Assembly: GCF_025854275.1 (NCBI RefSeq)
Contig: NZ_CP107567.1
Location: 2,728,001 to 2,792,000, forward strand
DNA from: Streptomyces peucetius
GTDB taxonomy: Bacteria; Actinomycetota; Actinomycetes; Streptomycetales; Streptomycetaceae
Reading direction: 5' to 3'
DNA: 64,000 nt
A program made the position numbers and the translations under genes. Every line of letters starts with the position of its first letter. Within the stretch, counting starts at the first letter, position 1. The notes beneath the pieces are model-generated. The model was given only the letters and a program-made list of their open reading frames with translations. It had not been told where the DNA came from and searched no databases. Positions 1-64,000 of this stretch are shown here, piece by piece.

Positions 1-186
1 GCCTCGCGCGACGACCTCACCCCGCTGCCGCTGGGCCGGGGTGTGCTGCCGCTGGACGAGTGCCTCGCGCTCGCGGACCCGGACGGCTGGGTGTGCTGGG
101 AGTACGAGAAGCGCTGGTACCCGACGGCGCCGGAACTGCCGGGCCTGCTGGCGGCGGGCCGGGAACATCTGCTCGCGGTGACCTGA
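1..186 (+). CDS. C-terminal end of a sugar phosphate isomerase/epimerase-like protein (partial)
   Basis: The reading frame is open from base 1 to a TGA at 184-186 and gives the last 61 residues of a protein that starts before the window. The tail contains WVCWEYEKRWYP and ends GREHLLAV. A Trp/Glu-rich final segment followed by a short helix resembles the last strand and helix of xylose-isomerase-like TIM-barrel proteins (AP-endonuclease-2 family). The family call rests on that tail only. The next gene is convergent and only 46 bp away. Confidence 0.5.
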   Translation, partial: ASRDDLTPLPLGRGVLPLDECLALADPDGWVCWEYEKRWYPTAPELPGLLAAGREHLLAVT

Positions 187-232
187 GCACCGGGACGCAG
201 GGGCGGTGCTGATACCGGACCGGCCGGTGCCG

Positions 233-1141
233 TCACACCCGGCCGGCGGTCAGCGGCTCCTGCTGCCGCACGGCCGGCCGCGGCTTCCGCCGGCCTCGCA
301 GGGTCGTCAGGGCGACTCCGCCGACCAGCAGCGCCGCCGCACACCACCGCAGCGGACTCACCGGCTCGTCGAGGACCAGGAACGCCGACGACATGCCGAA
401 GACCGGCACGAGGAGCGAGAACGGGGCGACCGAGGAAGCCGGGTGCCGTCTGAGCAGCCAACCCCAGACCCCGAAGCCGAAAATCGTGGTGACCCAGGCG
501 ACGTAGAGGACGACGCCGACACCCGTCCGGTCCAGGGAGCGCAGTGCCGCCAGGTCGCGGTCCGCGCCCTCCACGAGGAGGGAGAGGCCGAGCAGCGGGA
601 GGACCGGGACGGTGCTGACCCACACCATGAAGTTCAGGGCGTCCGGCGGCGACGCCTGGCGGGTCAGGACGTTGGAGACTCCCCAGCAGGCCGCCGCGGC
701 GATGACCAGAACGAAGCCGAGGAGCGGCCCGGAGGCGCCCTCGTCGACGGCGGCGACCGCGATACCGGCCAGGGCCACGGCCATCCCCGCCGTCCTCACC
801 CTGCCCGGTCGTTCGCCGAGGACGGCGAAGGCGAACAGGGCCGTGAAGACCGCCTGGACCTGAAGGATCAGCGACGACAGCCCCGCGGGGGCGCCCTGGT
901 CCATCCCGGTGAAGAGCAGACCGAACTTGGCCACGCCCAGCACCAGTCCGACGCCGACGATCCATTTCCAGGCGACCTTCGGCCGGCCGACGAAGAACAC
1001 CGCGGGCAGGGCGGCGGCGAGGAAGCGCAGGGCGGAGAAGAGCAGCGGCGGAAAGTGGTCGAGGCCGATCTCGATGACGACGAAGTTGATCCCCCAGACG
1101 GCTGCGACCAGGGCGGCGAGAGCGATGTGGGTCGGGCGCAT
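233..1141 (-). CDS. EamA/DMT-family inner-membrane transporter
   Basis: A 302-residue protein beginning MRPTHIALAALVAAVWGIN, with about ten hydrophobic segments arranged as two EamA repeats. This is the usual length and layout of the drug/metabolite transporter superfamily (RhtA/YdcZ-type exporters of amino acids or metabolites). The first repeat carries the typical entry W-G-x-N and GERP, the second CWGVSN and LDEPVS. A start four codons earlier (1153) is also possible; neither has a strong ribosome binding site. The gene is divergent from a LysR regulator 107 bp away, a common arrangement in which the regulator controls its neighbour. The substrate cannot be told from sequence. Confidence 0.85.
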   Translation of the reverse strand: MRPTHIALAALVAAVWGINFVVIEIGLDHFPPLLFSALRFLAAALPAVFFVGRPKVAWKWIVGVGLVLGVAKFGLLFTGMDQGAPAGLSSLILQVQAVFTALFAFAVLGERPGRVRTAGMAVALAGIAVAAVDEGASGPLLGFVLVIAAAACWGVSNVLTRQASPPDALNFMVWVSTVPVLPLLGLSLLVEGADRDLAALRSLDRTGVGVVLYVAWVTTIFGFGVWGWLLRRHPASSVAPFSLLVPVFGMSSAFLVLDEPVSPLRWCAAALLVGGVALTTLRGRRKPRPAVRQQEPLTAGRV

Positions 1142-1248
1142 GGCAGGAAGCATCACGCGAGCAGACCGTGTAGCACCAGCGCGGATACGTTCATGGTTGG
1201 ATGAAGTACTGCTAATGAAATGCTGGTGATGGCGAAAGGGGAGCAACC
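1142..1248. promoter_or_regulatory. Divergent promoter/operator region for the EamA transporter and LysR gene
   Basis: The 107 bp between the two divergent start codons must hold both promoters. It contains an AT-richer stretch at about 1195-1225 with a loosely symmetric TTCAT/ATGAA arrangement, a plausible LysR box. No exact T-N11-A operator is claimed. The LysR gene has a good ribosome binding site, AAAGGGGAG, just before 1249. Confidence 0.45.
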
Positions 1249-2160
1249 ATGCTCGACCTCGGCCGGCTGCGCGCACTGCATGCCGTCTCCGTCCACGGCA
1301 CGGTCGGCGCCGCGGCCGCGGCGCTCGGTTACACGCCGTCCGCGGTCTCGCAGCAGATCGCCAAGCTCGAGCGCGAGACCCGCACCACGCTCCTGGAACG
1401 AGAGGGCCGCGGGGTCCGGCTGACCGACGAGGCGACACAGCTGGCGGCCACCGCACAGCAGCTGCTGTCCCTGGTCGAAGAGGCGGAGGTACGTCTCGAG
1501 GAGCGGCGCGGCGAGCCGACCGGGCGGCTCTCCATCGCCTGTTTCGCCAGCGCCTCCCGCGGGCTGATGCCGTACGTGCTCGCCGATCTCGCCCGTCGCC
1601 ACCCCGAGCTGGACGCCCGTCTCCATGAGGTCGACCCGCACCTGTCCGTCGACCTCGTCGCACGCGGCGCGATCGACCTGGCGGTGGCGCACGACTGGGA
1701 CATCGCGCCGCTGCCGGCCCCGCCGGGTGTCGAACAGGCCGTCATCGGTGACGACATGTGCGATGTGCTGGTCCCTGCGGGCCACGCGCTGGCCGACGCC
1801 GACGCGGTGCGACGCGAGGACCTGAAGGACGAGCGCTGGATCACCCAGCCGCCCGGCACGGTCTGCCACGACTGGCTGCTGCGGACCCTGCGCGCGGCCG
1901 GCTGCGAGCCGCTGATCGCGCATCAGGCGGAGGAGAACCACACCCAGGTCGCCCTCGTGGCCGCCGGCCTGGGCGTGGCGCTGGTCCCCCGGCTGGGGCG
2001 CGGGGAGCTGCCGCCGCAGGTGGTGGCCGTACAGCTGGCGCCCGTGCCGACGCGCCGGCTGCACGCCCTGTGGCGTACAGGGGCCGCGAGGCGGCCTGCG
2101 ATCACGGAGACGGTGCGGACGCTGCAGAAGCTCTGGCCGGAGGTCGCCACCGGCACGTGA
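1249..2160 (+). CDS. LysR-family transcriptional regulator
   Basis: A 303-residue protein of normal LysR length. Residues 1-60 form the winged helix-turn-helix: MLDLGRLRALHAVSVHG, then AAAALGYTPSAVSQQIAKLE, with LLEREGRGVRLT as the wing. From about residue 90 follows the periplasmic-binding-protein-like effector domain. The start is set by AAAGGGGAG seven bases upstream. It is transcribed away from the EamA transporter and probably controls that gene and itself. The ligand is unknown. It resembles the actinobacterial LysR genes commonly paired with EamA exporters. Confidence 0.9.
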   Translation: MLDLGRLRALHAVSVHGTVGAAAAALGYTPSAVSQQIAKLERETRTTLLEREGRGVRLTDEATQLAATAQQLLSLVEEAEVRLEERRGEPTGRLSIACFASASRGLMPYVLADLARRHPELDARLHEVDPHLSVDLVARGAIDLAVAHDWDIAPLPAPPGVEQAVIGDDMCDVLVPAGHALADADAVRREDLKDERWITQPPGTVCHDWLLRTLRAAGCEPLIAHQAEENHTQVALVAAGLGVALVPRLGRGELPPQVVAVQLAPVPTRRLHALWRTGAARRPAITETVRTLQKLWPEVATGT

Positions 2161-2286
2161 ACCGGGCCGCGTGCCGCCCCTGCGGCTCCCGGCCCGGCGA
2201 GCGTGCCGCCTCGCCGCCGGCACAGGGCCGTGCGCGCGGCCGCACCCGCCGTTGCGCAGCCCACGGGCGTGGGGCGGTGAGCCCTT

Positions 2287-2496
2287 ACGCCGGCCGTGAA
2301 CCCTGGGGGCCACGCCGGTTACGCCGGGCCGTGAACCCCGGGGGCCGCCGCGCCGCCTACACCGGCCCGCTCCCGGGGGCCGCCACGCTGCCCGCACCGG
2401 CCCGTCAACCCGGGCCGCCGCGCCGGTTACGCCGGCCCTGAACCCGGGCCGCCACGCTGCCCCATCGGGCCCGTGAGCGTGGGGCCGCGCCCGGCC
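2287..2496. repeat. Degenerate tandem repeat, about six copies of a 33-38 bp GC-rich unit
   Basis: The 504-bp gap between the LysR and GH3 genes is mostly filled by imperfect head-to-tail copies of a unit that reads approximately acgccGGCCGTGAACCCgggg followed by GCCGCCACGC. By eye the copies start near 2287, 2321, 2359, 2396, 2429 and 2464. Units differ by substitutions and short indels, so this is an old or rapidly drifting array. No open frame crosses it convincingly. Bases 2161-2286 show nothing recognisable. Confidence 0.6.
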
Positions 2497-2555
2497 GGTG
2501 CCGGTTCGGAAAGCGGCTCCGGCCCGCCGGTCCGGTGATGGTTGTGCGCGGGGCC

Positions 2556-2584
2556 TTGACCTGGCAGTTACTTTCCGGATATCC
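2556..2584 (+). promoter_or_regulatory. Candidate promoter of the GH3 hexosaminidase gene
   Basis: TTGACC at 2556-2561 followed 17 bases later by ATATCC at 2579-2584 resembles a weak vegetative promoter. It lies in an abrupt AT-richer patch just after the GC-rich repeat and about 80 bp before the GTG start. No DasR-type palindrome was recognised here. Confidence 0.3.
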
Positions 2585-2664
2585 GTGTCACCTTGGAAGT
2601 TTCCTTCAACTCCCTTGTGCAACGCCCCTGTCGAGCATGTCGAGCAAGGCCGGAAGGAGCACCA

Positions 2665-4497
2665 GTGCACGACCGGAACCTCTCCAGACGCACCCTTCTC
2701 ACCGCGACCGCTGTCGCCGCAGGCGCGATCGCCACGGCAGCGTCCAGTTCAGCGGCGGTCGCGGCGCCCGCCGCCGCATCCCGTGACACCCGACACCGGC
2801 TCGAGCGGATCGTCTCGAGGATGAGCCTCGGGGAGAAGGTCGGCCAGCTCTTCGTGATGAGGGTCTACGGCCACTCCGCCACCGACCCGGACCAGGCCGA
2901 CGTCGACCTCAACCTCGAAGAGATGGGCGTGCGCAACGCCGCAGAGCTCATCGCCGAGTACCACGTCGGCGGCATCATCTACTTCGCCTGGGCGCACAAC
3001 ACCCGTGCTCCGCACCAGATCGCGGACCTCTCCAACGGCATCCAACGGGCCGGGCTCGCCCAGTCCACCCCGCTGCCGCTGCTGATCTCCACCGATCAGG
3101 AGCATGGCATCGTGGCCCGTGTCGGCAAGCCGGCGACCCTGATGCCGGGCGCGATGGCGCTCGGAGCGAGCGGGTCGGCCTCGTCCGCCCGCAAGGCCGC
3201 GCAGATCGCGGGTGCCGAGCTCGCCGCGATGGGCATCGTCCAGAACTACGCGCCGGTCGCCGACGTGAACGTCAACCCGGCCAACCCGGTCATCGGCGTA
3301 CGGTCCTTCGGCGCGGAACCGGCCGCGGTGGCCCGGATGGTCGCCGCACAGGTCAAGGGCTACCAGAGTGCGGGCATCGCGGCCACGTCCAAGCACTTCC
3401 CCGGGCACGGCGACACCACCGTCGACAGCCACACCGGCATCCCGGTCATCTCGCACACCCGCCAGGAGTGGGAGGAGATCGACGCGCCACCTTTCAGGGC
3501 CGCGATCGCCGCCGGGATCGACTCGATCATGACGGCGCACATCCAGTTCCCCGCCCTTGACCCCAGCAACGACCCGGCGACGCTGTCCCACCCCATCCTC
3601 ACCGGCATCCTGCGCGAGGAACTGGGCTACGACGGCGTGGTGGTCACGGACGCGCTCAACATGGAGGGTGTGCGGGAGAAGTACGGGGACCACCGCGTGC
3701 CGGTGCTCGCGCTGCTCGCGGGCGTGGACCAGCTGCTCAACCCACCGGACCTGGCGGTCGCCTGGAACGGTGTGATGGACGCGGTCAGGAGCGGTGAGAT
3801 CACCGAGGCCCGTCTGGACGAATCGATCCTGCGCATCCTGCTGCTCAAGGAGAAACTGGGCCTGTTCCGCGAACCGTTCGTCTCCGGACGGGAAGTGGAC
3901 CGCACGGTCGGCACCCCCGCGCACCTCGCCGCCGCCGACCGCATCGCCGAGCGCACGACCACGTTGCTGACCAACCCGGACGGGCTGCTGCCGCTGAGCC
4001 GCCGCAGCCACGGCGACGTCCTCGTCGTCGGCCCCGATCTCTCGTCGCCCAGCGGCACGACCGGGCCGCCGACGACCGTACTGGCGAACGCCCTGGGCGA
4101 ACTGGGTTTCCGGGCGACCGCCCTGTCGACCGGGACCGCGCCGAGCAGCGCGAAGATCGCGGAGGCGGTGGCCGCCGCGCAGGGCAAGGACGTGGTCGTC
4201 GTCGGCACGTACAACGTCTCCGCGACGAGCTCTCAGCGCACGCTGGTGGCCCGGCTGGTCGCGACGGGCGTGCCGGTGGTGGCGCTCGCCATTCGCAATC
4301 CGTACGACATCGCACGGCTCGGCCCGGTCGCGGCGGCGCTGGCGGCCTACGCGTGGACCGATGTCGAGCTGCGCGCCGCCGCACGGGTGATCGCGGGCAG
4401 CGCGGAGCCGGAGGGACGCCTGCCGGTGCCGGTGCAGCGGGCGGACGATCCGTCACAGGTGCTGTTCCCGGTCGGCCACGGGCTGTCGTACCGATAG
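2665..4497 (+). CDS. Secreted beta-N-acetylhexosaminidase, glycoside hydrolase family 3 (NagZ-like)
   Basis: A 610-residue protein. The GTG start at 2665 is chosen because AAGGAG lies seven bases upstream and the protein then begins with a twin-arginine signal (NLSRRTLLTATAVAAG). The GH3 TIM barrel follows at about residues 45-380. It contains the NagZ signature KHFPGHGDT at 243-251 with the general acid/base His nearby, and the predicted nucleophile Asp 329 in VVTDALNMEGV. A C-terminal alpha/beta domain ends the protein. It should release GlcNAc from chitin-derived or cell-wall oligomers outside the cell. It resembles the S. coelicolor GH3 hexosaminidase at the equivalent place (SCO2758, from memory). 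Followed by a strong terminator. Confidence 0.88.
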   Translation: MHDRNLSRRTLLTATAVAAGAIATAASSSAAVAAPAAASRDTRHRLERIVSRMSLGEKVGQLFVMRVYGHSATDPDQADVDLNLEEMGVRNAAELIAEYHVGGIIYFAWAHNTRAPHQIADLSNGIQRAGLAQSTPLPLLISTDQEHGIVARVGKPATLMPGAMALGASGSASSARKAAQIAGAELAAMGIVQNYAPVADVNVNPANPVIGVRSFGAEPAAVARMVAAQVKGYQSAGIAATSKHFPGHGDTTVDSHTGIPVISHTRQEWEEIDAPPFRAAIAAGIDSIMTAHIQFPALDPSNDPATLSHPILTGILREELGYDGVVVTDALNMEGVREKYGDHRVPVLALLAGVDQLLNPPDLAVAWNGVMDAVRSGEITEARLDESILRILLLKEKLGLFREPFVSGREVDRTVGTPAHLAAADRIAERTTTLLTNPDGLLPLSRRSHGDVLVVGPDLSSPSGTTGPPTTVLANALGELGFRATALSTGTAPSSAKIAEAVAAAQGKDVVVVGTYNVSATSSQRTLVARLVATGVPVVALAIRNPYDIARLGPVAAALAAYAWTDVELRAAARVIAGSAEPEGRLPVPVQRADDPSQVLFPVGHGLSYR

Positions 4498-4514
4498 GGA
4501 GCCGCCTGACAGGG

Positions 4515-4551
4515 CCGTGCCCCGCCGCTCGTCACGAGCGGCGGGGCACGG
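4515..4551. terminator. Bidirectional terminator between convergent genes
   Basis: A perfect 17-bp stem (4515-4531 with 4535-4551) with a 3-base loop, followed on the plus strand by TTCTTCGTT. It separates the GH3 gene from the convergent S37 peptidase gene. Confidence 0.85.
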
Positions 4552-4578
4552 TTCTTCGTTCGGTTGCCGGCCGGCTCC

Positions 4579-6012
4579 TCACGGCCGCAGCAGCGGCTCC
4601 CGCTCCAGATCACGTTTGTCGAGCTTCGCGTCGTGCTTCGCCAGCGGCCTGGCCTTCGCCGGGTCCTCCTGGACGGCGGCCGGGGCGACGCCCGCCCAGC
4701 GCAGGATGGCGGCGGTGGCCTCCGCCTTCTCCTCCGCGACCAGATCGGCCACGTCGGCACCGTGGTTGGCGCCCGGCGCGGTGTAGACATGGCTGTCGCG
4801 GGTGTACTTGCCGACCCGGAACGGCTCGGCGCCCCACGGGTCGTTCTCGCCGTAGACGAACATCATCCGGTCGGCGTTGTGCCGCACCCAGTTGTCGACG
4901 TCCTTCATCACCCACGGCTTGAAGCGCATCGGGATGTCGCGGGGGACGAAGTTCCGCGGCGGCTGGTAGCCGTAGCGGCTCAGGCCGTCCAGGTGGGGCT
5001 GCGCGATGTCGGGCGACCCGAGTTCGGTGCCCGCCTGGTAGTAGTACGGCGTGTAGTTGGCGAGCCCTTGGTCGGCGTAGGCAGAGAAGCCGGCGATCGC
5101 GTCGACCGTCTCGAAGATTTCCTGGTCGGAGGCGGTGGCCGCGGCCGGGATCGTCTCGCAGTCGGATTCGTGGCTGTACTGCCAGAACGCCCAGACGAAG
5201 TCGAGCACGACGGCCTCGTACGCCCTGTCCAGGCTGCCGACGGTGTCGAACGTGTACCCGGCGTCCGCGGCGTACTTCTCGTAGAGGGCCTCGAGCGGCT
5301 CGCGGCGGATCAGTGCCTCGCGCTGCAGGGCGTTCAGCTTGTCGCGGCACTCCTCGGTCCCGACGTTCGCCAGGAACCGGTCGTAGGCCTTGTCCTCGTT
5401 GTTGACGACGTCGTTCGGTGCGACGTACGCGACGACGCCGTCCATGTCGCGCGGGTAGTGGCGCTCGTAGTACGTGGCGGTCATGCCGCCCTTGGAGCCG
5501 CCGGTGGAGATCCAGTTCCTGTCGTAGATCTTCTTCAGGGCCTTGAAGACCCGGTGCTGGTCGCTCGCGGCCTGCCAGATGTCCAGCTTGGACCAGTCGG
5601 CGGGCGCGGGGCGGGACGGCGTGAAGTAGCGGTACTCCAGGGAGACCTGGTTGCCGTCGACGATGGCCGTGGGCTCACTGCGGCGCGGCGTGGTGGACAC
5701 GTGGTAGCCGGAGGTGAAGAAGACGGTGGGGCGGCTGGTGTCCTTGTGCAGCAGGGTGATCCGCTGCTGGAACGTGCCGCGCCACGGATGCCGGTGGTCG
5801 ACCGGCTGTGTGTAGTTGAGGACGAAGAATCGATAACCCGGGTACGGCTTCTCCTCGATGAGGCTCATGCCCGGGATCGACAGAATCCGGTCCTTGATGT
5901 CCGTGCCGGACGCCGGCGCGGCGGCGGTGGCCGCGTTCGCCGTGGCGCCGGCGGCGCTCACGGTGCCTATGAGCACCACGAGCGACAACAGCCATCTGAG
6001 CACCTTGCGCAT
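4579..6012 (-). CDS. Secreted tripeptidyl/prolyl aminopeptidase, peptidase family S37
   Basis: A 477-residue protein with a Sec signal peptide (MRKVLRWLLSLVVLIGTVSA, then AGATANAA) and an alpha/beta-hydrolase body typical of the Streptomyces S37 family. The nucleophile elbow is STGGSKGGMTA near residue 165, with Ser in G-G-S-x-G-G. The catalytic Asp and His are probably in the YGENDPWGAEPF and PGANHGADV segments near the C-terminus. Family members cut tri- or tetrapeptides from protein N-termini outside the cell for nitrogen supply. Full length, no visible defects. It shares the terminator at 4515-4551 with its convergent neighbour. Confidence 0.87.
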   Translation of the reverse strand: MRKVLRWLLSLVVLIGTVSAAGATANAATAAAPASGTDIKDRILSIPGMSLIEEKPYPGYRFFVLNYTQPVDHRHPWRGTFQQRITLLHKDTSRPTVFFTSGYHVSTTPRRSEPTAIVDGNQVSLEYRYFTPSRPAPADWSKLDIWQAASDQHRVFKALKKIYDRNWISTGGSKGGMTATYYERHYPRDMDGVVAYVAPNDVVNNEDKAYDRFLANVGTEECRDKLNALQREALIRREPLEALYEKYAADAGYTFDTVGSLDRAYEAVVLDFVWAFWQYSHESDCETIPAAATASDQEIFETVDAIAGFSAYADQGLANYTPYYYQAGTELGSPDIAQPHLDGLSRYGYQPPRNFVPRDIPMRFKPWVMKDVDNWVRHNADRMMFVYGENDPWGAEPFRVGKYTRDSHVYTAPGANHGADVADLVAEEKAEATAAILRWAGVAPAAVQEDPAKARPLAKHDAKLDKRDLEREPLLRP

Positions 6013-6101
6013 TCACCCTCCCCTTTGGTCAAAAGTGGACGCGGTGAACCTAGCGGTGCCAACGCGGGTGCCGCCAGAGCAAGTTGGGCCTCAGCGGCAC
6101 A

Positions 6102-6512
6102 TCAACACAGGATCCAGCCGGTGGAACGGGAGACGCCGGAGACCGAACCGGTGGCACGGACACAGCGGTTGAGGGCGTGCACGGTGACCGGACCGGCCTG
6201 CCGGGTGAACCTGCCGCTGTCGTTGGCGGCGCGTCCGCCACGGGGCTGGAGGGACACGGACATGGACCGCCTGGCACCGGGGCGTTTGGCGAACGTGACG
6301 GCACAGGCGTAGTCACCGCGCTCGTAGACGCGCAGCTCACCGGTCGAGAAGGAGACCGTCTTCGCCAGCCGGCCCGGGCAGGGCGTGGCGGCTTCCGCGT
6401 GCGGTACGGCCGGGGCGGCCACGGTCAGCGCCGCGACCGCCGTGATTAGCGCCAGCACCCGCCCCACACGCCCGGACCGTCCTGTGGTCCTGCTCCCCGC
6501 CCCACCGAACAC
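6102..6512 (-). CDS. Small secreted protein of unknown function
   Basis: A 136-residue product from a GTG start at 6512, preceded by a GGGGGCAAGA stretch. The N-terminus is basic, then hydrophobic (RVLALITAVAALTVAAPAV), with a likely cleavage after PHAEAA. The mature part of about 95 residues has four cysteines (TPCPGR, YACAV, NRCVRA and the final WILC), consistent with two disulfides in an exported protein. A similar small secreted family exists in streptomycetes, but no function is recognised. Confidence 0.65.
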   Translation of the reverse strand: MFGGAGSRTTGRSGRVGRVLALITAVAALTVAAPAVPHAEAATPCPGRLAKTVSFSTGELRVYERGDYACAVTFAKRPGARRSMSVSLQPRGGRAANDSGRFTRQAGPVTVHALNRCVRATGSVSGVSRSTGWILC

Positions 6513-6724
6513 TCTTGCCCCCAGCCGTCACCGATCCGTACATGCGTACGACGCACAATGGCCCCGCTTGGTTGCGACCCGGCCGCGCCCGCTCCCGCCT
6601 TCTGGGCCGGCCCCCGCCCGCTGGCTCCCGTCTTCGGGCCCGGCGGTGGCGTGGCGCACCGCGCGGCCGGCGCACCGCGACGGGCATGAGGCGAGAGGGG
6701 CGTCGGGGCGTCAGCCCCTCGCCC

Positions 6725-10486
<3,762 letters not shown>

Positions 10487-10794
10487 GTGATGCCTCCCCG
10501 CTGTTCTGCCTTCGGCCCCTTGGACCTGATCTTCCGGAATGCACCAACGCGGCCGGCACCCGATTTCATCCCTTCCCCGCAAAGACCGGTCCCGGGACCT
10601 AGGACTCGGCACGCGACGGGCGCGGCACAGACGCAAGGATCGATCGCCCGAATTAAGTCTTCACTTCACCTCCACACAAGCACCTTGGGAGCGCTACGGT
10701 TCACATCGTGCGCACGGAGAGTGCGAACGACGTCACAGATCGACGCATGGTGGCCGCTCCGGCGTGCCCGGATGCGGCTATGCCTGGGGGCTCC
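10487..10794. other. Intergenic region between divergent ABC exporter and TerD-nuclease gene
   Basis: A 308-bp region that must hold both divergent promoters. An AT-richer patch (GAATTAAGTCTTCACTTCA) lies at about 10650-10668. No clear terminator, repeat or conserved operator was recognised. An open frame on the plus strand extends back to 10708, but those residues do not look like a TerD N-terminus. Confidence 0.5.
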
Positions 10795-12849
10795 ATGCAG
10801 GAGATGGCAAAGGGATCCAACGTCGGCCTGGCGGCCCTGAGTGAAGACATCGATTCGGTTGTCGTAAGTCTGCGCTGGAACAGTGCGACCGGGGACGGGG
10901 ACGCCGACGTCTCGGTACTGCTCCTCGACTGCAACGGCAAGGTACGCAGTGACGGGGACTTCTTCTTCTACAACAACCCGGCTGCACAGGACGGCAGCGT
11001 GCAACTGCTGGGGAAGAAACCGACCGACGACGGCAGCGAGGACCGGATCAGCCTGGACCTGACCGCTGTGCCTTCCGATGTCGACCGAATCGTCGTGGCC
11101 GCGAGTCAGTACGGTGGCTCGACCTTCGGGGAGCTGAACGACCTGAGGGTGACTGTCTCCGATCGAGCAGGCGAACCGTTGCTCGGCTTCTCCATCACTG
11201 ACGCGAGTGTGGAGAGCGCATTCATCTTCGGCGAGCTCTACCGGCGGGCCGAGGACTGGAAGTTCCGTGCGGTGGGACAGGGATACGAGACGGGACTGGC
11301 CGGCCTCGCCACGGATTTCGGCATCACCGTGGACGAGGAGGCCGACGAGGAGGACACCACCGAGGAACCTTCGGCCGTCTCCGAACCCCTGCCGGCACCC
11401 CGATCAGCAACGCCGCAACAGGCACGGCCGACAGCGGTTCTCCCGGAACAGTCCGGTCCCGCTGCTCATCCGGCCGACGCGCAGTCGGGCACGCCGACGC
11501 GTGCCCGCGGACCTCGTACGAGCAAGAAGAAGATCACACTGCCCAAGACGGTCAAGCCCTCGCTCGCCGAGAACGACTCGTGGAAGTCCGCCCGGTTGTT
11601 CCCCGCGTCGTCACTGAAGAGCGACAGGGAACGCGAGACACGCGCCACCTCCGTTCTGCTGTCGGTCATGGCCGAGGTTCCGGAGCTCGGCCGCCGGCTC
11701 ACCGCCGCGTTCGGTGCGCCGGCCGGGCGCATGCAGACGTTCACGGAAGTCTCCCTGCCGCACGGTGACACCCCGAAGCGCCCGGACGGCGTGGTTCGCG
11801 TGGAACGCGCCGGCAAGCTCTGGACTGCGCTGATCGAGACCAAGACGAACGGGAACGCCCTCAAGTCCGAGCAGGTCCAGAACTACATGGACATCGCGGC
11901 ACGGCGTGGATACGAGGCTGTGATCACGTTGTCCAACGACGTGGCTCTGGAGGGCCGGCCGCTCGTCGAGGTGAAAACCGACGGGCGGCGCAAGCACAAG
12001 GTCGCCCTCTGGCATCTGTCCTGGGCCGAGGTGGCCCACCAGGCCCAGATGCTCATCCGCCACGAAGGAGTGGGCAGCGCCACGCACGCATGGCTCCTCC
12101 AGGAACTGCTCCACTACCTGCAACATGAGAACTCCGGCTGCCACGGCTTCCAGAACATGGGACCGGCGTGGGTGCCCGTACGGAACGGCATCGATGCGGA
12201 GACCCTCTGCCAGGGAGACCAGCGGGCCCTCGCCGTCGTGGAGAGCTGGGAGCAGCTTGTGCGCCAGGTCTGTCTGCGCCTGGGCGGCGAGCTCGGCCGC
12301 AAGGCTTTTCCCGTACAGCCCGCGAGGCGCGGTGCCGACCCACATGGCCGACGGCTCGCACTGGCGGACCAGCTGTGCGATGACGGCCGCCTGACAGCGG
12401 AGTTGCGGATCGAGGACACACCCGGCGTACTGGCCATCGTCGCCGATCTCAGGACCGGCAAGCTGCGCACGTCCGTCGATGTTCAGCCGCCGGAGGGCAA
12501 CTACCCCCTCACATCGGCCAAGCGCCTCGTTCGTGCTCTGTCCGAGGCACCGGCGGACCTCCACGTGGAAACCCTGGTCGAGGACGGCAAGGGCCCGCGC
12601 GGAACCCTGGAACGCCTGCGTCCCGAACCGGGCGACCTCCTTCCCAAGGACGGATCACGTATCACCGGCTTCCGGCTGTCCCTGTTCAAGGGCATGGGCG
12701 CCACTCGGGGGAACGCCGAATCAGGCTTCATCCGCAGCGTCGACGATGCTGTCGACCGGTTCTACGCCGCCGTCGTCGCTCAGGTGTCCGCCTTCGAACG
12801 TCGGGCGGCGAACCGGTCCCGGGGAGCGCGGCCTGCGGCCGTCGGCTGA
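10795..12849 (+). CDS. TerD-domain protein fused to a predicted PD-(D/E)XK nuclease-like domain
   Basis: About 684 residues. TerD proteins usually begin MxxLxKGxNV, so the start MQEMAKGSNVGLAAL at 10795 (GGGGG upstream) is preferred over an upstream extension to 10708. Residues 1-185 form a TerD domain with the acidic metal-binding pattern (DGDADVSVLLLD, SDGDFFFYNNP, DRISLDL, GFSI). An acidic, then proline-rich linker follows to about residue 270. The C-terminal part has the nuclease-fold pattern RPDG (Asp 331), 16 residues, then IETK (Glu 348, Lys 350), followed by the helix SEQVQNYMDIAARR. TerD proteins act in tellurite, phage and stress responses. A role in DNA damage or phage defence is inferred, not shown. 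Confidence 0.75.
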   Translation: MQEMAKGSNVGLAALSEDIDSVVVSLRWNSATGDGDADVSVLLLDCNGKVRSDGDFFFYNNPAAQDGSVQLLGKKPTDDGSEDRISLDLTAVPSDVDRIVVAASQYGGSTFGELNDLRVTVSDRAGEPLLGFSITDASVESAFIFGELYRRAEDWKFRAVGQGYETGLAGLATDFGITVDEEADEEDTTEEPSAVSEPLPAPRSATPQQARPTAVLPEQSGPAAHPADAQSGTPTRARGPRTSKKKITLPKTVKPSLAENDSWKSARLFPASSLKSDRERETRATSVLLSVMAEVPELGRRLTAAFGAPAGRMQTFTEVSLPHGDTPKRPDGVVRVERAGKLWTALIETKTNGNALKSEQVQNYMDIAARRGYEAVITLSNDVALEGRPLVEVKTDGRRKHKVALWHLSWAEVAHQAQMLIRHEGVGSATHAWLLQELLHYLQHENSGCHGFQNMGPAWVPVRNGIDAETLCQGDQRALAVVESWEQLVRQVCLRLGGELGRKAFPVQPARRGADPHGRRLALADQLCDDGRLTAELRIEDTPGVLAIVADLRTGKLRTSVDVQPPEGNYPLTSAKRLVRALSEAPADLHVETLVEDGKGPRGTLERLRPEPGDLLPKDGSRITGFRLSLFKGMGATRGNAESGFIRSVDDAVDRFYAAVVAQVSAFERRAANRSRGARPAAVG

Positions 12850-12883
12850 TCGCCTCGGCCGCGCCGCCGATGGCTCGGCAGAG

Positions 12884-12911
12884 CGACGGGGCACGCCGCC
12901 GCGCCCCGTCG
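12884..12911. terminator. Terminator between TerD-nuclease gene and ABC permease gene
   Basis: A 9-bp perfect stem, CGACGGGGC (12884-12892) with 12903-12911 and a 10-base loop, between the convergent ends at 12849 and 12916. No T-tract, as is usual in this genus. Confidence 0.6.
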
Positions 12912-12915
12912 GCCC

Positions 12916-13662
12916 TCATGCGTCGCGTCGTGACAGCCGCCGGTTTCCGGCCCACAGGGCCGCGCCGACCCACAGCACCAGGACGCCCGTCCCCGTCCAG
13001 GGGTTCAGCGGTCCGTCGGGGTGCTGGAGCAGTATCTGCTGGCCCGCGCGGTCGGGGAGGAAATCGACCCAGCCGCCGCCCTCGGAAACGTCCCCGAGCA
13101 CGAACGACAGCATCAACAGGAACGGGATCAGGATGCCCATGACCGCGGGGGCGCTGCGCAGCACTGCCGCGAGACCGGCGGCGAACAGGGTGATCAGCGC
13201 CAGGTAGAGCCCGCATCCCACCACTGAACGCAGTGCTCCCGGTGCGCCTATGCCCACGCCCCGGTCGCCCAGGGCCGCCTGGCCGAGGACGAAACAGGTC
13301 GTGCTCGTGACCAGACCGACGGCGAGCGTCAGCAGGCCGATGACGGCGAGCTTGGCCGCGTAGAACACGCCCCGGCGCGGGACGGCAGCCAGCGAGACGC
13401 GAATGGCACCGGCCCGGTACTCGCCGGCGACGGCGATCGCACCGAAGCAGATCGCTGCTATCTGTCCGAAGTTGAGGCCGAAGAAGGAGGCGCGGACGGG
13501 GTCGAAGCCCGCTTCGGCACCTTCTTCGGCGCCGAGCGTCGCGCACATCAGGACGGAGAACCCAACTGTGGCCGCGAAGACTGCGGCAAGCGTGACGCAC
13601 TGGGAGCGCACGGAGCGGATCTTCAGCCACTCGGAGTGCAGCACAGGGACGATGGACGACAT
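12916..13662 (-). CDS. ABC-2 type transporter permease
   Basis: A 248-residue membrane protein with about six hydrophobic segments and the N-terminal pattern HSEWLKIRSVRSQ common in ABC-2 permeases of actinobacteria. It starts two bases after the stop of the ATPase gene, with CAGGAGG seven bases upstream, so the two are translationally coupled. Together they form one half-size exporter or bacitracin/lantibiotic-type resistance transporter. The divergent two-component genes at 14709-16563 probably control it. Confidence 0.85.
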   Translation of the reverse strand: MSSIVPVLHSEWLKIRSVRSQCVTLAAVFAATVGFSVLMCATLGAEEGAEAGFDPVRASFFGLNFGQIAAICFGAIAVAGEYRAGAIRVSLAAVPRRGVFYAAKLAVIGLLTLAVGLVTSTTCFVLGQAALGDRGVGIGAPGALRSVVGCGLYLALITLFAAGLAAVLRSAPAVMGILIPFLLMLSFVLGDVSEGGGWVDFLPDRAGQQILLQHPDGPLNPWTGTGVLVLWVGAALWAGNRRLSRRDA

Positions 13663-13664
13663 GG

Positions 13665-14600
13665 TCAGGCCTCCTGAACGGCCGATGCGGGCCGGGCGGT
13701 CGTGTACTCGGCCTCGTCGGCCGTGAGAGCGAGGTACGCGTGCTCCAGCGAGGGCTCCTCACCGGCCAGTTCGAGGATGGGAATGCCCTCCTCGGCGGCG
13801 AGCGGCCCAATGTCCTCGACCCGGGCGCCTTCGACGGTCCACCGACCGTCGTCAGCCGCCACGGGGTGCAGGCCGCGGTTCGCGAGGGCAGTCCGGAGCC
13901 GGGCATCCTCGGTGGTGCGCAGGCGGACCCGGGGCGTCGTCCACGCGTCGATGAACTCCCTCATACCGGTGTCGGCAAGCAGCCGGCCCCTGCCGAGTAC
14001 CACCAGGTGGTCGGCGAAGGAGGCCGTCTCGCTCATCAGATGGCTGGAGACGAGGACGGCCCTGCCGCCGTCGGCCAGCTCCCGCACGAGCCGGCGGATC
14101 CAGATGATGCCCTCGGGATCCAGCCCGTTCGACGGCTCGTCGAACATCAGCACCGCCGGATCGCCGAGCAGGGCCGCCGCTATGCCGAGCCGTTGGCGCA
14201 TGCCGAGCGAGTACGTCCTGATCCGCCGGTCCGCGGCGCTCGCGATCCCCGCCTGTTCCAGCACCTCGTCGACGCGCCGCGCCGGTATCCGCGCCGCCGC
14301 GGCGAGGATGCGCAGATGGTCCCGGCCCGTGCGGGAACTCATGGCTGCCTGCGCGTCGAGCAGAGCCCCCACGTGGCGCGACGGTTCGTCGATCGCCGCG
14401 TACGGGCGGCCGCCAATGGTGGCCGTGCCGGACGTGGGCCGGTCCAGGCCGAGGACGAGGCGCATGGTCGTCGACTTGCCCGCGCCGTTCGGACCGAGGA
14501 AGCCGGTGACCTTGCCTGGGCGGACGCTGAACGTGAGCCCGTCCACCGCGCGCCTGCCGCCGTAGTCCTTCGTGAGTTCAGTGACTTCGATGCTGGTCAT
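13665..14600 (-). CDS. ABC transporter ATP-binding protein
   Basis: A 311-residue ATPase beginning MTSIEVTELTKDYGG. Visible motifs are Walker A (GPNGAGKST), Q-loop region, signature (YSLGMRQRLGIA), Walker B (VLMFDEPSNGLD) and H-loop (VLVSSH). The C-terminal third is the extra domain found in CcmA/BcrA-like ATPases that pair with ABC-2 permeases. It partners with the permease immediately downstream. Its start lies 108 bp from the divergent histidine kinase gene. Confidence 0.92.
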   Translation of the reverse strand: MTSIEVTELTKDYGGRRAVDGLTFSVRPGKVTGFLGPNGAGKSTTMRLVLGLDRPTSGTATIGGRPYAAIDEPSRHVGALLDAQAAMSSRTGRDHLRILAAAARIPARRVDEVLEQAGIASAADRRIRTYSLGMRQRLGIAAALLGDPAVLMFDEPSNGLDPEGIIWIRRLVRELADGGRAVLVSSHLMSETASFADHLVVLGRGRLLADTGMREFIDAWTTPRVRLRTTEDARLRTALANRGLHPVAADDGRWTVEGARVEDIGPLAAEEGIPILELAGEEPSLEHAYLALTADEAEYTTARPASAVQEA

Positions 14601-14708
14601 GGCATCAGCCTCGCCGCCGGGCGGTTGCGGCGACCTCCCCCGCCGGAGGAGATTCTCTCCCCCACGAGGGGGAGCCGTCATGGCCGGTGCCGCTGGCACG
14701 ATGACGGA

Positions 14709-15908
14709 ATGCTCCACATGCTCCGCTTTCTGCATCCACTGACCCGGCGGCTCGCCCGCCGGGTCACCTACACCCGCTGGCTGCACCTGTTCATCGGCAC
14801 CGTCGCCATGGGCGTGTGGCTGTTCATCGACACGACAAAGCTTTACGTGCCGGTGCTGGCGGTCGGTCTGCTCGGGTTCGTCCCCGCGATGCGGCTCGTC
14901 GAGGGGCTTCAGGCCCGGCTCCTGCTGTCGCCGTACGGATACAAGGACGACACCTCCGGCATCGCCGTCTCGTCCTCCTCCACCTGGGCCGACCGCTGGC
15001 GAACGGCCCTGTGGATGGAGATACGCCTCGGCCTCGGCCTGTTCACCGGGATACTGACGGTGAACCTGCTCGGCGCGTCGGTCGACCTGGCCCTGCTCGC
15101 GGGCGGCCGGCAGCCAGGTTCGGGCTCGCTCGTTCCGCTGCCCGCCGGCGACGGCCACTGGGGGTACGCGCTGCTGGTGCCGCTGCCGCTGGCACTTCTG
15201 CTCGGCGCAGTCGTCGGGCTCGGGGAGCTGATCACGGCGATCGCCCTGCGTCTGCTCGGCACCTCCGCGGCGGAACGGCTCACCGCCCTGGAAGAGCGCA
15301 CGGAGCAACTGCTGGAGCGCAACCGCATCGCCCGCGAGCTGCACGACTCGATCGGGCACGCGCTGACCGTGGCGGTCGTGCAGGCCGGCGCGGCGCGGGC
15401 CGCAGGGGACAAGGAGTTCACCGAGCGGGCGCTGAGCGCCATCGAGGAGACGGGCCGCGCAGCCCTGGACGACCTCGAACGTGTGCTGGACGTGCTCCGA
15501 GAATCCGGGCAGCCGGTCGGCAGCCGCCCCACGCTCGCCGACGCCGACCGGCTGCTTGAGTCGGCCAGGGCGTCCGGAGCCGAGGTGGAGGCCGAGCTGA
15601 CAGGCCCGGTGGCCCTCGTACCGGGGCCGGTGTCCCGGGAGGGGTACCGCATCGTCCAGGAGGCGCTGACGAATGTGCTGCGGCACGCCGGCCCCGTGCC
15701 CACGCGGGTGCGGATCGCCGTCGCGGACGGCCGGCTCGACCTGGAGGTCGTCAACGCGCTGACCGCCCCGGTCACTCCCACGGCCCGTGGCAGCGGACTG
15801 CGCGGCATACGGGAGCGTGCGGCACTGCTCGGCGGGAAGGCCACGAGCGGCCCGCATCAGGGCAGTTGGAGGGTGGAGGTGGGGCTGCCGCTCGACGGCA
15901 TAGGCTGA
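14709..15908 (+). CDS. Two-component sensor histidine kinase (HisKA_3 type)
   Basis: 399 residues starting MLHMLRFLHPLTRR. The first 190 residues hold about four membrane segments. The dimerisation/phosphoacceptor helix reads RNRIARELHDSIGHALT (His in ELHDSIGH), and the C-terminal ATPase lobe carries EALTNVLRHAG (N box) and GSGLRGIRERAALLGG (G box). This is the NarL/DesK-type family. It is followed four bases later by its response regulator and is divergent from an ABC-2 transporter, a classical layout for sensing membrane-active compounds. Confidence 0.9.
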   Translation: MLHMLRFLHPLTRRLARRVTYTRWLHLFIGTVAMGVWLFIDTTKLYVPVLAVGLLGFVPAMRLVEGLQARLLLSPYGYKDDTSGIAVSSSSTWADRWRTALWMEIRLGLGLFTGILTVNLLGASVDLALLAGGRQPGSGSLVPLPAGDGHWGYALLVPLPLALLLGAVVGLGELITAIALRLLGTSAAERLTALEERTEQLLERNRIARELHDSIGHALTVAVVQAGAARAAGDKEFTERALSAIEETGRAALDDLERVLDVLRESGQPVGSRPTLADADRLLESARASGAEVEAELTGPVALVPGPVSREGYRIVQEALTNVLRHAGPVPTRVRIAVADGRLDLEVVNALTAPVTPTARGSGLRGIRERAALLGGKATSGPHQGSWRVEVGLPLDGIG

Positions 15909-15912
15909 GTGA

Positions 15913-16563
15913 GTGCCGATCACCGTGCTGCTTGTCGACGACGAACCTCTCGTTCGGGCCGGGCTGCGTGCCGTACTGGAGGCGCAGCCGGACATCGAGG
16001 TGGCCGGCGAGGCCGCCGACGGTGCGGCGGTGATTCCGATGGTGCGGCAACTGCGTCCGGACGTCGTGGCAATGGATGTGCGGATGCCGCTGATGGACGG
16101 CATCGAGGCCACCCGAGCCGTGCTGCGCACGGTCGAGGCCCCGCCGAAGATCCTGGTGGTCACGACCTTCGAGAACGACGAGTACGTGTACGAGGCGCTG
16201 CGCGCGGGCGCCGACGGCTTTCTGCTCAAGCGGGCCCGGCCGGCGGAGATCGTGCACGCGGTGCGGCTGGTCGCAGAGGGCGAGTCGCTGCTGTTCCCGG
16301 CTGCGGTACGGTCACTGGCCGCGGAGTACGGCAACTCGGCGGCGCGCACGGCCATGGAGCGGGCGGCGCTGACCGAGCGGGAGGCCGCGGTACTGCGGTT
16401 GATGGCGCGGGGGCTGTCCAACGCGGAGATCGCGGCGCAGTTGTTCGTCGGTACGGAGACGGTCAAGACCCATGTGAGCGCGGTGCTGGCCAAGCTGGGG
16501 GCGAGGGACCGCACTCAGGCGGTCATCGCCGCGTACGAGTCGGGCTTCGTCGCCCCCGCGTGA
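15913..16563 (+). CDS. NarL/LuxR-family response regulator
   Basis: 216 residues from a GTG start four bases after the kinase stop. The receiver domain is at 1-120, with the acidic pair DDE near residue 9, the phosphoacceptor Asp in VVAMDVRMPLMDG, Thr in VVTTF and Lys in LLKRARP. The LuxR-type HTH is at about 148-212 (LTEREAAVLRLMARGLSNAEIA, then TVKTHVSAVLAKL). It forms a pair with the kinase at 14709 and likely regulates the divergent ABC transporter genes. Confidence 0.92.
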   Translation: MPITVLLVDDEPLVRAGLRAVLEAQPDIEVAGEAADGAAVIPMVRQLRPDVVAMDVRMPLMDGIEATRAVLRTVEAPPKILVVTTFENDEYVYEALRAGADGFLLKRARPAEIVHAVRLVAEGESLLFPAAVRSLAAEYGNSAARTAMERAALTEREAAVLRLMARGLSNAEIAAQLFVGTETVKTHVSAVLAKLGARDRTQAVIAAYESGFVAPA

Positions 16564-16612
16564 CCGGCCCTGACCGACCAGGCCACGCCCGACCGGCCTC
16601 GACCGAACGGCC

Positions 16613-16650
16613 CCCGCCCGCCCGACAGCGCGGCCCCGCGGGCGGGCGGG
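16613..16650. terminator. Bidirectional terminator after response regulator gene
   Basis: An 11-bp perfect stem, CCCGCCCGCCC (16613-16623) with 16640-16650, and a 16-base loop, between the convergent ends at 16563 and 16669. Confidence 0.65.
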
Positions 16651-16668
16651 AAGGGGGTCGGTGGTCCG

Positions 16669-18351
16669 TCAGAGGTGCGTCGGGGCGAACATCCGCAGCA
16701 GCGCCGGGAGGACGACCACGGAAGGGCCCGGGTGGGCGAAGGCCTTCGCCAGGTCCGCCGACAGCGACTCCGCGCTCGTACGGACCGCCGGGACGCCGAA
16801 GGACTCGGCGAGGGCGACGAAGTCCGGGCGGGCCAGCTCGGTCGCTGTGGCCTCGCCGAACGAGTCCGTCATGTACTCGCGCAGGATGCCGTAGCCCCCG
16901 TCGTCGACGATCAGCCAGGTCACCGGCAGGTCGTACTGGCGGGCGGTGGCGAGCTCCGCGATCGAGTACATCGCGCCGCCGTCGCCGGAGACGGCGAGCA
17001 CCGGACGGGTACGGTCGGCGACCGCCGCGCCCAGCGCCGCCGGAAAGCCGTAACCGAGGCCGCCCGCGCCCTGAGCCGAGTGCATGGTGCCGGGCCGGCG
17101 GGCGTCGAACGCCGACCAGGCCCAGTACGCCAGGATCGTCATGTCCCAGAAGCTGGGCGAGTCGTCCGGCAGCGCTTCGCGCACCGAGGCGAGGATCTGC
17201 TGCTCCAGGGTCAGTTCCTGGGCATCGATCCGAACCCGCACCGCGCCGAGCACGTCCCGTACCGACGCGGCGGCCGACGGGTCCTCGCGCTCCGACACCG
17301 TCTCCAGCAGCGCGGACAGCGCGAGCCGCGCGTCCGCGTGGATGCCGAGCGCCGGGTGGTTGGACTCCAGCTTGCCGAGGTCCGCCTCGATCTGGACGAC
17401 CCGGCCGCGCGGGGCGAACGTGTGGTAGTTCGAGGAGAGTTCACCGAGCCCGGAGCCGACGACGAGCAGCACGTCGGCCGACTCCAGGAAGTCGGTGGTG
17501 TGTCGGTCCTCCAGCCAGGACTGGAGGGAGAGCGGGTGCTCCCACGGGAAGGCGCCCTTGCCGCCGAAGGTGGTGACGACCGGCGCGTCGAGCTTCTCGG
17601 CGAGCGCGAGCAGCTTGCCGGACGCGTCCGACCGTACGACTCCACCGCCGGCGATGATCGCCGGCCGGGTGGCGTTCGACAGCAGGTCGGCGGCGACGGC
17701 GGTCAGTTCGGGACGCGGCACGACGTCCTCGGGCGTGGCGTCCATGGCGGTGACGACCGGCAGGGCGGTCTCGGCGAGGAGGACGTCCTGCGGGATCTCC
17801 ACCCACACCGGCCCGTGCGGGGCGGTCAGCGCCGACTCCCAGGCCGCCGCGATCGCGGACGGGATCTGGGAGGCGGTACGCACGACGTGCACGGACTTCA
17901 CGATGTCGCGGAACGACGCCTGCTGGTCGCGCAGCTCGTGCAGGTAGCCGTGCCGGCCGCCGCCGAGGCCGGCCGTGGGCACCTGGCTGCCGATCGCGAG
18001 CACGGGCGCCGATGCCGCTGCCGCCTCCTGGAGCGCGGCCAGGGACATCAGCGCGCCGGGCCCGGTCGACAGCAGCAGCGGTGCCGCTTCGCCGGTGATC
18101 CGGCCGTACGCGTCGGCCGCGAAGCCGGCGTTGTTCTCCACGCGCAGGCCGACATAGGTGAGGGGCGAGCGGCGCAGTGCGTCGAACATGCCCAGCGCGT
18201 GCTGGCCGGGCAGGCCGAAGACGGTCGTCGCGCCGAGTCCGGAGAGGGTTTCGACGACGAGGTCCCCGCCGTTGCGGCCGGCCGGCGGGTTCAGCGCGGC
18301 CTCGGTCTGCGCCGCGGTGGGGCGCAGCACCGGATCGTGGTCGTGGGTCAC
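16669..18351 (-). CDS. Thiamine-pyrophosphate enzyme of the acetolactate synthase family (possible 2-oxo acid decarboxylase)
   Basis: 560 residues with the three-domain TPP enzyme layout: PYR domain about 25-190 (catalytic Glu in [16 protein letters not shown]), central domain about 205-335, PP domain about 370-545. The cofactor motif is [18 protein letters not shown] with DDGGYG in place of the more usual NN. Usually annotated acetolactate synthase. It overlaps a ureohydrolase gene by four bases, and AruI, the 2-ketoarginine decarboxylase of the arginine transaminase pathway, belongs to this family and has similar length. A decarboxylase producing a guanidino-aldehyde for its neighbour is therefore an attractive inference, not a proof. 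Confidence 0.82.
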
Positions 18352-19319
18352 TGCGACGTCCTCGCGTCCGCGATCTGGCGGGACATGATCGTGGTCAGCT
18401 CGTATGCCGTGTGAGAGGCGGCGACCGACGTGATCTCGGCGTGGTCGTAGGCCGGGGCGACCTCGACGACGTCGGCGGAGACCAGGTTGCAGGACGCGAG
18501 ACCGCGCAGGATCTCCAGCAGCTCGCGGGAGGTCATGCCGCCGGCCTCGGGGGTGCCGGTGCCGGGGGCGTGCGCCGGGTCGAGGCAGTCGATGTCGATG
18601 GAGATGTACAGCGGGCGGTCGCCGATGCGCTGGCGCAGCTGGTCGGCGACCTCGTCGGCGCCGCGGCGGTAGACGTCCGAGGAGGTGACGATGCCGAAGC
18701 CCATCTTCTCGTCGTCGGTGAGGTCCTGCTTGCCGTACAGCGGGCCGCGGGTGCCGACGTGGGAGAGCGCCTCGGTGTCGAGGATGCCCTCCTCGACGGC
18801 CCGGCGGAACGGCGTGCCGTGGGTGTACTCCGCGCCGAAGTAGGTGTCCCAGGTGTCGAGGTGCGCGTCGAAGTGCAGCAGCGCCACGGGGCCGTGCTTC
18901 TTGGCGACCGAGCGCAGCAGCGGCAGCGCGATGGTGTGGTCGCCGCCGAGCGTCATCATCCGGGCGCCGGTGCCGAGCAGGTCGTCGGCGGCGGCCTCGA
19001 TGGTCTCGACGGCCTCGTTGATGTTGAACGGGTTGGCCGCGATGTCGCCCGCGTCCGCGACCTGGGCGAGTGCGAAGGGGGAGGCGTCCTGCGCCGGGTT
19101 GTAGGGGCGCAGGAGCCTCGACGCCTCTCGGATGGCGTTTCCGCCGAAGCGCGCTCCGGGCCGGTAGGAGACCCCGGAGTCGAAGGGCACGCCGACCACG
19201 GCGACGTCGGCGCGGCCGACCTCGTCGAGCCTGGGCAGCCGGGCGAACGTCGCGGGTCCGGCGTACCGCGGGATGCGGGAGGAGTCGACAGGGCCGCGCG
19301 GCTGCTCGTTGCTGCTCAT
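18348..19319 (-). CDS. speB: Ureohydrolase: agmatinase or guanidinobutyrase
   Basis: 323 residues with all arginase-family metal ligands: GGDHT (125-129), DAHLDT (151-156) and DIDCLDP (242-248), which hold the two Mn ions. The enzyme removes urea from agmatine or a related guanidino acid. It overlaps the downstream TPP enzyme by ATGA, so both are made together. Family annotation is agmatinase (SpeB). Because the partner could be a 2-ketoarginine decarboxylase, 4-guanidinobutyrate is an equally reasonable substrate. The symporter upstream in the same direction may import the substrate. Confidence 0.87.
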
Positions 19320-19382
19320 GTGAAATGCCTTCTTTCCTGCGCTTCGTGGCGCTTCATTGCGCTTCAGTGCGGTTGTACGATT

Positions 19383-20861
19383 TTAGCTGTGTGCGGCAGC
19401 AGGTTCGGCCGCCGGGGGCTCCGGCTGCGCCTCCTGGTCGCCGCCCCGGCCGGCGAGCCGCTCGCGCCAGTTGGCGAGCACCGCCGCGTCGGTCGGTGGA
19501 GTGGCCAGCGAGACGATCACGTAGGCCGCGAGGGAGGACAGCAGGCCGTAGTAGACGGGCTCATTGGCCAGGATCCCGTACCCGGCCATCAGGCCGATGA
19601 CCGCGCAGCCGCCGACGGCGACGGCGGCCAGCGCGCCGTGCACGGTGCCGCGCTTCCACAGCAGCCCGCCGAGGATCGGCACGAGAAGACCGCCGACGAG
19701 CAGGTTGTACGCGACCGTCAGGGCCTCGACGACGTTGTTGAGCGCGATGGCGATGCAGATGACGCCGATGCCCATGATCAGGATGAACGCGCGGTTGCCC
19801 TTCACCTCGTCCTGCTCGGGGCCCTTGTGCGCGAGGCCGCGCAGCCGCGACCAGATGTCGTTGTTGGCGACGGTGGCGCAGGCGATCAGCGCGCCGGACG
19901 ACGTGGACATCACGGCGGCGAGGGCGGCGGCGAGCACCAGGCCGCGCACGCCCATGGGGAGTTCGTCCTTGACGATGGTGGCGAAGGCGTCGTCGGCGTT
20001 GGCGAGGTTCGGGTAGAGGACCTTCGCCGCGGTGCCGATGACCGCGCCGGCGATGGCGTAGACGAGGCAGTACGTACCGGCGACGGTGCCGCCGTAGCGG
20101 GCGACCTTGTCGCTGCGGGCGGTGAACACCCGCTGCCAGATGTCCTGTCCGATCAGCATGCCGAAGGTGTAGATCAGCACATAGGTGAAGATCGTCTCAC
20201 CGCCGATGCCGAGCGGGGCGAAGTACTCGGTGGGCAGCGCGGCCTTCATCTCGCTGAACCCTCCGGCCTTGACGACCGCGATCGGAAGCAGGAGCAGCAG
20301 CACGCCGATCGTCTTGACGACGAACTGCACCATGTCGGTGAGGGTGATCGACCACATGCCGCCGAGCGTCGAGTACGCGACGACGATGGCGCCGCCGAGG
20401 ATGATCGAGAGGGTGCGGTTCAGGTCGAGGAGGACGTCGAAGATCGTGGCGTACGCGATGGTCGAGGTGACCGCGAGCATCAGGGTGTACGCCCACATCA
20501 CGACGCCGGAGATGACGCCGGCCCTGCCGCCGTAGCGCAGGTCCAGCATCTCGGAGACGGTGTAGACCTTCAGGCGGGCGATGCGCGCGGAGAAGAAGAC
20601 CGACAGCGCCAGGAGCCCGAGACCGATGGTGAAGACCATCCAGGCGCCCGACAGTCCGTACTTGTAGCCGAGGCCCACACCGCCGATCGTCGACGCGCCG
20701 CCGAGGACGATCGCGGCCATGGTCCCGGAGTACATCCAGGGGCCGAGGCGGCGGCCCGCGACCAGGAACTCGCTCTTGGACTTGGCGCGGCGCATGCCCC
20801 ACCAGCCCATGCCGAGCATGCCGGCCAGATAGACGACGATCACTGCGTAGTCGACAGCCAT
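19383..20861 (-). CDS. Sodium:solute symporter (SSS family)
   Basis: 492 residues with about 13 transmembrane segments, starting MAVDYAVIVVYLAGMLGMGWW. The start at 20861 is fixed by GGAAGGAAAG upstream. Family features include RRLGPWMYSGTMAAIVLGGAST near the N-terminus and long conserved hydrophobic repeats. It heads the operon symporter, ureohydrolase, TPP enzyme. It is divergent from a PucR-type regulator, whose family often senses purines, amino acids or polyamines. Import of a guanidino compound, polyamine or purine is inferred from the context only. Confidence 0.87.
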   Translation of the reverse strand: MAVDYAVIVVYLAGMLGMGWWGMRRAKSKSEFLVAGRRLGPWMYSGTMAAIVLGGASTIGGVGLGYKYGLSGAWMVFTIGLGLLALSVFFSARIARLKVYTVSEMLDLRYGGRAGVISGVVMWAYTLMLAVTSTIAYATIFDVLLDLNRTLSIILGGAIVVAYSTLGGMWSITLTDMVQFVVKTIGVLLLLLPIAVVKAGGFSEMKAALPTEYFAPLGIGGETIFTYVLIYTFGMLIGQDIWQRVFTARSDKVARYGGTVAGTYCLVYAIAGAVIGTAAKVLYPNLANADDAFATIVKDELPMGVRGLVLAAALAAVMSTSSGALIACATVANNDIWSRLRGLAHKGPEQDEVKGNRAFILIMGIGVICIAIALNNVVEALTVAYNLLVGGLLVPILGGLLWKRGTVHGALAAVAVGGCAVIGLMAGYGILANEPVYYGLLSSLAAYVIVSLATPPTDAAVLANWRERLAGRGGDQEAQPEPPAAEPAAAHS

Positions 20862-20993
20862 CGGCTTTCCTTCCGTCTCGTCCCCCGGAACAGTCCTTGG
20901 TCGCGCTGACGAGAGTCGACGGTAGGTGGCCGGAAAGCGTCGCTGAAGTGTACGTTTTATCCATTCTTCTCGCCGTCGATGGATGGAACGTCC
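20862..20993. promoter_or_regulatory. Divergent promoter region, symporter operon and PucR gene
   Basis: About 130 bp between divergent starts. An AT-rich patch, GTACGTTTTATCCATTCTTC, at about 20950-20970 is a likely -10 region and operator area. No exact palindrome is claimed. Confidence 0.4.
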
Positions 20994-22466
20994 ATGCCGG
21001 AGCCCGCATCGGCCCCACCCACCCCACCGGTCCCGCTGGCCGCACTCCTCGCCGACCAGGAGCTCGGACTGCGCCAGCTCGCGGGCCCGCCCGCCGCCGA
21101 GGGCGCGGTCGTCCACATGGTCCACACCTCGGAGATGGCCGACCCGTATCCCTATCTGCTCGGCGGCGAGCTGCTGCTCAGCGCGGGCGTGCTGCTGAAC
21201 GACGCCGACCGCTACGTCTCCCGCATCGTCCAGGCCGGCGCGGTGGCGCTCGGCTTCGGCGTGACGCCCGTATACGACACGGTTCCCGCGGAGCTGGTCG
21301 CGGCGTGCGAACGGCACGGGCTGGCGCTGCTGGAGGTGCCGCCCTCGACGACCTTCACCGCCGTCGCGCGAGCGGTGTGGCGGCTGATGGCGGAGGCCCG
21401 CCACCGTGAGCTGCGCCGGGTGACCCGGGCCCAGCAGGGCCTGGCCGCGGCGGCGGCCCGCCCGGACCCGGTACCGGCGGTGCTGCACCAGCTCGCGGTA
21501 CGGCTCGAGGGCTGGGCGGCACTGCTCGGCCCGGACGGGACGCAGCTCTACGCGGCGGGCCGCGAACCTGCGGCCGACGTGGTGACGGACCTGACCCGGC
21601 TGACGCGCGTGGTCAGCCCAGGCACGTCGCCGCGCCCCGCCCCGGCCTCCGCGACCGCAACGAACCCCGGCGCATCGCCGCGGCCCACCCCGGCCTCCGC
21701 GACGGACCGCGGGGCCGCGGGGCACCTCGCCGCGTACGCCCTCGGCGGCAGCCAGGGCCTCGTCCTCGGGCTCGCCACGCCCGCCCGCGAACCCGGCGAC
21801 CACACGGTCGCCGGCGTCGCCGTGGTACTCCTCTCCCTGCTCACCGCCGCACAGCAGGGCACGGACGCCTCCGGCCGGAGCGCGGCGCTGGTGCGGCTGC
21901 TCCTCGGCGCGGCACCCGGCGAGACGGCCCCGCTGCTGGGGCCGGGCCCATGGACCGTGGTCCACGCCCGCGGCGACCGCTCGCCCTTCGCGGCGGCCGC
22001 GCTCGGCGCGGCCCTCGGCAGCGCGCTCGTCGACCCGGACGCGGACGGCTCCGTACGGGTCCTCCTGCCGGCCGACCGGGAGGCGACGGCCCAGCCCGGC
22101 TGGACGCTCGGCGTCAGCGCCCCCGCCGGCCCCGACGAGCTCGCCACCGCCGACCTCCAGGCGGCCAGAGCCCTCCGCCACGCGGTCGCCACCCGCAAGG
22201 ACCTCGTCCACCACCGGGCCGCCGACCCCCTGTCCCTGGACGCCGCCCGCCGGCGCCTGGCGCCGCTCGCGGACTCCCCCGCGCTCGTCGAGACACTGCG
22301 TACCTGGCTCTCCCTGCACGGCAGCTGGGACCGCACCGCCAACGCGCTGGACGTCCACCGCAACACCGTCCGCCAGCGCATCGGCCGCTGCGCGGCACTG
22401 CTGGACGCGGACCTGGACGACGTGGACGTCCGGATGGAGCTGTGGTTCGCGCTGCGGCAGGAGTGA
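20994..22466 (+). CDS. PucR-family transcriptional regulator
   Basis: About 490 residues from MPEPASAPPTPP; GGATGGA seven bases before favours this start over the ATG at 20979. Layout: N-terminal PucR domain (LGLRQLAGP, MADPYPYLLGGELLLS, GFGVTPVYDTVPAELV), a central variable region, and a C-terminal HTH_30 domain (LHGSWDRTANALDVHRNTVR). A low-complexity stretch contains the motif SPRPxPASAT twice. It probably controls the divergent symporter/ureohydrolase/TPP operon. The last 33 bases of identity at its 3' end are repeated at 38931-38963, which marks this gene as the insertion point of the following island. Confidence 0.88.
   Translation: MPEPASAPPTPPVPLAALLADQELGLRQLAGPPAAEGAVVHMVHTSEMADPYPYLLGGELLLSAGVLLNDADRYVSRIVQAGAVALGFGVTPVYDTVPAELVAACERHGLALLEVPPSTTFTAVARAVWRLMAEARHRELRRVTRAQQGLAAAAARPDPVPAVLHQLAVRLEGWAALLGPDGTQLYAAGREPAADVVTDLTRLTRVVSPGTSPRPAPASATATNPGASPRPTPASATDRGAAGHLAAYALGGSQGLVLGLATPAREPGDHTVAGVAVVLLSLLTAAQQGTDASGRSAALVRLLLGAAPGETAPLLGPGPWTVVHARGDRSPFAAAALGAALGSALVDPDADGSVRVLLPADREATAQPGWTLGVSAPAGPDELATADLQAARALRHAVATRKDLVHHRAADPLSLDAARRRLAPLADSPALVETLRTWLSLHGSWDRTANALDVHRNTVRQRIGRCAALLDADLDDVDVRMELWFALRQE
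22427..22459. repeat. Left 33-bp direct repeat within the 3' end of pucR (attL-like)
   Basis: Bases 22427-22459 (starting CGTCCGGATGGAGCTGTGG) are identical, by eye, to 38931-38963. Here they encode VRMELWFALR near the PucR C-terminus, followed by QE and a TGA stop. Confidence 0.85.
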
Positions 22467-22713
22467 GGCGGCCCTGCGCCCGGCCCGCCGCGGCTCAGCG
22501 GCACAGGCGGAGGCGAGGGCCGGGGTGTCCCAGCAAAAGGGGCACGCCTCGGTGTTCCGTCCGTCCTCGACCGTGATCGTCTGGAGGACATCGGACGTCG
22601 CGCCTGCGAGGTTCGTCGGTCTACGCCCGGGTCAGCGCGGGGCATTTCACCGTGCGGGCCCACCCGCGCCTTCATCTGGCCCCTGCTGGATCTGGTCGCA
22701 GCACCGTCGGCGG

Positions 22714-23499
22714 CTACGCAATGCCCCCCATCCACATGCGCCGCCCCAGCTCGTCGAGTTCCGTCCTGCGCTCCTCGAATTCGGGAAGGGCCCGCCCGAG
22801 CAGCGCCCAGAAGTCCGGCCCGTGGCCATGGATCCTCACGTGGGCGAGCTCATGGGCGACGACGTAGTCCACCAGGTGCATGGGGAGCTGGAACAGCGGC
22901 CATCCGAGACTCATCCGTCCCTTCTCCCGGCTGTGCGGGCCTGGCCGGTAGCTGCCCCACCGTCCTCCGAGATCGGACACGTCCAGGGCGGGTTCGGACA
23001 CCCCCATGCGAGCCGCCCACGGCTGGAGGCGCCCGCCGGCCCACCGTCGGCCGGCCCGGCAGTACCAGGCGACGAGCGCCGCCCGGCCGAGCGCGGGATC
23101 GGCAGCCTGCGCCGCGCCCAGCACGAGCCGTCCGGCGACCAGCCGCACAGGGGCGTCCTCCGCGCGTTCCTCGTCGACGGTGAGCCGGTACGTGCGTCCG
23201 AGGTATCGGAAGATCTCGCCCTCCACGAGGCGCTTGGGTGGGGTGAGCGGACGGGTCCGTTCGCGGACGGCGAGTTTGTCCGTCACCCACGCCCGGTGCG
23301 CCCGGACGAAGTCCGCCGCGTCGGAGGCGGGGCGCCCCTGAGGTGTGTGCAGCGTGATCTCGGAGTCCAGCTCGACCGTGAGCGCGAACCGCTTGCGCCG
23401 GGAGCTGACACGCACGTCCAGCACCAGACCGTCGACGGCGAGCCGGTCGCCTTCTGTGAGGGCGACCGGCGAAGCGGAGTCGACGGTGGAGGTGGTCAT
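22714..23499 (-). CDS. YgjP/DUF45-type zinc metallopeptidase
   Basis: 261 residues from MTTSTVDSASPVAL. Zinc site HELAH in VAHELAHVRIHGHGPDFW near the C-terminus, with the third ligand likely the downstream His of HGHGPDFW. An N-terminal beta-rich part ends with the typical YLGRTYRLTV segment. This family (also described as WLM/SprT-like or M48-like) is frequently linked to type I restriction systems. It starts five bases after the hsdR stop, so it is part of the same transcript. A role in turnover of the restriction complex or of protein-DNA adducts is speculation. Confidence 0.82.
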   Translation of the reverse strand: MTTSTVDSASPVALTEGDRLAVDGLVLDVRVSSRRKRFALTVELDSEITLHTPQGRPASDAADFVRAHRAWVTDKLAVRERTRPLTPPKRLVEGEIFRYLGRTYRLTVDEERAEDAPVRLVAGRLVLGAAQAADPALGRAALVAWYCRAGRRWAGGRLQPWAARMGVSEPALDVSDLGGRWGSYRPGPHSREKGRMSLGWPLFQLPMHLVDYVVAHELAHVRIHGHGPDFWALLGRALPEFEERRTELDELGRRMWMGGIA

Positions 23500-23504
23500 T
23501 CCGC

Positions 23505-26500
23505 CTATTCTCCCCTCCTCCTCGCCCGGAACGGCCCAGGGTTGGCGTTGGCGTGGGCCGCGAGCCCCTGGGCGAGCGCCCTCAGCGCCCCCCAGTCCGA
23601 ACCGGCGGGCCGGACCCGTCCTTGGAGCAGCACCATCTCGATCCTGCCGGCGAGACGGGTGACGTCCTGCTCCTGGCGCTGGTAGGAGGTTTTCGTCATG
23701 GTCTCGGCCGCCGTGTCGCACACCGCTCCGACGACGGCCCGCAGATCGGCCTCGGTCGTATCCACGCCGGGGTTGTCGACCGTGTCCCGCTCCAGGAGGC
23801 GGTACACGACCTGTTCCAGAGGGGTGAGCCCTGCGAACCTCGGATCCTCCTCGCTCTGGCGGCGCGCTTCCTCGAAGAGCGGACCGAACTCCCGGATCTG
23901 ATCGTCGAAGCGGCCGGGCATCTCCCGAAGGATCTCCTCCAGCCGCTCCGAGAGCCGGGTGTACTTCTCCGGGTCCTCCCGCTTGACTCGCTCCTCCAGG
24001 TGGAAGCGCAGGGCGTGCCCCATCTCGGCGGCGGCCTCGCGGGCGGGCATGGCCCGCACACGCTCGTCGAAGAGGGGCGACGCCAGGGAGACAGGTGCGA
24101 TCACCTGGTCGATCTCCGGGCCCTCCAAGTGCTCGGCGATCAGCGAGCGGACCTTGCGGCCGATCCTGCGCATCGTGAAGCCACCGCCCGCCGTGTCCCG
24201 GTGGAGGGTGCGGATGCGCTTCTGCAACAGACCCCAGCGACGGGCCTCGGCCACATAGTCCAGGCCGCGCTCGTGCGGAAGCACCCGCTCCAGCGTGTTC
24301 AGGAACTCGTGCAGCACGCTGTCGAAGCCCGCGCGCACGGTCTCGTCGTCGAAGGCCAGGGCCGCGTTGCGTACGGCGGCGAAGTCGACAAGGTCCGCAT
24401 CGATAACGCCCGCGTGGTCGCGAAGATACCGGCGTACGTCGTCCGCCGCCGGTTCCAGGCTGTCGACCTCCGCGGACATGCTGAGCATGGTGTCGTCGAC
24501 GTCGGCCTTCTTGTACTCGGCGAGTGCATCGTCCAGGTGCTGGAAGACACCGTAGTAGTCGACGACGTAGCCGATCTCCTTGCCGCGCATCGGACGGTTC
24601 ACCCGGGCGACGGCCTGGAGCAGTTCCGCGTCCCGGATCGGACGGTCCAGGTAGAGCGACTGCTCGCGCGGGGCGTCGAAGCCGGTGAGCAGCATGGATT
24701 TGACGATGAGGAAGGCGATCGGGCTGTCGGGGTGCACGGGATCAGGCTCGGCGCCGGGCCGGTCCTGCTGGTCCACGCTCTCCGAGGACCAGGGATTGCC
24801 CCCGGCGGCCGCCGGAGCCTTGGGCTCGTTCACCGGAGTGTGGAAGGGTGTGGTGAGGACCCAGTCGGGCTCCGGAGGGAACGCCGGGAACGCCTGGTGG
24901 AAGCGCTCGATGTACGCGGCCTGCCTCACCGGGTCCGTCCAGTGGAGCCACTCGCGCCGCTTGCGCTCCGTGCCGGGCGAGACGACCGGCACGAAGTCGA
25001 TCCGGCGCAGCAGCGAACGGAACCGGTGCGCCTGGAAGAGGTACCGGGTCCGCCGGTCCATGTCCTCGACCGGTGTCCCGCTGACCGACTCCGGACGGAA
25101 CTCCGCCAACTCCGCCAGCAGCGCGTCGCGCGCGGCCCGCAGCGCGTGGTGGTACTCGACCGCCGCCTTCCGGCTGACGGCCGCGACCTGGGCCTTGAAG
25201 CCGCCGCTGGCCAGCACGGTGGTCACCCAGTGCTCCAGCATGTCCTCGGCCTTGGCGCGGATCATCGGCTTGGACTCGGCGACGTCCCGCTCGCTGGGCC
25301 ACCGGTTCAGGAGTGTGCGCTTCTCCTCGTCGCTGCGGTCGCGGATGAGGTCCTCGAAGCGACGGTCCAGGCCCTCCTGGTCGAGCACCGCCCCTTCGCC
25401 GGTGCGGCCCTCGTAGCGGATGCGGACGACCACCCCGTCGTTCTCGGCGTCCGCCATCCGGTACTCGTCCAGGAACTTCTGACCGGTACCGCCATGGAAG
25501 ATCCGGCGGGTGTCCTCGGCCTTCCCGGTCATGATCGGCGTGCCGGTGAAACCGATCTTCGCCGCGTTGGGGATCGCCTTGCGCAGGGCCGCATGCAGCA
25601 GGCTGGTGTGCGAGCGGTGCGCCTCGTCGACGAGGACGAGGATGTCGGGCGAGGTGTTGCACTCGGGGAAGTTCGGCACCGGCGGCAGCTTCGCCGCGCG
25701 CCGCTCCCGCCGGTTCTTCTCGGCCTCCTCGTACTCGGCGGCGAAGTCCCTCTCGTCGCCGTCCTCCTCCGGCTCGGCGGCGAAGGTGAAGCCACCGGCC
25801 CCGTACTTCTGAATCATCGCGAACACCACCCGCCTGCCGCCGTCCCGCAGCAGGCCTTCCATCTGGGCGGCGTTCTTCGCGGTCTCCACCTCGGACTCGC
25901 TCAAACGCAGGGTCTCCGCGAGCTGCCGCTGCAGCTGGGTCCGGTCGGTGACCACGACCACCATGAACTCGCTGAGCCGGTGGTGCAGATGCATCCGGCG
26001 GACGAGGAACGTCATGGTGAGGCTCTTGCCGGAGCCCTGGGTGTGCCAGATGACACCTCCGCGCTCGTCGTCGAGGACCGACCCGCCACGTGCCTTGCCG
26101 GTGAGCAGCTTGCGGACCGCCTTCTCGGCGGCCCGGTACTGCTGGTGCCGAGCGACGGCCTTGACCGTCCGCGCGCCGCCCGCCTCGGTCGGCACGGTCA
26201 TCGGCACGATGTAGTGCCGGACGACTCTGAGAAGCGCGTCCGGGCGCAGCGCGACACCGACCAGCTTGTGGCGCTCGTTGAGTTTGCTGGTCCCGTCGGG
26301 GAGTTCGGCGGCAAGCGTGGCCGGGTCCTCGGGTTCGACGCTGCGCCAGGGGTGGAAGTGGTCCGGGGTGGAGGTGATCGTGCCGAGGTGAGCGGTCTCC
26401 GCGGTGGCGGCGACGAGGAGCTGCACGGTGCGGAAGAGCTCCGGGACGCCGGCGGGCAGCGGCGACCCGTCGCCGTCCCGTTCACCGTCGTCGGGGAGGG

Positions 26501-27065
26501 GAGAGCCGGCGTAGTGCCGCAGGTCGACGACGGCGTCGTGGATCGGGTCGACGAGGTCGGGCCGCTTGCACTCGAAGGCGACGAGCGGAATACCGTTCAC
26601 GAAGAGGACGATGTCGAGGACCGACTCCTCACCGGACCGGTTCCGGACGCGGAGCTGGTCGACGACGGTGAACTCGTTGCGGTCGGCGCGCTCCTCGTGC
26701 CACTCGACGTACTGCACGGTGGCGGAGGGGCCGCCGTGCGCGGCGGACGGGCCGGGTAGCAGCAGGCCGCTGAGGAGGAGGTCGGTAGAGGCGAGGTTGG
26801 CCTTCTCGACGCCCTCGCCGAGGGAGACGGACGCCAGGGCGCTGACCGCGCGTCTGACGTCGTCCTTCTCGTCCATCCACGGCAGGCCGTCGGCGGCGCG
26901 GAGGTTGATCCGTCGCAGGGCCCTGGTGAGCTGATCGGCAAGGAACGGGGCGTCGGCGTCGAGCGTGCCGATGTCCGTGCCGGGGACGTGCTTCCAGCCC
27001 ATGGCCTTGAGCTGCGCGACGGTCGGCCGCTCCACCTCGTCCCGCTCGGACTGCATCGTCGCCAT
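23505..27065 (-). CDS. hsdR: Type I restriction enzyme, R subunit
   Basis: 1186 residues. The N-terminal endonuclease domain shows the PD-(D/E)XK end LVAFECKRPDLVDP near residue 165. The SF2 translocase has Walker A HTQGSGKSLTMTF and DEAH box LVDEAHRSHTS, followed by GFTGTPI; the later helicase motif region includes QAVARVNRPMRGK. A helical C-terminal part binds the methylase core. The enzyme cuts unmodified DNA far from the recognition site after ATP-driven translocation. Starts MATMQSERDEVERP (or three codons later). It is separated from hsdM/hsdS by about 7 kb that includes AIPR, XRE/DUF397 and two IS elements. Confidence 0.93.
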   Translation of the reverse strand: MATMQSERDEVERPTVAQLKAMGWKHVPGTDIGTLDADAPFLADQLTRALRRINLRAADGLPWMDEKDDVRRAVSALASVSLGEGVEKANLASTDLLLSGLLLPGPSAAHGGPSATVQYVEWHEERADRNEFTVVDQLRVRNRSGEESVLDIVLFVNGIPLVAFECKRPDLVDPIHDAVVDLRHYAGSPLPDDGERDGDGSPLPAGVPELFRTVQLLVAATAETAHLGTITSTPDHFHPWRSVEPEDPATLAAELPDGTSKLNERHKLVGVALRPDALLRVVRHYIVPMTVPTEAGGARTVKAVARHQQYRAAEKAVRKLLTGKARGGSVLDDERGGVIWHTQGSGKSLTMTFLVRRMHLHHRLSEFMVVVVTDRTQLQRQLAETLRLSESEVETAKNAAQMEGLLRDGGRRVVFAMIQKYGAGGFTFAAEPEEDGDERDFAAEYEEAEKNRRERRAAKLPPVPNFPECNTSPDILVLVDEAHRSHTSLLHAALRKAIPNAAKIGFTGTPIMTGKAEDTRRIFHGGTGQKFLDEYRMADAENDGVVVRIRYEGRTGEGAVLDQEGLDRRFEDLIRDRSDEEKRTLLNRWPSERDVAESKPMIRAKAEDMLEHWVTTVLASGGFKAQVAAVSRKAAVEYHHALRAARDALLAELAEFRPESVSGTPVEDMDRRTRYLFQAHRFRSLLRRIDFVPVVSPGTERKRREWLHWTDPVRQAAYIERFHQAFPAFPPEPDWVLTTPFHTPVNEPKAPAAAGGNPWSSESVDQQDRPGAEPDPVHPDSPIAFLIVKSMLLTGFDAPREQSLYLDRPIRDAELLQAVARVNRPMRGKEIGYVVDYYGVFQHLDDALAEYKKADVDDTMLSMSAEVDSLEPAADDVRRYLRDHAGVIDADLVDFAAVRNAALAFDDETVRAGFDSVLHEFLNTLERVLPHERGLDYVAEARRWGLLQKRIRTLHRDTAGGGFTMRRIGRKVRSLIAEHLEGPEIDQVIAPVSLASPLFDERVRAMPAREAAAEMGHALRFHLEERVKREDPEKYTRLSERLEEILREMPGRFDDQIREFGPLFEEARRQSEEDPRFAGLTPLEQVVYRLLERDTVDNPGVDTTEADLRAVVGAVCDTAAETMTKTSYQRQEQDVTRLAGRIEMVLLQGRVRPAGSDWGALRALAQGLAAHANANPGPFRARRRGE

Positions 27066-27165
27066 GTCCCCACGCCCCTCGCCCGCTCACCGCACCCGTG
27101 CAGGTGATCCATTCTGCGTGATGGGCCGGGAACGGGCGAGAGTTCAAGCCGGTTGCCTGCTGGGG

Positions 27166-27480
27166 CTATTGGGGGTGACCGGTGCCTGCGGGGGCGGGCT
27201 TCAGCCGCGCGCCCCTGCTTCGCGCGATGCGGTGCACCTCGCGCAGGGACTCCGCGAGGCGGGCGACGACGTATCGGAGCTGCTCGGGCGTCGCGGAGGG
27301 GTCGCGCAGCAGGTCCTCGACGTGGCCGAGAAGGTCGGTGGCCATGCCGAGCTGCACGCTCTCGATGTTGTCGGCGACGCGGGAGACGTAGCCCTCGCCG
27401 TCTGTGACGAGAAAGCAGGGCTTGCCCTCGGGTCCGCTCCAGGGGAGCAGACGGGTGGCTTCCGTCGTGTGCGGGTTCAT
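27166..27480 (-). CDS. Conserved small Streptomyces protein of unknown function
   Basis: 104 residues, MNPHTTEATRLLPWSGPEGKP, with a Leu-rich helical C-terminal half. Homologues typically sit next to XRE/DUF397 pairs in streptomycetes. Its ATG overlaps the stop of the preceding gene (ATGA), so both are co-translated. Part of a related gene survives as a fragment at 39583-39687 in this window. Function unknown. Confidence 0.7.
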   Translation of the reverse strand: MNPHTTEATRLLPWSGPEGKPCFLVTDGEGYVSRVADNIESVQLGMATDLLGHVEDLLRDPSATPEQLRYVVARLAESLREVHRIARSRGARLKPAPAGTGHPQ

Positions 27481-27806
27481 GCCGCGACCTCCCGTCCGTG
27501 GATGACGCGGGGGCCGACGTCGACGCCGTGCACGGCGAGCCAGAGGGCACGGCGGCGGCTGCGCTGCCAGCGGGCGTCGGCCTGGGTCTGGCGGCGCTCG
27601 TGGGCGAGGAGGTAGGGGCGCACGAGCGGGCTGTCCTCTCCCCGGAAGTACGGTTCGGGGGCGGGGGTCGGGGTGGGCTCGGTCTCAGGCTCGTGCGGGT
27701 GCTGTACGAGGGGGCAGCGGGCGCACGGCGGGCGGTGGCGTCCGGGCGGCGGTGGCCACAGGAGCCGCAGGAGCGGTTCCAGCAACTGGGCGATGCGGTG
27801 CAACAC
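27477..27806 (-). CDS. Small proline-rich protein of unknown function
   Basis: 109 residues from a GTG at 27806 with GGAG eight bases upstream. It begins LHRIAQLLEPLLRLLWPPPPG, then a CxxC pair (CARCP), a Pro/Thr/Glu linker and a basic C-terminal end with LAVHGVDVGPRVIHG. It overlaps the next gene by four bases. A recurrent companion of XRE/DUF397 loci in Streptomyces. An earlier start at 27926 is possible but has worse codon structure. Confidence 0.65.
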   Translation of the reverse strand: MLHRIAQLLEPLLRLLWPPPPGRHRPPCARCPLVQHPHEPETEPTPTPAPEPYFRGEDSPLVRPYLLAHERRQTQADARWQRSRRRALWLAVHGVDVGPRVIHGREVAA

Positions 27807-27921
27807 GTCTTCGTCTCCGTGCGTTGAGGGCCAGGCCCCTGGTCCGTTCGCGTCGGTCGCAGGGGTCTCGCGTGCTCGGCCCACCGGGTGTCCCCCAGGG
27901 GCTTCGCTCTGTAGTGATTCC

Positions 27922-27934
27922 CTCACAGCGTGAG
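27922..27934. promoter_or_regulatory. Inverted repeat, possible operator of the XRE gene
   Basis: CTCAC-AGC-GTGAG, a perfect 5-bp inverted repeat, 66 bp before the XRE start. A TACCCT at about 27946-27951 could be the -10 box. Autoregulation by the XRE protein is inferred. Confidence 0.35.
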
Positions 27935-27999
27935 ACCGGCATGGCTACCCTGAACAGGGGGTTCGAGGTGACAGAGCGTTTGTCGCAAAGGGGTTGACG

Positions 28000-28794
28000 A
28001 TGAGCAACGTCTACGGGGAGTGGCTGAAGGCGCAACGGGAGACCGCCGGCCTCACCCAGCAGGAGCTGGCCGACGTGGCGATCATGACGCGCTCCCACAT
28101 CGCCCACATCGAGGCGGGCCGCCGGATTCCGTCACAGGAGGACGCGCGGCGGCTAGACAGGGCGCTGAGCACGGGCGATGTGCTGCAGAGCTTCCTGCCG
28201 AAGCAGGACGTGGCGGTCGCGGACTACTTCGAGTCGGCGCTGGCACTCGAACAACAGGCGACGGTGATCCGCGAGTTCGCGTTGTCGTTCGTTCCGGGCA
28301 TCCTCCAGACGGAGAGGTACGCGCGTGCGGTTCTAAGCACGTCGTACCCTCCTGTGGGTGAAGCGGAATGTGACAGGCTCGTCGTCACACGCCTCCAGCG
28401 CGCGAAAGTGCTGGTGGACCCCGTGGCCCCCGTGGTGTGGGCGCTGATCGACGAGGCGGTGCTACGGCGGGTCGTAGGCAGCAGGGAGATCATGGCGGAG
28501 CAGATCACGCACATGGTCGGCCTGGTGGAGTCGAGGCGCGTACGGGTACACGTGCTGCCGTTCGGCGTCGGCGCCTACCAACTGCTCCAGGGCATGCTGA
28601 GCCTGATGTGGTTCGAGGACCAGCCACCTCTCGCATACTCGGAAGGGAACAGCGTGGGCACCGTCCATGACTCCCCCGTACTGGTCACCCGACTCCAAGG
28701 TGCCTACGATCTCGCACTGAGCGACGCGCTTCCGCTACGGGAATCTCTCGCCCTACTGAGGGCAACGGCAAAGGATTATGAAGATCGTGACTAA
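28000..28794 (+). CDS. XRE-family regulator with DUF5753 (Scr1-type)
   Basis: 264 residues; the ATG at 28000 has AAAGGGG eight bases upstream. The HTH_31 domain is at about 5-65 (LKAQRETAGLTQQELADVA, SHIAHIEAGRR). DUF5753 occupies the rest (LALEQQATVIREF, VPGILQTERYARAVL, and the C-terminal SLMWFEDQPPLAYSEG). These proteins always pair with a DUF397 protein, here overlapping by 17 bases. Such pairs regulate development or behave like toxin-antitoxin-type modules in Streptomyces (e.g. Scr1/Scr2, WhiJ-like). Confidence 0.9.
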   Translation: MSNVYGEWLKAQRETAGLTQQELADVAIMTRSHIAHIEAGRRIPSQEDARRLDRALSTGDVLQSFLPKQDVAVADYFESALALEQQATVIREFALSFVPGILQTERYARAVLSTSYPPVGEAECDRLVVTRLQRAKVLVDPVAPVVWALIDEAVLRRVVGSREIMAEQITHMVGLVESRRVRVHVLPFGVGAYQLLQGMLSLMWFEDQPPLAYSEGNSVGTVHDSPVLVTRLQGAYDLALSDALPLRESLALLRATAKDYEDRD

Positions 28795-29002
28795 CCACAG
28801 CATCCCTGACAGTTCTGCCCTCCAAGGCTGGCGGAAGTCGTCATACAGCGGTCCGGAGGGCGGTAGCTGCGTCGAGGTCTTGGACGGCTACCCATTTGGG
28901 ATCCCCGTCCGCGACTCGAAGACCCCCTACACCGAAGCCTTGATATTCTCGAAGGCCAGCTGGACAGCATTTATCGCCGCTATGCGGCCTGCAGGCACCT
29001 AA
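28778..29002 (+). CDS. DUF397-domain protein (partner of XRE regulator)
   Basis: 74 residues with the family core LQGWRKSSYSGPEGGSCVEV, VRDSKTP and SWTAFIAAMR. The start ATG at 28778 lies inside the XRE gene; a GTG at 28787 is an alternative. The TAA stop (29000-29002) straddles the end of an IS element. Removing the IS and one TA copy gives TAG at the same place, so the protein itself was not truncated. Confidence 0.87.
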   Translation: MKIVTNHSIPDSSALQGWRKSSYSGPEGGSCVEVLDGYPFGIPVRDSKTPYTEALIFSKASWTAFIAAMRPAGT

Positions 29003-29872
29003 GCGTTGTCCCGTAAATGGCTTCGGGCATGCCTGCTGACCTGGCTTTTTTGCTTCGTCATCCGGCGAGGGTGAGGTTGTGCAGGCGGGCGATGCCGAGC
29101 ATGGCGTGGTGGACGCCCTCGCCCTTGAGACGGCAGTCGCGGAGGATCTTCCAGGTCTTCATACGGGCGAAGGCATGCTCGACGCGGGCGCGGACCTTGC
29201 GGTGCGAGCGATTGTGTTCCTCCTTCCAGGCCGGCAGTTCCGCCTGGCCGCGTTCGCGGCGATGCGGGATGACCAGGCCGGTACCCCGGTAGCCGCCGTC
29301 GGCGATCACCGTCGTGCGGCCGACGGCGGCCTTCGCTCCCGACAGCTCCCATGCCTTGCAGTCGTTGCGGTTGCCCGGCAGCGGCCGGCCGACCGCGACG
29401 ACCAGCCGCGTGTCGGCGTCGATGACCACCTGGTGATTGGTCGAGTACCGATAGTTCTTCGACTGCTCGGCGACCTGATGGTCGCGGGTGGGGACCAAGG
29501 TGCCGTCCACGATCAGCACGGTGTCCTTGCGGAACCGTTTGCGAGGCTGCAGGGCCAGCGCCGGGCCAAGGTGGTCGACGATCCTGTCGGCCGCGGACTT
29601 CGACACCCCAAACAGCGGCGCCAGTTGGCGCAGTGTCAGGTTCGTCCGCCAGTACGCGGCGACCAGCAGGACCCGGTCCTCCAGCGGCAGGCTCCACGGC
29701 CGGCCCTTGCGTACTGGATCCGCACCCTCACGCCGCAACGCGGTGATCAGCTTGCCGAACTGACGCGAGCTCAGCCCGGTGAACGGGGCTATCCAAGACG
29801 GCTCCGACGCCGTGATGACACCAGCCACGACAAGATCATCTCACCCGTGACCAGCAGTTACGGGACAACGCT
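29002..29872 (-). mobile_element. IS5-like insertion sequence 1
   Basis: 871 bp with 15-bp perfect terminal inverted repeats, AGCGTTGTCCCGTAA at 29002-29016 and its complement at 29858-29872. Flanked on both sides by TA; the reconstructed empty site reads CCTAGG, i.e. a CTAG-type target. One complete transposase gene inside. Confidence 0.85.
29058..29828 (-). CDS. IS5-family transposase (DDE)
   Basis: 256 residues with an N-terminal HTH (LTLRQLAPLFGVSKSAADRI) and DDE catalytic residues in IVDGTLVPT (D), IADGGYRGTG (D) and ARVEHAFARMKTW (E). Complete, single frame, so the element could be active. It lies within IS 29002-29872. Confidence 0.9.
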   Translation of the reverse strand: MAGVITASEPSWIAPFTGLSSRQFGKLITALRREGADPVRKGRPWSLPLEDRVLLVAAYWRTNLTLRQLAPLFGVSKSAADRIVDHLGPALALQPRKRFRKDTVLIVDGTLVPTRDHQVAEQSKNYRYSTNHQVVIDADTRLVVAVGRPLPGNRNDCKAWELSGAKAAVGRTTVIADGGYRGTGLVIPHRRERGQAELPAWKEEHNRSHRKVRARVEHAFARMKTWKILRDCRLKGEGVHHAMLGIARLHNLTLAG

Positions 29873-29894
29873 TAGGCTCACAATCTCACCTAAC

Positions 29895-30791
29895 TGAACG
29901 CTTCTCATCCTGAGCTCCAGGCGATCTCGATGGCGTGAACGGCGGCGACCGTGCGGCCGATGCGGTTGGTGCTGCAGCGGGCTTTGCGGAGGATCCGCCA
30001 TTGCTTGAGGCGCGCAAAGGCACGTTCGCCCGGCGCCCGCAGCCGGGCGTGGTCCCGGTTGAACTGGGCGTACTTCTCGGGAAGGTCTCGGCCGTAGTAG
30101 GGGGTGCGGACGGTGGCTCCGGCTCCGCGGTAGGCCCGGTCGGCAAGGACGAGGAGCTGACGGGACAGACAGGCTTGGATCACACCGTGTGCGCGGGCTG
30201 CGGTCAGGTCGTGCGTGCGGCCGGGCAACGCTCGCGAGAACCACAGCGGTGTCCCGTCCGGCGCGGCCACGACCTGCACGTTCATCCCGTGACGGCGGTG
30301 CTTCATCGAGTAGTACGGCTCGTCCGCCGCGATGCGGTCGGTGGCGATCAGGGTGCCGTCGAGGATGACGAACCCCTCCGGCGGCAACTCGCGCAGGGCC
30401 TCGTGCAGGCTCGGGGCGCGCTCGGCGAGGATGTCGACCGTTTCGCTCACGTAGCGGCCGGCGGTCGCGGTGGAGACGCCGAACCCGGCTGCGACCTGGG
30501 CCAGGGTCTCGTTCTTGCGCAGGTGCACCAGGACAAGCAGGGCCTGCCGGAAGCAGCCCAGCCTGCGCCAGCGGGAGTTCAGCTCACACCTTCGGGCGTA
30601 GATGAGCCAGGAAACGTGCTCCACGACCTCGTGCGGGACGTCGAGCATGGCACGATGCGGGACCAACAGGGCTCCTGTGTCGAGACGTTGGCGAGTGAGA
30701 TCACCAGCCGAAACGACCAGGAGCCCTGCCGCGTTACGGCCCCCGACCGCCAGCCGTCATCACCCGCGAACCACAGGATGAGAAGCGTTCA
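29895..30791 (-). mobile_element. IS5-like insertion sequence 2
   Basis: 897 bp with 18-bp perfect terminal inverted repeats (TGAACGCTTCTCATCCTG at 29895-29912 and its complement at 30774-30791). Only 22 bp separate it from IS 1. No convincing target duplication was seen. Its right end is fused into the 3' end of the AIPR gene. Confidence 0.85.
29905..30666 (-). CDS. IS5-family transposase (DDE_Tnp_4 type)
   Basis: 253 residues: N-terminal HTH (ETLAQVAAGFGVSTATAGRYV), then catalytic Asp in VILDGTLIATDR, Asp in VLADRAYRGAG and Glu in APGERAFARLKQWRIL. Complete. Different subgroup from the transposase at 29058-29828, so these are two independent insertions. Confidence 0.9.
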   Translation of the reverse strand: MVPHRAMLDVPHEVVEHVSWLIYARRCELNSRWRRLGCFRQALLVLVHLRKNETLAQVAAGFGVSTATAGRYVSETVDILAERAPSLHEALRELPPEGFVILDGTLIATDRIAADEPYYSMKHRRHGMNVQVVAAPDGTPLWFSRALPGRTHDLTAARAHGVIQACLSRQLLVLADRAYRGAGATVRTPYYGRDLPEKYAQFNRDHARLRAPGERAFARLKQWRILRKARCSTNRIGRTVAAVHAIEIAWSSG

Positions 30792-32845
30792 CTCTCTGGT
30801 TCGTTCCTAATTGAGTCGGCAATATCAACCAGAGATCCCCGATCCGGAACAAACCATCTGCGCGTTCCTTGGACCGCCTTAGGAACGTTCTTACCTGCTA
30901 GTTCAAACATGACCTGCACAAGGCGACTTGGCGAATATCTGCCGCCATCCCACTCCCAGAGCAGTGGATTTGCTTTATCATCCACCCAGGTCGCCCGCGA
31001 TCTACGGGGATCTTCGGACACCCAAGCAGATAGAGCCCTCCTTTCCGGCTTAGTATTAGGCCGGAATTCAAGATGCACCCCTTCCTCAATCGCACCAGCA
31101 TCAACGATCACGGTGACTGCGTTCGCTTGCCGGGCTCGGCGTTCTCGCTCCTCCGCCTTATAGTCAGGAGCGAGCTCGGGTGTCGGCCGTCCGGAGATCC
31201 AACCTTGCTTGACAGATTCAACAATTGCCACATATCTGCGCGCGGTCCGGAAAATACTCCATACCTGCAAAGTCTCAGCTGCACCGGAATCAATAGCCTC
31301 CATCACCCAGCGAAGGATCTCGTCCACCTGTGCAGAAACACTACCAAGAAGAACTCCCCATTCACCATCTGGAACGCTAGCCCATTCAGGGTTCTTCTGG
31401 AAAAAGAGATGCGAAATAATGTTCCGACCTTGATCGGCCAGAGATGCCGCTTTCCCTTCCCTGTCGGATTGAGTATCCTGAAGAAATGTTCCCACTTCTC
31501 GAACTACTTGAACCGCACGCCAAGTCTTACGGGCGTCCGGGTGGCGAAAAATCTCAAAGTAAGTATCGTCACTCCAAATGCGCCGCTCCTCTGAGTTAGA
31601 GCGAAACGACATCTCAGAGTTCGAGTGGGAGCACGCCAGTGCAACCGCTGCCTCAAGGATCCCGCACCCCTGCGACGCATCCGGAACTGACTCGCCACGC
31701 TTGTTCGCATACTTCAGATCCAGCACCACGTCGAATTCGTAGCGCAACCTAGCCTGAATCTTGTCAAGGGCTCGGAAGTCCTGTTGAGCTACACCATTCT
31801 GAGTGTTCGTAGCAACTGTCACTCTGCGATCAAAGTTTTGCGGTGTCCCCTGAAGCGGAATAACCCTCACTGAAATGCGAGCCTTAGCCACGGAGGTGGG
31901 GTTACGTTCATACGCCTCATGGATTGATGCAACAGTCTGAGCGCCGTTTACAACACTCGCACCAAGAAGCTCCAAGTCGCCCCGGAGGCCGGCTTCCATC
32001 CGATCACAAAGGATCGTAATCCCGTTATGGAAATACCAGAATTTTTCCGGCTCAGAAAGCAAGGTGTCCACAATCCCAGAGTTCACCTTGGTTAGACCAA
32101 GAGGGTGGCGAATATTTCTCCCAAAGAGACGATGCCTCTCCCCAGAATACCAATCCGCAATTTGATCGGCAGAGATATTTCCGAAGTAAGCAAGGTAGGG
32201 CTCCTCAAGGAATCTCAGGTCCGTCATTTTAGCCCTGAGGTTAACCCTTGGATCATGAATACCTGCACGGATCGCAGAAATGAAATCCGAAAGCAGGAGC
32301 GGCTCGACCCGCATCACTTCTGGATCAAATTCATCGCGCAGCTCCGTCAAGCCGATTTGCACGTTTGGGGAAATGGGTTGGTCGCCTGCAAGCGCGGGAA
32401 CCAAGACAATCTTGACCCGTGGATTGTTCAGCGCAGAATCAAGATCCGGAACGAGTGGGTCAATTCTTTGATTAAAGCGATTGTACTCTCCCCTGACGAG
32501 CTTTCGCAGCCCGTCTTCTAGCGCCCTTAGGGCATTCCCGTCAAAGGTTGCATTTCCCTCCTTGCTCCACTTTGCTTGAACGATCCAAACTTGAGGAACT
32601 TCACTATCGGCATCGACGGCAATCGCATCAATACCCCAATCGTCAAAACTGTCAATTACACACTTCGCACTTTGCTCTGGACTCATTCCTGTAAGAACAT
32701 GCACAGAAAGAGCCGCCAATGCGCGGCTGAGGAATGAGGAGCGCTGAATATGCTTCGGTCGATCGGCGAGGTCAGTCAAATCGATGAAGGGCGGGAACTG
32801 GGCGTCAAGTTCCGATTCAAGCTGTCGGACGTGAAGGTCTTTCAT
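30734..32845 (-). CDS. AIPR (abortive infection phage resistance) family protein, 3' end disrupted by an IS
   Basis: 703 codons from an ATG with GGAGGG upstream; about 684 are native and the last 18-19 are read from the terminal repeat of IS 2. N-terminal part: GIDAIAVD followed by VWIVQAKWS, the Asp and xAK pattern of a PD-(D/E)XK/Mrr-like nuclease. Middle: AIPR core with KFWYFHNGITILCD, VVNGAQTVASI and VTVATNTQNGV. AIPR proteins protect against phage by abortive infection. Located 27 bp after hsdS in the same direction. GC is about 50% in sampled lines against roughly 70% or more around. A near-native length suggests it may still work. Confidence 0.83.
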   Translation of the reverse strand: MKDLHVRQLESELDAQFPPFIDLTDLADRPKHIQRSSFLSRALAALSVHVLTGMSPEQSAKCVIDSFDDWGIDAIAVDADSEVPQVWIVQAKWSKEGNATFDGNALRALEDGLRKLVRGEYNRFNQRIDPLVPDLDSALNNPRVKIVLVPALAGDQPISPNVQIGLTELRDEFDPEVMRVEPLLLSDFISAIRAGIHDPRVNLRAKMTDLRFLEEPYLAYFGNISADQIADWYSGERHRLFGRNIRHPLGLTKVNSGIVDTLLSEPEKFWYFHNGITILCDRMEAGLRGDLELLGASVVNGAQTVASIHEAYERNPTSVAKARISVRVIPLQGTPQNFDRRVTVATNTQNGVAQQDFRALDKIQARLRYEFDVVLDLKYANKRGESVPDASQGCGILEAAVALACSHSNSEMSFRSNSEERRIWSDDTYFEIFRHPDARKTWRAVQVVREVGTFLQDTQSDREGKAASLADQGRNIISHLFFQKNPEWASVPDGEWGVLLGSVSAQVDEILRWVMEAIDSGAAETLQVWSIFRTARRYVAIVESVKQGWISGRPTPELAPDYKAEERERRARQANAVTVIVDAGAIEEGVHLEFRPNTKPERRALSAWVSEDPRRSRATWVDDKANPLLWEWDGGRYSPSRLVQVMFELAGKNVPKAVQGTRRWFVPDRGSLVDIADSIRNEPESERFSSCGSRVMTAGGRGP

Positions 32846-32872
32846 GCACTTACCCTCCTGATTTTCTAGAAA

Positions 32873-34102
32873 TCACGGCATCGCTGGAGTGCCGCACACG
32901 GCTCCAGATAGAAGATTGCCGATCGCACCGATAGTAAGCCCTCTAAGCTTACTCAGCTCTGACACTTCGACATCAATCAGCCGATCACACGAGTGCAGCA
33001 AATCGATCAACTGCTTCTGTTCGCTAAGGTTGGACGGGAAATCGATCTCCAACTCTCGAAGCTTCGAGGGGTTGACGTTGACCTGCTGGACGGCGACAGT
33101 CGAAATGGCCCTGACTCTTTGACGGATCACGGGATGCATGAGCCACTCGACAAGATACTCCGCAGAAAGTTGCGATGCATCTGGGTTAATTCTTACAAGA
33201 TAGGACGCGAAGGAAGCTCTTGGCAGCTCCTCTTGCCACATTGCCGACTTTCCAATGTGGTCAATACTGTTGGTCCGGTTGAACAACACGTCGCCGAACT
33301 TAAGTTCAAGTTTGGTAGGCACAGGTATGGGGCTGTACCTCAGGTCTGACAACTCAAGCCGCCCACCTTCGAGATTGTTCATCCGAAGAACGGGAATCCC
33401 TCGCACATCACCATCCAGAGCCTCGGAAACGCCGTACTCTGCCAAAGGAACCACTTCTTTGAGTGGCACCCGAACCCACCCTTTCGTGCGTTCTCCTCGC
33501 TGCAAAGGGAACATGGCTGACAGCAGCGCCCCCTGACGCACACCACGAAGCTTCGCGACCGTAGCTTGAAGGGCACGCTCCTGCGCCGCCACCGCGTCGA
33601 TCACCTCGATGATCCGCCGCTGCTCAGACAAAGGAATCAGAGGAAAAAGCAGGGACCCGAACCGGTTTCCACCGAGGTGCGAGATGCTCGTCTTTTCCGC
33701 GATGCTGGCGAAAACCCCTTGCGCCCGCCATCGCACGAACACTGCTTGCGCATACTTCGGAAGAACCTCACTCCCCGGGCGGAACCTGATGAGCGTGTTC
33801 TGAAAACAGAACGCCCCCGGCTCGCCCGTATAGATGGCGCTCCTTCCCACCATCCGAAGGTTCTCTTGGCCTTCGTTGAGAAGAATGTCCCCCGAACGTA
33901 GCCCGTATACCTCGCGCTCCCCCGATGAAAAGCCCATCGTCTTGACGTCGGACAGGTCGATCCGTCCCTCGTAGACGTTCGCGACTCTCAGATAAGGGTG
34001 TTGCCCCGCCGCCTCTCGGCTGCTCGGCGAGAGCTGCTTGCCCATGCGGACCTCGCCGACCTCCCGTACGGGAACCCACCGGATCTCGGCGTCAGTCGAC
34101 AT
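32873..34102 (-). CDS. hsdS: Type I restriction system specificity subunit
   Basis: 409 residues with two target-recognition halves, each ending in a conserved helical spacer ([17 protein letters not shown] and [29 protein letters not shown]). The first half starts [16 protein letters not shown], the second [15 protein letters not shown]. It defines the bipartite DNA sequence methylated by HsdM and cut via HsdR. It overlaps hsdM by 11 bases. GC is lower than in hsdM, as expected for a fast-shuffling S gene. Confidence 0.9.
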
Positions 34103-36695
34103 AGCCCAGCTCCTTCAGAAACCCGTCCAGCGTCGCCGCCGCTCGCTCCCGCTCCGCGCGGATCTCCGCCAGCGAGACCGCGTACTTCTCCGTCCACACC
34201 CCGTACGCGTCGACCAACTCCCGCCGACGCCGCACCACATGGCCCTCCAGTTTCCCCGCCAGGTCGTCCCGCAGCAGATCGAGCACCACCCGGCGCTCTC
34301 CCTCCGGGTCCTTCGCATACCGCTTCTGCGCCGCCTTCAGCCTCGGCGGGTCCTCCGCCAGCTTCGCTGGGTCCGGCCAGGGGAACCAGAACTCCGCCTC
34401 CAGCTTCTTGATCCGCGCCGCCGCCTTCGTGCGCTCCCGCTTCACACTCGCCAACTCCGCCAGCTGCTCCACGCTCAGTTCGACCTGTTCCCGTGTGACA
34501 GCGTCTTCGTCACCCTCGGTCTCGCCGTCCTCCCCCGGCTCAGAGGGCTCCGCGTTGAGCTCCTTCCAGCGCGTGTCCAGCTCCGTCTTACGTGCGTCCG
34601 CCTCCGCCAACTCCGTCAGGAACTCGGGAACGATCGCCGCGACCACCTTGTGGTCGTACGCCTGACGGCGTTCCGCCGCCGTGCGCTTACGCACCTTCCG
34701 CGTCTTCGGGTCCTGTTCCGGCGCGAGCAGCGTCTCGACGTTCTCGACCCAGCCGTCCAGCACCCCGGCGAAGCCGTTCTCGGACAGGGCCAGCAGGTCG
34801 TACTTGGCCTCGTACCACCAGCCGGCCACCGCGCCCGCGAGCGCGTACCGGTCGAGGAGCCCGATCCCACCGAGCCGCTTCACGAACGACTCGATCAGCG
34901 AACCCCGCACCGCCATCAGCGCCGCCTTGCGCTCCGAGGCCGTCAGGTCCGCCAGGCGCTCGTCCGTGGCGGCCACCGCCTCCAAGTGACGGGTCTCCTC
35001 CTCCCACCACTTGGCGAAGACCCTCCGTAGCTCCTCCTCACGGGGCCGCGCAAGTTCCGCCAGCCGTGCCGCGTCCGGGCGCTCGCCCTCCGGGAGGAAG
35101 TCCACATACGCCGGGTCCACCGGGTCCCGCTCGACGAACAGGTCCTCCAGGCGCACCCCGTACGCGTCGAGCAGCTCCTGCTTCGCCTGGATCTCCGCGC
35201 GCGGCATCCCGCCCGTCAGATGCGCCCGCACGTCCTGCGGCTCCGGTGGAGGCGTGTTGTCCACGTAGCGGCGGATGTTGAGGTTGTAGTCGTTCTCCCG
35301 CAGCTCCTCGCGGTCGACCCACCGGGCGAAGCCGGGCACGTCGTCCTGCGCGCGGAAGGTGGTGACGATCTTCTCCGCGTGTTCGGGAAGCAGCACGTTC
35401 TGCGCTCGCTCCGCGTGGTACTCGCGGTCGGCGTTGACGAAGAGGACCTTGCCCTCCCGGTCACGGTGCTTCTTGCCGGGCGGGCGGAGCACCAGGATGC
35501 ACGCGGGGATGCCCGTGCCGTAGAAGAGGTTCGGGGCGAGACCGATGACGGCCTCGATCGCGTCCTTCTCGATGAGCTCGGCGCGGATGTCACGCTCGCC
35601 GCCGCCCCGGAAGAGCACGCCGTGCGGCATGACCGTGATGACCATGCCGCCGTGCCCCTCCTGCTTGGTCATCCAGAGCATGTGCTGGAGGAACATCAGG
35701 TCGGCCTTGCCGCGCTCGCTCGTCGCGCCGTACTTCGCCCGGTCCGCCTTGTGCGGGTAGTTCTCGTACGCGTAGTCCATGGAGAACGGCGGGTTGCTCA
35801 GTACCCCGTCGAACCGGTCCGCGTCGGACCTCGGGACGTGCGCCGGTTCCGACAGGGTATCGCCGGTGCGCAGGTCGAAGCGGGTGCTGACACCGTGGAG
35901 CACCATGTTCATCGTGGACATGATCCAGGAGCCGCTGTTGGCGTCCTGGCCCGCGAAGAACATGTTCTCGGTGTCCCCGCCGTGCTCCTCCACGTACTCC
36001 TTGGCGTGGATGAGCATGCCGCCCGAGCCGACGCAGGGGTCGTAGATGCGGGTGCCGTCCTTGGGGTCGAGCAGCTCGACCATCATGCGGACCACTGCAC
36101 GCGGGGTGTAGAACTCACCGCCCTTGCGGCCGGCGCTGTCGGCGAACTCCTTGATCAGATACTCGTACGCGGCGCCGATCAGGTCCGGGAACTCGAAGTC
36201 GGCCGTCCGCAGCCGCACCCGCCCGAAGTGGGCAATCAGCAGCTTCAGCCGCTGGTCGGCGAGCTTCGCCGCACCGGCCGTGGCGCCCGAGCCGCCGATC
36301 CGGTTGAAGTCGAGCTGGTCGAAGAGGCCTTGCAGCTTGGCGTTCTGTCCTTCGAGGGCCTGGAGCGCGGGGCGCAAGCGCTCCTCGTTGACGTTCTGGG
36401 TGGCGGAGGAGATCCGCGCCCAGCGCGCTTCCTCCGGGACGAAGAGGACTCCCTTGTCGCTGTAGGGGGTCGGGCTCTCCAGCCACCCTTCCAACTGCTC
36501 ACCGGTCAGGCCGAGGGCCTTCTCGGCGTGCTCCCTGATCCGCTCCCGCGCCGCCTCGAACTCGTCGTTGGCGCGCTTCAGGAACAGCAGGCCGAAGATG
36601 TAGTCCTTGTACTCGGAGGCGTCCATCGTGCCCCGGAGGATGTCCGCGGCAGCGAACAGATGCCGTTCCAGCTGCGCGAGCGTGAGCTTGGCCAC
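34092..36695 (-). CDS. hsdM: Type I restriction system N6-adenine methyltransferase subunit, long C-terminal extension
   Basis: 867 residues from a GTG start. N-terminal HsdM_N helical domain ([19 protein letters not shown]), then the methylase with SAM motif [10 protein letters not shown] and catalytic NPPFSMDY. The core ends near residue 480; a further 380 residues of charged, coiled-coil-rich sequence ([20 protein letters not shown]) follow. Classical HsdM proteins are about 500-550 residues. This extended form is known in some type I systems. Overlaps hsdS. Confidence 0.92.
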
Positions 36696-36788
36696 GTCAC
36701 CGTCTTCCCTACGACCCGATACGACCAGGGAACCCTACGGCGAGACGGGGCACAGGTCCTAACCGCGAGCGTGAATGGCCACTTCGCG

Positions 36789-37448
36789 TCAGTACCCGGT
36801 GATCCTGAGGCCCTTCTCGACGAATTCGAAGACGTCCGTGTACGGGTCGCGCTGGTCCTTCGCCACATGGGCGGGATGCTGGGCGTTGATCTTCTGCGCC
36901 CACTTCTTCGCCTGGGCGAAACTGCCCTCGGGGAGTTCGTCCGGCCGCATGTGCTTGAGCTGCTCAGGGCTGCCGGTGAAGGGAAGCTGCCGCACCGCCT
37001 CACCGCAGACGCCGCCGAACTGGCCGTTGACCGGCTTGTGGTGGAGCAGCCGCCAGAGCTCGAAACACGGGTGCGAGAAGGCGACCTCCACCCCCGCCTC
37101 CTTCGCCCGCTTCAGGGCGTCCGGAATCTGCAGGTGCTGGTCCCGGTCGAAGAGGCACCACACCTCGGGCCACAGCTTCTCGTCCAGCTTTGCCTTCTTC
37201 GCCGCCCGCGTCTCCTCGCGCATCAGCCGCGCCGCGGCCTCGACCAGCGTGATCGGCTTGCGCTGCGATCCTGGCGCGGACGCGTTCGCGATGCGGACCT
37301 CGACACCGGTCTCCGCGGGCTTGCCGCGCACGATCTCGATGTACTGCGGCTCGGTCACCCGGCCCTCGGTGAAGACGTGGACGACCTTGTAACGCCGCTG
37401 CCCCTTCTTCGCGGGCCCCAGCGCGTCCTTCCCCCTCGTGCGCCCCAT
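36789..37448 (-). CDS. rloB: RloB-family protein, TOPRIM-like partner of RloA
   Basis: 219 residues from MGRTRGKDALGPAKKG. It shows the TOPRIM-like pattern FTEGRVTEPQYIE (Glu 28) and, later, CLFDRDQH (DxD), followed by FSHPCFELWRLLHH, the usual RloB signature. The start overlaps the rloA stop (TGATG). RloA/RloB were first noted as restriction-linked ORFs and are related to AbiL-type two-gene phage defence, in which an AAA ATPase pairs with a nuclease-like partner. The nuclease role is inferred from family and motifs. Confidence 0.82.
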   Translation of the reverse strand: MGRTRGKDALGPAKKGQRRYKVVHVFTEGRVTEPQYIEIVRGKPAETGVEVRIANASAPGSQRKPITLVEAAARLMREETRAAKKAKLDEKLWPEVWCLFDRDQHLQIPDALKRAKEAGVEVAFSHPCFELWRLLHHKPVNGQFGGVCGEAVRQLPFTGSPEQLKHMRPDELPEGSFAQAKKWAQKINAQHPAHVAKDQRDPYTDVFEFVEKGLRITGY

Positions 37449-38707
37449 CAGCTCCCGCTCCGCTCCGCCTCGTGCTCCCGCTCCCCCTCGGTCGCCGCCA
37501 GCAGCCGCCGGGCGATCTGGCCCTCCAGCAGTGCGGGGACGGCGCCGAAGGCGCCGGCCAGGTAGGCCTTCATCAGGTCCTCGTCCTCCCCCGGGGAGGC
37601 GGCGGTCAGCGGAAAGAGCTCGGTGGCCCCGGCCTCGTCCTTCTCGGTGAGCCACACCTGGGCCGGCTCCAGCAGACGGCCGCCGCTCGGTGTGGTGAGG
37701 ACGGAGGGGTCGTGCGAGGTGAAGACGAGCTGTGCCCCCCTGGCGTTGGCCTCGGGGTCGTGGAAGAGCCGGATGACCTCGGCCGCGAAGCGCGGGTGGA
37801 GGCTGGCGTCCAGCTCGTCGACGAGTAGGACCGCGCCCTCGTCCAGTGCCAGGAGCAGGGGGCCGAGCAGGGCGAACCAGGAGCGGGTGCCGTAGGACTC
37901 GTACCGCCATTCGAGCGGCGTGTCGCCCGTGCCGGACCGGTGGGTGAGCCGGACCTCCGGTCTGCCGTGTGCCCCCTTGACGGTTTCCGCGCCGGTGATG
38001 CCGAGGTCCGCGACGCGCAGCAGCTCGTTGATGCGCCGGGCGCGCCTGCCCGCCAGCTCGCGGGTGGTGAACGCCTCCCGCTCCGGCCGCTCCTCCTCGG
38101 GGTTGATCAGCCAGAGGTTGCGGCGGAACCAGTGGAAGAGAGGGGTGAGCTGGGGGTGGTTGTCGGTGCCCGCCGTGGAGAGGACCAGGGCGTTCGGCCG
38201 GGTGCGCCGTTCCAGACCTGAGCGGTCCTTGACCCGGGCGCCCGGCCAGTCGTAGACCTTGGCGCGCGAGGCGTCCCGGTCGAGCCACACCTGGCGGTGG
38301 CCGCGCGGATAGCTGTGCAGCCACTCGGCCTCGACCCGCTCGGGGCCGAGCTCGAAGCCGTAGGTCCAGCGCACGCCGTCGAGGACCAGGTCCACCTCGT
38401 AGAAACTCGGCTCCTCACCGCCCTTGCCGTCCAGTGCGAAAGGGATGCGGTCGGTGCCGTCGTACGAGGCCCAGCGTGCGTAGGAGTCCTGCACCGCACG
38501 GCTCATGTCGGTCATCGCGGCGAGGACGTTGGACTTGCCCGAGGCGTTCGCGCCGAAGATGCCCGCCAAGGGGAGGACGCCGACCGCTCCCCCGGCCAGC
38601 TCGACGCGCCGCGCGGCGGTGCTCGGCTCGTCCCCGGGTACGACGAACGTCAGCTCCTGCTCGTCGCGCAGTGACCGCACGTTGGCCGTGCGGAATCTCA
38701 GCAGCAT
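37448..38707 (-). CDS. rloA: AAA-family ATPase RloA (OLD/AAA15-like)
   Basis: 419 residues from MLLRFRTANVRSLRDEQELTF with GAGAGGGG upstream. Walker A GANASGKSN at 52-60; Walker B LLVDELDASLHP near residue 295; FTSHDPSVL as the switch/D-loop region. No C-terminal TOPRIM domain of its own; that function probably sits in RloB, one base overlapping downstream. First gene of the minus-strand defence operon and closest to the right direct repeat. Probable phage sensor or SMC-like clamp of the pair. Confidence 0.85.
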   Translation of the reverse strand: MLLRFRTANVRSLRDEQELTFVVPGDEPSTAARRVELAGGAVGVLPLAGIFGANASGKSNVLAAMTDMSRAVQDSYARWASYDGTDRIPFALDGKGGEEPSFYEVDLVLDGVRWTYGFELGPERVEAEWLHSYPRGHRQVWLDRDASRAKVYDWPGARVKDRSGLERRTRPNALVLSTAGTDNHPQLTPLFHWFRRNLWLINPEEERPEREAFTTRELAGRRARRINELLRVADLGITGAETVKGAHGRPEVRLTHRSGTGDTPLEWRYESYGTRSWFALLGPLLLALDEGAVLLVDELDASLHPRFAAEVIRLFHDPEANARGAQLVFTSHDPSVLTTPSGGRLLEPAQVWLTEKDEAGATELFPLTAASPGEDEDLMKAYLAGAFGAVPALLEGQIARRLLAATEGEREHEAERSGS

Positions 38708-38930
38708 GCCGGCCCCTCTCCGGCGGCCAGCCTAGTCGTCACCGGGGACAGCGCCTCGTCACGGGCCCGAACAGGTGGTGCCGTGGCCCTGTCCGGTGTG
38801 ACGGGTCCGCTGTCACATCGGCTGCGCCCGGGCGCGGACCGGTCCGCGTCACCCCGTCGCGCTCGCCGCCGCCCTCCCCTCAACGCGGCCCGAGAAGAGG
38901 CAGCCGCCGAGGAAGGTGCCCTCCAGGGAG
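38708..38930. other. Non-coding stretch upstream of rloA
   Basis: 223 bp between the rloA start and the right direct repeat. No gene, terminator or clear promoter recognised; the rloA promoter must lie here. Together with the repeat and the following 114 bp this forms a gene-free stretch of about 370 bp. Confidence 0.4.
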
Positions 38931-38963
38931 CGTCCGGATGGAGCTGTGGTTCGCGCTGCGGCA
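38931..38963. repeat. Right 33-bp direct repeat (attR-like), orphan copy of the pucR 3' end
   Basis: Identical to 22427-22459. Read in the pucR frame it continues VRMELWFALR, then HG and TGA. Sequence upstream of the repeat has no resemblance to pucR, so only the 3' tip of the gene is duplicated. Confidence 0.85.
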
Positions 38964-39077
38964 CGGATGAGGTTCGTGGGACGTCCACGGTTCCGTGGCA
39001 AACCCACGACTGCCGCGCCCGAAGGCTGTCACCACACACCAACTTCCTTTTTCGCTCAGCTGTGTTGAAATTCCGTC

Positions 39078-39561
39078 ATGGTGACTCCCGCCGACGGAAT
39101 CATGCTTGCGGACCCGGACGGGCCCGCGCGCCGCCTGCGCGCGGAGATCGAGCGCTTACGGGACGAGGCAACACATCAGAAGAGGCTCGCCGACCGCCGG
39201 GCCGAACGCTGGAACAAGGCGAACATCCTCCTCGGCTTCCCCGCCGCGCTGCTCGCCGGCACGGCCGGTGCGGCGGGCCTGGCATCGGCCGACGCCCGCA
39301 TCCCGGCCGCGCTGATCGCCCTGGCCTCGGCCGGTTTCGCGGCCGGCGCGGGCTTCCTCCGCGGGGACACCCGCTGCCGCGCCAACAAGCGCGCCCGCCA
39401 GGCATGGGCGGCCGTGGAGGGCCGCGCCACGGTGAAACTGGCGGGCGACCGCCTGGACCCCCGAGGACCTCGCCGAACTCCTCGACCACCGCCAGACCGC
39501 CCTCTCCGCCTACGACGGCGAAGACACCCGACCGGCCCCGCCGCCCGCCCTGTCGGGCTGA
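39078..39561 (+). pseudogene. Two-TM protein resembling SLATT-domain effectors, frameshifted
   Basis: From ATG 39078 (or 39102) the frame gives a helical N-terminus (ARRLRAEIERLRDEATHQKR), then RAERWNKANILLGFPAALLAG and a second membrane helix (IPAALIALASAGFAAG), then RARQAWAAVEGRATVKLAGDRLD. At a run of five C (39458-39462) the frame is lost. Dropping one C continues PEDLAELLDHRQTALSAYDG to a TGA at 39559-39561, giving about 160 residues. Two adjacent TM helices after an ERW helix resemble SLATT domains, membrane effectors in nucleotide-signalling defence systems. The family call is tentative. The extra C may be a sequencing error. Confidence 0.5.
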
Positions 39562-39582
39562 GCGACGGGCAGCCCGCCACCC

Positions 39583-39687
39583 CCGGCTGCGAGCGATGCC
39601 GTGCACATCGCGCAGAGCCTCCGCCAAACGTGCCGCGGTGCAACGCAGTTCGCGTGGTCCGCGTGCGTCACGGACCTGCCGCACCAC
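39583..39687 (-). pseudogene. Fragment of a gene related to 27166-27480
   Basis: On the minus strand the translation LRCTAARLAEALRDVHGIARSRG matches LRYVVARLAESLREVHRIARSRG in the 104-residue protein at 27166-27480, and the DNA is also recognisably similar. The rest of that gene is missing here, so this is a remnant. No function expected. Confidence 0.65.
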
Positions 39688-39705
39688 GAGCGGTAGCGCC
39701 GCCGC

Positions 39706-40362
39706 TCAACCACCCACGCCCACGTCGTTGTTCGGCGCCCCGTCGCCGGCCGGAGGCAGATCGCCGCGCTCGACCGGTTGCCCGGCGTCCTCCCGCGCGG
39801 GAGGCAGTACGTCGTCGAGTTCCGCGTCGCTCGCGGCGTGCGCGGCCTCGGCCGCCTCGCGCAGGGTGTCACGTCCGACGGTCGCGGTGTCGGCCTCGAC
39901 CCGTACCAGACGCCCGTCCACCTCGGTCGCGTACTCGTGCTGCGCGCCGCTGGTGCGGTACCAGCTCCTGCCGTCCTTCACGCACTCGACCGCGTCGCCA
40001 CCCGTGCCGCCGGTGCCGACCCCGACCGGGATCTTCGGGCAGCTCGCCGCGTCCATGGTGCCCCGGTCGACACCGACGCGTATCTGCGCGCCGCCGCCCT
40101 GCTCCACGTACGTCGCCGAGAACCCGTCGGCGCCGAGGACGCCCACGGACTGCTCGGCGATCTCGTATCCCGGCACCTCGGTGACGTAGACGTTCTCGAT
40201 CGCCACCTGGGCCGCACGCGCGCGTGCCTCGAGTTCCGACCGGTCGGCTCCGCCACCGCCGGTTGCCGTCTCCGTGCCGCAGCCGACGAGGGCGACGGAC
40301 AGCACGGCGGTCAGGGGCATCAGGGTGCGCGGCGACCGCGCGGCAGGCTTCATGCAGGCCAT
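39706..40362 (-). CDS. Putative lipoprotein of unknown function
   Basis: About 218 residues with a lipoprotein signal (MPLTAVLSVALVGCG; Cys after LVG). Starts at 40362 or 40353 are both possible, without a strong ribosome binding site. The mature part has two Cys (ASCPKI and VECVKDG), a Gly/Thr-rich loop and a C-terminal acidic-proline tail. No family recognised. The start regions of this gene and the next lipoprotein face each other. Confidence 0.65.
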   Translation of the reverse strand: MACMKPAARSPRTLMPLTAVLSVALVGCGTETATGGGGADRSELEARARAAQVAIENVYVTEVPGYEIAEQSVGVLGADGFSATYVEQGGGAQIRVGVDRGTMDAASCPKIPVGVGTGGTGGDAVECVKDGRSWYRTSGAQHEYATEVDGRLVRVEADTATVGRDTLREAAEAAHAASDAELDDVLPPAREDAGQPVERGDLPPAGDGAPNNDVGVGG

Positions 40363-40502
40363 GGTGGCGCACGGCGTTCCGCGCCCCGGTGCGCATTGTC
40401 GCGTTCGTTGCCGTGCCGCGACCTTCCGGGAAACGTTGACCGGCCGGGCAGAGCCGCCGTAACGTGCGTCACACCAACGGACAATCCTGCATTGGTCGGA
40501 CT

Positions 40503-40988
40503 ATGGGTACTTTGCGCGCAGATCACCGCAGCGGCATATTCGCCGGCACCGTCGTACTGGCGGCATTCCTGCTCTCGACACTCACCGCATGCGGGGCGCA
40601 GAGTTCCGCGTCCGAGCCCGCGGGCGACCACCCTCCGCGGATCTCCTCGCAGGCCGGGGCCGCCTCACTCGAAAAGGCCCTCACGGTCCAGGCCGCGGCC
40701 CAGAACACGGCGGCCGAGGATTCCGCCGCGGAGAGCGGCGCCCTCCGGACCGCCGCCCTCTTTGCCGGCAACGGGGGCCTGTGCACTACAGATCCCGCCG
40801 ACCGCCAGAACTGCCGCAACCCCGGGGGAACGATCGACCCCAACGGCGGGGATCTGGACGGCGACGGCGTCTTCGAGCAGAACGAGCCGGTGGGCCCCGG
40901 ATACAAGGACCCCCGCGCCTACGACGGCGGCAGGACGTCAGGTGAGACGCAGTGCGAGTGGCTGCGCTCTCAGGGAATCGCCTGCTGA
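40503..40988 (+). CDS. Putative lipoprotein with a DxDxDG calcium-loop-like motif
   Basis: 161 residues from MGTLRADHRSGIFAG; a GTG at 40464 would add 13 residues. Lipobox LSTLTAC. The mature protein is Ala/Ser-rich, then has a Cys-containing C-terminal module (LCTTDPADRQNCRNPGG, DLDGDGVFEQNE, CEWLRSQGIAC). DLDGDGVFEQNE matches the calcium loop pattern of dockerin/EF-hand-like repeats. Function unknown. Followed by a strong terminator. Confidence 0.65.
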   Translation: MGTLRADHRSGIFAGTVVLAAFLLSTLTACGAQSSASEPAGDHPPRISSQAGAASLEKALTVQAAAQNTAAEDSAAESGALRTAALFAGNGGLCTTDPADRQNCRNPGGTIDPNGGDLDGDGVFEQNEPVGPGYKDPRAYDGGRTSGETQCEWLRSQGIAC

Positions 40989-41047
40989 GGGATCACCCAC
41001 TCAGGGGACGCCTGCCGAGGGCGCCCGCAGCGCCGCCCACCTGGATG

Positions 41048-41082
41048 AACGGGGGCCCCGTCATGTGACGGGGCCCTCGTTC
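41048..41082 (+). terminator. Rho-independent-like terminator after lipoprotein gene
   Basis: An 11-bp stem, GGGCCCCGTCA (41053-41063) with 41066-41076, extended by GAACG/CGTTC outside. It is placed 60 bp after the lipoprotein stop and before the acyl-CoA dehydrogenase promoter. Confidence 0.75.
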
Positions 41083-41147
41083 ACGCCCGGGCGTGCGCAG
41101 CATCACTATGGACACTTTCAACAACCGCCGGGTAACTTGGACTGAGC

Positions 41148-41155
41148 AAGCGCTT
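41148..41155. promoter_or_regulatory. Palindrome AAGCGCTT, possible TetR-type operator
   Basis: The sequence GAGCAAGCGCTTAG, 50 bp before the acyl-CoA dehydrogenase start, centres on a perfect 8-bp palindrome. Such cores are common for TetR-family repressors of fatty-acid genes in actinobacteria. The regulator is not identified. Confidence 0.35.
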
Positions 41156-41206
41156 AGACATCGCAGCGTATCCACCCAGTCATGACCCAGTCACGAGGAG
41201 GCGTCC

Positions 41207-42364
41207 GTGCGCCGTACCGTTTTCAACGAGGACCACGAGGCGTTCCGGGACACCATCCGCGCCTTCATCGAGGCCGAGGTCGTTCCGGTCTACGACGAGT
41301 GGTTCGCTGCGGGCCAGGCGCCGCGCGACTTCTACTACAAGCTCGGCGAGCTGGGCGTCTTCGGCATCAACGTCCCCGAGGAGTTCGGCGGCGCGGGCCT
41401 GGACACGCACAAGTTCGAGGCCGTGCTCTACGAGGAGACCGCACGCGCGGGCGTGAACTTCGGCGGCTCCGGTGTGCACGTGCTGCTCGCCCTGCCCTAC
41501 ATCAAGGCGCTCGCCACCGACGAGCAGAAGAAGCGCTACCTGCCGAAGTTCGTCTCCGGCGAGGAGATGTGGGCGCTGGCGATGACCGAGCCCGGCACCG
41601 GCTCCGACCTCGCGGGCATGAAGAGCACCGCCAAGCTCTCCGAGGACGGCACGCACTACGTCCTCAACGGCGCCAAGACCTTCATCACCGGCGGTGTGCA
41701 CGCCGACCGTGTGATCGTGTGCGCCCGCACGGCCGCGCCGACCGCCGAGGACCGCCGCCACGGCATCTCGCTCTTCGCCGTGGACACCAAGTCCGAGGGC
41801 TACTCGGTCGGCCGCAAGCTGGACAAGCTCGGCCTCAAGACCTCCGACACCGCCGAGCTGGCCTTCGTCGACGTCAAGGTCCCGGTGGAGGACCTGATGG
41901 GCGAGGAGAACAAGGGCTTCTACTACCTCGGCCAGAATCTGCCGTCCGAGCGCTGGGGCATCGCGTTCGGCGCGTACGCCCAGGCCAAGGCCGCCGTCCG
42001 GTTCGCCCAGGAGTACGTGCAGGACCGCACGGTCTTCGGCAAGACCGTCGCCTCCTTCCAGAACACCAAGTTCGAGCTCGCTGCCTGCAAGGCCGAGGTG
42101 GACGCCGCGGAGGCCGTCGTCGACCGCGCCACGGAGGCCCTCGACGCCGGGGAGCTCAGCGCTGCCGAGGCCGCGTCCGCGAAGCTGTTCTGCACGGAGG
42201 TCGCGCACCGCGTCATCGACCGCTGCCTCCAGCTGCACGGCGGCTACGGGTTCATGAACGAGTACCCGATCGCCCGGCTGTACGCCGACAACCGCGTCAA
42301 CCGCATCTACGGCGGCACGAGCGAGGTCATGAAGATGATCATCGCCAAGGACATGGGCCTGTAG
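41207..42364 (+). CDS. Acyl-CoA dehydrogenase
   Basis: 385 residues; the GTG start at 41207 has GAGGAGG nine bases upstream. Normal length, with the N-terminal helical domain, beta-domain signature WALAMTEPGTGSDLAGMKST and C-terminal QLHGGYGFMNEYPIARLYAD followed by RIYGGTSEVM, which carries the catalytic Glu position of the short/medium-chain family. FAD enzyme of beta-oxidation or branched-chain acid breakdown. Followed 30 bp later by a TesB-type thioesterase in the same direction, so both may act on the same acyl-CoA pool. Confidence 0.9.
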   Translation: MRRTVFNEDHEAFRDTIRAFIEAEVVPVYDEWFAAGQAPRDFYYKLGELGVFGINVPEEFGGAGLDTHKFEAVLYEETARAGVNFGGSGVHVLLALPYIKALATDEQKKRYLPKFVSGEEMWALAMTEPGTGSDLAGMKSTAKLSEDGTHYVLNGAKTFITGGVHADRVIVCARTAAPTAEDRRHGISLFAVDTKSEGYSVGRKLDKLGLKTSDTAELAFVDVKVPVEDLMGEENKGFYYLGQNLPSERWGIAFGAYAQAKAAVRFAQEYVQDRTVFGKTVASFQNTKFELAACKAEVDAAEAVVDRATEALDAGELSAAEAASAKLFCTEVAHRVIDRCLQLHGGYGFMNEYPIARLYADNRVNRIYGGTSEVMKMIIAKDMGL

Positions 42365-42394
42365 GCACACCACGCCCACCAGTACGTTCCTCCC

Positions 42395-43270
42395 ATGAGT
42401 TCAGCACTCGACGAGCTGCTCGATCTGCTCGACCTGGAGCAGATCGAGCAGAACATCTTCCGCGGCAGCTCCCGGTCCGCCGTCGTCCCCCGGGTCTTCG
42501 GCGGGCAGGTCGCGGCCCAGGCGCTGGTCGCCGCGGGCCGTACGGTCCCGGCGGACCGCACGGCCCACTCCCTGCACTCGTACTTCCTGCGCATGGGTGA
42601 CCCGGGAGCGCCGATCGTCTACACGGTCGACCGCATCCGCGACGGCCGGTCGTTCACGACCCGCCGCGTGGTCGCGGTCCAGCACGGGCAGCCGATCTTC
42701 CACCTCTCCGCGTCGTTCCAGACGTACGAGGAAGGGCTGGAGCACCAGGCGGAGATGCCGGCCGCGCCGGGCCCGGAGACGCTGCCCACGGCGGCCGAGA
42801 TGCTGCCGCGCCACGCGGACCGGTTCATCGACCCCCGTGTGGTGGACCGGCTGCTCGAGGCGCGGGCGGCGGTCGACCTGCGGTACGTGGACGAGCCGCC
42901 GTACGCCACGGCGGGCCGGCCGCGCGAGCCGCGCTCCCAGGTGTGGTTCCGTGCGAACGGGAAGCTCGCCGACGACTCCCTGCTGCACGTCTGCCTGGCG
43001 ACGTACGTCTCCGACATGACGCTGCTCGACTCGGTGCTCCTCGCCCACGGGCGCGGCGGCTGGGCGGTCGGGGACGTGGTCGGCGCGTCGCTGGACCACG
43101 CGATGTGGTTCCACCGGCCGTTCCGCGCGGACGAATGGCTGCTGTACGACCAGGAGTCGCCGTCCGCGTCCGGCGGACGCGGTCTGGGTCAGGCCCGCAT
43201 CTGGACCCAGGACGGGCAACTGGCGATCACGGTCATCCAGGAGGGCGTGGTCCGGGTACCGCGCGACTGA
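42395..43270 (+). CDS. tesB: Acyl-CoA thioesterase II
   Basis: 291 residues with the double hot-dog fold of TesB. N-terminal half: LLDLEQIEQNIFRG, VFGGQVAAQALVAA, HSLHSYFLRMGDP. C-terminal half: SLDHAMWFHRPFRADEWLLYDQESP, then GRGLGQARIWTQDGQL. Catalytic Asp expected in SLDHAMWF. Hydrolyses medium and long acyl-CoAs. Likely co-transcribed with the acyl-CoA dehydrogenase. Confidence 0.92.
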   Translation: MSSALDELLDLLDLEQIEQNIFRGSSRSAVVPRVFGGQVAAQALVAAGRTVPADRTAHSLHSYFLRMGDPGAPIVYTVDRIRDGRSFTTRRVVAVQHGQPIFHLSASFQTYEEGLEHQAEMPAAPGPETLPTAAEMLPRHADRFIDPRVVDRLLEARAAVDLRYVDEPPYATAGRPREPRSQVWFRANGKLADDSLLHVCLATYVSDMTLLDSVLLAHGRGGWAVGDVVGASLDHAMWFHRPFRADEWLLYDQESPSASGGRGLGQARIWTQDGQLAITVIQEGVVRVPRD

Positions 43271-43312
43271 ACGACCGTACGCCCGCGCACGCCCCCGCCA
43301 CACGCCCGCTGC

Positions 43313-43654
43313 TCAGGCAGCGGGCGTGTGGGCGTTGAACGCCACGCGCGAGGTGTCGCCGTCCAGTTCCAGGCTGAGCGCGGCGTCGAGCGCCCGCGCC
43401 AGCCGGGCCAGCAGGGGCAGCGTCGGCATGGTGCCGCCAAGCTCCAGCTTGGAGATCTGCGGCTGGGTCATCTCGGCGCGTTTGGCCAGCTCGGTCTGCG
43501 AGATCCCGAGCTCGGTACGCCTGTCGTACACGGCCTGGCCGAGATCGAAGGCCAGCCTGATCTCTTCGCGCCTCCGAGCGGTCTCGGGACTCTCGGCGCT
43601 CCCCTCGGCGATTTCCCTCTCCCGCGCAAGCTTCCACCGTGCATGGCTGGTCAT
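43313..43654 (-). CDS. XRE-type antitoxin (HigA-like)
   Basis: 113 residues from MTSHARWKLAREREIAEG, with GGGAGA before the start. HTH at about 48-105 (LGISQTELAKRAEMTQPQISKLE, then TLPLLARLARAL). The genuine gene begins at 43654; the longer frame upstream belongs to the toxin region. It is the intact half of a toxin-antitoxin operon whose toxin reading frame is damaged. It probably still binds the palindrome at 43920-43943. Confidence 0.82.
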   Translation of the reverse strand: MTSHARWKLAREREIAEGSAESPETARRREEIRLAFDLGQAVYDRRTELGISQTELAKRAEMTQPQISKLELGGTMPTLPLLARLARALDAALSLELDGDTSRVAFNAHTPAA

Positions 43655-43910
43655 GGGTCTCCCTTTCCTCAATGACGCGGGTGTACTCCTCACGTGCGGG
43701 ACCGTGCTCGGCCCACCCGCGGCGGCACGTCCTGGAGCGCAATTCCCGGACGCCGTCACCCAGATGACGCGAGTGCGGCTCTCCGAGGGTCGCGGCGTCC
43801 GCCGACGGGCGCTCCGCCGCGTGCTCGACCCGCTCGAAGTCGGCGCCGGACAGGTTCGTCAGCCACAGCCGGACCTCCGGCTCGATCTCGATGACCAACA
43901 GATCAACCAT
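43655..43910 (-). pseudogene. HigB/Gp49-like toxin gene, broken after the first two thirds
   Basis: The frame from ATG 43910 starts like HigB toxins (MVDLLVIEIEPEVRLWLTNL, then TLGEPHSRHLGDGVRELR). After GVRELRS the normal continuation (catalytic beta strands with the YW and RRIVLL-type segments) is absent in all three frames. The frame instead runs out of register into the antitoxin gene. Only about 85 codons fit between the toxin start and the antitoxin start, against about 115 normally, so an internal deletion is likely. Confidence 0.65.
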
Positions 43911-43919
43911 ATGCGCGAA

Positions 43920-43943
43920 TGTATATACCGTCGAATATATACA
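43920..43943. promoter_or_regulatory. AT-rich operator of the toxin-antitoxin operon
   Basis: A perfect inverted repeat, TGTATATA (43920-43927) and TATATACA (43936-43943), with an 8-base spacer just upstream of the toxin ATG at 43910. This is strikingly AT-rich for this genome and typical of autoregulated XRE operons. Confidence 0.65.
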
Positions 43944-44007
43944 GGGGCGTTGAGCGGGTACATACTCCCTTCGTGCACACGACCTTGCCGGGTTGACGGG
44001 CCGCTGC

Positions 44008-45072
44008 TCAGCCGGTTGCCGTCGGCACCGGCAGGGCCGCGTCCACCGTGAAGCCTCCGTCCGCCGTCGGGGCCGCGATCAGGGTGCCGCCGAGGGCTGC
44101 CGCGCGGGTGCGGAGGCCGGGGATGCCGTGGCCGCCCTCGTCCGGGGGCGGGCAGGGGGCCGGCGGCGGGGTGTTGCGGACCGTGATGCGCAGAAGGCCG
44201 CCGGTGCGGCGGACCGAGACGTCCGCCGACGCGCCCGGGGCGTGGCGGCGGATGTTCGTCAGCGCCTCCTGGACGATGCGGTACGCGGTGTGCTGGACGG
44301 CCGGTGGGCAGTCGCCCGCATCGAGGTGGGCCGCGTCCACGATGTCGCCCGCCGCGTCGAGGAGTTCCGGCAGCCGGTCCAGGCCCGGGCCGTCGTGGCG
44401 GATGGCCCGGCGCAGGTCGGCCGCGGCCCGGCGGCCCAGTTCGCCCAAGGCCGCGGCCTCCTCCCGGTACGGGGCGGACTCGGCCGTCGCGGCGAGCGCG
44501 CCGCAGCGCAGGCTGATCAGGCTCAGATGGTGGGCGGCCGTGTCGTGCACGTCGCGGGCGAGCCGTTCCCGTTCCCGCAGTGCGGCCTGTTCGGCGGCGT
44601 AACGGCGCTCCCGCTCCCGGGAAAGGGCCAGCTCGGCGAGGCGGGCGGCGAGTTCGGCGCGGGCACGGCCGAGCAGACCGAGGGCGGCCGGGGCGACGGC
44701 CAGCAGCCCGGCCAGCATGATGCCGAGGACCGTGTCCGGCAGCGACCAGACGTATCCGCCGAGGTCCCGCCACGGTACGAACGCCACGACCGCGACGGCC
44801 GCGGATCCGGCGACCACTTCGCCGCGACGGCGCTCGGACGCGGCGAGCGCGTGCAGGGCGCACAGCGACGGCAGCCACAGCACGCCCGTCGCGAGGGTGG
44901 GCAGCGCGAGGGCGAGCACCGTGCGGGGGAAGCGCTTGCGCAGGACGAGGGCACCGGCGACGGCGAGCGCGCCCGCGGTCATCCAGGGCTTCAGCCAGGC
45001 GCGGGTGGCCAGGACCTCGGCGACGGCGAGGGCGACGACGAGCGCTTCGACCGCCCAGGTTCGGCGGGTCAT
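44008..45072 (-). CDS. Two-component sensor histidine kinase (HisKA_3 type)
   Basis: 354 residues. About five membrane segments in the first 150 residues, a coiled helix (LSRERERRYAAEQAALRERERLARDVHDTAAHHLSL) with the phosphoacceptor His in DVHDTAAHH, and an ATPase lobe with QEALTNIRRHAPG and GHGIPGLRTRAAALGG. Its start overlaps the stop of the response regulator by four bases (ATGA), so the regulator is upstream in the operon. Confidence 0.9.
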   Translation of the reverse strand: MTRRTWAVEALVVALAVAEVLATRAWLKPWMTAGALAVAGALVLRKRFPRTVLALALPTLATGVLWLPSLCALHALAASERRRGEVVAGSAAVAVVAFVPWRDLGGYVWSLPDTVLGIMLAGLLAVAPAALGLLGRARAELAARLAELALSRERERRYAAEQAALRERERLARDVHDTAAHHLSLISLRCGALAATAESAPYREEAAALGELGRRAAADLRRAIRHDGPGLDRLPELLDAAGDIVDAAHLDAGDCPPAVQHTAYRIVQEALTNIRRHAPGASADVSVRRTGGLLRITVRNTPPPAPCPPPDEGGHGIPGLRTRAAALGGTLIAAPTADGGFTVDAALPVPTATG

Positions 45073-45722
45073 CCCTGGTCCCGTCCGCCCGTGGTCCGGT
45101 GGACGACCGCCGCCAGGCCCACCCGGCTGGTGACGGCCAGCTTCCGTTTCAGCGCGCCGATGTGCGTCTTGACCGTGGTCACGCCCATGCCGAGGTGCGT
45201 GGCGATGTCGGCGTTGGCGAGCCCGGCGGCGATCAGGGCGAGGACGTCGCGCTCCCGGTCCGTGAGGCCGCTGAGGTCGTCCGGCCCGGCGGGAGCGGCT
45301 GCCGGGCCGGAGCGCGCCCAGCGGCCGAGGACCGCGGCGCTGCCGGGCGGCGTGCAGATCACTCCGCCGGCGGCGAGCAGCCGCACGGCATCGACGAACA
45401 GGCGCGGATCCGTGGTCTTGAGCAGGAAGCCGGCGGCCCCGTCGCGCAGCGCCCGCTCCACGTGATCGGCCCGGTCCAGGGCGGTGAGCATCGCCACCAC
45501 GGGCGGATCGGGCAGCGCACGCAACTCCCGCAGGACATCGAGGCCGCCGGCCCCGGGCATGTCGATGTCGAGCAGCACCACGTCGGGGGCGAGCCGCCGG
45601 GCGGTCGCGACGGCGTCCGGTCCGTCGCAGGCGGCGACGACGGTCACGGCGCCGGCGGCGTCGAGGATGCGGTGCAGCGCGGTGCGTACGAGTTCCTCGT
45701 CGTCGACGAGGAGCACACGCAC
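45069..45722 (-). CDS. NarL/LuxR-family response regulator
   Basis: 217 residues from a GTG at 45722 (VRVLLVDDEELVRTALHRI). Receiver Asp in VVLLDIDMPGAGG, Lys in FLLKTTDP; LuxR-type HTH LTDRERDVLALIAAGLANADIA, then TTVKTHIGALKRKL. Earlier GTG/ATG codons exist but the family N-terminus fits here. Coupled to the downstream kinase gene. Divergent from a small damaged membrane-protein gene that could be its target. Confidence 0.9.
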   Translation of the reverse strand: MRVLLVDDEELVRTALHRILDAAGAVTVVAACDGPDAVATARRLAPDVVLLDIDMPGAGGLDVLRELRALPDPPVVAMLTALDRADHVERALRDGAAGFLLKTTDPRLFVDAVRLLAAGGVICTPPGSAAVLGRWARSGPAAAPAGPDDLSGLTDRERDVLALIAAGLANADIATHLGMGVTTVKTHIGALKRKLAVTSRVGLAAVVHRTTGGRDQG

Positions 45723-45905
45723 CGGCGGCCTCGAGTCGTAGAGCAAAGGTCGTCCTGTGGTCTGAGCGATGCGGCGCCTGCGGCTGCGAGCCTGGATGCA
45801 GATCCTAGGACGCCACAAGCGCCCGCCCGGATCCCCGGAGGCTGGACCACCCTCCGGGACCGCCACGCCGCCCGGGCCGCCGGGCCCCGTCCCGGAAGGG
45901 AACCG

Positions 45906-46199
45906 ATGAGTGCGGACACCCCGGCCGAGGAGGAACCGTCGCACGCCGCTGAGCCGGCGCGCGACGCGGCCGGGACCGCCGGATGGGCGAAGGCGTCCCC
46001 CCACGCCCGGGCGGCGTGGACCACAGGCGGTGCCGTGCTGATCGTCGTGGCGGTGGTGGCGTTCTTCGCCCTGCACGAGCGGGTGATCGAGCTCGGCACC
46101 GGCCCGCGCTAAGCGATCGGTCTCGCCCTGCGCGGCACGCTCTCCCTGACGCTGCTGGCGGGCACGTACTGCGTGGTACGCGGCCGCTGGCGCGACTGA
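45906..46199 (+). pseudogene. Small two-TM membrane protein with an in-frame stop
   Basis: ATG 45906 with GGAAGGG upstream. The first part gives 68 residues: acidic N-terminus, then one TM helix (AVLIVVAVVAFFAL) and HERVIELGTGPR, stop TAA at 46110-46112. The same frame continues without further stops for 28 codons, AIGLALRGTLSLTLLAGTYC and VVRGRWRD, to TGA at 46197-46199. This second part is a well-formed TM helix and C-terminus. The TAA is therefore probably a nonsense mutation in an about 97-residue protein. Function unknown. Confidence 0.6.
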
Positions 46200-46283
46200 G
46201 CCCGGCCGCGGCCTGTCCCTGAGACGACTGAGTCCGGGCGGTCCGCCCACGGGGTCCTGCGCGGACGCAGGACCCCTTCGCCG

Positions 46284-47069
46284 TTACGCGGGCGTGAGCC
46301 CCGCCGCGTCCAGCAGGTACTCCGTCATCGGGTCGTAGAAGCGCGGGTCGGTGACGTGGTCGTCCAGGGGGACGGTCACCTGGAGCGTGCCCTCGGCCTC
46401 GCCGATGAACAGCGCCGGGTCGTTGCAGTCCGCGTATCCGATGGAGTCCAGCCCGCGCTGGCCCGCGCAGCCGGCCCAGCCGTGGTCGGCGACGACCAGG
46501 TCGGGAAGCGGCCTGTTCTCCCGCGCGAGGCCGTCGAGGATCGCGGCCATCGGCGCCGGTGAGTGGGTGTGCCACAGGGTCGCGCCGCGCTCCAGCATGG
46601 CGACGTCGGCGAACTGGAAGACCATGCCCTCGTCGGCGAACAGCCCGCCCGGGATCCGTACGATCTCGCATCCGGCCGCCCGCAGCGCCGCCGCGGTCTG
46701 CCGGTGCACGTCGAGCAGCCCGCCGGGGTGCCCGGTCGCGAAGAGCACGCGCTCCTTGGCGTCGGCCGCCTTGCGCAGCCGCGCGGCCATGCGCTCGAGC
46801 GCATCGACGGTGAGCTCGGGGTCGATGGTGTCCTGCCCCTGCCGGTGCCCCGGGTCGTCGCTCACGCCGCACCGCTCGGCCATGACCGCGAGCACGTCCT
46901 GCTCGTCGCTCCAGCGGTCACCGAGCTCCAGCCCGAGCCAGTAGTGCCGGTCGCCGTTGGCCAGCTTGCGGTAGTGGGAGAGGTTGTTGTCGCGTGGTGT
47001 GGCGACGTCTCCGGCGATACGTGAGCGGACGAGGTGGTCGACGAGAGCGGCACGGCTGGGTATCGGCAT
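46284..47069 (-). CDS. Conserved Streptomyces protein annotated as phosphatase
   Basis: 261 residues, MPIPSRAALVDHLVRSRIAGD. Conserved segments are NLSHYRKLANGDRHYWLGLELGD, LFATGHPGGLLDVH, WHTHSPAPMAAILDGL and VVADHGWAGCAGQRGLDSIGYADCND. Homologues are common in streptomycetes and are usually labelled phosphatase, but I do not see a classical phosphatase motif. His- and Asp-rich segments suggest a metal-dependent enzyme. Convergent with the small membrane-protein gene. Confidence 0.7.
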   Translation of the reverse strand: MPIPSRAALVDHLVRSRIAGDVATPRDNNLSHYRKLANGDRHYWLGLELGDRWSDEQDVLAVMAERCGVSDDPGHRQGQDTIDPELTVDALERMAARLRKAADAKERVLFATGHPGGLLDVHRQTAAALRAAGCEIVRIPGGLFADEGMVFQFADVAMLERGATLWHTHSPAPMAAILDGLARENRPLPDLVVADHGWAGCAGQRGLDSIGYADCNDPALFIGEAEGTLQVTVPLDDHVTDPRFYDPMTEYLLDAAGLTPA

Positions 47070-47290
47070 GGACCCATTGTGCCGTGGGGTGCGCGGAGGG
47101 TGTCGACCGTATTGCCCGCTGGGACGCGTGGGCCGCGGCCGCGGCGGTGGAGCGGAACGGAAGCCCCAGCCCCGTTTCCTGCCTCCCGACCGGCGGAGCG
47201 CGGCCTCGACGACCGCTCCGCCGGCACTCCCCAGTCCCCCGCCCGCCAGGCGGGCCGGAGGGGCCGGGGAGCCGGGCGCGACCGCGGTGC

Positions 47291-47893
47291 CTACCGGGTC
47301 GTCAGTGAAGCGAACGCGCCGTGTGCCAGGCGCCTGAGCAGGGCCTCCGTCGCGGCGCGGCCGAGGGGGCCGCCTCCGTCGGCCTGGAGGTGCGGGGTCG
47401 AGTTCAGCAGGCCGAAGACCGCGTGCACGGCCGCCCGCGCCTCGGACTCGGCGACGTCCGGGTGCAGCTCCCTGACCACGGTCACCCAGAGCTCCACGTA
47501 CTGGCGCTGGAGCCGGCGCACCCGCTTGCGGTCGCTGTCCCGGAGGCGGTCCAGCTCACGGTCGTGCAGGGTGATCAGGGGGCGGTCGTCGAGTGCGAAG
47601 TCGATATGGCCGTCGATGAGCGACGAGAGCAGGGCCTCGGCCCCGGCTCCAGCCTCCTCGACCCGCAGCCGCCCGCCGTCGAGGAGGCGCTCACTGATGC
47701 CGACCAGCAGCTCCGCCAGCATCGCGTCCTTGCCCGGGAAATGGCGGTACAGGCCAGGGCCGCTGATGCCGACCGCGGCTCCTATCTCGTCGACCCCCAC
47801 GCCGTGGAAGCCGCGCTCTGCGAAGAGGCGGGCGGCCTCCTTGAGGATCTGCTCGCGACGGGTCGGGGCCGCGGTCCTGGTGCTCATGAACAT
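47291..47893 (-). CDS. TetR-family repressor, probable regulator of the leucine-catabolism operon
   Basis: About 200 residues; starts at 47893 or 47887 (MSTRTAAPTRREQILKEAAR). TetR HTH at 12-58 (LFAERGFHGVGVDEIGAAVGISGPGLYRHF). The C-terminal domain matches the actinobacterial TetR type with SACE-like IITLHDRELDRL and RQYVELWVTVVRELHP features. It is divergent from the carboxylase operon. Two strong 16-bp operators lie in the 82 bp between them, which supports autoregulation and repression of the operon, probably released by an acyl-CoA. Confidence 0.88.
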   Translation of the reverse strand: MFMSTRTAAPTRREQILKEAARLFAERGFHGVGVDEIGAAVGISGPGLYRHFPGKDAMLAELLVGISERLLDGGRLRVEEAGAGAEALLSSLIDGHIDFALDDRPLITLHDRELDRLRDSDRKRVRRLQRQYVELWVTVVRELHPDVAESEARAAVHAVFGLLNSTPHLQADGGGPLGRAATEALLRRLAHGAFASLTTR

Positions 47894-47910
47894 TCATTCT
47901 AGACAAGGCG

Positions 47911-47955
47911 GTTAGCGGTCGTTAACCTGGACGCAACACGTTAACGCTCATTAAC
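47911..47955. promoter_or_regulatory. Two TetR operators between the repressor and the carboxylase operon
   Basis: GTTAGCGGTCGTTAAC at 47911-47926 and GTTAACGCTCATTAAC at 47940-47955, each a partial palindrome with GTTAA/TTAAC ends, matching each other at 13 of 16 positions. They lie between divergent starts at 47893 and 47976, where binding would block both promoters. Confidence 0.75.
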
Positions 47956-47975
47956 CGAGCAAGGGAGCTCGATCG

Positions 47976-49592
47976 ATGCAGCAGGCACCAGTGCTGACGA
48001 GCGCCGCGGACCCGGCGTCCGAGGCCTGGCAGGCCAATGAGGCGGCGCACCAGGAGCTGGCCGACGGCCTGCGCTCCCGCCTCGCGGCGGCGCGACTCGG
48101 CGGCGGCGACAAGGCACGGGCCCGGCACACGGCGCGCGGGAAGCTCCTGCCGAGGGACAGGGTGGACACCCTGCTCGACCCCGGCTCACCCTTCCTGGAG
48201 CTGGCACCCCTCGCGGCCGAGGGGATGTACGGGGGCCAGGCCCCGGCCGCCGGGGTCATCGCCGGAATCGGGCGGGTCAGCGGCCGAGAGGTCGTGGTCG
48301 TGGCGAACGACGCGACCGTCAAGGGCGGCACGTACTACCCGATGACGGTGAAGAAGCACCTGCGGGCGCAGGAGGTGGCGCTGGAGAACCGGCTGCCGTG
48401 CGTCTATCTGGTCGACTCGGGCGGCGCGTTCCTGCCGATGCAGGACGAGGTCTTCCCCGACCGCGACCACTTCGGGCGGATCTTCTACAACCAGGCCCGG
48501 ATGTCCGGCGCGGGCATCCCGCAGATCGCGGCGGTCCTCGGCTCGTGCACGGCGGGCGGGGCGTACGTCCCGGCGATGAGCGACGAGGCCGTGATCGTGC
48601 GCAACCAGGGCACGATCTTCCTCGGCGGCCCGCCGCTGGTGAAGGCCGCGACGGGCGAGGTCGTCACCGCGGAGGAGCTCGGCGGCGGCGAGGTCCACTC
48701 CCGCGTGTCGGGCGTCACGGACCACCTCGCGGAGGACGACGCGCACGCCCTCCGTATCGTGCGGAACATCGTCGCGACGCTCCCCGGGCGCGGACCGCTG
48801 CCCTGGACGGTCGAGCCCGCCGAGGAGCCCAAGGTCGACCCGGCCGGGCTGTACGGCGCGGTGCCCGTCGACTCCCGCACGCCGTACGACGTCCGGGAGG
48901 TCATCGCCCGGATCGCGGACGGCTCCCGCTTCCAGGAGTTCAAGTCCGAGTACGGGCAGACGCTGGTCACCGGCTTCGCCCGCATCCACGGCCACCCGGT
49001 CGGCATCGTCGCCAACAACGGCATCCTGTTCGCCGAGTCCGCCCAGAAGGGCGCGCACTTCATCGAGCTGTGCGACCAGCGCGGCATCCCGCTGCTCTTC
49101 CTGCAGAACATCTCGGGCTTCATGGTCGGCAAGGACTACGAGGCGGGCGGCATCGCCAAGCACGGCGCGAAGATGGTCACCGCGGTGGCCTGCACGCGTG
49201 TGCCCAAGCTGACGGTGGTCGTCGGCGGTTCGTACGGCGCGGGCAACTACTCGATGTGCGGCCGGGCGTACGGCCCCCGCTTCCTGTGGATGTGGCCCAA
49301 CGCCAAGATCTCGGTCATGGGCGGCGAGCAGGCGGCCTCCGTGCTGGCCACCGTCAAGCGGGACCAGCTGGAGGGCCGCGGCGAGCAGTGGTCCGCCGAG
49401 GAGGAGGAGTCCTTCAAGGACCCGATCCGCGCCCAGTACGAACAGCAGGGCAACGCCTACTACGCGACGGCCCGCCTGTGGGACGACGGCGTGATCGACC
49501 CAATGGAGACCCGGCAGGTGCTGGGGCTCGCTCTGACCGCGTGTGCCAACGCCCCGTTGGGGGACGCCGGCTTCGGCGTCTTCCGGATGTGA
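47976..49592 (+). CDS. accD1: Acyl-CoA carboxylase beta (carboxyltransferase) subunit, methylcrotonyl-CoA type
   Basis: 538 residues; the ATG at 47976 has AAGGGAG eight bases upstream. Crotonase-like carboxyltransferase with two conserved oxyanion regions ([14 protein letters not shown] and [21 protein letters not shown]) and [17 protein letters not shown], characteristic of MccB/LiuB. Together with the biotin-carrying subunit just downstream it carboxylates 3-methylcrotonyl-CoA in leucine breakdown. The HMG-CoA lyase and acyl-CoA dehydrogenase downstream complete the pathway. In S. coelicolor the corresponding gene is called accD1. Confidence 0.92.
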
Positions 49593-49606
49593 GGGACCTC
49601 AAGACG

Positions 49607-51619
49607 ATGACGATGTTCGACACCGTTCTGGTGGCCAACAGGGGCGAGATCGCCGTACGGGTCATCCGCACCCTGCGGTCGCTCGGCGTCCGCTCCGTGG
49701 CCGTCTTCAGCGACGCGGACGCCGACGCCCGCCATGTGCGCGAGGCGGACACGGCCGTCCGTATCGGCCCGGCACCGGCCGCCGAGAGCTATCTCTCGAT
49801 CGACCGGCTGCTGGACGCCGCGACCCGCACCGGCGCCCAGGCCGTCCACCCGGGCTACGGCTTCCTCGCGGAGAACGCGGGCTTCGCGCAGACCTGCACG
49901 GAGGCCGGCCTGGTCTTCATCGGCCCGCCCGCCTCCGCGATCTCCCTCATGGGCGACAAGATCCGCGCCAAGGAGACCGTCAAGGCTGCCGGTGTGCCGG
50001 TCGTGCCGGGCTCCTCCGGCAGCGGTCTGAGCGACGACGAACTGGCCGCCGCGGCCCGGGAGATCGGTATGCCGGTGCTGCTCAAGCCCTCGGCGGGCGG
50101 CGGCGGCAAGGGCATGCGTCTCACCCGTGTCGAGTCCGCGCTGATGGACGAGATCGCGGCCGCCCGCCGCGAGGCCCGCGCGTCCTTCGGCGACGACACG
50201 CTGCTGGTCGAGCGCTGGATCGACCGCCCCCGGCACATCGAGATCCAGGTGCTGGCCGACGGCCACGGCAATGTGGTCCACCTCGGCGAGCGCGAGTGCT
50301 CGCTCCAGCGCCGCCACCAGAAGATCATCGAGGAGGCGCCGTCCGTCCTGCTCGACGAGGCGACGCGCGCCGCGATGGGCGAGGCGGCCGTGCAGGCGGC
50401 CCGCTCCTGCGGCTACCGGGGCGCGGGCACGGTGGAGTTCATCGTTCCGGGCACCGACCCCTCGCAGTACTACTTCATGGAGATGAACACCCGTCTCCAG
50501 GTCGAGCACCCGGTGACCGAGCTCGTCACGGGCCTCGACCTGGTGGAGTGGCAGCTGCGGGTCGCGGCCGGTGAGCCGCTGGCCTTCACCCAGGACGACA
50601 TCACCCTCACGGGGCACGCGGTCGAGGCCCGTGTCTGCGCCGAGGACCCCTCCCGCGGTTTCCTGCCCTCGGGCGGTACGGTGCTGCGGCTCCAGGAGCC
50701 GCAGGGCGACGGCGTGCGCACCGACTCCGGTCTCACCGAGGGCTCGGAGGTCGGCAGCCTGTACGACCCGATGCTCTCGAAGGTCATCGCGTACGGTCCC
50801 GACCGCCCGACCGCCCTGCGCAAACTGCGCGCCGCCCTCGCGGGCACGGTCACGCTCGGCGTCCCGACGAACGCCGGCTTCCTGCGCCGTCTGCTTGCCC
50901 ATCCGGCCGTGGTGTCCGGCGAGATGGACACCGGCCTGGTGGAGCGAGAGGCCGACACCCTCGTGCCGGACGGCGTCCCGGAGGAGGTGTACGAGGCGGC
51001 GGCCGCGGTCCGGGCCCAGGCCCTCGCGCCCGGCGCGGACGGCTGGACCGACCCGTTCTCGGTGCCCAGCGGCTGGCGGATGGGCGGACAGCCGGCACCG
51101 CTCGCCTTCCCGTTGCGCGTGCCGGGAGCCGAACCCGTCATCCACTCCGTCGGCCGGCAGGCGGCTCCTCGCGTCGAGGAGCACACGGTCCTGGTGGAGA
51201 TGCACGGCGTCACCCACGCCTTCCACCGCGCGGGTGACTGGCTCGGCCGGGACGGCGACTCCTGGCACGTGATGGACCACGACCCGGTCGAGGCGTCGCT
51301 CAGCGGGGCCGCGCGCTCCGGCGTGGACACCCTGGCCGCTCCGATGCCCGGCACTGTCACGGTCGTCAAGGTCGCCGTCGGCGACGTGGTGGCGGCCGGG
51401 CAGAGTCTGCTCGTGGTCGAGGCGATGAAGATGGAGCACGTCATCTCCGCACCGCACGCCGGGACGGTCACCGAGCTCGACGTCACCGCCGGCTCGACCG
51501 TCGCCATGGATCAGGTGCTCGCCGTGGTCGCCCCCGACGAGACCGGAGGGCCCGGCGAAACCGGTGCGACCGGCACGGCCGGCACTCCCGGCGGGACCGA
51601 CGAGGAGGCCCGGGGATGA
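49607..51619 (+). CDS. accA1: Acyl-CoA carboxylase alpha (biotin carboxylase and carrier) subunit
   Basis: 670 residues from [21 protein letters not shown]. Biotin carboxylase N-domain, ATP-grasp with [10 protein letters not shown] and the [13 protein letters not shown] signature, and a C-terminal biotinyl domain with the biotinylated Lys in [11 protein letters not shown] near residue 610. It transfers carboxybiotin to the beta subunit encoded 14 bases upstream. The stop overlaps the HMG-CoA lyase start (ATGA), so the operon is tightly coupled. The C-terminal Gly/Thr-rich tail after the biotinyl domain is unusual but short. Confidence 0.93.
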
Positions 51620-52560
51620 CCGGCACGGAAGAACTGCCCATGGCCGTCCGCGCCGCGGGCCTGCCCGCCCGTGTGCGCATCCACGAGGTCGGCCCCCGCG
51701 ACGGCCTGCAGAACGAGAAGTCGACGGTGCCCACCGAGGTCAAGGCCGATTTCATCCGGCGCCTCGCCGGCGCCGGGCTGACCACCGTCGAGGCGACCAG
51801 CTTCGTCCACCCCAAGTGGGTGCCGCAGCTGGCCGACGCCGAGAAGCTGTTCCCTCTCGTCAGCGGCCTGGCCGGCGTACGGCTGCCCGTCCTGGTCCCC
51901 AACGACCGGGGTCTGGACCGGGCGCTGGGCCTCGGTGCCCGCGAGGTGGCCGTGTTCGCCAGCGCCACGGAGTCGTTCGCCAGGGCCAACCTCAACCGCA
52001 CGGTCGACGAGGCGCTCGCCATGTTCGAGCCGGTGGTGACCCGGGCCGTCGAACACGGCCTGCGGGTGCGCGGCTACCTCAGCATGTGCTTCGGCGACCC
52101 GTGGGAGGGGCCGGTCCCCGTCGAGCAGGTGGTCCGGGTGACCCGGCGCCTCGCCGACCTCGGGTGCGACGAACTGAGTCTGGGCGACACGATCGGCGTC
52201 GCCACCCCCGGCCATGTGGCCGCCCTGCTCACCGCACTGAACGAGGCCGGGGTGCCGAGCGACCGGCTCGCCGTGCACTTCCACGACACCTACGGCCAGG
52301 CCCTCGCCAACACGCTCGCCGCGCTCCAGCACGGCGTGAGTGTCGTCGACGCCTCGGCGGGCGGCCTCGGCGGCTGCCCGTACGCGAAGAGCGCGACCGG
52401 AAACCTGGCCACCGAGGACCTCGTGTGGATGCTTCACGGCCTCGGCGTCGAAACCGGGGTCGATCTCGGCCGGCTCACCGCCACAAGCGTGTGGATGGCC
52501 GAACAACTGGGCCGCCCCAGCCCCTCCCGTACCGTCCGTGCCCTCTCCCACAAGGAGTGA
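51616..52560 (+). CDS. Hydroxymethylglutaryl-CoA lyase
   Basis: 314 residues, DRE-TIM/HMGL-like barrel. Starts [19 protein letters not shown] (metal-binding RD near residue 23), contains [18 protein letters not shown], and the signature [20 protein letters not shown] with the catalytic Cys. Cleaves HMG-CoA to acetyl-CoA and acetoacetate, the last step of leucine breakdown. Overlaps the accA1 stop by four bases; the dehydrogenase follows six bases later. Confidence 0.93.
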
Positions 52561-52566
52561 CTCCTG

Positions 52567-53727
52567 ATGTCCCTTGACCACCGGCTCTCCGCCGAACACG
52601 AGGAACTCCGCCGTACGGTCGAGCAGTTCGCGCACGACGTGGTCGCCCCGAAGATCGGCGACTTTTACGAGCGGCACGAGTTCCCTTACGAGATCGTCCG
52701 CGAGATGGGCAGGATGGGTCTGTTCGGCCTGCCGTTCCCCGAGGAGTACGGCGGCATGGGCGGCGACTACCTCGCCCTCGGCATCGCCCTGGAGGAACTG
52801 GCCCGGGTCGACTCGTCCGTGGCCATCACCCTGGAGGCGGGCGTCTCGCTCGGCGCGATGCCGATCCATCTGTTCGGCACCGAGGAGCAGAAGCAGCAGT
52901 GGCTGCCCCGGCTCTGCTCGGGCGAGCTCCTCGGCGCCTTCGGCCTGACCGAGCCCGACTGCGGCTCCGACGCGGGCGGCACGAAGACGACCGCCGTGCG
53001 GGACGGCGACGAGTGGGTCATCAACGGCTCCAAGTGCTTCATCACCAACTCGGGCACCGACATCACCGGTCTGGTGACGGTCACCGCGGTCACGGGCCGC
53101 AAGGCGGACGGACGGCCGGAGATCTCCGCCATCATCGTCCCCTCGGGCACGCCGGGTTTCACGGTCGCCGCCCCCTACTCCAAGGTCGGGTGGAACGCCT
53201 CCGACACGCGTGAGCTGTCGTTCGCCGACGTCCGCGTCCCGGCCGCCAACCTGCTGGGCGAGGAGGGCCGGGGGTACGCGCAGTTCCTGCGGATCCTGGA
53301 CGAGGGCCGCATCGCCATATCGGCGCTGGCGACGGGTCTGGCACAGGGCTGTGTGGACGAGTCCGTGAAGTACGCCGGGGAGCGGCATGCGTTCGGCAGG
53401 CCGATCGGGGCGAACCAGGCGATCCAGTTCAAGATCGCGGACATGGAGATGAAGGCGCACATGGCGCGCGTCGGCTGGCGTGACGCGGCGTCGCGGCTGG
53501 TGCGTGGCGAGCCGTTCAAGAAGGAGGCGGCCGTCGCCAAGCTGTACTCGTCGACCGTCGCGGTGGACAACGCCCGTGAAGCGACCCAGATCCACGGCGG
53601 CTACGGCTTCATGAACGAGTACCCGGTGGCCCGCATGTGGCGCGACTCCAAGATCCTGGAGATCGGCGAGGGCACGAGCGAGGTCCAGCGGATGCTGATC
53701 GCACGGGAGTTGGGACTCACCGGCTGA
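52567..53727 (+). CDS. acdH: Acyl-CoA dehydrogenase, probable isovaleryl-CoA dehydrogenase
   Basis: 386 residues. Signatures LGAFGLTEPDCGSDAGGTKT and, near the end, IHGGYGFMNEYPVARMWRDSKI with EIGEGTSEVQRMLIARELGL. Full length. As last gene of the carboxylase/lyase operon it should convert isovaleryl-CoA to 3-methylcrotonyl-CoA (LiuA role), the substrate of AccD1/AccA1. The corresponding S. coelicolor gene acdH was shown to act on branched-chain acyl-CoAs (from memory). Confidence 0.9.
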   Translation: MSLDHRLSAEHEELRRTVEQFAHDVVAPKIGDFYERHEFPYEIVREMGRMGLFGLPFPEEYGGMGGDYLALGIALEELARVDSSVAITLEAGVSLGAMPIHLFGTEEQKQQWLPRLCSGELLGAFGLTEPDCGSDAGGTKTTAVRDGDEWVINGSKCFITNSGTDITGLVTVTAVTGRKADGRPEISAIIVPSGTPGFTVAAPYSKVGWNASDTRELSFADVRVPAANLLGEEGRGYAQFLRILDEGRIAISALATGLAQGCVDESVKYAGERHAFGRPIGANQAIQFKIADMEMKAHMARVGWRDAASRLVRGEPFKKEAAVAKLYSSTVAVDNAREATQIHGGYGFMNEYPVARMWRDSKILEIGEGTSEVQRMLIARELGLTG

Positions 53728-53739
53728 TCAGGCACCGAG

Positions 53740-53775
53740 CGGCGCGCGGCATCCCGGCACGGGGGCCGCGCGCCG
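53740..53775 (+). terminator. Terminator after the leucine-catabolism operon
   Basis: An 11-bp perfect stem, CGGCGCGCGGC (53740-53750) with 53765-53775, and a 14-base loop, 13 bp after the acdH stop. No T-tract. Confidence 0.7.
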
Positions 53776-53836
53776 TCGCGTGCGCGGGGTGACGCGGCGT
53801 CCGGCCGTTCGACCGGCACCCCCTCTGGACACCTTA

Positions 53837-53855
53837 TGAGGTTAGGCTAACCTAC
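53837..53855. promoter_or_regulatory. DmdR1/DtxR-type iron box upstream of desE
   Basis: TGAGGTTAGGCTAACCTAC matches the Streptomyces iron-box consensus TTAGGTTAGGCTAACCTAA at 17 of 19 positions. It lies 50 bp before the desE start, where Fe-loaded DmdR1 represses the des genes in S. coelicolor. Predicts induction under iron starvation. Confidence 0.9.
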
Positions 53856-53886
53856 CTTCAACCTGCCAGTGGCCTATGCGGCACGC

Positions 53887-54939
53887 ATGAAAGCGGACAC
53901 CACCATGCCCAACGCCCGAGCATCTCACCTCACCCGACGCGGCCTGCTCTCCGCAGGCGGCGCCCTCGGGCTCGGCGTGGCACTCGCCGCGTGCGGCCAG
54001 GAGAGCAAGGACGACACCAGGGGCACCTCCGGCAAGGCGGCTCCCAAGTCCGGCCCCTGGTCCTTCAAGGACGACCGCGGTCTGACGGCCGAGGCGAAGT
54101 CCACCCCGAAGAACATCGTCGCCTTCACCGGCACCGCCGCCGCGCTGTTCGACTACGGCATCCAGGTCACCGGCGTGTTCGGCCCGACCAGAACCGCCGA
54201 CGGCAAGGCCGACGTCCAGGCCGGCGACATGGACGTCACCGAGCTCGAGATCCTGGGCAACGTCTGGGGCGAGTTCAGCATCGAGAAGTACGCGGCGCTC
54301 GCGCCGGAGCTGCTGGTGACGGACATGTGGGAGAAGGACGCCCTCTGGTACGTGCCGGACCAGTCCAGGGACAAGATCCTGAAGCTGGCCCCGAGCGTCG
54401 CCCTGTGGGCCGCCCGGATCAACATGCCGGGCGCTCTCCAGCGCCGGGCGGACCTCGCCGAGTCCCTGGGCGCCGACATGAAGGCCAAGAAGGTCACGGA
54501 CGCCAAGGCGCGGTTCGAGAAGGCCGCGGAGCGGCTGCGCCAGGTGGCCAAGACCAAGCCGAACCTGAAGGTCCTCATCGGCTCCGGCAGCCAGGACCTC
54601 TTCTACGTCTCCGTCCCGAAGATGTCGGCGGACACGCTGTACTTCCAGGAACTCGGCGTGAAGTTCGTCGAGCCCGAGCCGAACGCCCAGGGCTTCTTCG
54701 AGGAGCTCAGCTGGGAGAACGCCGCCAAGTACGATGCGGACGTCATCATCCTCGACAACCGCACCGGCACCCTCCAGCCCGACACCCTCAAGGCCAAGCC
54801 CACGTGGGCCCAACTGCCCGCCGTGAAGGCCGGCCAGGTCGTCCCGCGCGTCACCGAGCCGATCTACTCGTACGGCAAGTGCGCGCCGATCCTCGAGGAC
54901 CTCGCCAAGGCCCTCGAGAGCGCGAAGAAGGTCTCCTGA
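53887..54939 (+). CDS. desE: Ferric-siderophore (ferrioxamine) binding lipoprotein
   Basis: About 350 residues from MKADTTMPNARASHLTRRG; starts at 53869 and 53905 are alternatives. Tat-type lipoprotein signal: LTRRGLLSAGGALGLGVALAAC, with Cys as lipid site. Class III periplasmic-binding fold with one long connecting helix. In S. coelicolor the gene at this place (desE) encodes the ferrioxamine receptor for the import ABC transporter. The iron box just upstream supports iron control. Followed 3 bp later by a siderophore-interacting protein gene with a frameshift. The desABCD biosynthesis genes that should follow are absent. Confidence 0.9.
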   Translation: MKADTTMPNARASHLTRRGLLSAGGALGLGVALAACGQESKDDTRGTSGKAAPKSGPWSFKDDRGLTAEAKSTPKNIVAFTGTAAALFDYGIQVTGVFGPTRTADGKADVQAGDMDVTELEILGNVWGEFSIEKYAALAPELLVTDMWEKDALWYVPDQSRDKILKLAPSVALWAARINMPGALQRRADLAESLGADMKAKKVTDAKARFEKAAERLRQVAKTKPNLKVLIGSGSQDLFYVSVPKMSADTLYFQELGVKFVEPEPNAQGFFEELSWENAAKYDADVIILDNRTGTLQPDTLKAKPTWAQLPAVKAGQVVPRVTEPIYSYGKCAPILEDLAKALESAKKVS

Positions 54940-54942
54940 ACG

Positions 54943-55805
54943 ATGACGACCGCGGCCGAGCTCGCCCCGTTCCGCTTCTTCGGCCTCCAGGTGGCGCGGA
55001 CGAGGCGGCTCGGCCCGTCGCTCGTCCGGGTCACCTTCACCGCCACAGCCACCGAGGACGGCGACGGCCTGCGGGACTTCACGGCCGGCGGCCGCGACCA
55101 GTCTCTCTCCCTGTTCCTGCCGCACCCGGGCCAGGACGCGCCCGTCGTCCCCGTCGACGCGGGTGATCTCCACGCGGTGCTCGGCGCCCACCGGGCGCTC
55201 CCCGAGGACGAGCGGGCGGTGATGCGCTCGTACACGGTGCGCGAACACCGCGCCGACGCGGGCGAGGTGGACATCGACTTCGCCTCCACGACGACGGCGG
55301 CCCGGCCTGCCGCTGGGCGCTGTCCGCGGAGCCGGGGCACCGCGTGACGGTGCTCGGACCGGCCGTCGCCGACAACACCGGCGTGCGCTGCCGCCCGCCC
55401 GAGGACACCGACTGGGTGCTGATCTGGTCGGACGAGACGGCACTGCCCGCCGCGGCGGCGATCCTGGAGTGGCTGCCGGCCGGCCGGAAGGCCAGGGTCT
55501 GGATCGAGGTGCCGCACGCCGGTGACCGGCTGCCGCTGAAGACCGACGCGGACGCCGACGTCACCTGGCTCGTCCGCGAGGAGAACGCTCCGCCGGCCGT
55601 GGAAGCCGTCGCCGCCGCCGAACTGCCCGGGGGCGTCCCGTACGCGTGGATCGCTGGGGAGTCGGGGAGCGTCAAGGCGCTGCGGCGCCATCTGGTGAAC
55701 GACCGCGGGTTCGACCGCCGGCGGGTCACGTTCGTCGGCTACTGGAAGCGCGGCCTGAGCGAGGACGGCCTGCGCGAGGCGCCGCCGGAGGAGACCGAGC
55801 AGTAG
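54943..55805 (+). pseudogene. desF: Siderophore-interacting protein (ferric-siderophore reductase), frameshifted
   Basis: From ATG 54943: FRFFGLQVARTRRLGPSLVR, FTAGGRDQSLSLFLPHPG, RSYTVREHRADAGEVDIDFA, i.e. the FAD-binding half. At about 55281-55288 (CGCCTCCA) the frame shifts. Adding one C restores FALHDDGGPACRWALSAEPG, then VTVLGPAVADN and the NAD(P)H half ending FVGYWKRGLSEDG, to TAG at 55803-55805. The restored protein has 287 residues, normal for this family. Either a real one-base deletion or an assembly error. It would release iron from imported ferrioxamine. Confidence 0.8.
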
Positions 55806-55891
55806 TACGTCCGCCCGAACCGCCCCGGCCGGCGGGTGGTTGCGATCAGCACCGTGCGGCACCCGATCGCGCGGCTCGCCGCCCGGAACGG

Positions 55892-55932
55892 CCGGTGCCC
55901 GGCGGGATACGGTCCCTCCCGCCGGGCACCGG
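55892..55932. terminator. Strong bidirectional terminator between desF and the GH20 gene
   Basis: A perfect 16-bp stem, CCGGTGCCCGGCGGGA (55892-55907) with 55917-55932, and a 9-base loop. It lies between convergent gene ends. In this 135-bp gap no trace of desA was recognised. Confidence 0.85.
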
Positions 55933-55940
55933 TTCCTGGG

Positions 55941-57551
55941 TCACTGCGCCGGCCACGGCACCTGCGGCGAGCGGTAGTAGTCGATCCCGAGCGCCGACAG
56001 CCGCGGCCCCTGTGCAGCGAGCCGCACCTTGTAGGTGTCCCAGTCGTGCGTGGACGCCGGCGACCACCCGAGCTCGGCGACACCGGGCAGCCGCGGGAAC
56101 GCCATCTGGTCGATGTGCGCGTCGCTCGAGATGGTCTCCGTCCACAGCGGCGCCTCGACGCCCTTGACGGCGCTCGCGGGCGCGCCCGGCAGATAGGTCC
56201 CCGGGTCCCAGTCGTAGGACCGCCGCACCTCGACGTAACCGGCCCAGGAGAGGCCCAGCTTGGTCTCCTTGTTGTACTTCATGTCGAGGTAGACCCGGTC
56301 GGCCGGCGAGAGGATCAGCCCGGTGCCGTTCCTGGCCGCCTCCGCCACCTGCTCCTTCTCCGCCTGGCCGGTGCCGTCGAGGCCCCAGTACTGGGCCAGT
56401 GCGCCCTGCTGCGGGCTCGCCCCGGTCAACTGGTGCCAGCCGATGACGGTCTTGCCGTACTTGGCGACGATCGGCTGCACCTTGTTCATGAACGCCACGT
56501 AGTCCGCGTGGCTGGTGGAGTGCGCCTCGTCGCCGCCGATGTGGATGTACCGGCCGGGTGTGAGCGCCGCCAGCTCGCGGATCACGTCGTCCACGAAGTC
56601 GTACGTGATCTCCTTCCGCACGCACAGCGAGCTGAAGCCGACGGCCGTGCCGGTGTACAGGGGCGGGGCGACGCCGTCGCAGTTGAGCTCGGCGTACGAG
56701 GCGAGGGCGGCGTTGGTGTGGCCGGGCATGTCGATCTCCGGCACGACCTCCAGGTGGCGGGAGGAGGCGTAGCGGACGATCTCCTTGTAGTCGGCCTTGG
56801 TGTAGTGGCCGCCGGGGCCGCCGCCCACCTGGGTGGAGCCGCCGTACGTGGCCAGCCGCGGCCACGAGTCGACGGCGATGCGCCAGCCCTGGTCGTCGGA
56901 GAGATGGAGATGCAGTTTGTTGATCTTGTAGAGCGCCACGTGGTCGATGTAGCGCTTGACCTGGTCGACGGTGAGGAAGTGCCGTGAGACGTCCAGCATC
57001 GCGCCGCGGTGGGCGTAGCGCGGGCTGTCCGTGATGGTGCCGCCCGCGACCTGCCAGGGACCGCTCTGCCGGGTGTCCGACTCGACGGCGGCGGGCAGCA
57101 GCTGACGCAGTGTCTGCACACCGCGGAAGAGCCCGGCCGGACGGTGGGCGGTGATGGTGACGCCCTCGGGCGCGGACCGCAGGCGGTAGCCCTCCTCGCC
57201 CAGGGCGCTCTCGTCCGCCGCAAGCCGGAGCCGGACGGAACGGGCCGCGGGCTGTGTGGTGACCGGCAGGGCGTAGCCGGTCGACGGGCGCAGCACCTCC
57301 GCGAGGCGCTCACCGACGGCCCGCGCCTCGGGCGAGGCGTCGGTCCGGATGCGGGCCCCGGCGGTCAGGGTGAAGGGCGCGCCGGCGGGGCTGACGGAGG
57401 CGGGTGCGGGGACGACCTGGCCGAGCGGCCGGACGGTGGGGGCGTGTTCCGCGCCGGAGGCGGCGGCCGCCGGGACGGAGCCGGAGAGGGCGGCCGCCGT
57501 GACGAGCAGGAGTGAACCGAGCAGTCGGGGAATCGGTCGGGGCTGACTCAC
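55941..57551 (-). CDS. Secreted beta-N-acetylhexosaminidase, glycoside hydrolase family 20
   Basis: 536 residues from a GTG at 57551 with AAGGGA nine bases upstream. Signal peptide PRLLGSLLLVTAAALSGSVPAAAA. GH20b domain about 45-170, then the catalytic barrel with RGAMLDVSRHFLTVDQVKRY, LHLHLSDDQGWRI, EIDMPGHTNAAL and the catalytic pair in HIGGDEAHSTS (Asp-Glu). Uses substrate-assisted catalysis to release GlcNAc from chitobiose. It corresponds to the well-studied S. coelicolor enzyme SCO2786. A DasR-type site lies 83 bp upstream. Confidence 0.93.
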   Translation of the reverse strand: MSQPRPIPRLLGSLLLVTAAALSGSVPAAAASGAEHAPTVRPLGQVVPAPASVSPAGAPFTLTAGARIRTDASPEARAVGERLAEVLRPSTGYALPVTTQPAARSVRLRLAADESALGEEGYRLRSAPEGVTITAHRPAGLFRGVQTLRQLLPAAVESDTRQSGPWQVAGGTITDSPRYAHRGAMLDVSRHFLTVDQVKRYIDHVALYKINKLHLHLSDDQGWRIAVDSWPRLATYGGSTQVGGGPGGHYTKADYKEIVRYASSRHLEVVPEIDMPGHTNAALASYAELNCDGVAPPLYTGTAVGFSSLCVRKEITYDFVDDVIRELAALTPGRYIHIGGDEAHSTSHADYVAFMNKVQPIVAKYGKTVIGWHQLTGASPQQGALAQYWGLDGTGQAEKEQVAEAARNGTGLILSPADRVYLDMKYNKETKLGLSWAGYVEVRRSYDWDPGTYLPGAPASAVKGVEAPLWTETISSDAHIDQMAFPRLPGVAELGWSPASTHDWDTYKVRLAAQGPRLSALGIDYYRSPQVPWPAQ

Positions 57552-57633
57552 AGGCTGGGTCCCTTCGACGGATGTCGTCTGTGCGCAGAGCAACCAGACT
57601 GTCACCATGCGTACCGTGCGCCTCAACTGCGGT

Positions 57634-57649
57634 CAAGGTGTAGACCACT
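57634..57649. promoter_or_regulatory. DasR-responsive element (dre)
   Basis: CAAGGTGTAGACCACT matches the dre consensus ACTGGTCTAGACCACT at 12 of 16 positions, including the TAGACCACT half. It sits between the divergent GH20 gene (start 57551) and 57680, so GlcNAc-phosphate control of the hexosaminidase is expected. Confidence 0.75.
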
Positions 57650-57679
57650 TGCTCGTTCCTCCGGTGAAAGAATCCCCTC

Positions 57680-58576
57680 ATGGTGGAAATCATCCAGAAG
57701 GACGGGACCTGGACGTTCGACGGGGACACGGTGCGCATCGTCCCGGGCAGTGACAAGAGCGTGAGCCCGCTGCGCCGGACCCTGGGGGAAGTCGCGGTAC
57801 CGCTCGGGGCGTTGGCCGGCATCTCGTTCGAACCCGGCAAGAAGGCGGGCCGTCTGCGACTGCGGCTGCGTGACGGCGCGGACCCGCTGCTCCAGATCAC
57901 CGCCGGCAGGCTGGAGGACGCCTGGGACCCGTACCGGCTGAGCGTGGAGCCGGGGCGCACCGGTGTCGCCGAGTACTTCGTCGACGAGGTGCGCCACGCG
58001 CTGCTGCTGGAGCAGGTGGAGTCGGGCCCGCTGGACGGCTACGTACTGCCGGGGCCGCCGCTGCCGATCACGGTCGGCGCCGGGGACGGGACGGCCACGT
58101 TCGACGGCGAGCGGATCCGCCTGGAGTGGAACTGGAAGACGGAGGAGTCGAAGCAGGCGGGCGGCCCGCGCACGCTGGCGCTCGACGACGTGCGCGCGGT
58201 GGAGTGGCTGCCCGCCGCCGGACTGGAGAACGGCTATCTGCGGTTCCGGACGACACCGGAACCGGTCAGGACCCCGCCCAAGCACGATCCGCACGCGGTG
58301 GAGCTGTGGGGCTTCCGCAAGGACCCCCTCATGGCCCTGCTCGCGGCGGCGGTCGTCGCACGCCTGCCGCACCCTTACGCGGCCGGTACGGCGCAGTCCG
58401 CACCGGCGCCGTCGGCACAGACGCGTGGGACTGCCGGGCCGGACGGCTCGACCGGGGCGGACGATCACGACGTGCTGCTGCGCAGGCTGCGCGAACTGGG
58501 CGAGCTTCATCAGGCCGGGATACTGACCGAGGACGAGTTCAGCACCGCGAAACAGGCCGTCCTCAAACGAATGTGA
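57680..58576 (+). CDS. DUF4429/SHOCT-domain protein
   Basis: 298 residues, MVEIIQKDGTWTFDGDTVRIV. Two related beta-rich repeats (DGTWTFDGDTVRI near residue 10 and DGTATFDGERIRLEW near 137) form the DUF4429 part. The C-terminal 30 residues (LLRRLRELGELHQAGILTEDEFSTAKQAVL) are a SHOCT motif, a short helical oligomerisation/membrane-association element. Cytoplasmic; function unknown. Conserved at this place in streptomycetes. Ends just before a small terminator. Confidence 0.85.
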   Translation: MVEIIQKDGTWTFDGDTVRIVPGSDKSVSPLRRTLGEVAVPLGALAGISFEPGKKAGRLRLRLRDGADPLLQITAGRLEDAWDPYRLSVEPGRTGVAEYFVDEVRHALLLEQVESGPLDGYVLPGPPLPITVGAGDGTATFDGERIRLEWNWKTEESKQAGGPRTLALDDVRAVEWLPAAGLENGYLRFRTTPEPVRTPPKHDPHAVELWGFRKDPLMALLAAAVVARLPHPYAAGTAQSAPAPSAQTRGTAGPDGSTGADDHDVLLRRLRELGELHQAGILTEDEFSTAKQAVLKRM

Positions 58577-58583
58577 GCTATCT

Positions 58584-58603
58584 CCTGCCCGGAATCGGGC
58601 AGG
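58584..58603 (+). terminator. Terminator after DUF4429 gene
   Basis: An 8-bp stem, CCTGCCCG (58584-58591) with CGGGCAGG (58596-58603), a 4-base loop GAAT, followed by ATTCTTG. Directly after the stop at 58576. Confidence 0.7.
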
Positions 58604-58664
58604 ATTCTTGCAGACGGGAGCGTCCACCCTCCAATATCTACGGGTGCTCGAACCTCGCCAGTCA

Positions 58665-58931
58665 GTGCGCACGTCGCACGACGACCTCATCGACCACCTG
58701 GTGCGCAGCACCGCGCTCCAGCGCGGTGAAGCCGCCCGGGTGATCCTCGACGTACTGGCGTACTTCGACGAGACGACCGAGGAGTTCGTCCGCCGCCGCC
58801 ACCGCGAACTGCAGTCCGGCGGCGCCGTGAACTCCGCGATCTTCGAGCGGATCGCGGCCGAACTCCCGCACCGCGCCGTGGCGCCGCCGGAGCTCTCGCT
58901 CCGCCAGCTGCGCCGCATCGTCTACGGCTGA
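58665..58931 (+). CDS. Small conserved Streptomyces protein of unknown function
   Basis: 88 residues from a GTG at 58665 (RTSHDDLIDHLVRSTALQRG); a GTG at 58644 is equally possible. Helical, basic protein: EAARVILDVLAYFDETTEEFVRRRHRELQ, ending ELSLRQLRRIVYG. The helix and Arg pattern resembles small nucleoid or DNA-associated proteins, but no family is recognised. It is conserved directly upstream of glmS in streptomycetes and may be co-transcribed with it (52 bp gap). Confidence 0.75.
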   Translation: MRTSHDDLIDHLVRSTALQRGEAARVILDVLAYFDETTEEFVRRRHRELQSGGAVNSAIFERIAAELPHRAVAPPELSLRQLRRIVYG

Positions 58932-58983
58932 GCAGCCCGTCAGGGCCGGGCACACATCTGATCTATGGAGGGGCAGAAACCGT

Positions 58984-60801
58984 ATGTGCGGAATCGTCGG
59001 ATACATCGGCAGGCGTGATGTGGCTCCGCTGCTGCTGGAGGGCCTGCAGCGGCTGGAGTACCGGGGTTACGACTCCGCGGGTGTGGTGATCAACAGCCCC
59101 AGGTCGGCCGGGCTGAAAATGGTCAAGGCCAAGGGCCGCGTCCGCGACCTCGAGGCCCGCGTCCCCAAGCGCTTCGCCGGCACCACCGGCATCGCGCACA
59201 CCCGCTGGGCCACCCACGGCGTCCCGAGCGACGAGAACGCCCACCCCCACCTGTCGCCCGACAACCAGGTCGCCGTCGTCCACAACGGCATCATCGACAA
59301 CGCCGCCGAGCTGCGCGCCAAGCTCGAGGCCGACGGGGTCGTCTTCGCCTCCGAGACCGACACCGAGGTGCTCACCCACCTGATCGCGCGTGCCCAGGCC
59401 GAGACCCTCGAGGAGAAGGTCCGCCAGGCGCTGAAGCTGATCGACGGCACGTACGGCATCGCCGTCATGCACGCCGCCTTCCCCGACCGCATCGTGGTGG
59501 CCCGCAACGGCTCCCCGGTCGTCCTCGGCATCGGCGAGAAGGAGATGTTCGTCGCCTCCGACGTCGCCGCCCTCGTCGCCCACACCCGCCAGGTCGTCAC
59601 CCTCGACGACGGCGAGATGGCCACCCTGAAGGCCGACGACTTCCGTACGTACACCACCGAGGGCTCGACGACGACGGCCACCCCGACCACCGTGGAGTGG
59701 GAGGCCGAGTCGTACGACATGGGCGGCCACGACACGTACATGCACAAGGAGATCTCCGAGCAGCCCGACGCGGTCGACCGCGTGCTGCGCGGCCGGATCG
59801 ACGACCGGTTCAACACCGTGCACCTGGGCGGCCTGAACCTGGACGCGCGCGAGGCCCGCTCCATCCGCCGTGTGAAGATCCTCGGCTGCGGCACCTCGTA
59901 CCACGCGGGCCTGATCGGCGCCGGGCTCATCGAGTCCCTCGCCCGTATCCCCGCCGACGCGGAGCCGGCCTCCGAGTTCCGCTACCGCAACCCGGTCGTG
60001 GACCCCGACACCCTCTACATCGCCGTCTCCCAGTCCGGCGAGACGTACGACGTGCTCGCGGCCGTCCAGGAGCTGAAGCGCAAGGGCGGCCGGGTGCTCG
60101 GCGTCGTGAACGTCGTCGGCTCGGCGATCGCCCGTGAGGCGGACGGCGGCACGTACGTCCACGCCGGCCCGGAGGTCTGCGTCGTCTCCACCAAGTGCTT
60201 CACCAACACGGTGGTCGCCTTCGCGCTGATCGCCCTGCACCTGGGCCGCATCCGCGACCTGTCGGTCTCCGAGGGCCGGCGGATCATCGACGGTCTGCGC
60301 AGGCTGCCGGCCCAGATCAGCGAGATCCTCGAGTCGGAGGGCGAGATCAAGAAGCTCGCCGAGCAGTACGCGGACGCCAAGTCGATGATGTTCATCGGCC
60401 GGGTGCGCGGCTATCCGGTGGCCCTCGAGGCGTCCCTGAAGCTCAAGGAGATCTCCTACATCCACGCGGAGGCCTATCCGGCCTCCGAGCTCAAGCACGG
60501 CCCGCTCGCACTGATCGAGCCCGCGCTGCCGACCGTCGCGATCGTGCCGGACGACGAGCTGCTGGAGAAGAACCGGGCGGCGCTGGAGGAGATCAAGGCA
60601 CGCAGCGGCCGGATCCTCGCGGTCGCCCACCGCGAGCAGGAGAAGGCGGACCACACCATCGTGGTGCCGAAGAACGAGGACGAGCTGGACCCGATCCTGA
60701 TGGGCATCCCGCTCCAGCTGCTCGCCTACCACACCGCGCTGTCGCTCGGCCGGGACATCGACAAGCCGCGCAACCTCGCGAAGTCGGTCACCGTCGAGTA
60801 G
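58984..60801 (+). CDS. glmS: Glutamine:fructose-6-phosphate aminotransferase (isomerising)
   Basis: 605 residues; ATG 58984 with GGAGGGG nine bases upstream. N-terminal glutaminase with catalytic Cys2 in MCGIVGYIG, then HTRWATHG and HNGIIDN; C-terminal isomerase with two SIS domains (CGTSYHAGLIGAGLIE, SQSGETYD, IHAEAYPASELKHGPLALIE), ending KSVTVE. Makes glucosamine-6-phosphate for cell wall. It corresponds to S. coelicolor glmS2 (SCO2789, from memory). Sits beside a GH20 hexosaminidase under DasR-type control, so amino-sugar supply genes are grouped here. Confidence 0.95.
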   Translation: MCGIVGYIGRRDVAPLLLEGLQRLEYRGYDSAGVVINSPRSAGLKMVKAKGRVRDLEARVPKRFAGTTGIAHTRWATHGVPSDENAHPHLSPDNQVAVVHNGIIDNAAELRAKLEADGVVFASETDTEVLTHLIARAQAETLEEKVRQALKLIDGTYGIAVMHAAFPDRIVVARNGSPVVLGIGEKEMFVASDVAALVAHTRQVVTLDDGEMATLKADDFRTYTTEGSTTTATPTTVEWEAESYDMGGHDTYMHKEISEQPDAVDRVLRGRIDDRFNTVHLGGLNLDAREARSIRRVKILGCGTSYHAGLIGAGLIESLARIPADAEPASEFRYRNPVVDPDTLYIAVSQSGETYDVLAAVQELKRKGGRVLGVVNVVGSAIAREADGGTYVHAGPEVCVVSTKCFTNTVVAFALIALHLGRIRDLSVSEGRRIIDGLRRLPAQISEILESEGEIKKLAEQYADAKSMMFIGRVRGYPVALEASLKLKEISYIHAEAYPASELKHGPLALIEPALPTVAIVPDDELLEKNRAALEEIKARSGRILAVAHREQEKADHTIVVPKNEDELDPILMGIPLQLLAYHTALSLGRDIDKPRNLAKSVTVE

Positions 60802-60860
60802 CACTGCCGCACCCGCCCTGTGGCGAGTGAGCCGAAGGGGCGCGCGGCTGTCGAAAGGGA

Positions 60861-60892
60861 GTGGGGGCACCTCCCGCCGACGGCGGGGGGAG
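60861..60892. repeat. Palindromic intergenic repeat, copy 1
   Basis: Starts GTGGGGGCACCTCCC and ends GGCGGGGGGAG; can fold as a hairpin through CTCCC/GGGAG. This is a frequent intergenic repeat type in Streptomyces. Bases 60802-60860 hold nothing else. Confidence 0.7.
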
Positions 60893-60911
60893 CGCGGAGG
60901 TCCCGAGGAAC

Positions 60912-60944
60912 GTGGGGGCACCTCCCGGACGAAGTCTGGGGGAG
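60912..60944. repeat. Palindromic intergenic repeat, copy 2
   Basis: The same first 16 bases as copy 1 (GTGGGGGCACCTCCCG) and the same GGGGGAG end, with a different middle (ACGAAGTCT). Placed 51 bp after copy 1. Confidence 0.7.
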
Positions 60945-61016
60945 GACCGAGCACGATCGACCGTCGACAGACGCAGAGAGCGCCCTGGAGGCGAACCGAG
61001 CCTCAAGCAGAAGGAG

Positions 61017-61063
61017 AGCGCCCTCCGTGCGCGCCACCGGCGCGACGGAGGGCGCTCCCCTTT
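61017..61063. terminator. Terminator between glmS and the convergent transporter gene
   Basis: Stem AGCGCCCTCCGT (61017-61028) with 61045-61056, continued after one bulged G by CGCGCC/GGCGCG with a 3-base loop, then CCCCTTTCCC. About 215 bp after the glmS stop. Confidence 0.8.
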
Positions 61064-61118
61064 CCCGGCCGGTGCCGCCCGGAGCACCGGCCCTTCTGCT
61101 GCCGTGAGGCCCGCGACC

Positions 61119-61694
61119 TCAGCCGGTGGCCGTCACTCCCCGGCGGCCGGCAGCGCGTCCGGTGAACGTGGGCCACTTGGCGAGCGCCGCCGTCGCGCCG
61201 TACCAGGCCACCAGGCCCGCCACCGCGCCGACCCAGCCGCCGGCCTTGGCGAGCCCCTCGTTGCCCGCGAAAGCGGCGATGCCGCCCAGCAGCAGCGCGA
61301 GGGTCAGCAGCCCGTACACGCCCTGGCCCAGCACGCCGCTGCCGGAGGCCGCGGCGGTCAGGGTCAGCGCGAGCAGCGCCCACAGCAGCATGAAGAGCCC
61401 TGCCGCCTCGGCCGAGGTCTCCGCGCCGACGGCGGTGCCCCAGGTGAACCAGAACGCGCCGAGTCCGGCGAACGCCGTGCCCGAACCGCCGTTGCCGGCA
61501 CGGAACTCGAGCAGGCCGACGACGAAGAGCGCCACTCCGCCGACCCAGGTGGCGAGCGCGGCCGTGTCCGCCGCCGTCACGTTGTCGATCACGCCGGTGT
61601 TGCCGACGCCGAACGCCAACAGGGTCAGACCGAGGGCGAGATGGCCGAGAGTCGAAGTAGAACCAGCGCTTCCCGCAGAGACGTTGTTGTCCAC
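61119..61694 (-). CDS. GPR1/FUN34/YaaH (acetate uptake) family membrane protein
   Basis: 191 residues from a GTG at 61694 with AGGAAGGGAG upstream. Six hydrophobic segments with family features: LGHLALGLTLLAFGVGNTG, then LFVVGLLEFRAGNGGSGTAFAGLGAFWFTWG and LFMLLWALLALTLT. Homologues transport acetate or succinate (SatP/AceTr). The classical NPAPLGL signature is degenerate here, so the substrate is uncertain. Convergent with glmS. Confidence 0.75.
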   Translation of the reverse strand: MDNNVSAGSAGSTSTLGHLALGLTLLAFGVGNTGVIDNVTAADTAALATWVGGVALFVVGLLEFRAGNGGSGTAFAGLGAFWFTWGTAVGAETSAEAAGLFMLLWALLALTLTAAASGSGVLGQGVYGLLTLALLLGGIAAFAGNEGLAKAGGWVGAVAGLVAWYGATAALAKWPTFTGRAAGRRGVTATG

Positions 61695-61874
61695 GGCGGG
61701 CTCCCTTCCTGTCCTGTGCAGTTGTGCTGCAAGTGCCGCTGTTCCCAGGACCGTTATGTACCCTTCACAAGCGCACAATCCACCTGCTACGGATGGGTAG
61801 CTTCTGCGGTGCCGGAGAAGTCCGAACAGGAAGGGGGACATTGACGCCGCCTCAGCGGCAGCCCGGGTACGGGA

Positions 61875-62396
61875 CTACGGGATGACGACCACCGGGCGCT
61901 GCGCGCGCTTAGCGAGCCGCCCCGCAACCGAGCCGAAAAGCCGGCCGACGATTCCGTGCGTGGAGCCGACCACGATCGCGTCGGCCGAGTACTCACGGCC
62001 GACCTCTTCCAGTTCATGACAGATGTCGCCGCCGCGCTCGACCAGGATCCAGGGCACCTCGGTGAGGTAGTCCGCGCAGGCCAGCTCCAGGCCGAGGACC
62101 TCGGTGCGGTGGTCCGGCACATCCACGAAGACGGGCGGCTCGCAGCCGGCCCAGACGGTGGTGGGCAGCCGGTTGGCGACATGGACGATGATCAGCCCGG
62201 ACCCGGTCCGCCGCGCCATTCCGATGGCGTAGGCGAGCGCCCGCTCACTGGAGGTGGATCCGTCGAAACCCACGACGACTCCGTGCCGGAAGGCGGGATC
62301 GCAGGAATGGCGTGCTTCTTCCGCCGCCCGCAGGTCCGACAGGGGATCGGCTACCTGCTTGCGGTCCGCGGGTTCGGGAATTTCGTGACCGGCCAT
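61875..62396 (-). CDS. Universal stress protein (UspA family)
   Basis: 173 residues. The Usp fold begins at about residue 40 with GVVVGFDGSTSSERALAYAI and ends with the ATP-binding pattern G-2x-G-9x-G(S) in VVGSTHGIVGRLFGSVAGRL, followed by RPVVVIP. An N-terminal extension of about 35 residues rich in Asp/Arg. Single-domain ATP-binding type. Confidence 0.88.
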   Translation of the reverse strand: MAGHEIPEPADRKQVADPLSDLRAAEEARHSCDPAFRHGVVVGFDGSTSSERALAYAIGMARRTGSGLIIVHVANRLPTTVWAGCEPPVFVDVPDHRTEVLGLELACADYLTEVPWILVERGGDICHELEEVGREYSADAIVVGSTHGIVGRLFGSVAGRLAKRAQRPVVVIP

Positions 62397-62693
62397 CGGT
62401 GTCTCGGCGAAGGAGGTCCTCTTCGGAGGGATCGACTGAGGGAGCTGCGTCGGCTGGGGCGGCGGAGCCGTGTCCGGGAATCATCTTCCCAACCCCATAC
62501 CCCAAGGGTACGGCGACACTCCTCTCCTGCCCAGGGCCTGCGGCCCCCATGCGCGACGTTCCAGGGAGCATGCCCGAGCGGGCCCGGGATCGCAATGCCG
62601 CTTGGCCACTACAGCCGTCTGCGCGCCGTGCGGTGACCGGATGACCGCGGCCCTCGTTGGCCACGGGCCACCCGCCGCCACCAGGAGACCCAC

Positions 62694-63092
62694 GTGCCCG
62701 CACGACCGTCCGGACCCGCCCGCTCTCCCCGCCGCGCCACCGGCCCCTCACCCTCGCGGCCGCCCTCCTCGCGACGGGGTCCCTCGCGGCCGCCCTCGTG
62801 CCGGCCGTCCGACCCGACGGGCGAGATCGTCCGCTGGGGAGCATTCAGCTGTCTGCTGGTCCCCGTCGTGCTCGTCGTGTACGGGACGTCCGTCGGCGGC
62901 GCGGCCGCCGCCGCCCTCGGCCTCGCGGCGGTGACCGCGGCCTGCCGGGTCCTGCTGCGGCACTCCGAGCGGACCGCGGCGCGGTGCCGCGCCGCGGTGG
63001 ACACGCCACCCACCGGAAGCCGTGACTCCGGTACCGTCCCGAGGGCGCGCCGCGGCGCACGGCACGGATCGAGGCGCACTCCGGGCGGCTGA
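62694..63092 (+). CDS. Small membrane protein of unknown function
   Basis: 132 residues from a GTG at 62694 with AGGAG nine bases upstream. A basic Pro/Arg/Ser-rich N-terminus of about 45 residues, then two hydrophobic segments (GAFSCLLVPVVLVVYG and AAAAALGLAAVTAACRVLL), then a basic tail. No recognised family. The 297 bp before it (62397-62693) contain no other gene or motif that I can support. Confidence 0.5.
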   Translation: MPARPSGPARSPRRATGPSPSRPPSSRRGPSRPPSCRPSDPTGEIVRWGAFSCLLVPVVLVVYGTSVGGAAAAALGLAAVTAACRVLLRHSERTAARCRAAVDTPPTGSRDSGTVPRARRGARHGSRRTPGG

Positions 63093-63482
63093 ACGGTTTT
63101 CGCGCGCGGGCCATCGCATGTTTTCAGCCAACTTCACCGCACAGCCCAAACCTTGCCGAAATGGCCTGCGAACCCCCTTGCCACCAGGGAGGAAAGGGCC
63201 GAGGGCGGCGTCCGCACCCTACGGGGACGGGCCATGCCCGTGAGGCGCACTTCCCTGCGGGCCCCCCTGAGTGAAACGCTTCGTGATCGAATGCATCGCG
63301 CCAAGTTGCCATGTCGACATAGCAGGGCATCCCGAACGTGTCACACCGGCGCCACGGGACGCAGTAGATTCGATCATGAGTATCGAAGGCCGGGGGACTC
63401 GTGCAGAACCGAGGGGAAACGTGCAGGAGCGAAAGGCCCGAAACGAACGGGGAGACGCGCACTTCGAGGGGGGTTTAGCGTC
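63093..63482 (+). promoter_or_regulatory. adpA upstream regulatory region and long leader
   Basis: 390 bp with lower GC than the neighbours. In other streptomycetes the adpA promoter region is a hub bound by regulators such as AdpA itself, BldD and gamma-butyrolactone receptors. I do not claim individual sites. The adpA ribosome binding site is GAGGGGGG at 63466-63473, nine bases before ATG. Confidence 0.55.
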
Positions 63483-63486
63483 ATGA
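63376..63486 (+). CDS. Possible leader peptide overlapping the adpA start
   Basis: ATG 63376 opens a 36-codon frame (MSIEGRGTRAEPRGN, ending HFEGGLAS) whose TGA overlaps the adpA ATG as ATGA. Charged, no hydrophobic part, no recognised homologue and no clear ribosome binding site. The same frame is open back to a GTG at 63271. It may be chance, but the exact stop/start overlap would couple translation to adpA. Confidence 0.3.
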   Translation: MSIEGRGTRAEPRGNVQERKARNERGDAHFEGGLAS

Positions 63487-64000
63487 GTCAGGACTCCGCC
63501 GCATCGGAGACGGCACGGAAGCTGTCCGGGCGCCGGCGACGGGAAGTCGTCGCCGTGCTGCTGTTCAGCGGCGGCCCTATATTCGAAAGTTCCATCCCGC
63601 TCTCGGTGTTCGGAATTGACCGTCAGGACGCCGGAGTTCCCCGCTACCGCCTGCTGGTGTGCGGGGGCGAGGACGGACCGCTGCGGACCACCGGCGGTCT
63701 GGAACTGACCACACCGTACGGCCTCGAGGCGATCAGCAGGGCCGGCACCGTCGTGGTGCCCGCCTGGCGCTCGATCACCTCGCCGCCACCGCCCGAGGCG
63801 CTCGATGCGCTGCGCCGGGCACACGAGGAAGGGGCCCGTATCGTCGGCCTGTGCACCGGGGCGTTCGTCCTGGCCGCGGCCGGCCTGCTCGACGGCCGCC
63901 CCGCCACGACCCACTGGATGTACGCCCCGACCCTGGCGAAGCGCTATCCGTCGGTGCACGTGGATCCGCGGGAGCTGTTCGTCGACGACGGGGATGTGCT
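63483..64000 (+). CDS. adpA: AraC-family global developmental regulator AdpA/BldH (N-terminal part)
   Basis: The frame runs off the window; 172 codons are present. MSQDSAASETARKLSGRRRR is followed by the ThiJ/PfpI/DJ-1-like dimerisation domain (VAVLLFSGGPIFESSIPLSV, FGIDRQDAGVPRYRLLVCGG, GLCTGAFVLAAAGLLDGRPA), which is almost invariant in Streptomyces AdpA proteins. The AraC-type DNA-binding domain and the well-known TTA leucine codon (bldA control) would lie beyond the window. It governs sporulation, aerial growth and secondary metabolism. Confidence 0.95.
   Translation, partial: MSQDSAASETARKLSGRRRREVVAVLLFSGGPIFESSIPLSVFGIDRQDAGVPRYRLLVCGGEDGPLRTTGGLELTTPYGLEAISRAGTVVVPAWRSITSPPPPEALDALRRAHEEGARIVGLCTGAFVLAAAGLLDGRPATTHWMYAPTLAKRYPSVHVDPRELFVDDGDV

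Follow-up and report, generated by a model that had tools for sequence, protein, structure and literature searches.

How did a block of defence genes come to lie directly behind the regulator gene pucR in Streptomyces peucetius, between two copies of the end of that gene, and does such a repeat pair mark the landing of an integrase? A sequence-only reading of the window (the whole 64-kb stretch of DNA analyzed here) had described two identical 33-bp copies, read both as the last codons of PucR with a stop, and proposed site-specific integration into the 3′ end of pucR. The exact direct repeat flanking the island was confirmed at 22427–22459 and 38931–38963 (forward strand), and a genome-wide search located only these two occurrences in the 8.05-Mb genome. 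Compared in register, the copies match at 93% over 42 nt, and codon reading agreed that both represent the PucR C-terminus and stop, the left ending in CTG CGG CAG GAG TGA and the right in CTG CGG CAC GGA TGA. The left copy forms the last codons of the resident pucR (20979–22466, forward strand; 495 aa; Pfam PucR 3.1e-19, HTH_30 3.3e-20), which is intact and serves as the left anchor of the hotspot described below. The right copy begins a second, displaced tail, apparently that of the recipient pucR, which extends with its stop codon over 38931–38970. No tRNA gene was found in the 64-kb window by ARAGORN. A chance repeat or an assembly artefact is a negligible explanation, for which no supporting point was found: chance was rejected because about 3e-9 exact direct repeats 33 bp or longer are expected in 64 kb at the given base composition, a weight-matrix scan of reversed sequences gave 0 matches in 1.23 Mb, the genome was assembled as one contig, and empty sites are present in relatives.

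Empty sites, hotspot and island content

The empty sites came from a census of 100 pucR loci, taken from the matches listed (364 of 392 genomes matched), with short contigs mostly avoided and with a bias to window-like pucR tails; 99 remained after removal of L212 (in G017), where the copies are inverted and stand at the end of a contig. The loci span approximately 18 kb downstream, and G075 and G340 were followed further to their right ends. In seven of the 99 (G174, G129, G361, G030, G034, G157, and G273), the sequence that stands beyond the right repeat copy in the window (38964–39570) comes after pucR, identifying this segment as native to the downstream side of pucR. Similarity to it begins at the repeat in six of these genomes; in G361 a gap intervenes, and the similarity is taken up again from 39108. 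Since empty sites exist, the island is a real insertion, as the sequence-only reading had supposed in asking for empty sites behind orthologous pucR genes and for the downstream sequence adjoining pucR elsewhere.

The same reading had suspected an insertion hotspot, and this was borne out. A script found pucR followed by the acyl-CoA dehydrogenase gene in the order of the window in 41 of the 99 loci, with an interval ranging from 76 to 17,978 bp. The script did not see the right flank in 12 of the 99 loci; L033 and L034 reach it at approximately 0.7 kb and G075 at approximately 23 kb. The module of the window recurs in three census loci (L036, L060, and L072) and also in loci chosen for carrying AbiLi, and a remnant of the ygjP end is present in two further census loci (L208 and L215). 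The site has a long history, because G082 and G025 keep short ygjP remnants behind pucR at equal spacing. Conserved flanking genes, a highly variable interval and recurrent defence cargo are the marks of a core-gene-bounded defence hotspot, and the island is probably cargo at such a hotspot, with pucR as the core gene on its left side and the acyl-CoA dehydrogenase and acyl-CoA thioesterase genes (41207–43270, forward strand) as those on its right. These observations point to a defence hotspot behind pucR, for which no printed description was found among the open-access papers listed.

The sequence-only reading described everything between the repeats as anti-phage genes and IS elements. On the reverse strand, a gene scrap, the C-terminal fragment of a SnoaL_2-like gene (22497–22589; tblastn 68% over 31 aa, E 6.6e-10; query protein matching PF12680), has DNA counterparts that sit elsewhere than this site in other genomes. 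It is followed by genes for a YgjP-like metallopeptidase (22714–23721, reverse; PF01863 1.9e-44), the type I restriction subunit HsdR (23505–27065, reverse; profile matches), and an HTH/DUF5753 regulator (27994–28794, forward; profile match). By the gene list, not all island genes are known defence genes or IS elements. Two IS5-type elements on the reverse strand come next, one with 22-nt inverted ends (28998–29876; transposase 29058–29828) that is absent in G387, and one with ends TGAACGCTTCTCATCC, recognized by eye (29895–30791; transposase 29905–30666). The remaining genes, all on the reverse strand, encode a low-G+C AIPR/AbiU-like abortive-infection protein (30734–32845; PF10592 6.6e-34, AbiU 2.3e-31), the HsdS specificity subunit (32873–34102) and HsdM methyltransferase (34092–36695), both identified by profile matches, and an AbiL-type pair. 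Of the pair, the AbiLii-like partner (36789–37448; PADLOC AbiLii), which we take to be RloB-like, was matched as residues 297–504 of a longer in-frame ORF, and the AbiLi-like AAA ATPase occupies 37448–38707 (PADLOC AbiLi 2.2e-84; AAA_21). The unique flanks of the island, searched with Pfam in one frame each, gave no match and no recombinase remnant; they instead match SnoaL_2 and FAD-dehydrogenase genes.

A gene-to-gene join at the right edge

The right edge of the island is a torn gene. The DNA at approximately 38850–38930 matches FAD-binding dehydrogenase genes that are sited elsewhere in genomes, at 92–93% in the best matches listed and at 100% over 47 bp in one, and DNA and protein comparison identified a C-terminal fragment cut at the repeat (38850–38930, reverse strand), corresponding to the final ~23 residues of a relative 508 aa long. 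The name of this gene comes from plasmid annotations and Pfam FAD_binding_2. Some part of the query 38737–38930 was matched in 383 of 392 genomes, including that of the window itself. In the eight dehydrogenase gene copies listed, the similarity stops within 2 bases of 38930; past this point the copies read CGGTA (five) or TTGTA (three), and the window reads CGTCC of pucR. The junction shares CG with the five CGGTA copies only and no base with the three TTGTA copies. Since no more than 2 bp (CG) are common to the dehydrogenase end and pucR, the join between the two genes on the right is illegitimate and of the one-sided type, with little or no homology, that characterizes homology-facilitated illegitimate recombination. 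The join hits the pucR tail 40 bp before the end of the stop codon, and the left edge of the right repeat copy is read as the end-joined breakpoint.

Displaced tails also occur in two other species, with breakpoints that differ from that of the window. The tail measures 40 bp to the stop in the window, 57 bp in G119, where it has diverged from the resident tail, and ~130 bp in S. roseolilacinus, where it is 83% identical to the resident tail. Ten module loci, counted by eye, show both sides from pucR to acyl-CoA dehydrogenase (the window, G387, G057, G075, G266, G230, G119, G359, G076, and S. roseolilacinus), some module loci having been selected for carrying AbiLi; three have a displaced tail and seven do not.

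An integrase is not the likely agent

Protein-coding genes such as fda and icd have cis-mobilisable elements (CIMEs) and prophages inserted in their 3′ ends. The island resembles such insertions in its direct repeats, its restored target gene, and its missing integrase. It can be read as a CIME-like product of site-specific integration, in which the integrase was lost or acted in trans, the repeats are attL and attR, and the element supplies the pucR tail. The clean direct repeat, the intact pucR, and the presence of seven empty loci among the 99 are what is expected of an integrative element, and a recombinase could use the conserved word CGGATGGA, which by eye is common to resident and displaced copies in all three displaced-tail cases. 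However, the breakpoints of related insertions do not coincide, the displaced tails in the two other species are not identical to the resident ones, seven of the ten module loci have no displaced tail, and a torn foreign gene stands at the boundary, in contrast to the common att breakpoint and integrase-bearing relatives of such elements.

The sequence-only reading was right that the island holds no integrase: neither PF00589 (tyrosine integrases) nor PF07508 (large serine recombinases) is matched inside the window, and Pfam and PHROGs searches of the main island ORFs gave none. Its genome has 14 PF00589 matches and one PF07508 match, all outside the window; the 14 could act in trans, but none of these candidates could be tied to this site. 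Searched for these two families, 12 of 12 other genomes showed the region within 50 kb of pucR to be free of both; within that scope, neither the element nor a same-site relative carries an integrase. A degenerate pucR-tail pattern had no match in IMG/VR, and the pucR end had none in phage records. The suggestion that the recombinase was lost when the IS elements arrived was dropped as unnecessary: G387 carries the module without IS, with 21 bp where two IS stand in the window, and has no PF00589 or PF07508 match near pucR, so removal by the IS is not required to account for the missing integrase. After second tails, integrases, flanks, and phage, plasmid and viral relatives had been checked, site-specific integration was abandoned as the leading reading and is now improbable. 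What stands of the original interpretation is an integrase-free insertion at a hotspot; the proposed mode of integration is not supported. The repeats look like a torn pucR tail left by non-specific joining rather than integrase landing marks.

Proposed one-sided entry at pucR and related systems

We favor, at roughly two chances in three, a homologous exchange on the left side, at pucR, combined with end-joining on the right that pushed the tail of the recipient pucR outward. The incoming DNA would have brought the defence module together with the 3′ end of a pucR gene, and an FAD-dehydrogenase gene fragment would have stood at its far end. On the left side, recombination by homology within pucR would have kept the gene intact with a new 3′ end, QE* replacing HG*. 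The right end would have been attached, with no homology involved and probably through Ku-dependent end-joining, at a break within the recipient pucR, whereby the old tail would have been displaced to the far side of the cargo. Two Ku genes are present in this genome; no Ku match was found in the draft genome of G119. The new 3′ end fits a left crossover of this kind, and a block-wise comparison of the window pucR with its counterparts at the retrieved loci showed no near donor among the best 14. Tails without mismatch are found in 30 of 4851 pairs among the 99 loci, and identity over 33 bp between donor and recipient is thus uncommon; five of the 99 loci have a tail equal to that of the window.

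Alternatively, at least two events may have occurred, a double homologous exchange from a donor that already carried an old displaced tail, followed by recombination of the recipient tail into the inherited scar. The module is widespread at the locus, displaced tails are not confined to a single lineage, and the equally spaced ygjP remnants in G082 and G025 would also suit this history. Against it, the whole 194-bp right flank and 260-bp left flank are unmatched in the other genomes of the 392, among the matches listed; the other listed matches are all partial, with two candidates scored per genome. An inherited scar is unlikely, if slightly less so than site-specific integration.

One-sided entry followed by end-joining has partial counterparts elsewhere. 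In passages describing the displacement of T6SS effector-immunity genes in Vibrio cholerae (PMC5361080), for which homology-facilitated illegitimate recombination was proposed, a 5′ homologous anchor is likewise combined with a 3′ non-homologous join, and the 3′ end of the old gene is pushed behind the new cargo. The cargo there is T6SS effectors, whereas here a regulator gene is the anchor and the cargo is restriction and abortive-infection genes; the passages of PMC3240628 also do not list the host genus among competent species, and they include an E. coli conjugation test where such recombination was very rare. No title on homology-facilitated illegitimate recombination named Streptomyces among the matches listed. 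In S. ambofaciens, experiments on end-joining (PMC5869714) gave KuA-dependent joins, and the breaks took up inserts that ranged from 30 bp to 18.8 kb. Those breaks were made in the laboratory and filled with endogenous DNA, whereas the present event is natural, its cargo foreign and its left side putatively homologous.

The cDHS1 and cDHS2 hotspots of Pseudomonas aeruginosa, as presented in passages of PMC10250203, similarly hold varying defence genes between two conserved genes, vary widely in size and are not obviously one type of mobile element; exchange via the conserved flanks was suggested. Here, the genus and the flanks (pucR and acyl-CoA dehydrogenase) are different, and one entry event is recognizable from a torn flank-gene copy. 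The model of 2017 outlined in sections of PMC5635113 also dispenses with an integrase in favor of housekeeping recombination at flank genes, but its double homologous exchange would leave no displaced tail, whereas one side looks illegitimate here. A broader generalization, which we advance as a tentative possibility, is that the 3′ end of pucR in Streptomyces repeatedly provides the homologous anchor by which defence cargo gains entry in the absence of a mobile element, the other side being end-joined, and that displaced tails record single entries and can imitate att sites. Island calling from direct repeats is affected, because a pair that convincingly resembles att sites can form with no integrase at work, and the breakpoints of displaced tails make the filling of integrase-less hotspots directly testable.

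In other lineages, the module would be resident behind pucR, and homologous recombination within the core genes on either side may exchange it, with no repeat left behind. Between S. roseolilacinus and G387, the cargo adjoining pucR is 97.7% identical and the flanking core DNA 90.8%. The module as a whole is 95.0% identical and the resident pucR 86–92%, values only partly consistent with a single transfer from a G387-like source; because of them, the transfer to S. roseolilacinus may have taken more than one step.

The pucR repeat pair and the empty site

The two copies of the pucR 3' end at 22427–22459 and 38931–38963 share 33 identical bp and agree at 93% across 42 bp. pucR ends with ...LRQE stop in the left copy, and the right copy reads ...LRHG stop. 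The chance expectation for exact repeats of such length in the window is approximately 3e-9, and the 8.05-Mb one-contig genome contains two matches to the repeat, both in the window. The direct repeat that the sequence-only reading had placed at the island boundaries was confirmed in its identity, position, and both stop codons. The island encodes a YgjP-like metallopeptidase, HsdR, an HTH/DUF5753 regulator, two IS5-type transposases, AIPR (AbiU-like), HsdS, HsdM, and an AbiLii/AbiLi pair, and its G+C content is low (51–57%) at 31–34 kb, covering AIPR and hsdS.

Of 392 genomes of the genus queried with the pucR 3' end, 364 matched. For a census, 20-kb stretches were taken from 100 loci among the matches listed, and the counts cover 99 of these after one locus was dropped. 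In seven of them (G174, G129, G361, G030, G034, G157, and G273), the sequence found past the right repeat in the window comes after pucR, and no second pucR tail was seen in these loci. Therefore, 38964–39570 is the native downstream sequence of pucR, interrupted by the island, and the island is a real insertion behind pucR. The proposed insertion is supported by these empty sites: the downstream sequence does adjoin pucR elsewhere, and the seven empty loci show no second copy. The dropped locus (L212, from the end of contig C277 of G017) has two inverted pucR-tail copies approximately 250 bp apart, which are probably an assembly fold-back.

A hotspot downstream of pucR

The acyl-CoA dehydrogenase/thioesterase genes follow pucR in the window's order in 41 of the 99 loci, at an interval of 76 to 17,978 bp. 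This block is inverted in 46 loci as scored by script (interval 43 to 2,028 bp), and the inverted block also takes in the phosphatase genes (41195–47081 in the window). The script did not recognize the right flank in 12 loci, including two empty sites (L033 and L034) with the flank at approximately 0.7 kb and G075 with the flank at approximately 23 kb. The restriction/AbiL module is present in three of the 99 loci, and a remnant of the ygjP end in two more. These remnants, in L208 (G082) and L215 (G025), lie approximately 63 bp past the pucR core with the rest of the module absent, and look as if they were leftovers of module loss.

A search of the genus with AbiLi matched 57 of the 392 genomes, counting the window's own. 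Nine of the ten best genomes after the window's own (G340, G387, G266, G057, G076, G075, G230, G119, and G359) have the module downstream of pucR with its order kept, and in the tenth (G379) the right flank alone is visible. In another species group (e.g., G160, G363, and G259), the module lies upstream of pucR, adjoining the TPP-enzyme gene. The module, whole or in part, was seen beside this gene (16669–18351 in the window) in L129, L130, L131, L132, L144, and L150. A record titled Microtetraspora glauca NRRL B-3735 (L142) has the pucR gene order of G076, a genome placed in this genus, and its organism name may be wrong.

The downstream side of pucR is an insertion hotspot, as the sequence-only reading had suggested; the variable interval and cargo across the 99 loci support this. 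Searches of an open-access library of papers turned up nothing that describes pucR as an attachment site or hotspot. The island site is a defense hotspot bounded by core genes, a kind already known.

The right junction and displaced pucR tails

The 194 bp preceding the right repeat were searched across the genus, and 383 of the 392 genomes, including the window's own, match part of this query. Among the matches listed, the last 47–120 bp are what match, except in the window's own genome. Most of 15 plasmid rows annotate the matched gene as an FAD-binding dehydrogenase, and a full-length relative matches FAD_binding_2. The fragment encodes, on the minus strand, the last ~23 residues (SLEGTFLGGCLFSGR...), and another copy of the gene in the window's genome has 83% identity. 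In eight gene copies printed, similarity extends to within 2 bases of 38930; past that point, five copies read CGGTA and three TTGTA, while the window reads CGTCC, the pucR tail. Because unrelated genes meet here with CG at most in common, the right repeat starts at an end-joined breakpoint. It ends simply where two pucR alleles first mismatch. Just inside the left end of the island, a gene scrap corresponds to the C-terminal end of a SnoaL_2-like gene.

Scanning 1.23 Mb of loci with a weight matrix built from pucR tails found displaced tails in the window and G119 only; the reversed sequences gave 0 matches. Among 21 loci picked by AbiLi, displaced tails occur in S. roseolilacinus and again in G119 (L143); none was found in 59 further census loci. 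The G119 tail is 57 bp long with several differences from the resident tail, and that of S. roseolilacinus is approximately 130 bp with 83% identity to the resident tail. The module lies between pucR and the acyl-CoA dehydrogenase gene in ten loci where both sides could be seen; three of these have a displaced tail and seven do not (counted by eye). The 33-bp repeat is not a conserved att core. The torn-gene junction, the differing displaced tails, and the seven module loci without one leave the proposed attachment site unsupported.

Recombinases and the route of entry

Searches with PF00589 and PF07508 gave 0 matches in the whole window, bearing out the reported lack of an integrase for these two families. 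Neither family has a match within 50 kb of pucR in 12 further genomes that carry the module or large cargo; the nearest match among them is on the upstream side of pucR in G340. The pucR end had 0 matches in phage records and three partial matches in plasmid records, and a degenerate pucR-tail pattern had 0 matches in IMG/VR contigs. A helper-dependent element found no support. Two distinct IS5-type elements lie end to end at 28998–30791. The G387 module is 85–89% identical to that of the window and has 21 bp in place of them; therefore, destruction of an integrase by IS elements is not required, and the suggested loss of a recombinase on their arrival is likewise unsupported.

The simplest account is a two-part entry, homologous on the left and end-joined on the right. 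Homologous recombination in pucR would deliver a new 3' end together with the cargo. At the right junction, which the sequence shows directly, the cargo end, within an FAD-dehydrogenase gene, meets the recipient's pucR at a break 40 bp before the end of the stop codon. The enzyme of this join would be one of end-joining, and the window's genome has two Ku genes. NHEJ works in Streptomyces, where break repair came with DNA integration (PMC5869714). The same kind of event, with the old gene 3' end moved behind new cargo, is proposed for Vibrio T6SS modules (PMC5361080). Oliveira et al. (PMC5635113) model integrase-free cargo exchange via conserved flanks, and such exchange is also discussed for Pseudomonas defense hotspots (PMC10250203). 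The insertion scar at the pucR hotspot is non-site-specific and unusually legible.

Between its two pucR tails, S. roseolilacinus carries another segment as cargo, with 97.7% identity to the cargo adjoining pucR in G387. This segment spans 1.5 kb (6117–7618 of the S. roseolilacinus locus L138 vs 1761–3260 of the G387 locus L072), and the flanking core DNA is 90.8% identical. It presumably carries VOC-like and WYL-like genes in both genomes, and the identity values suggest that it was perhaps transferred recently at the same spot.
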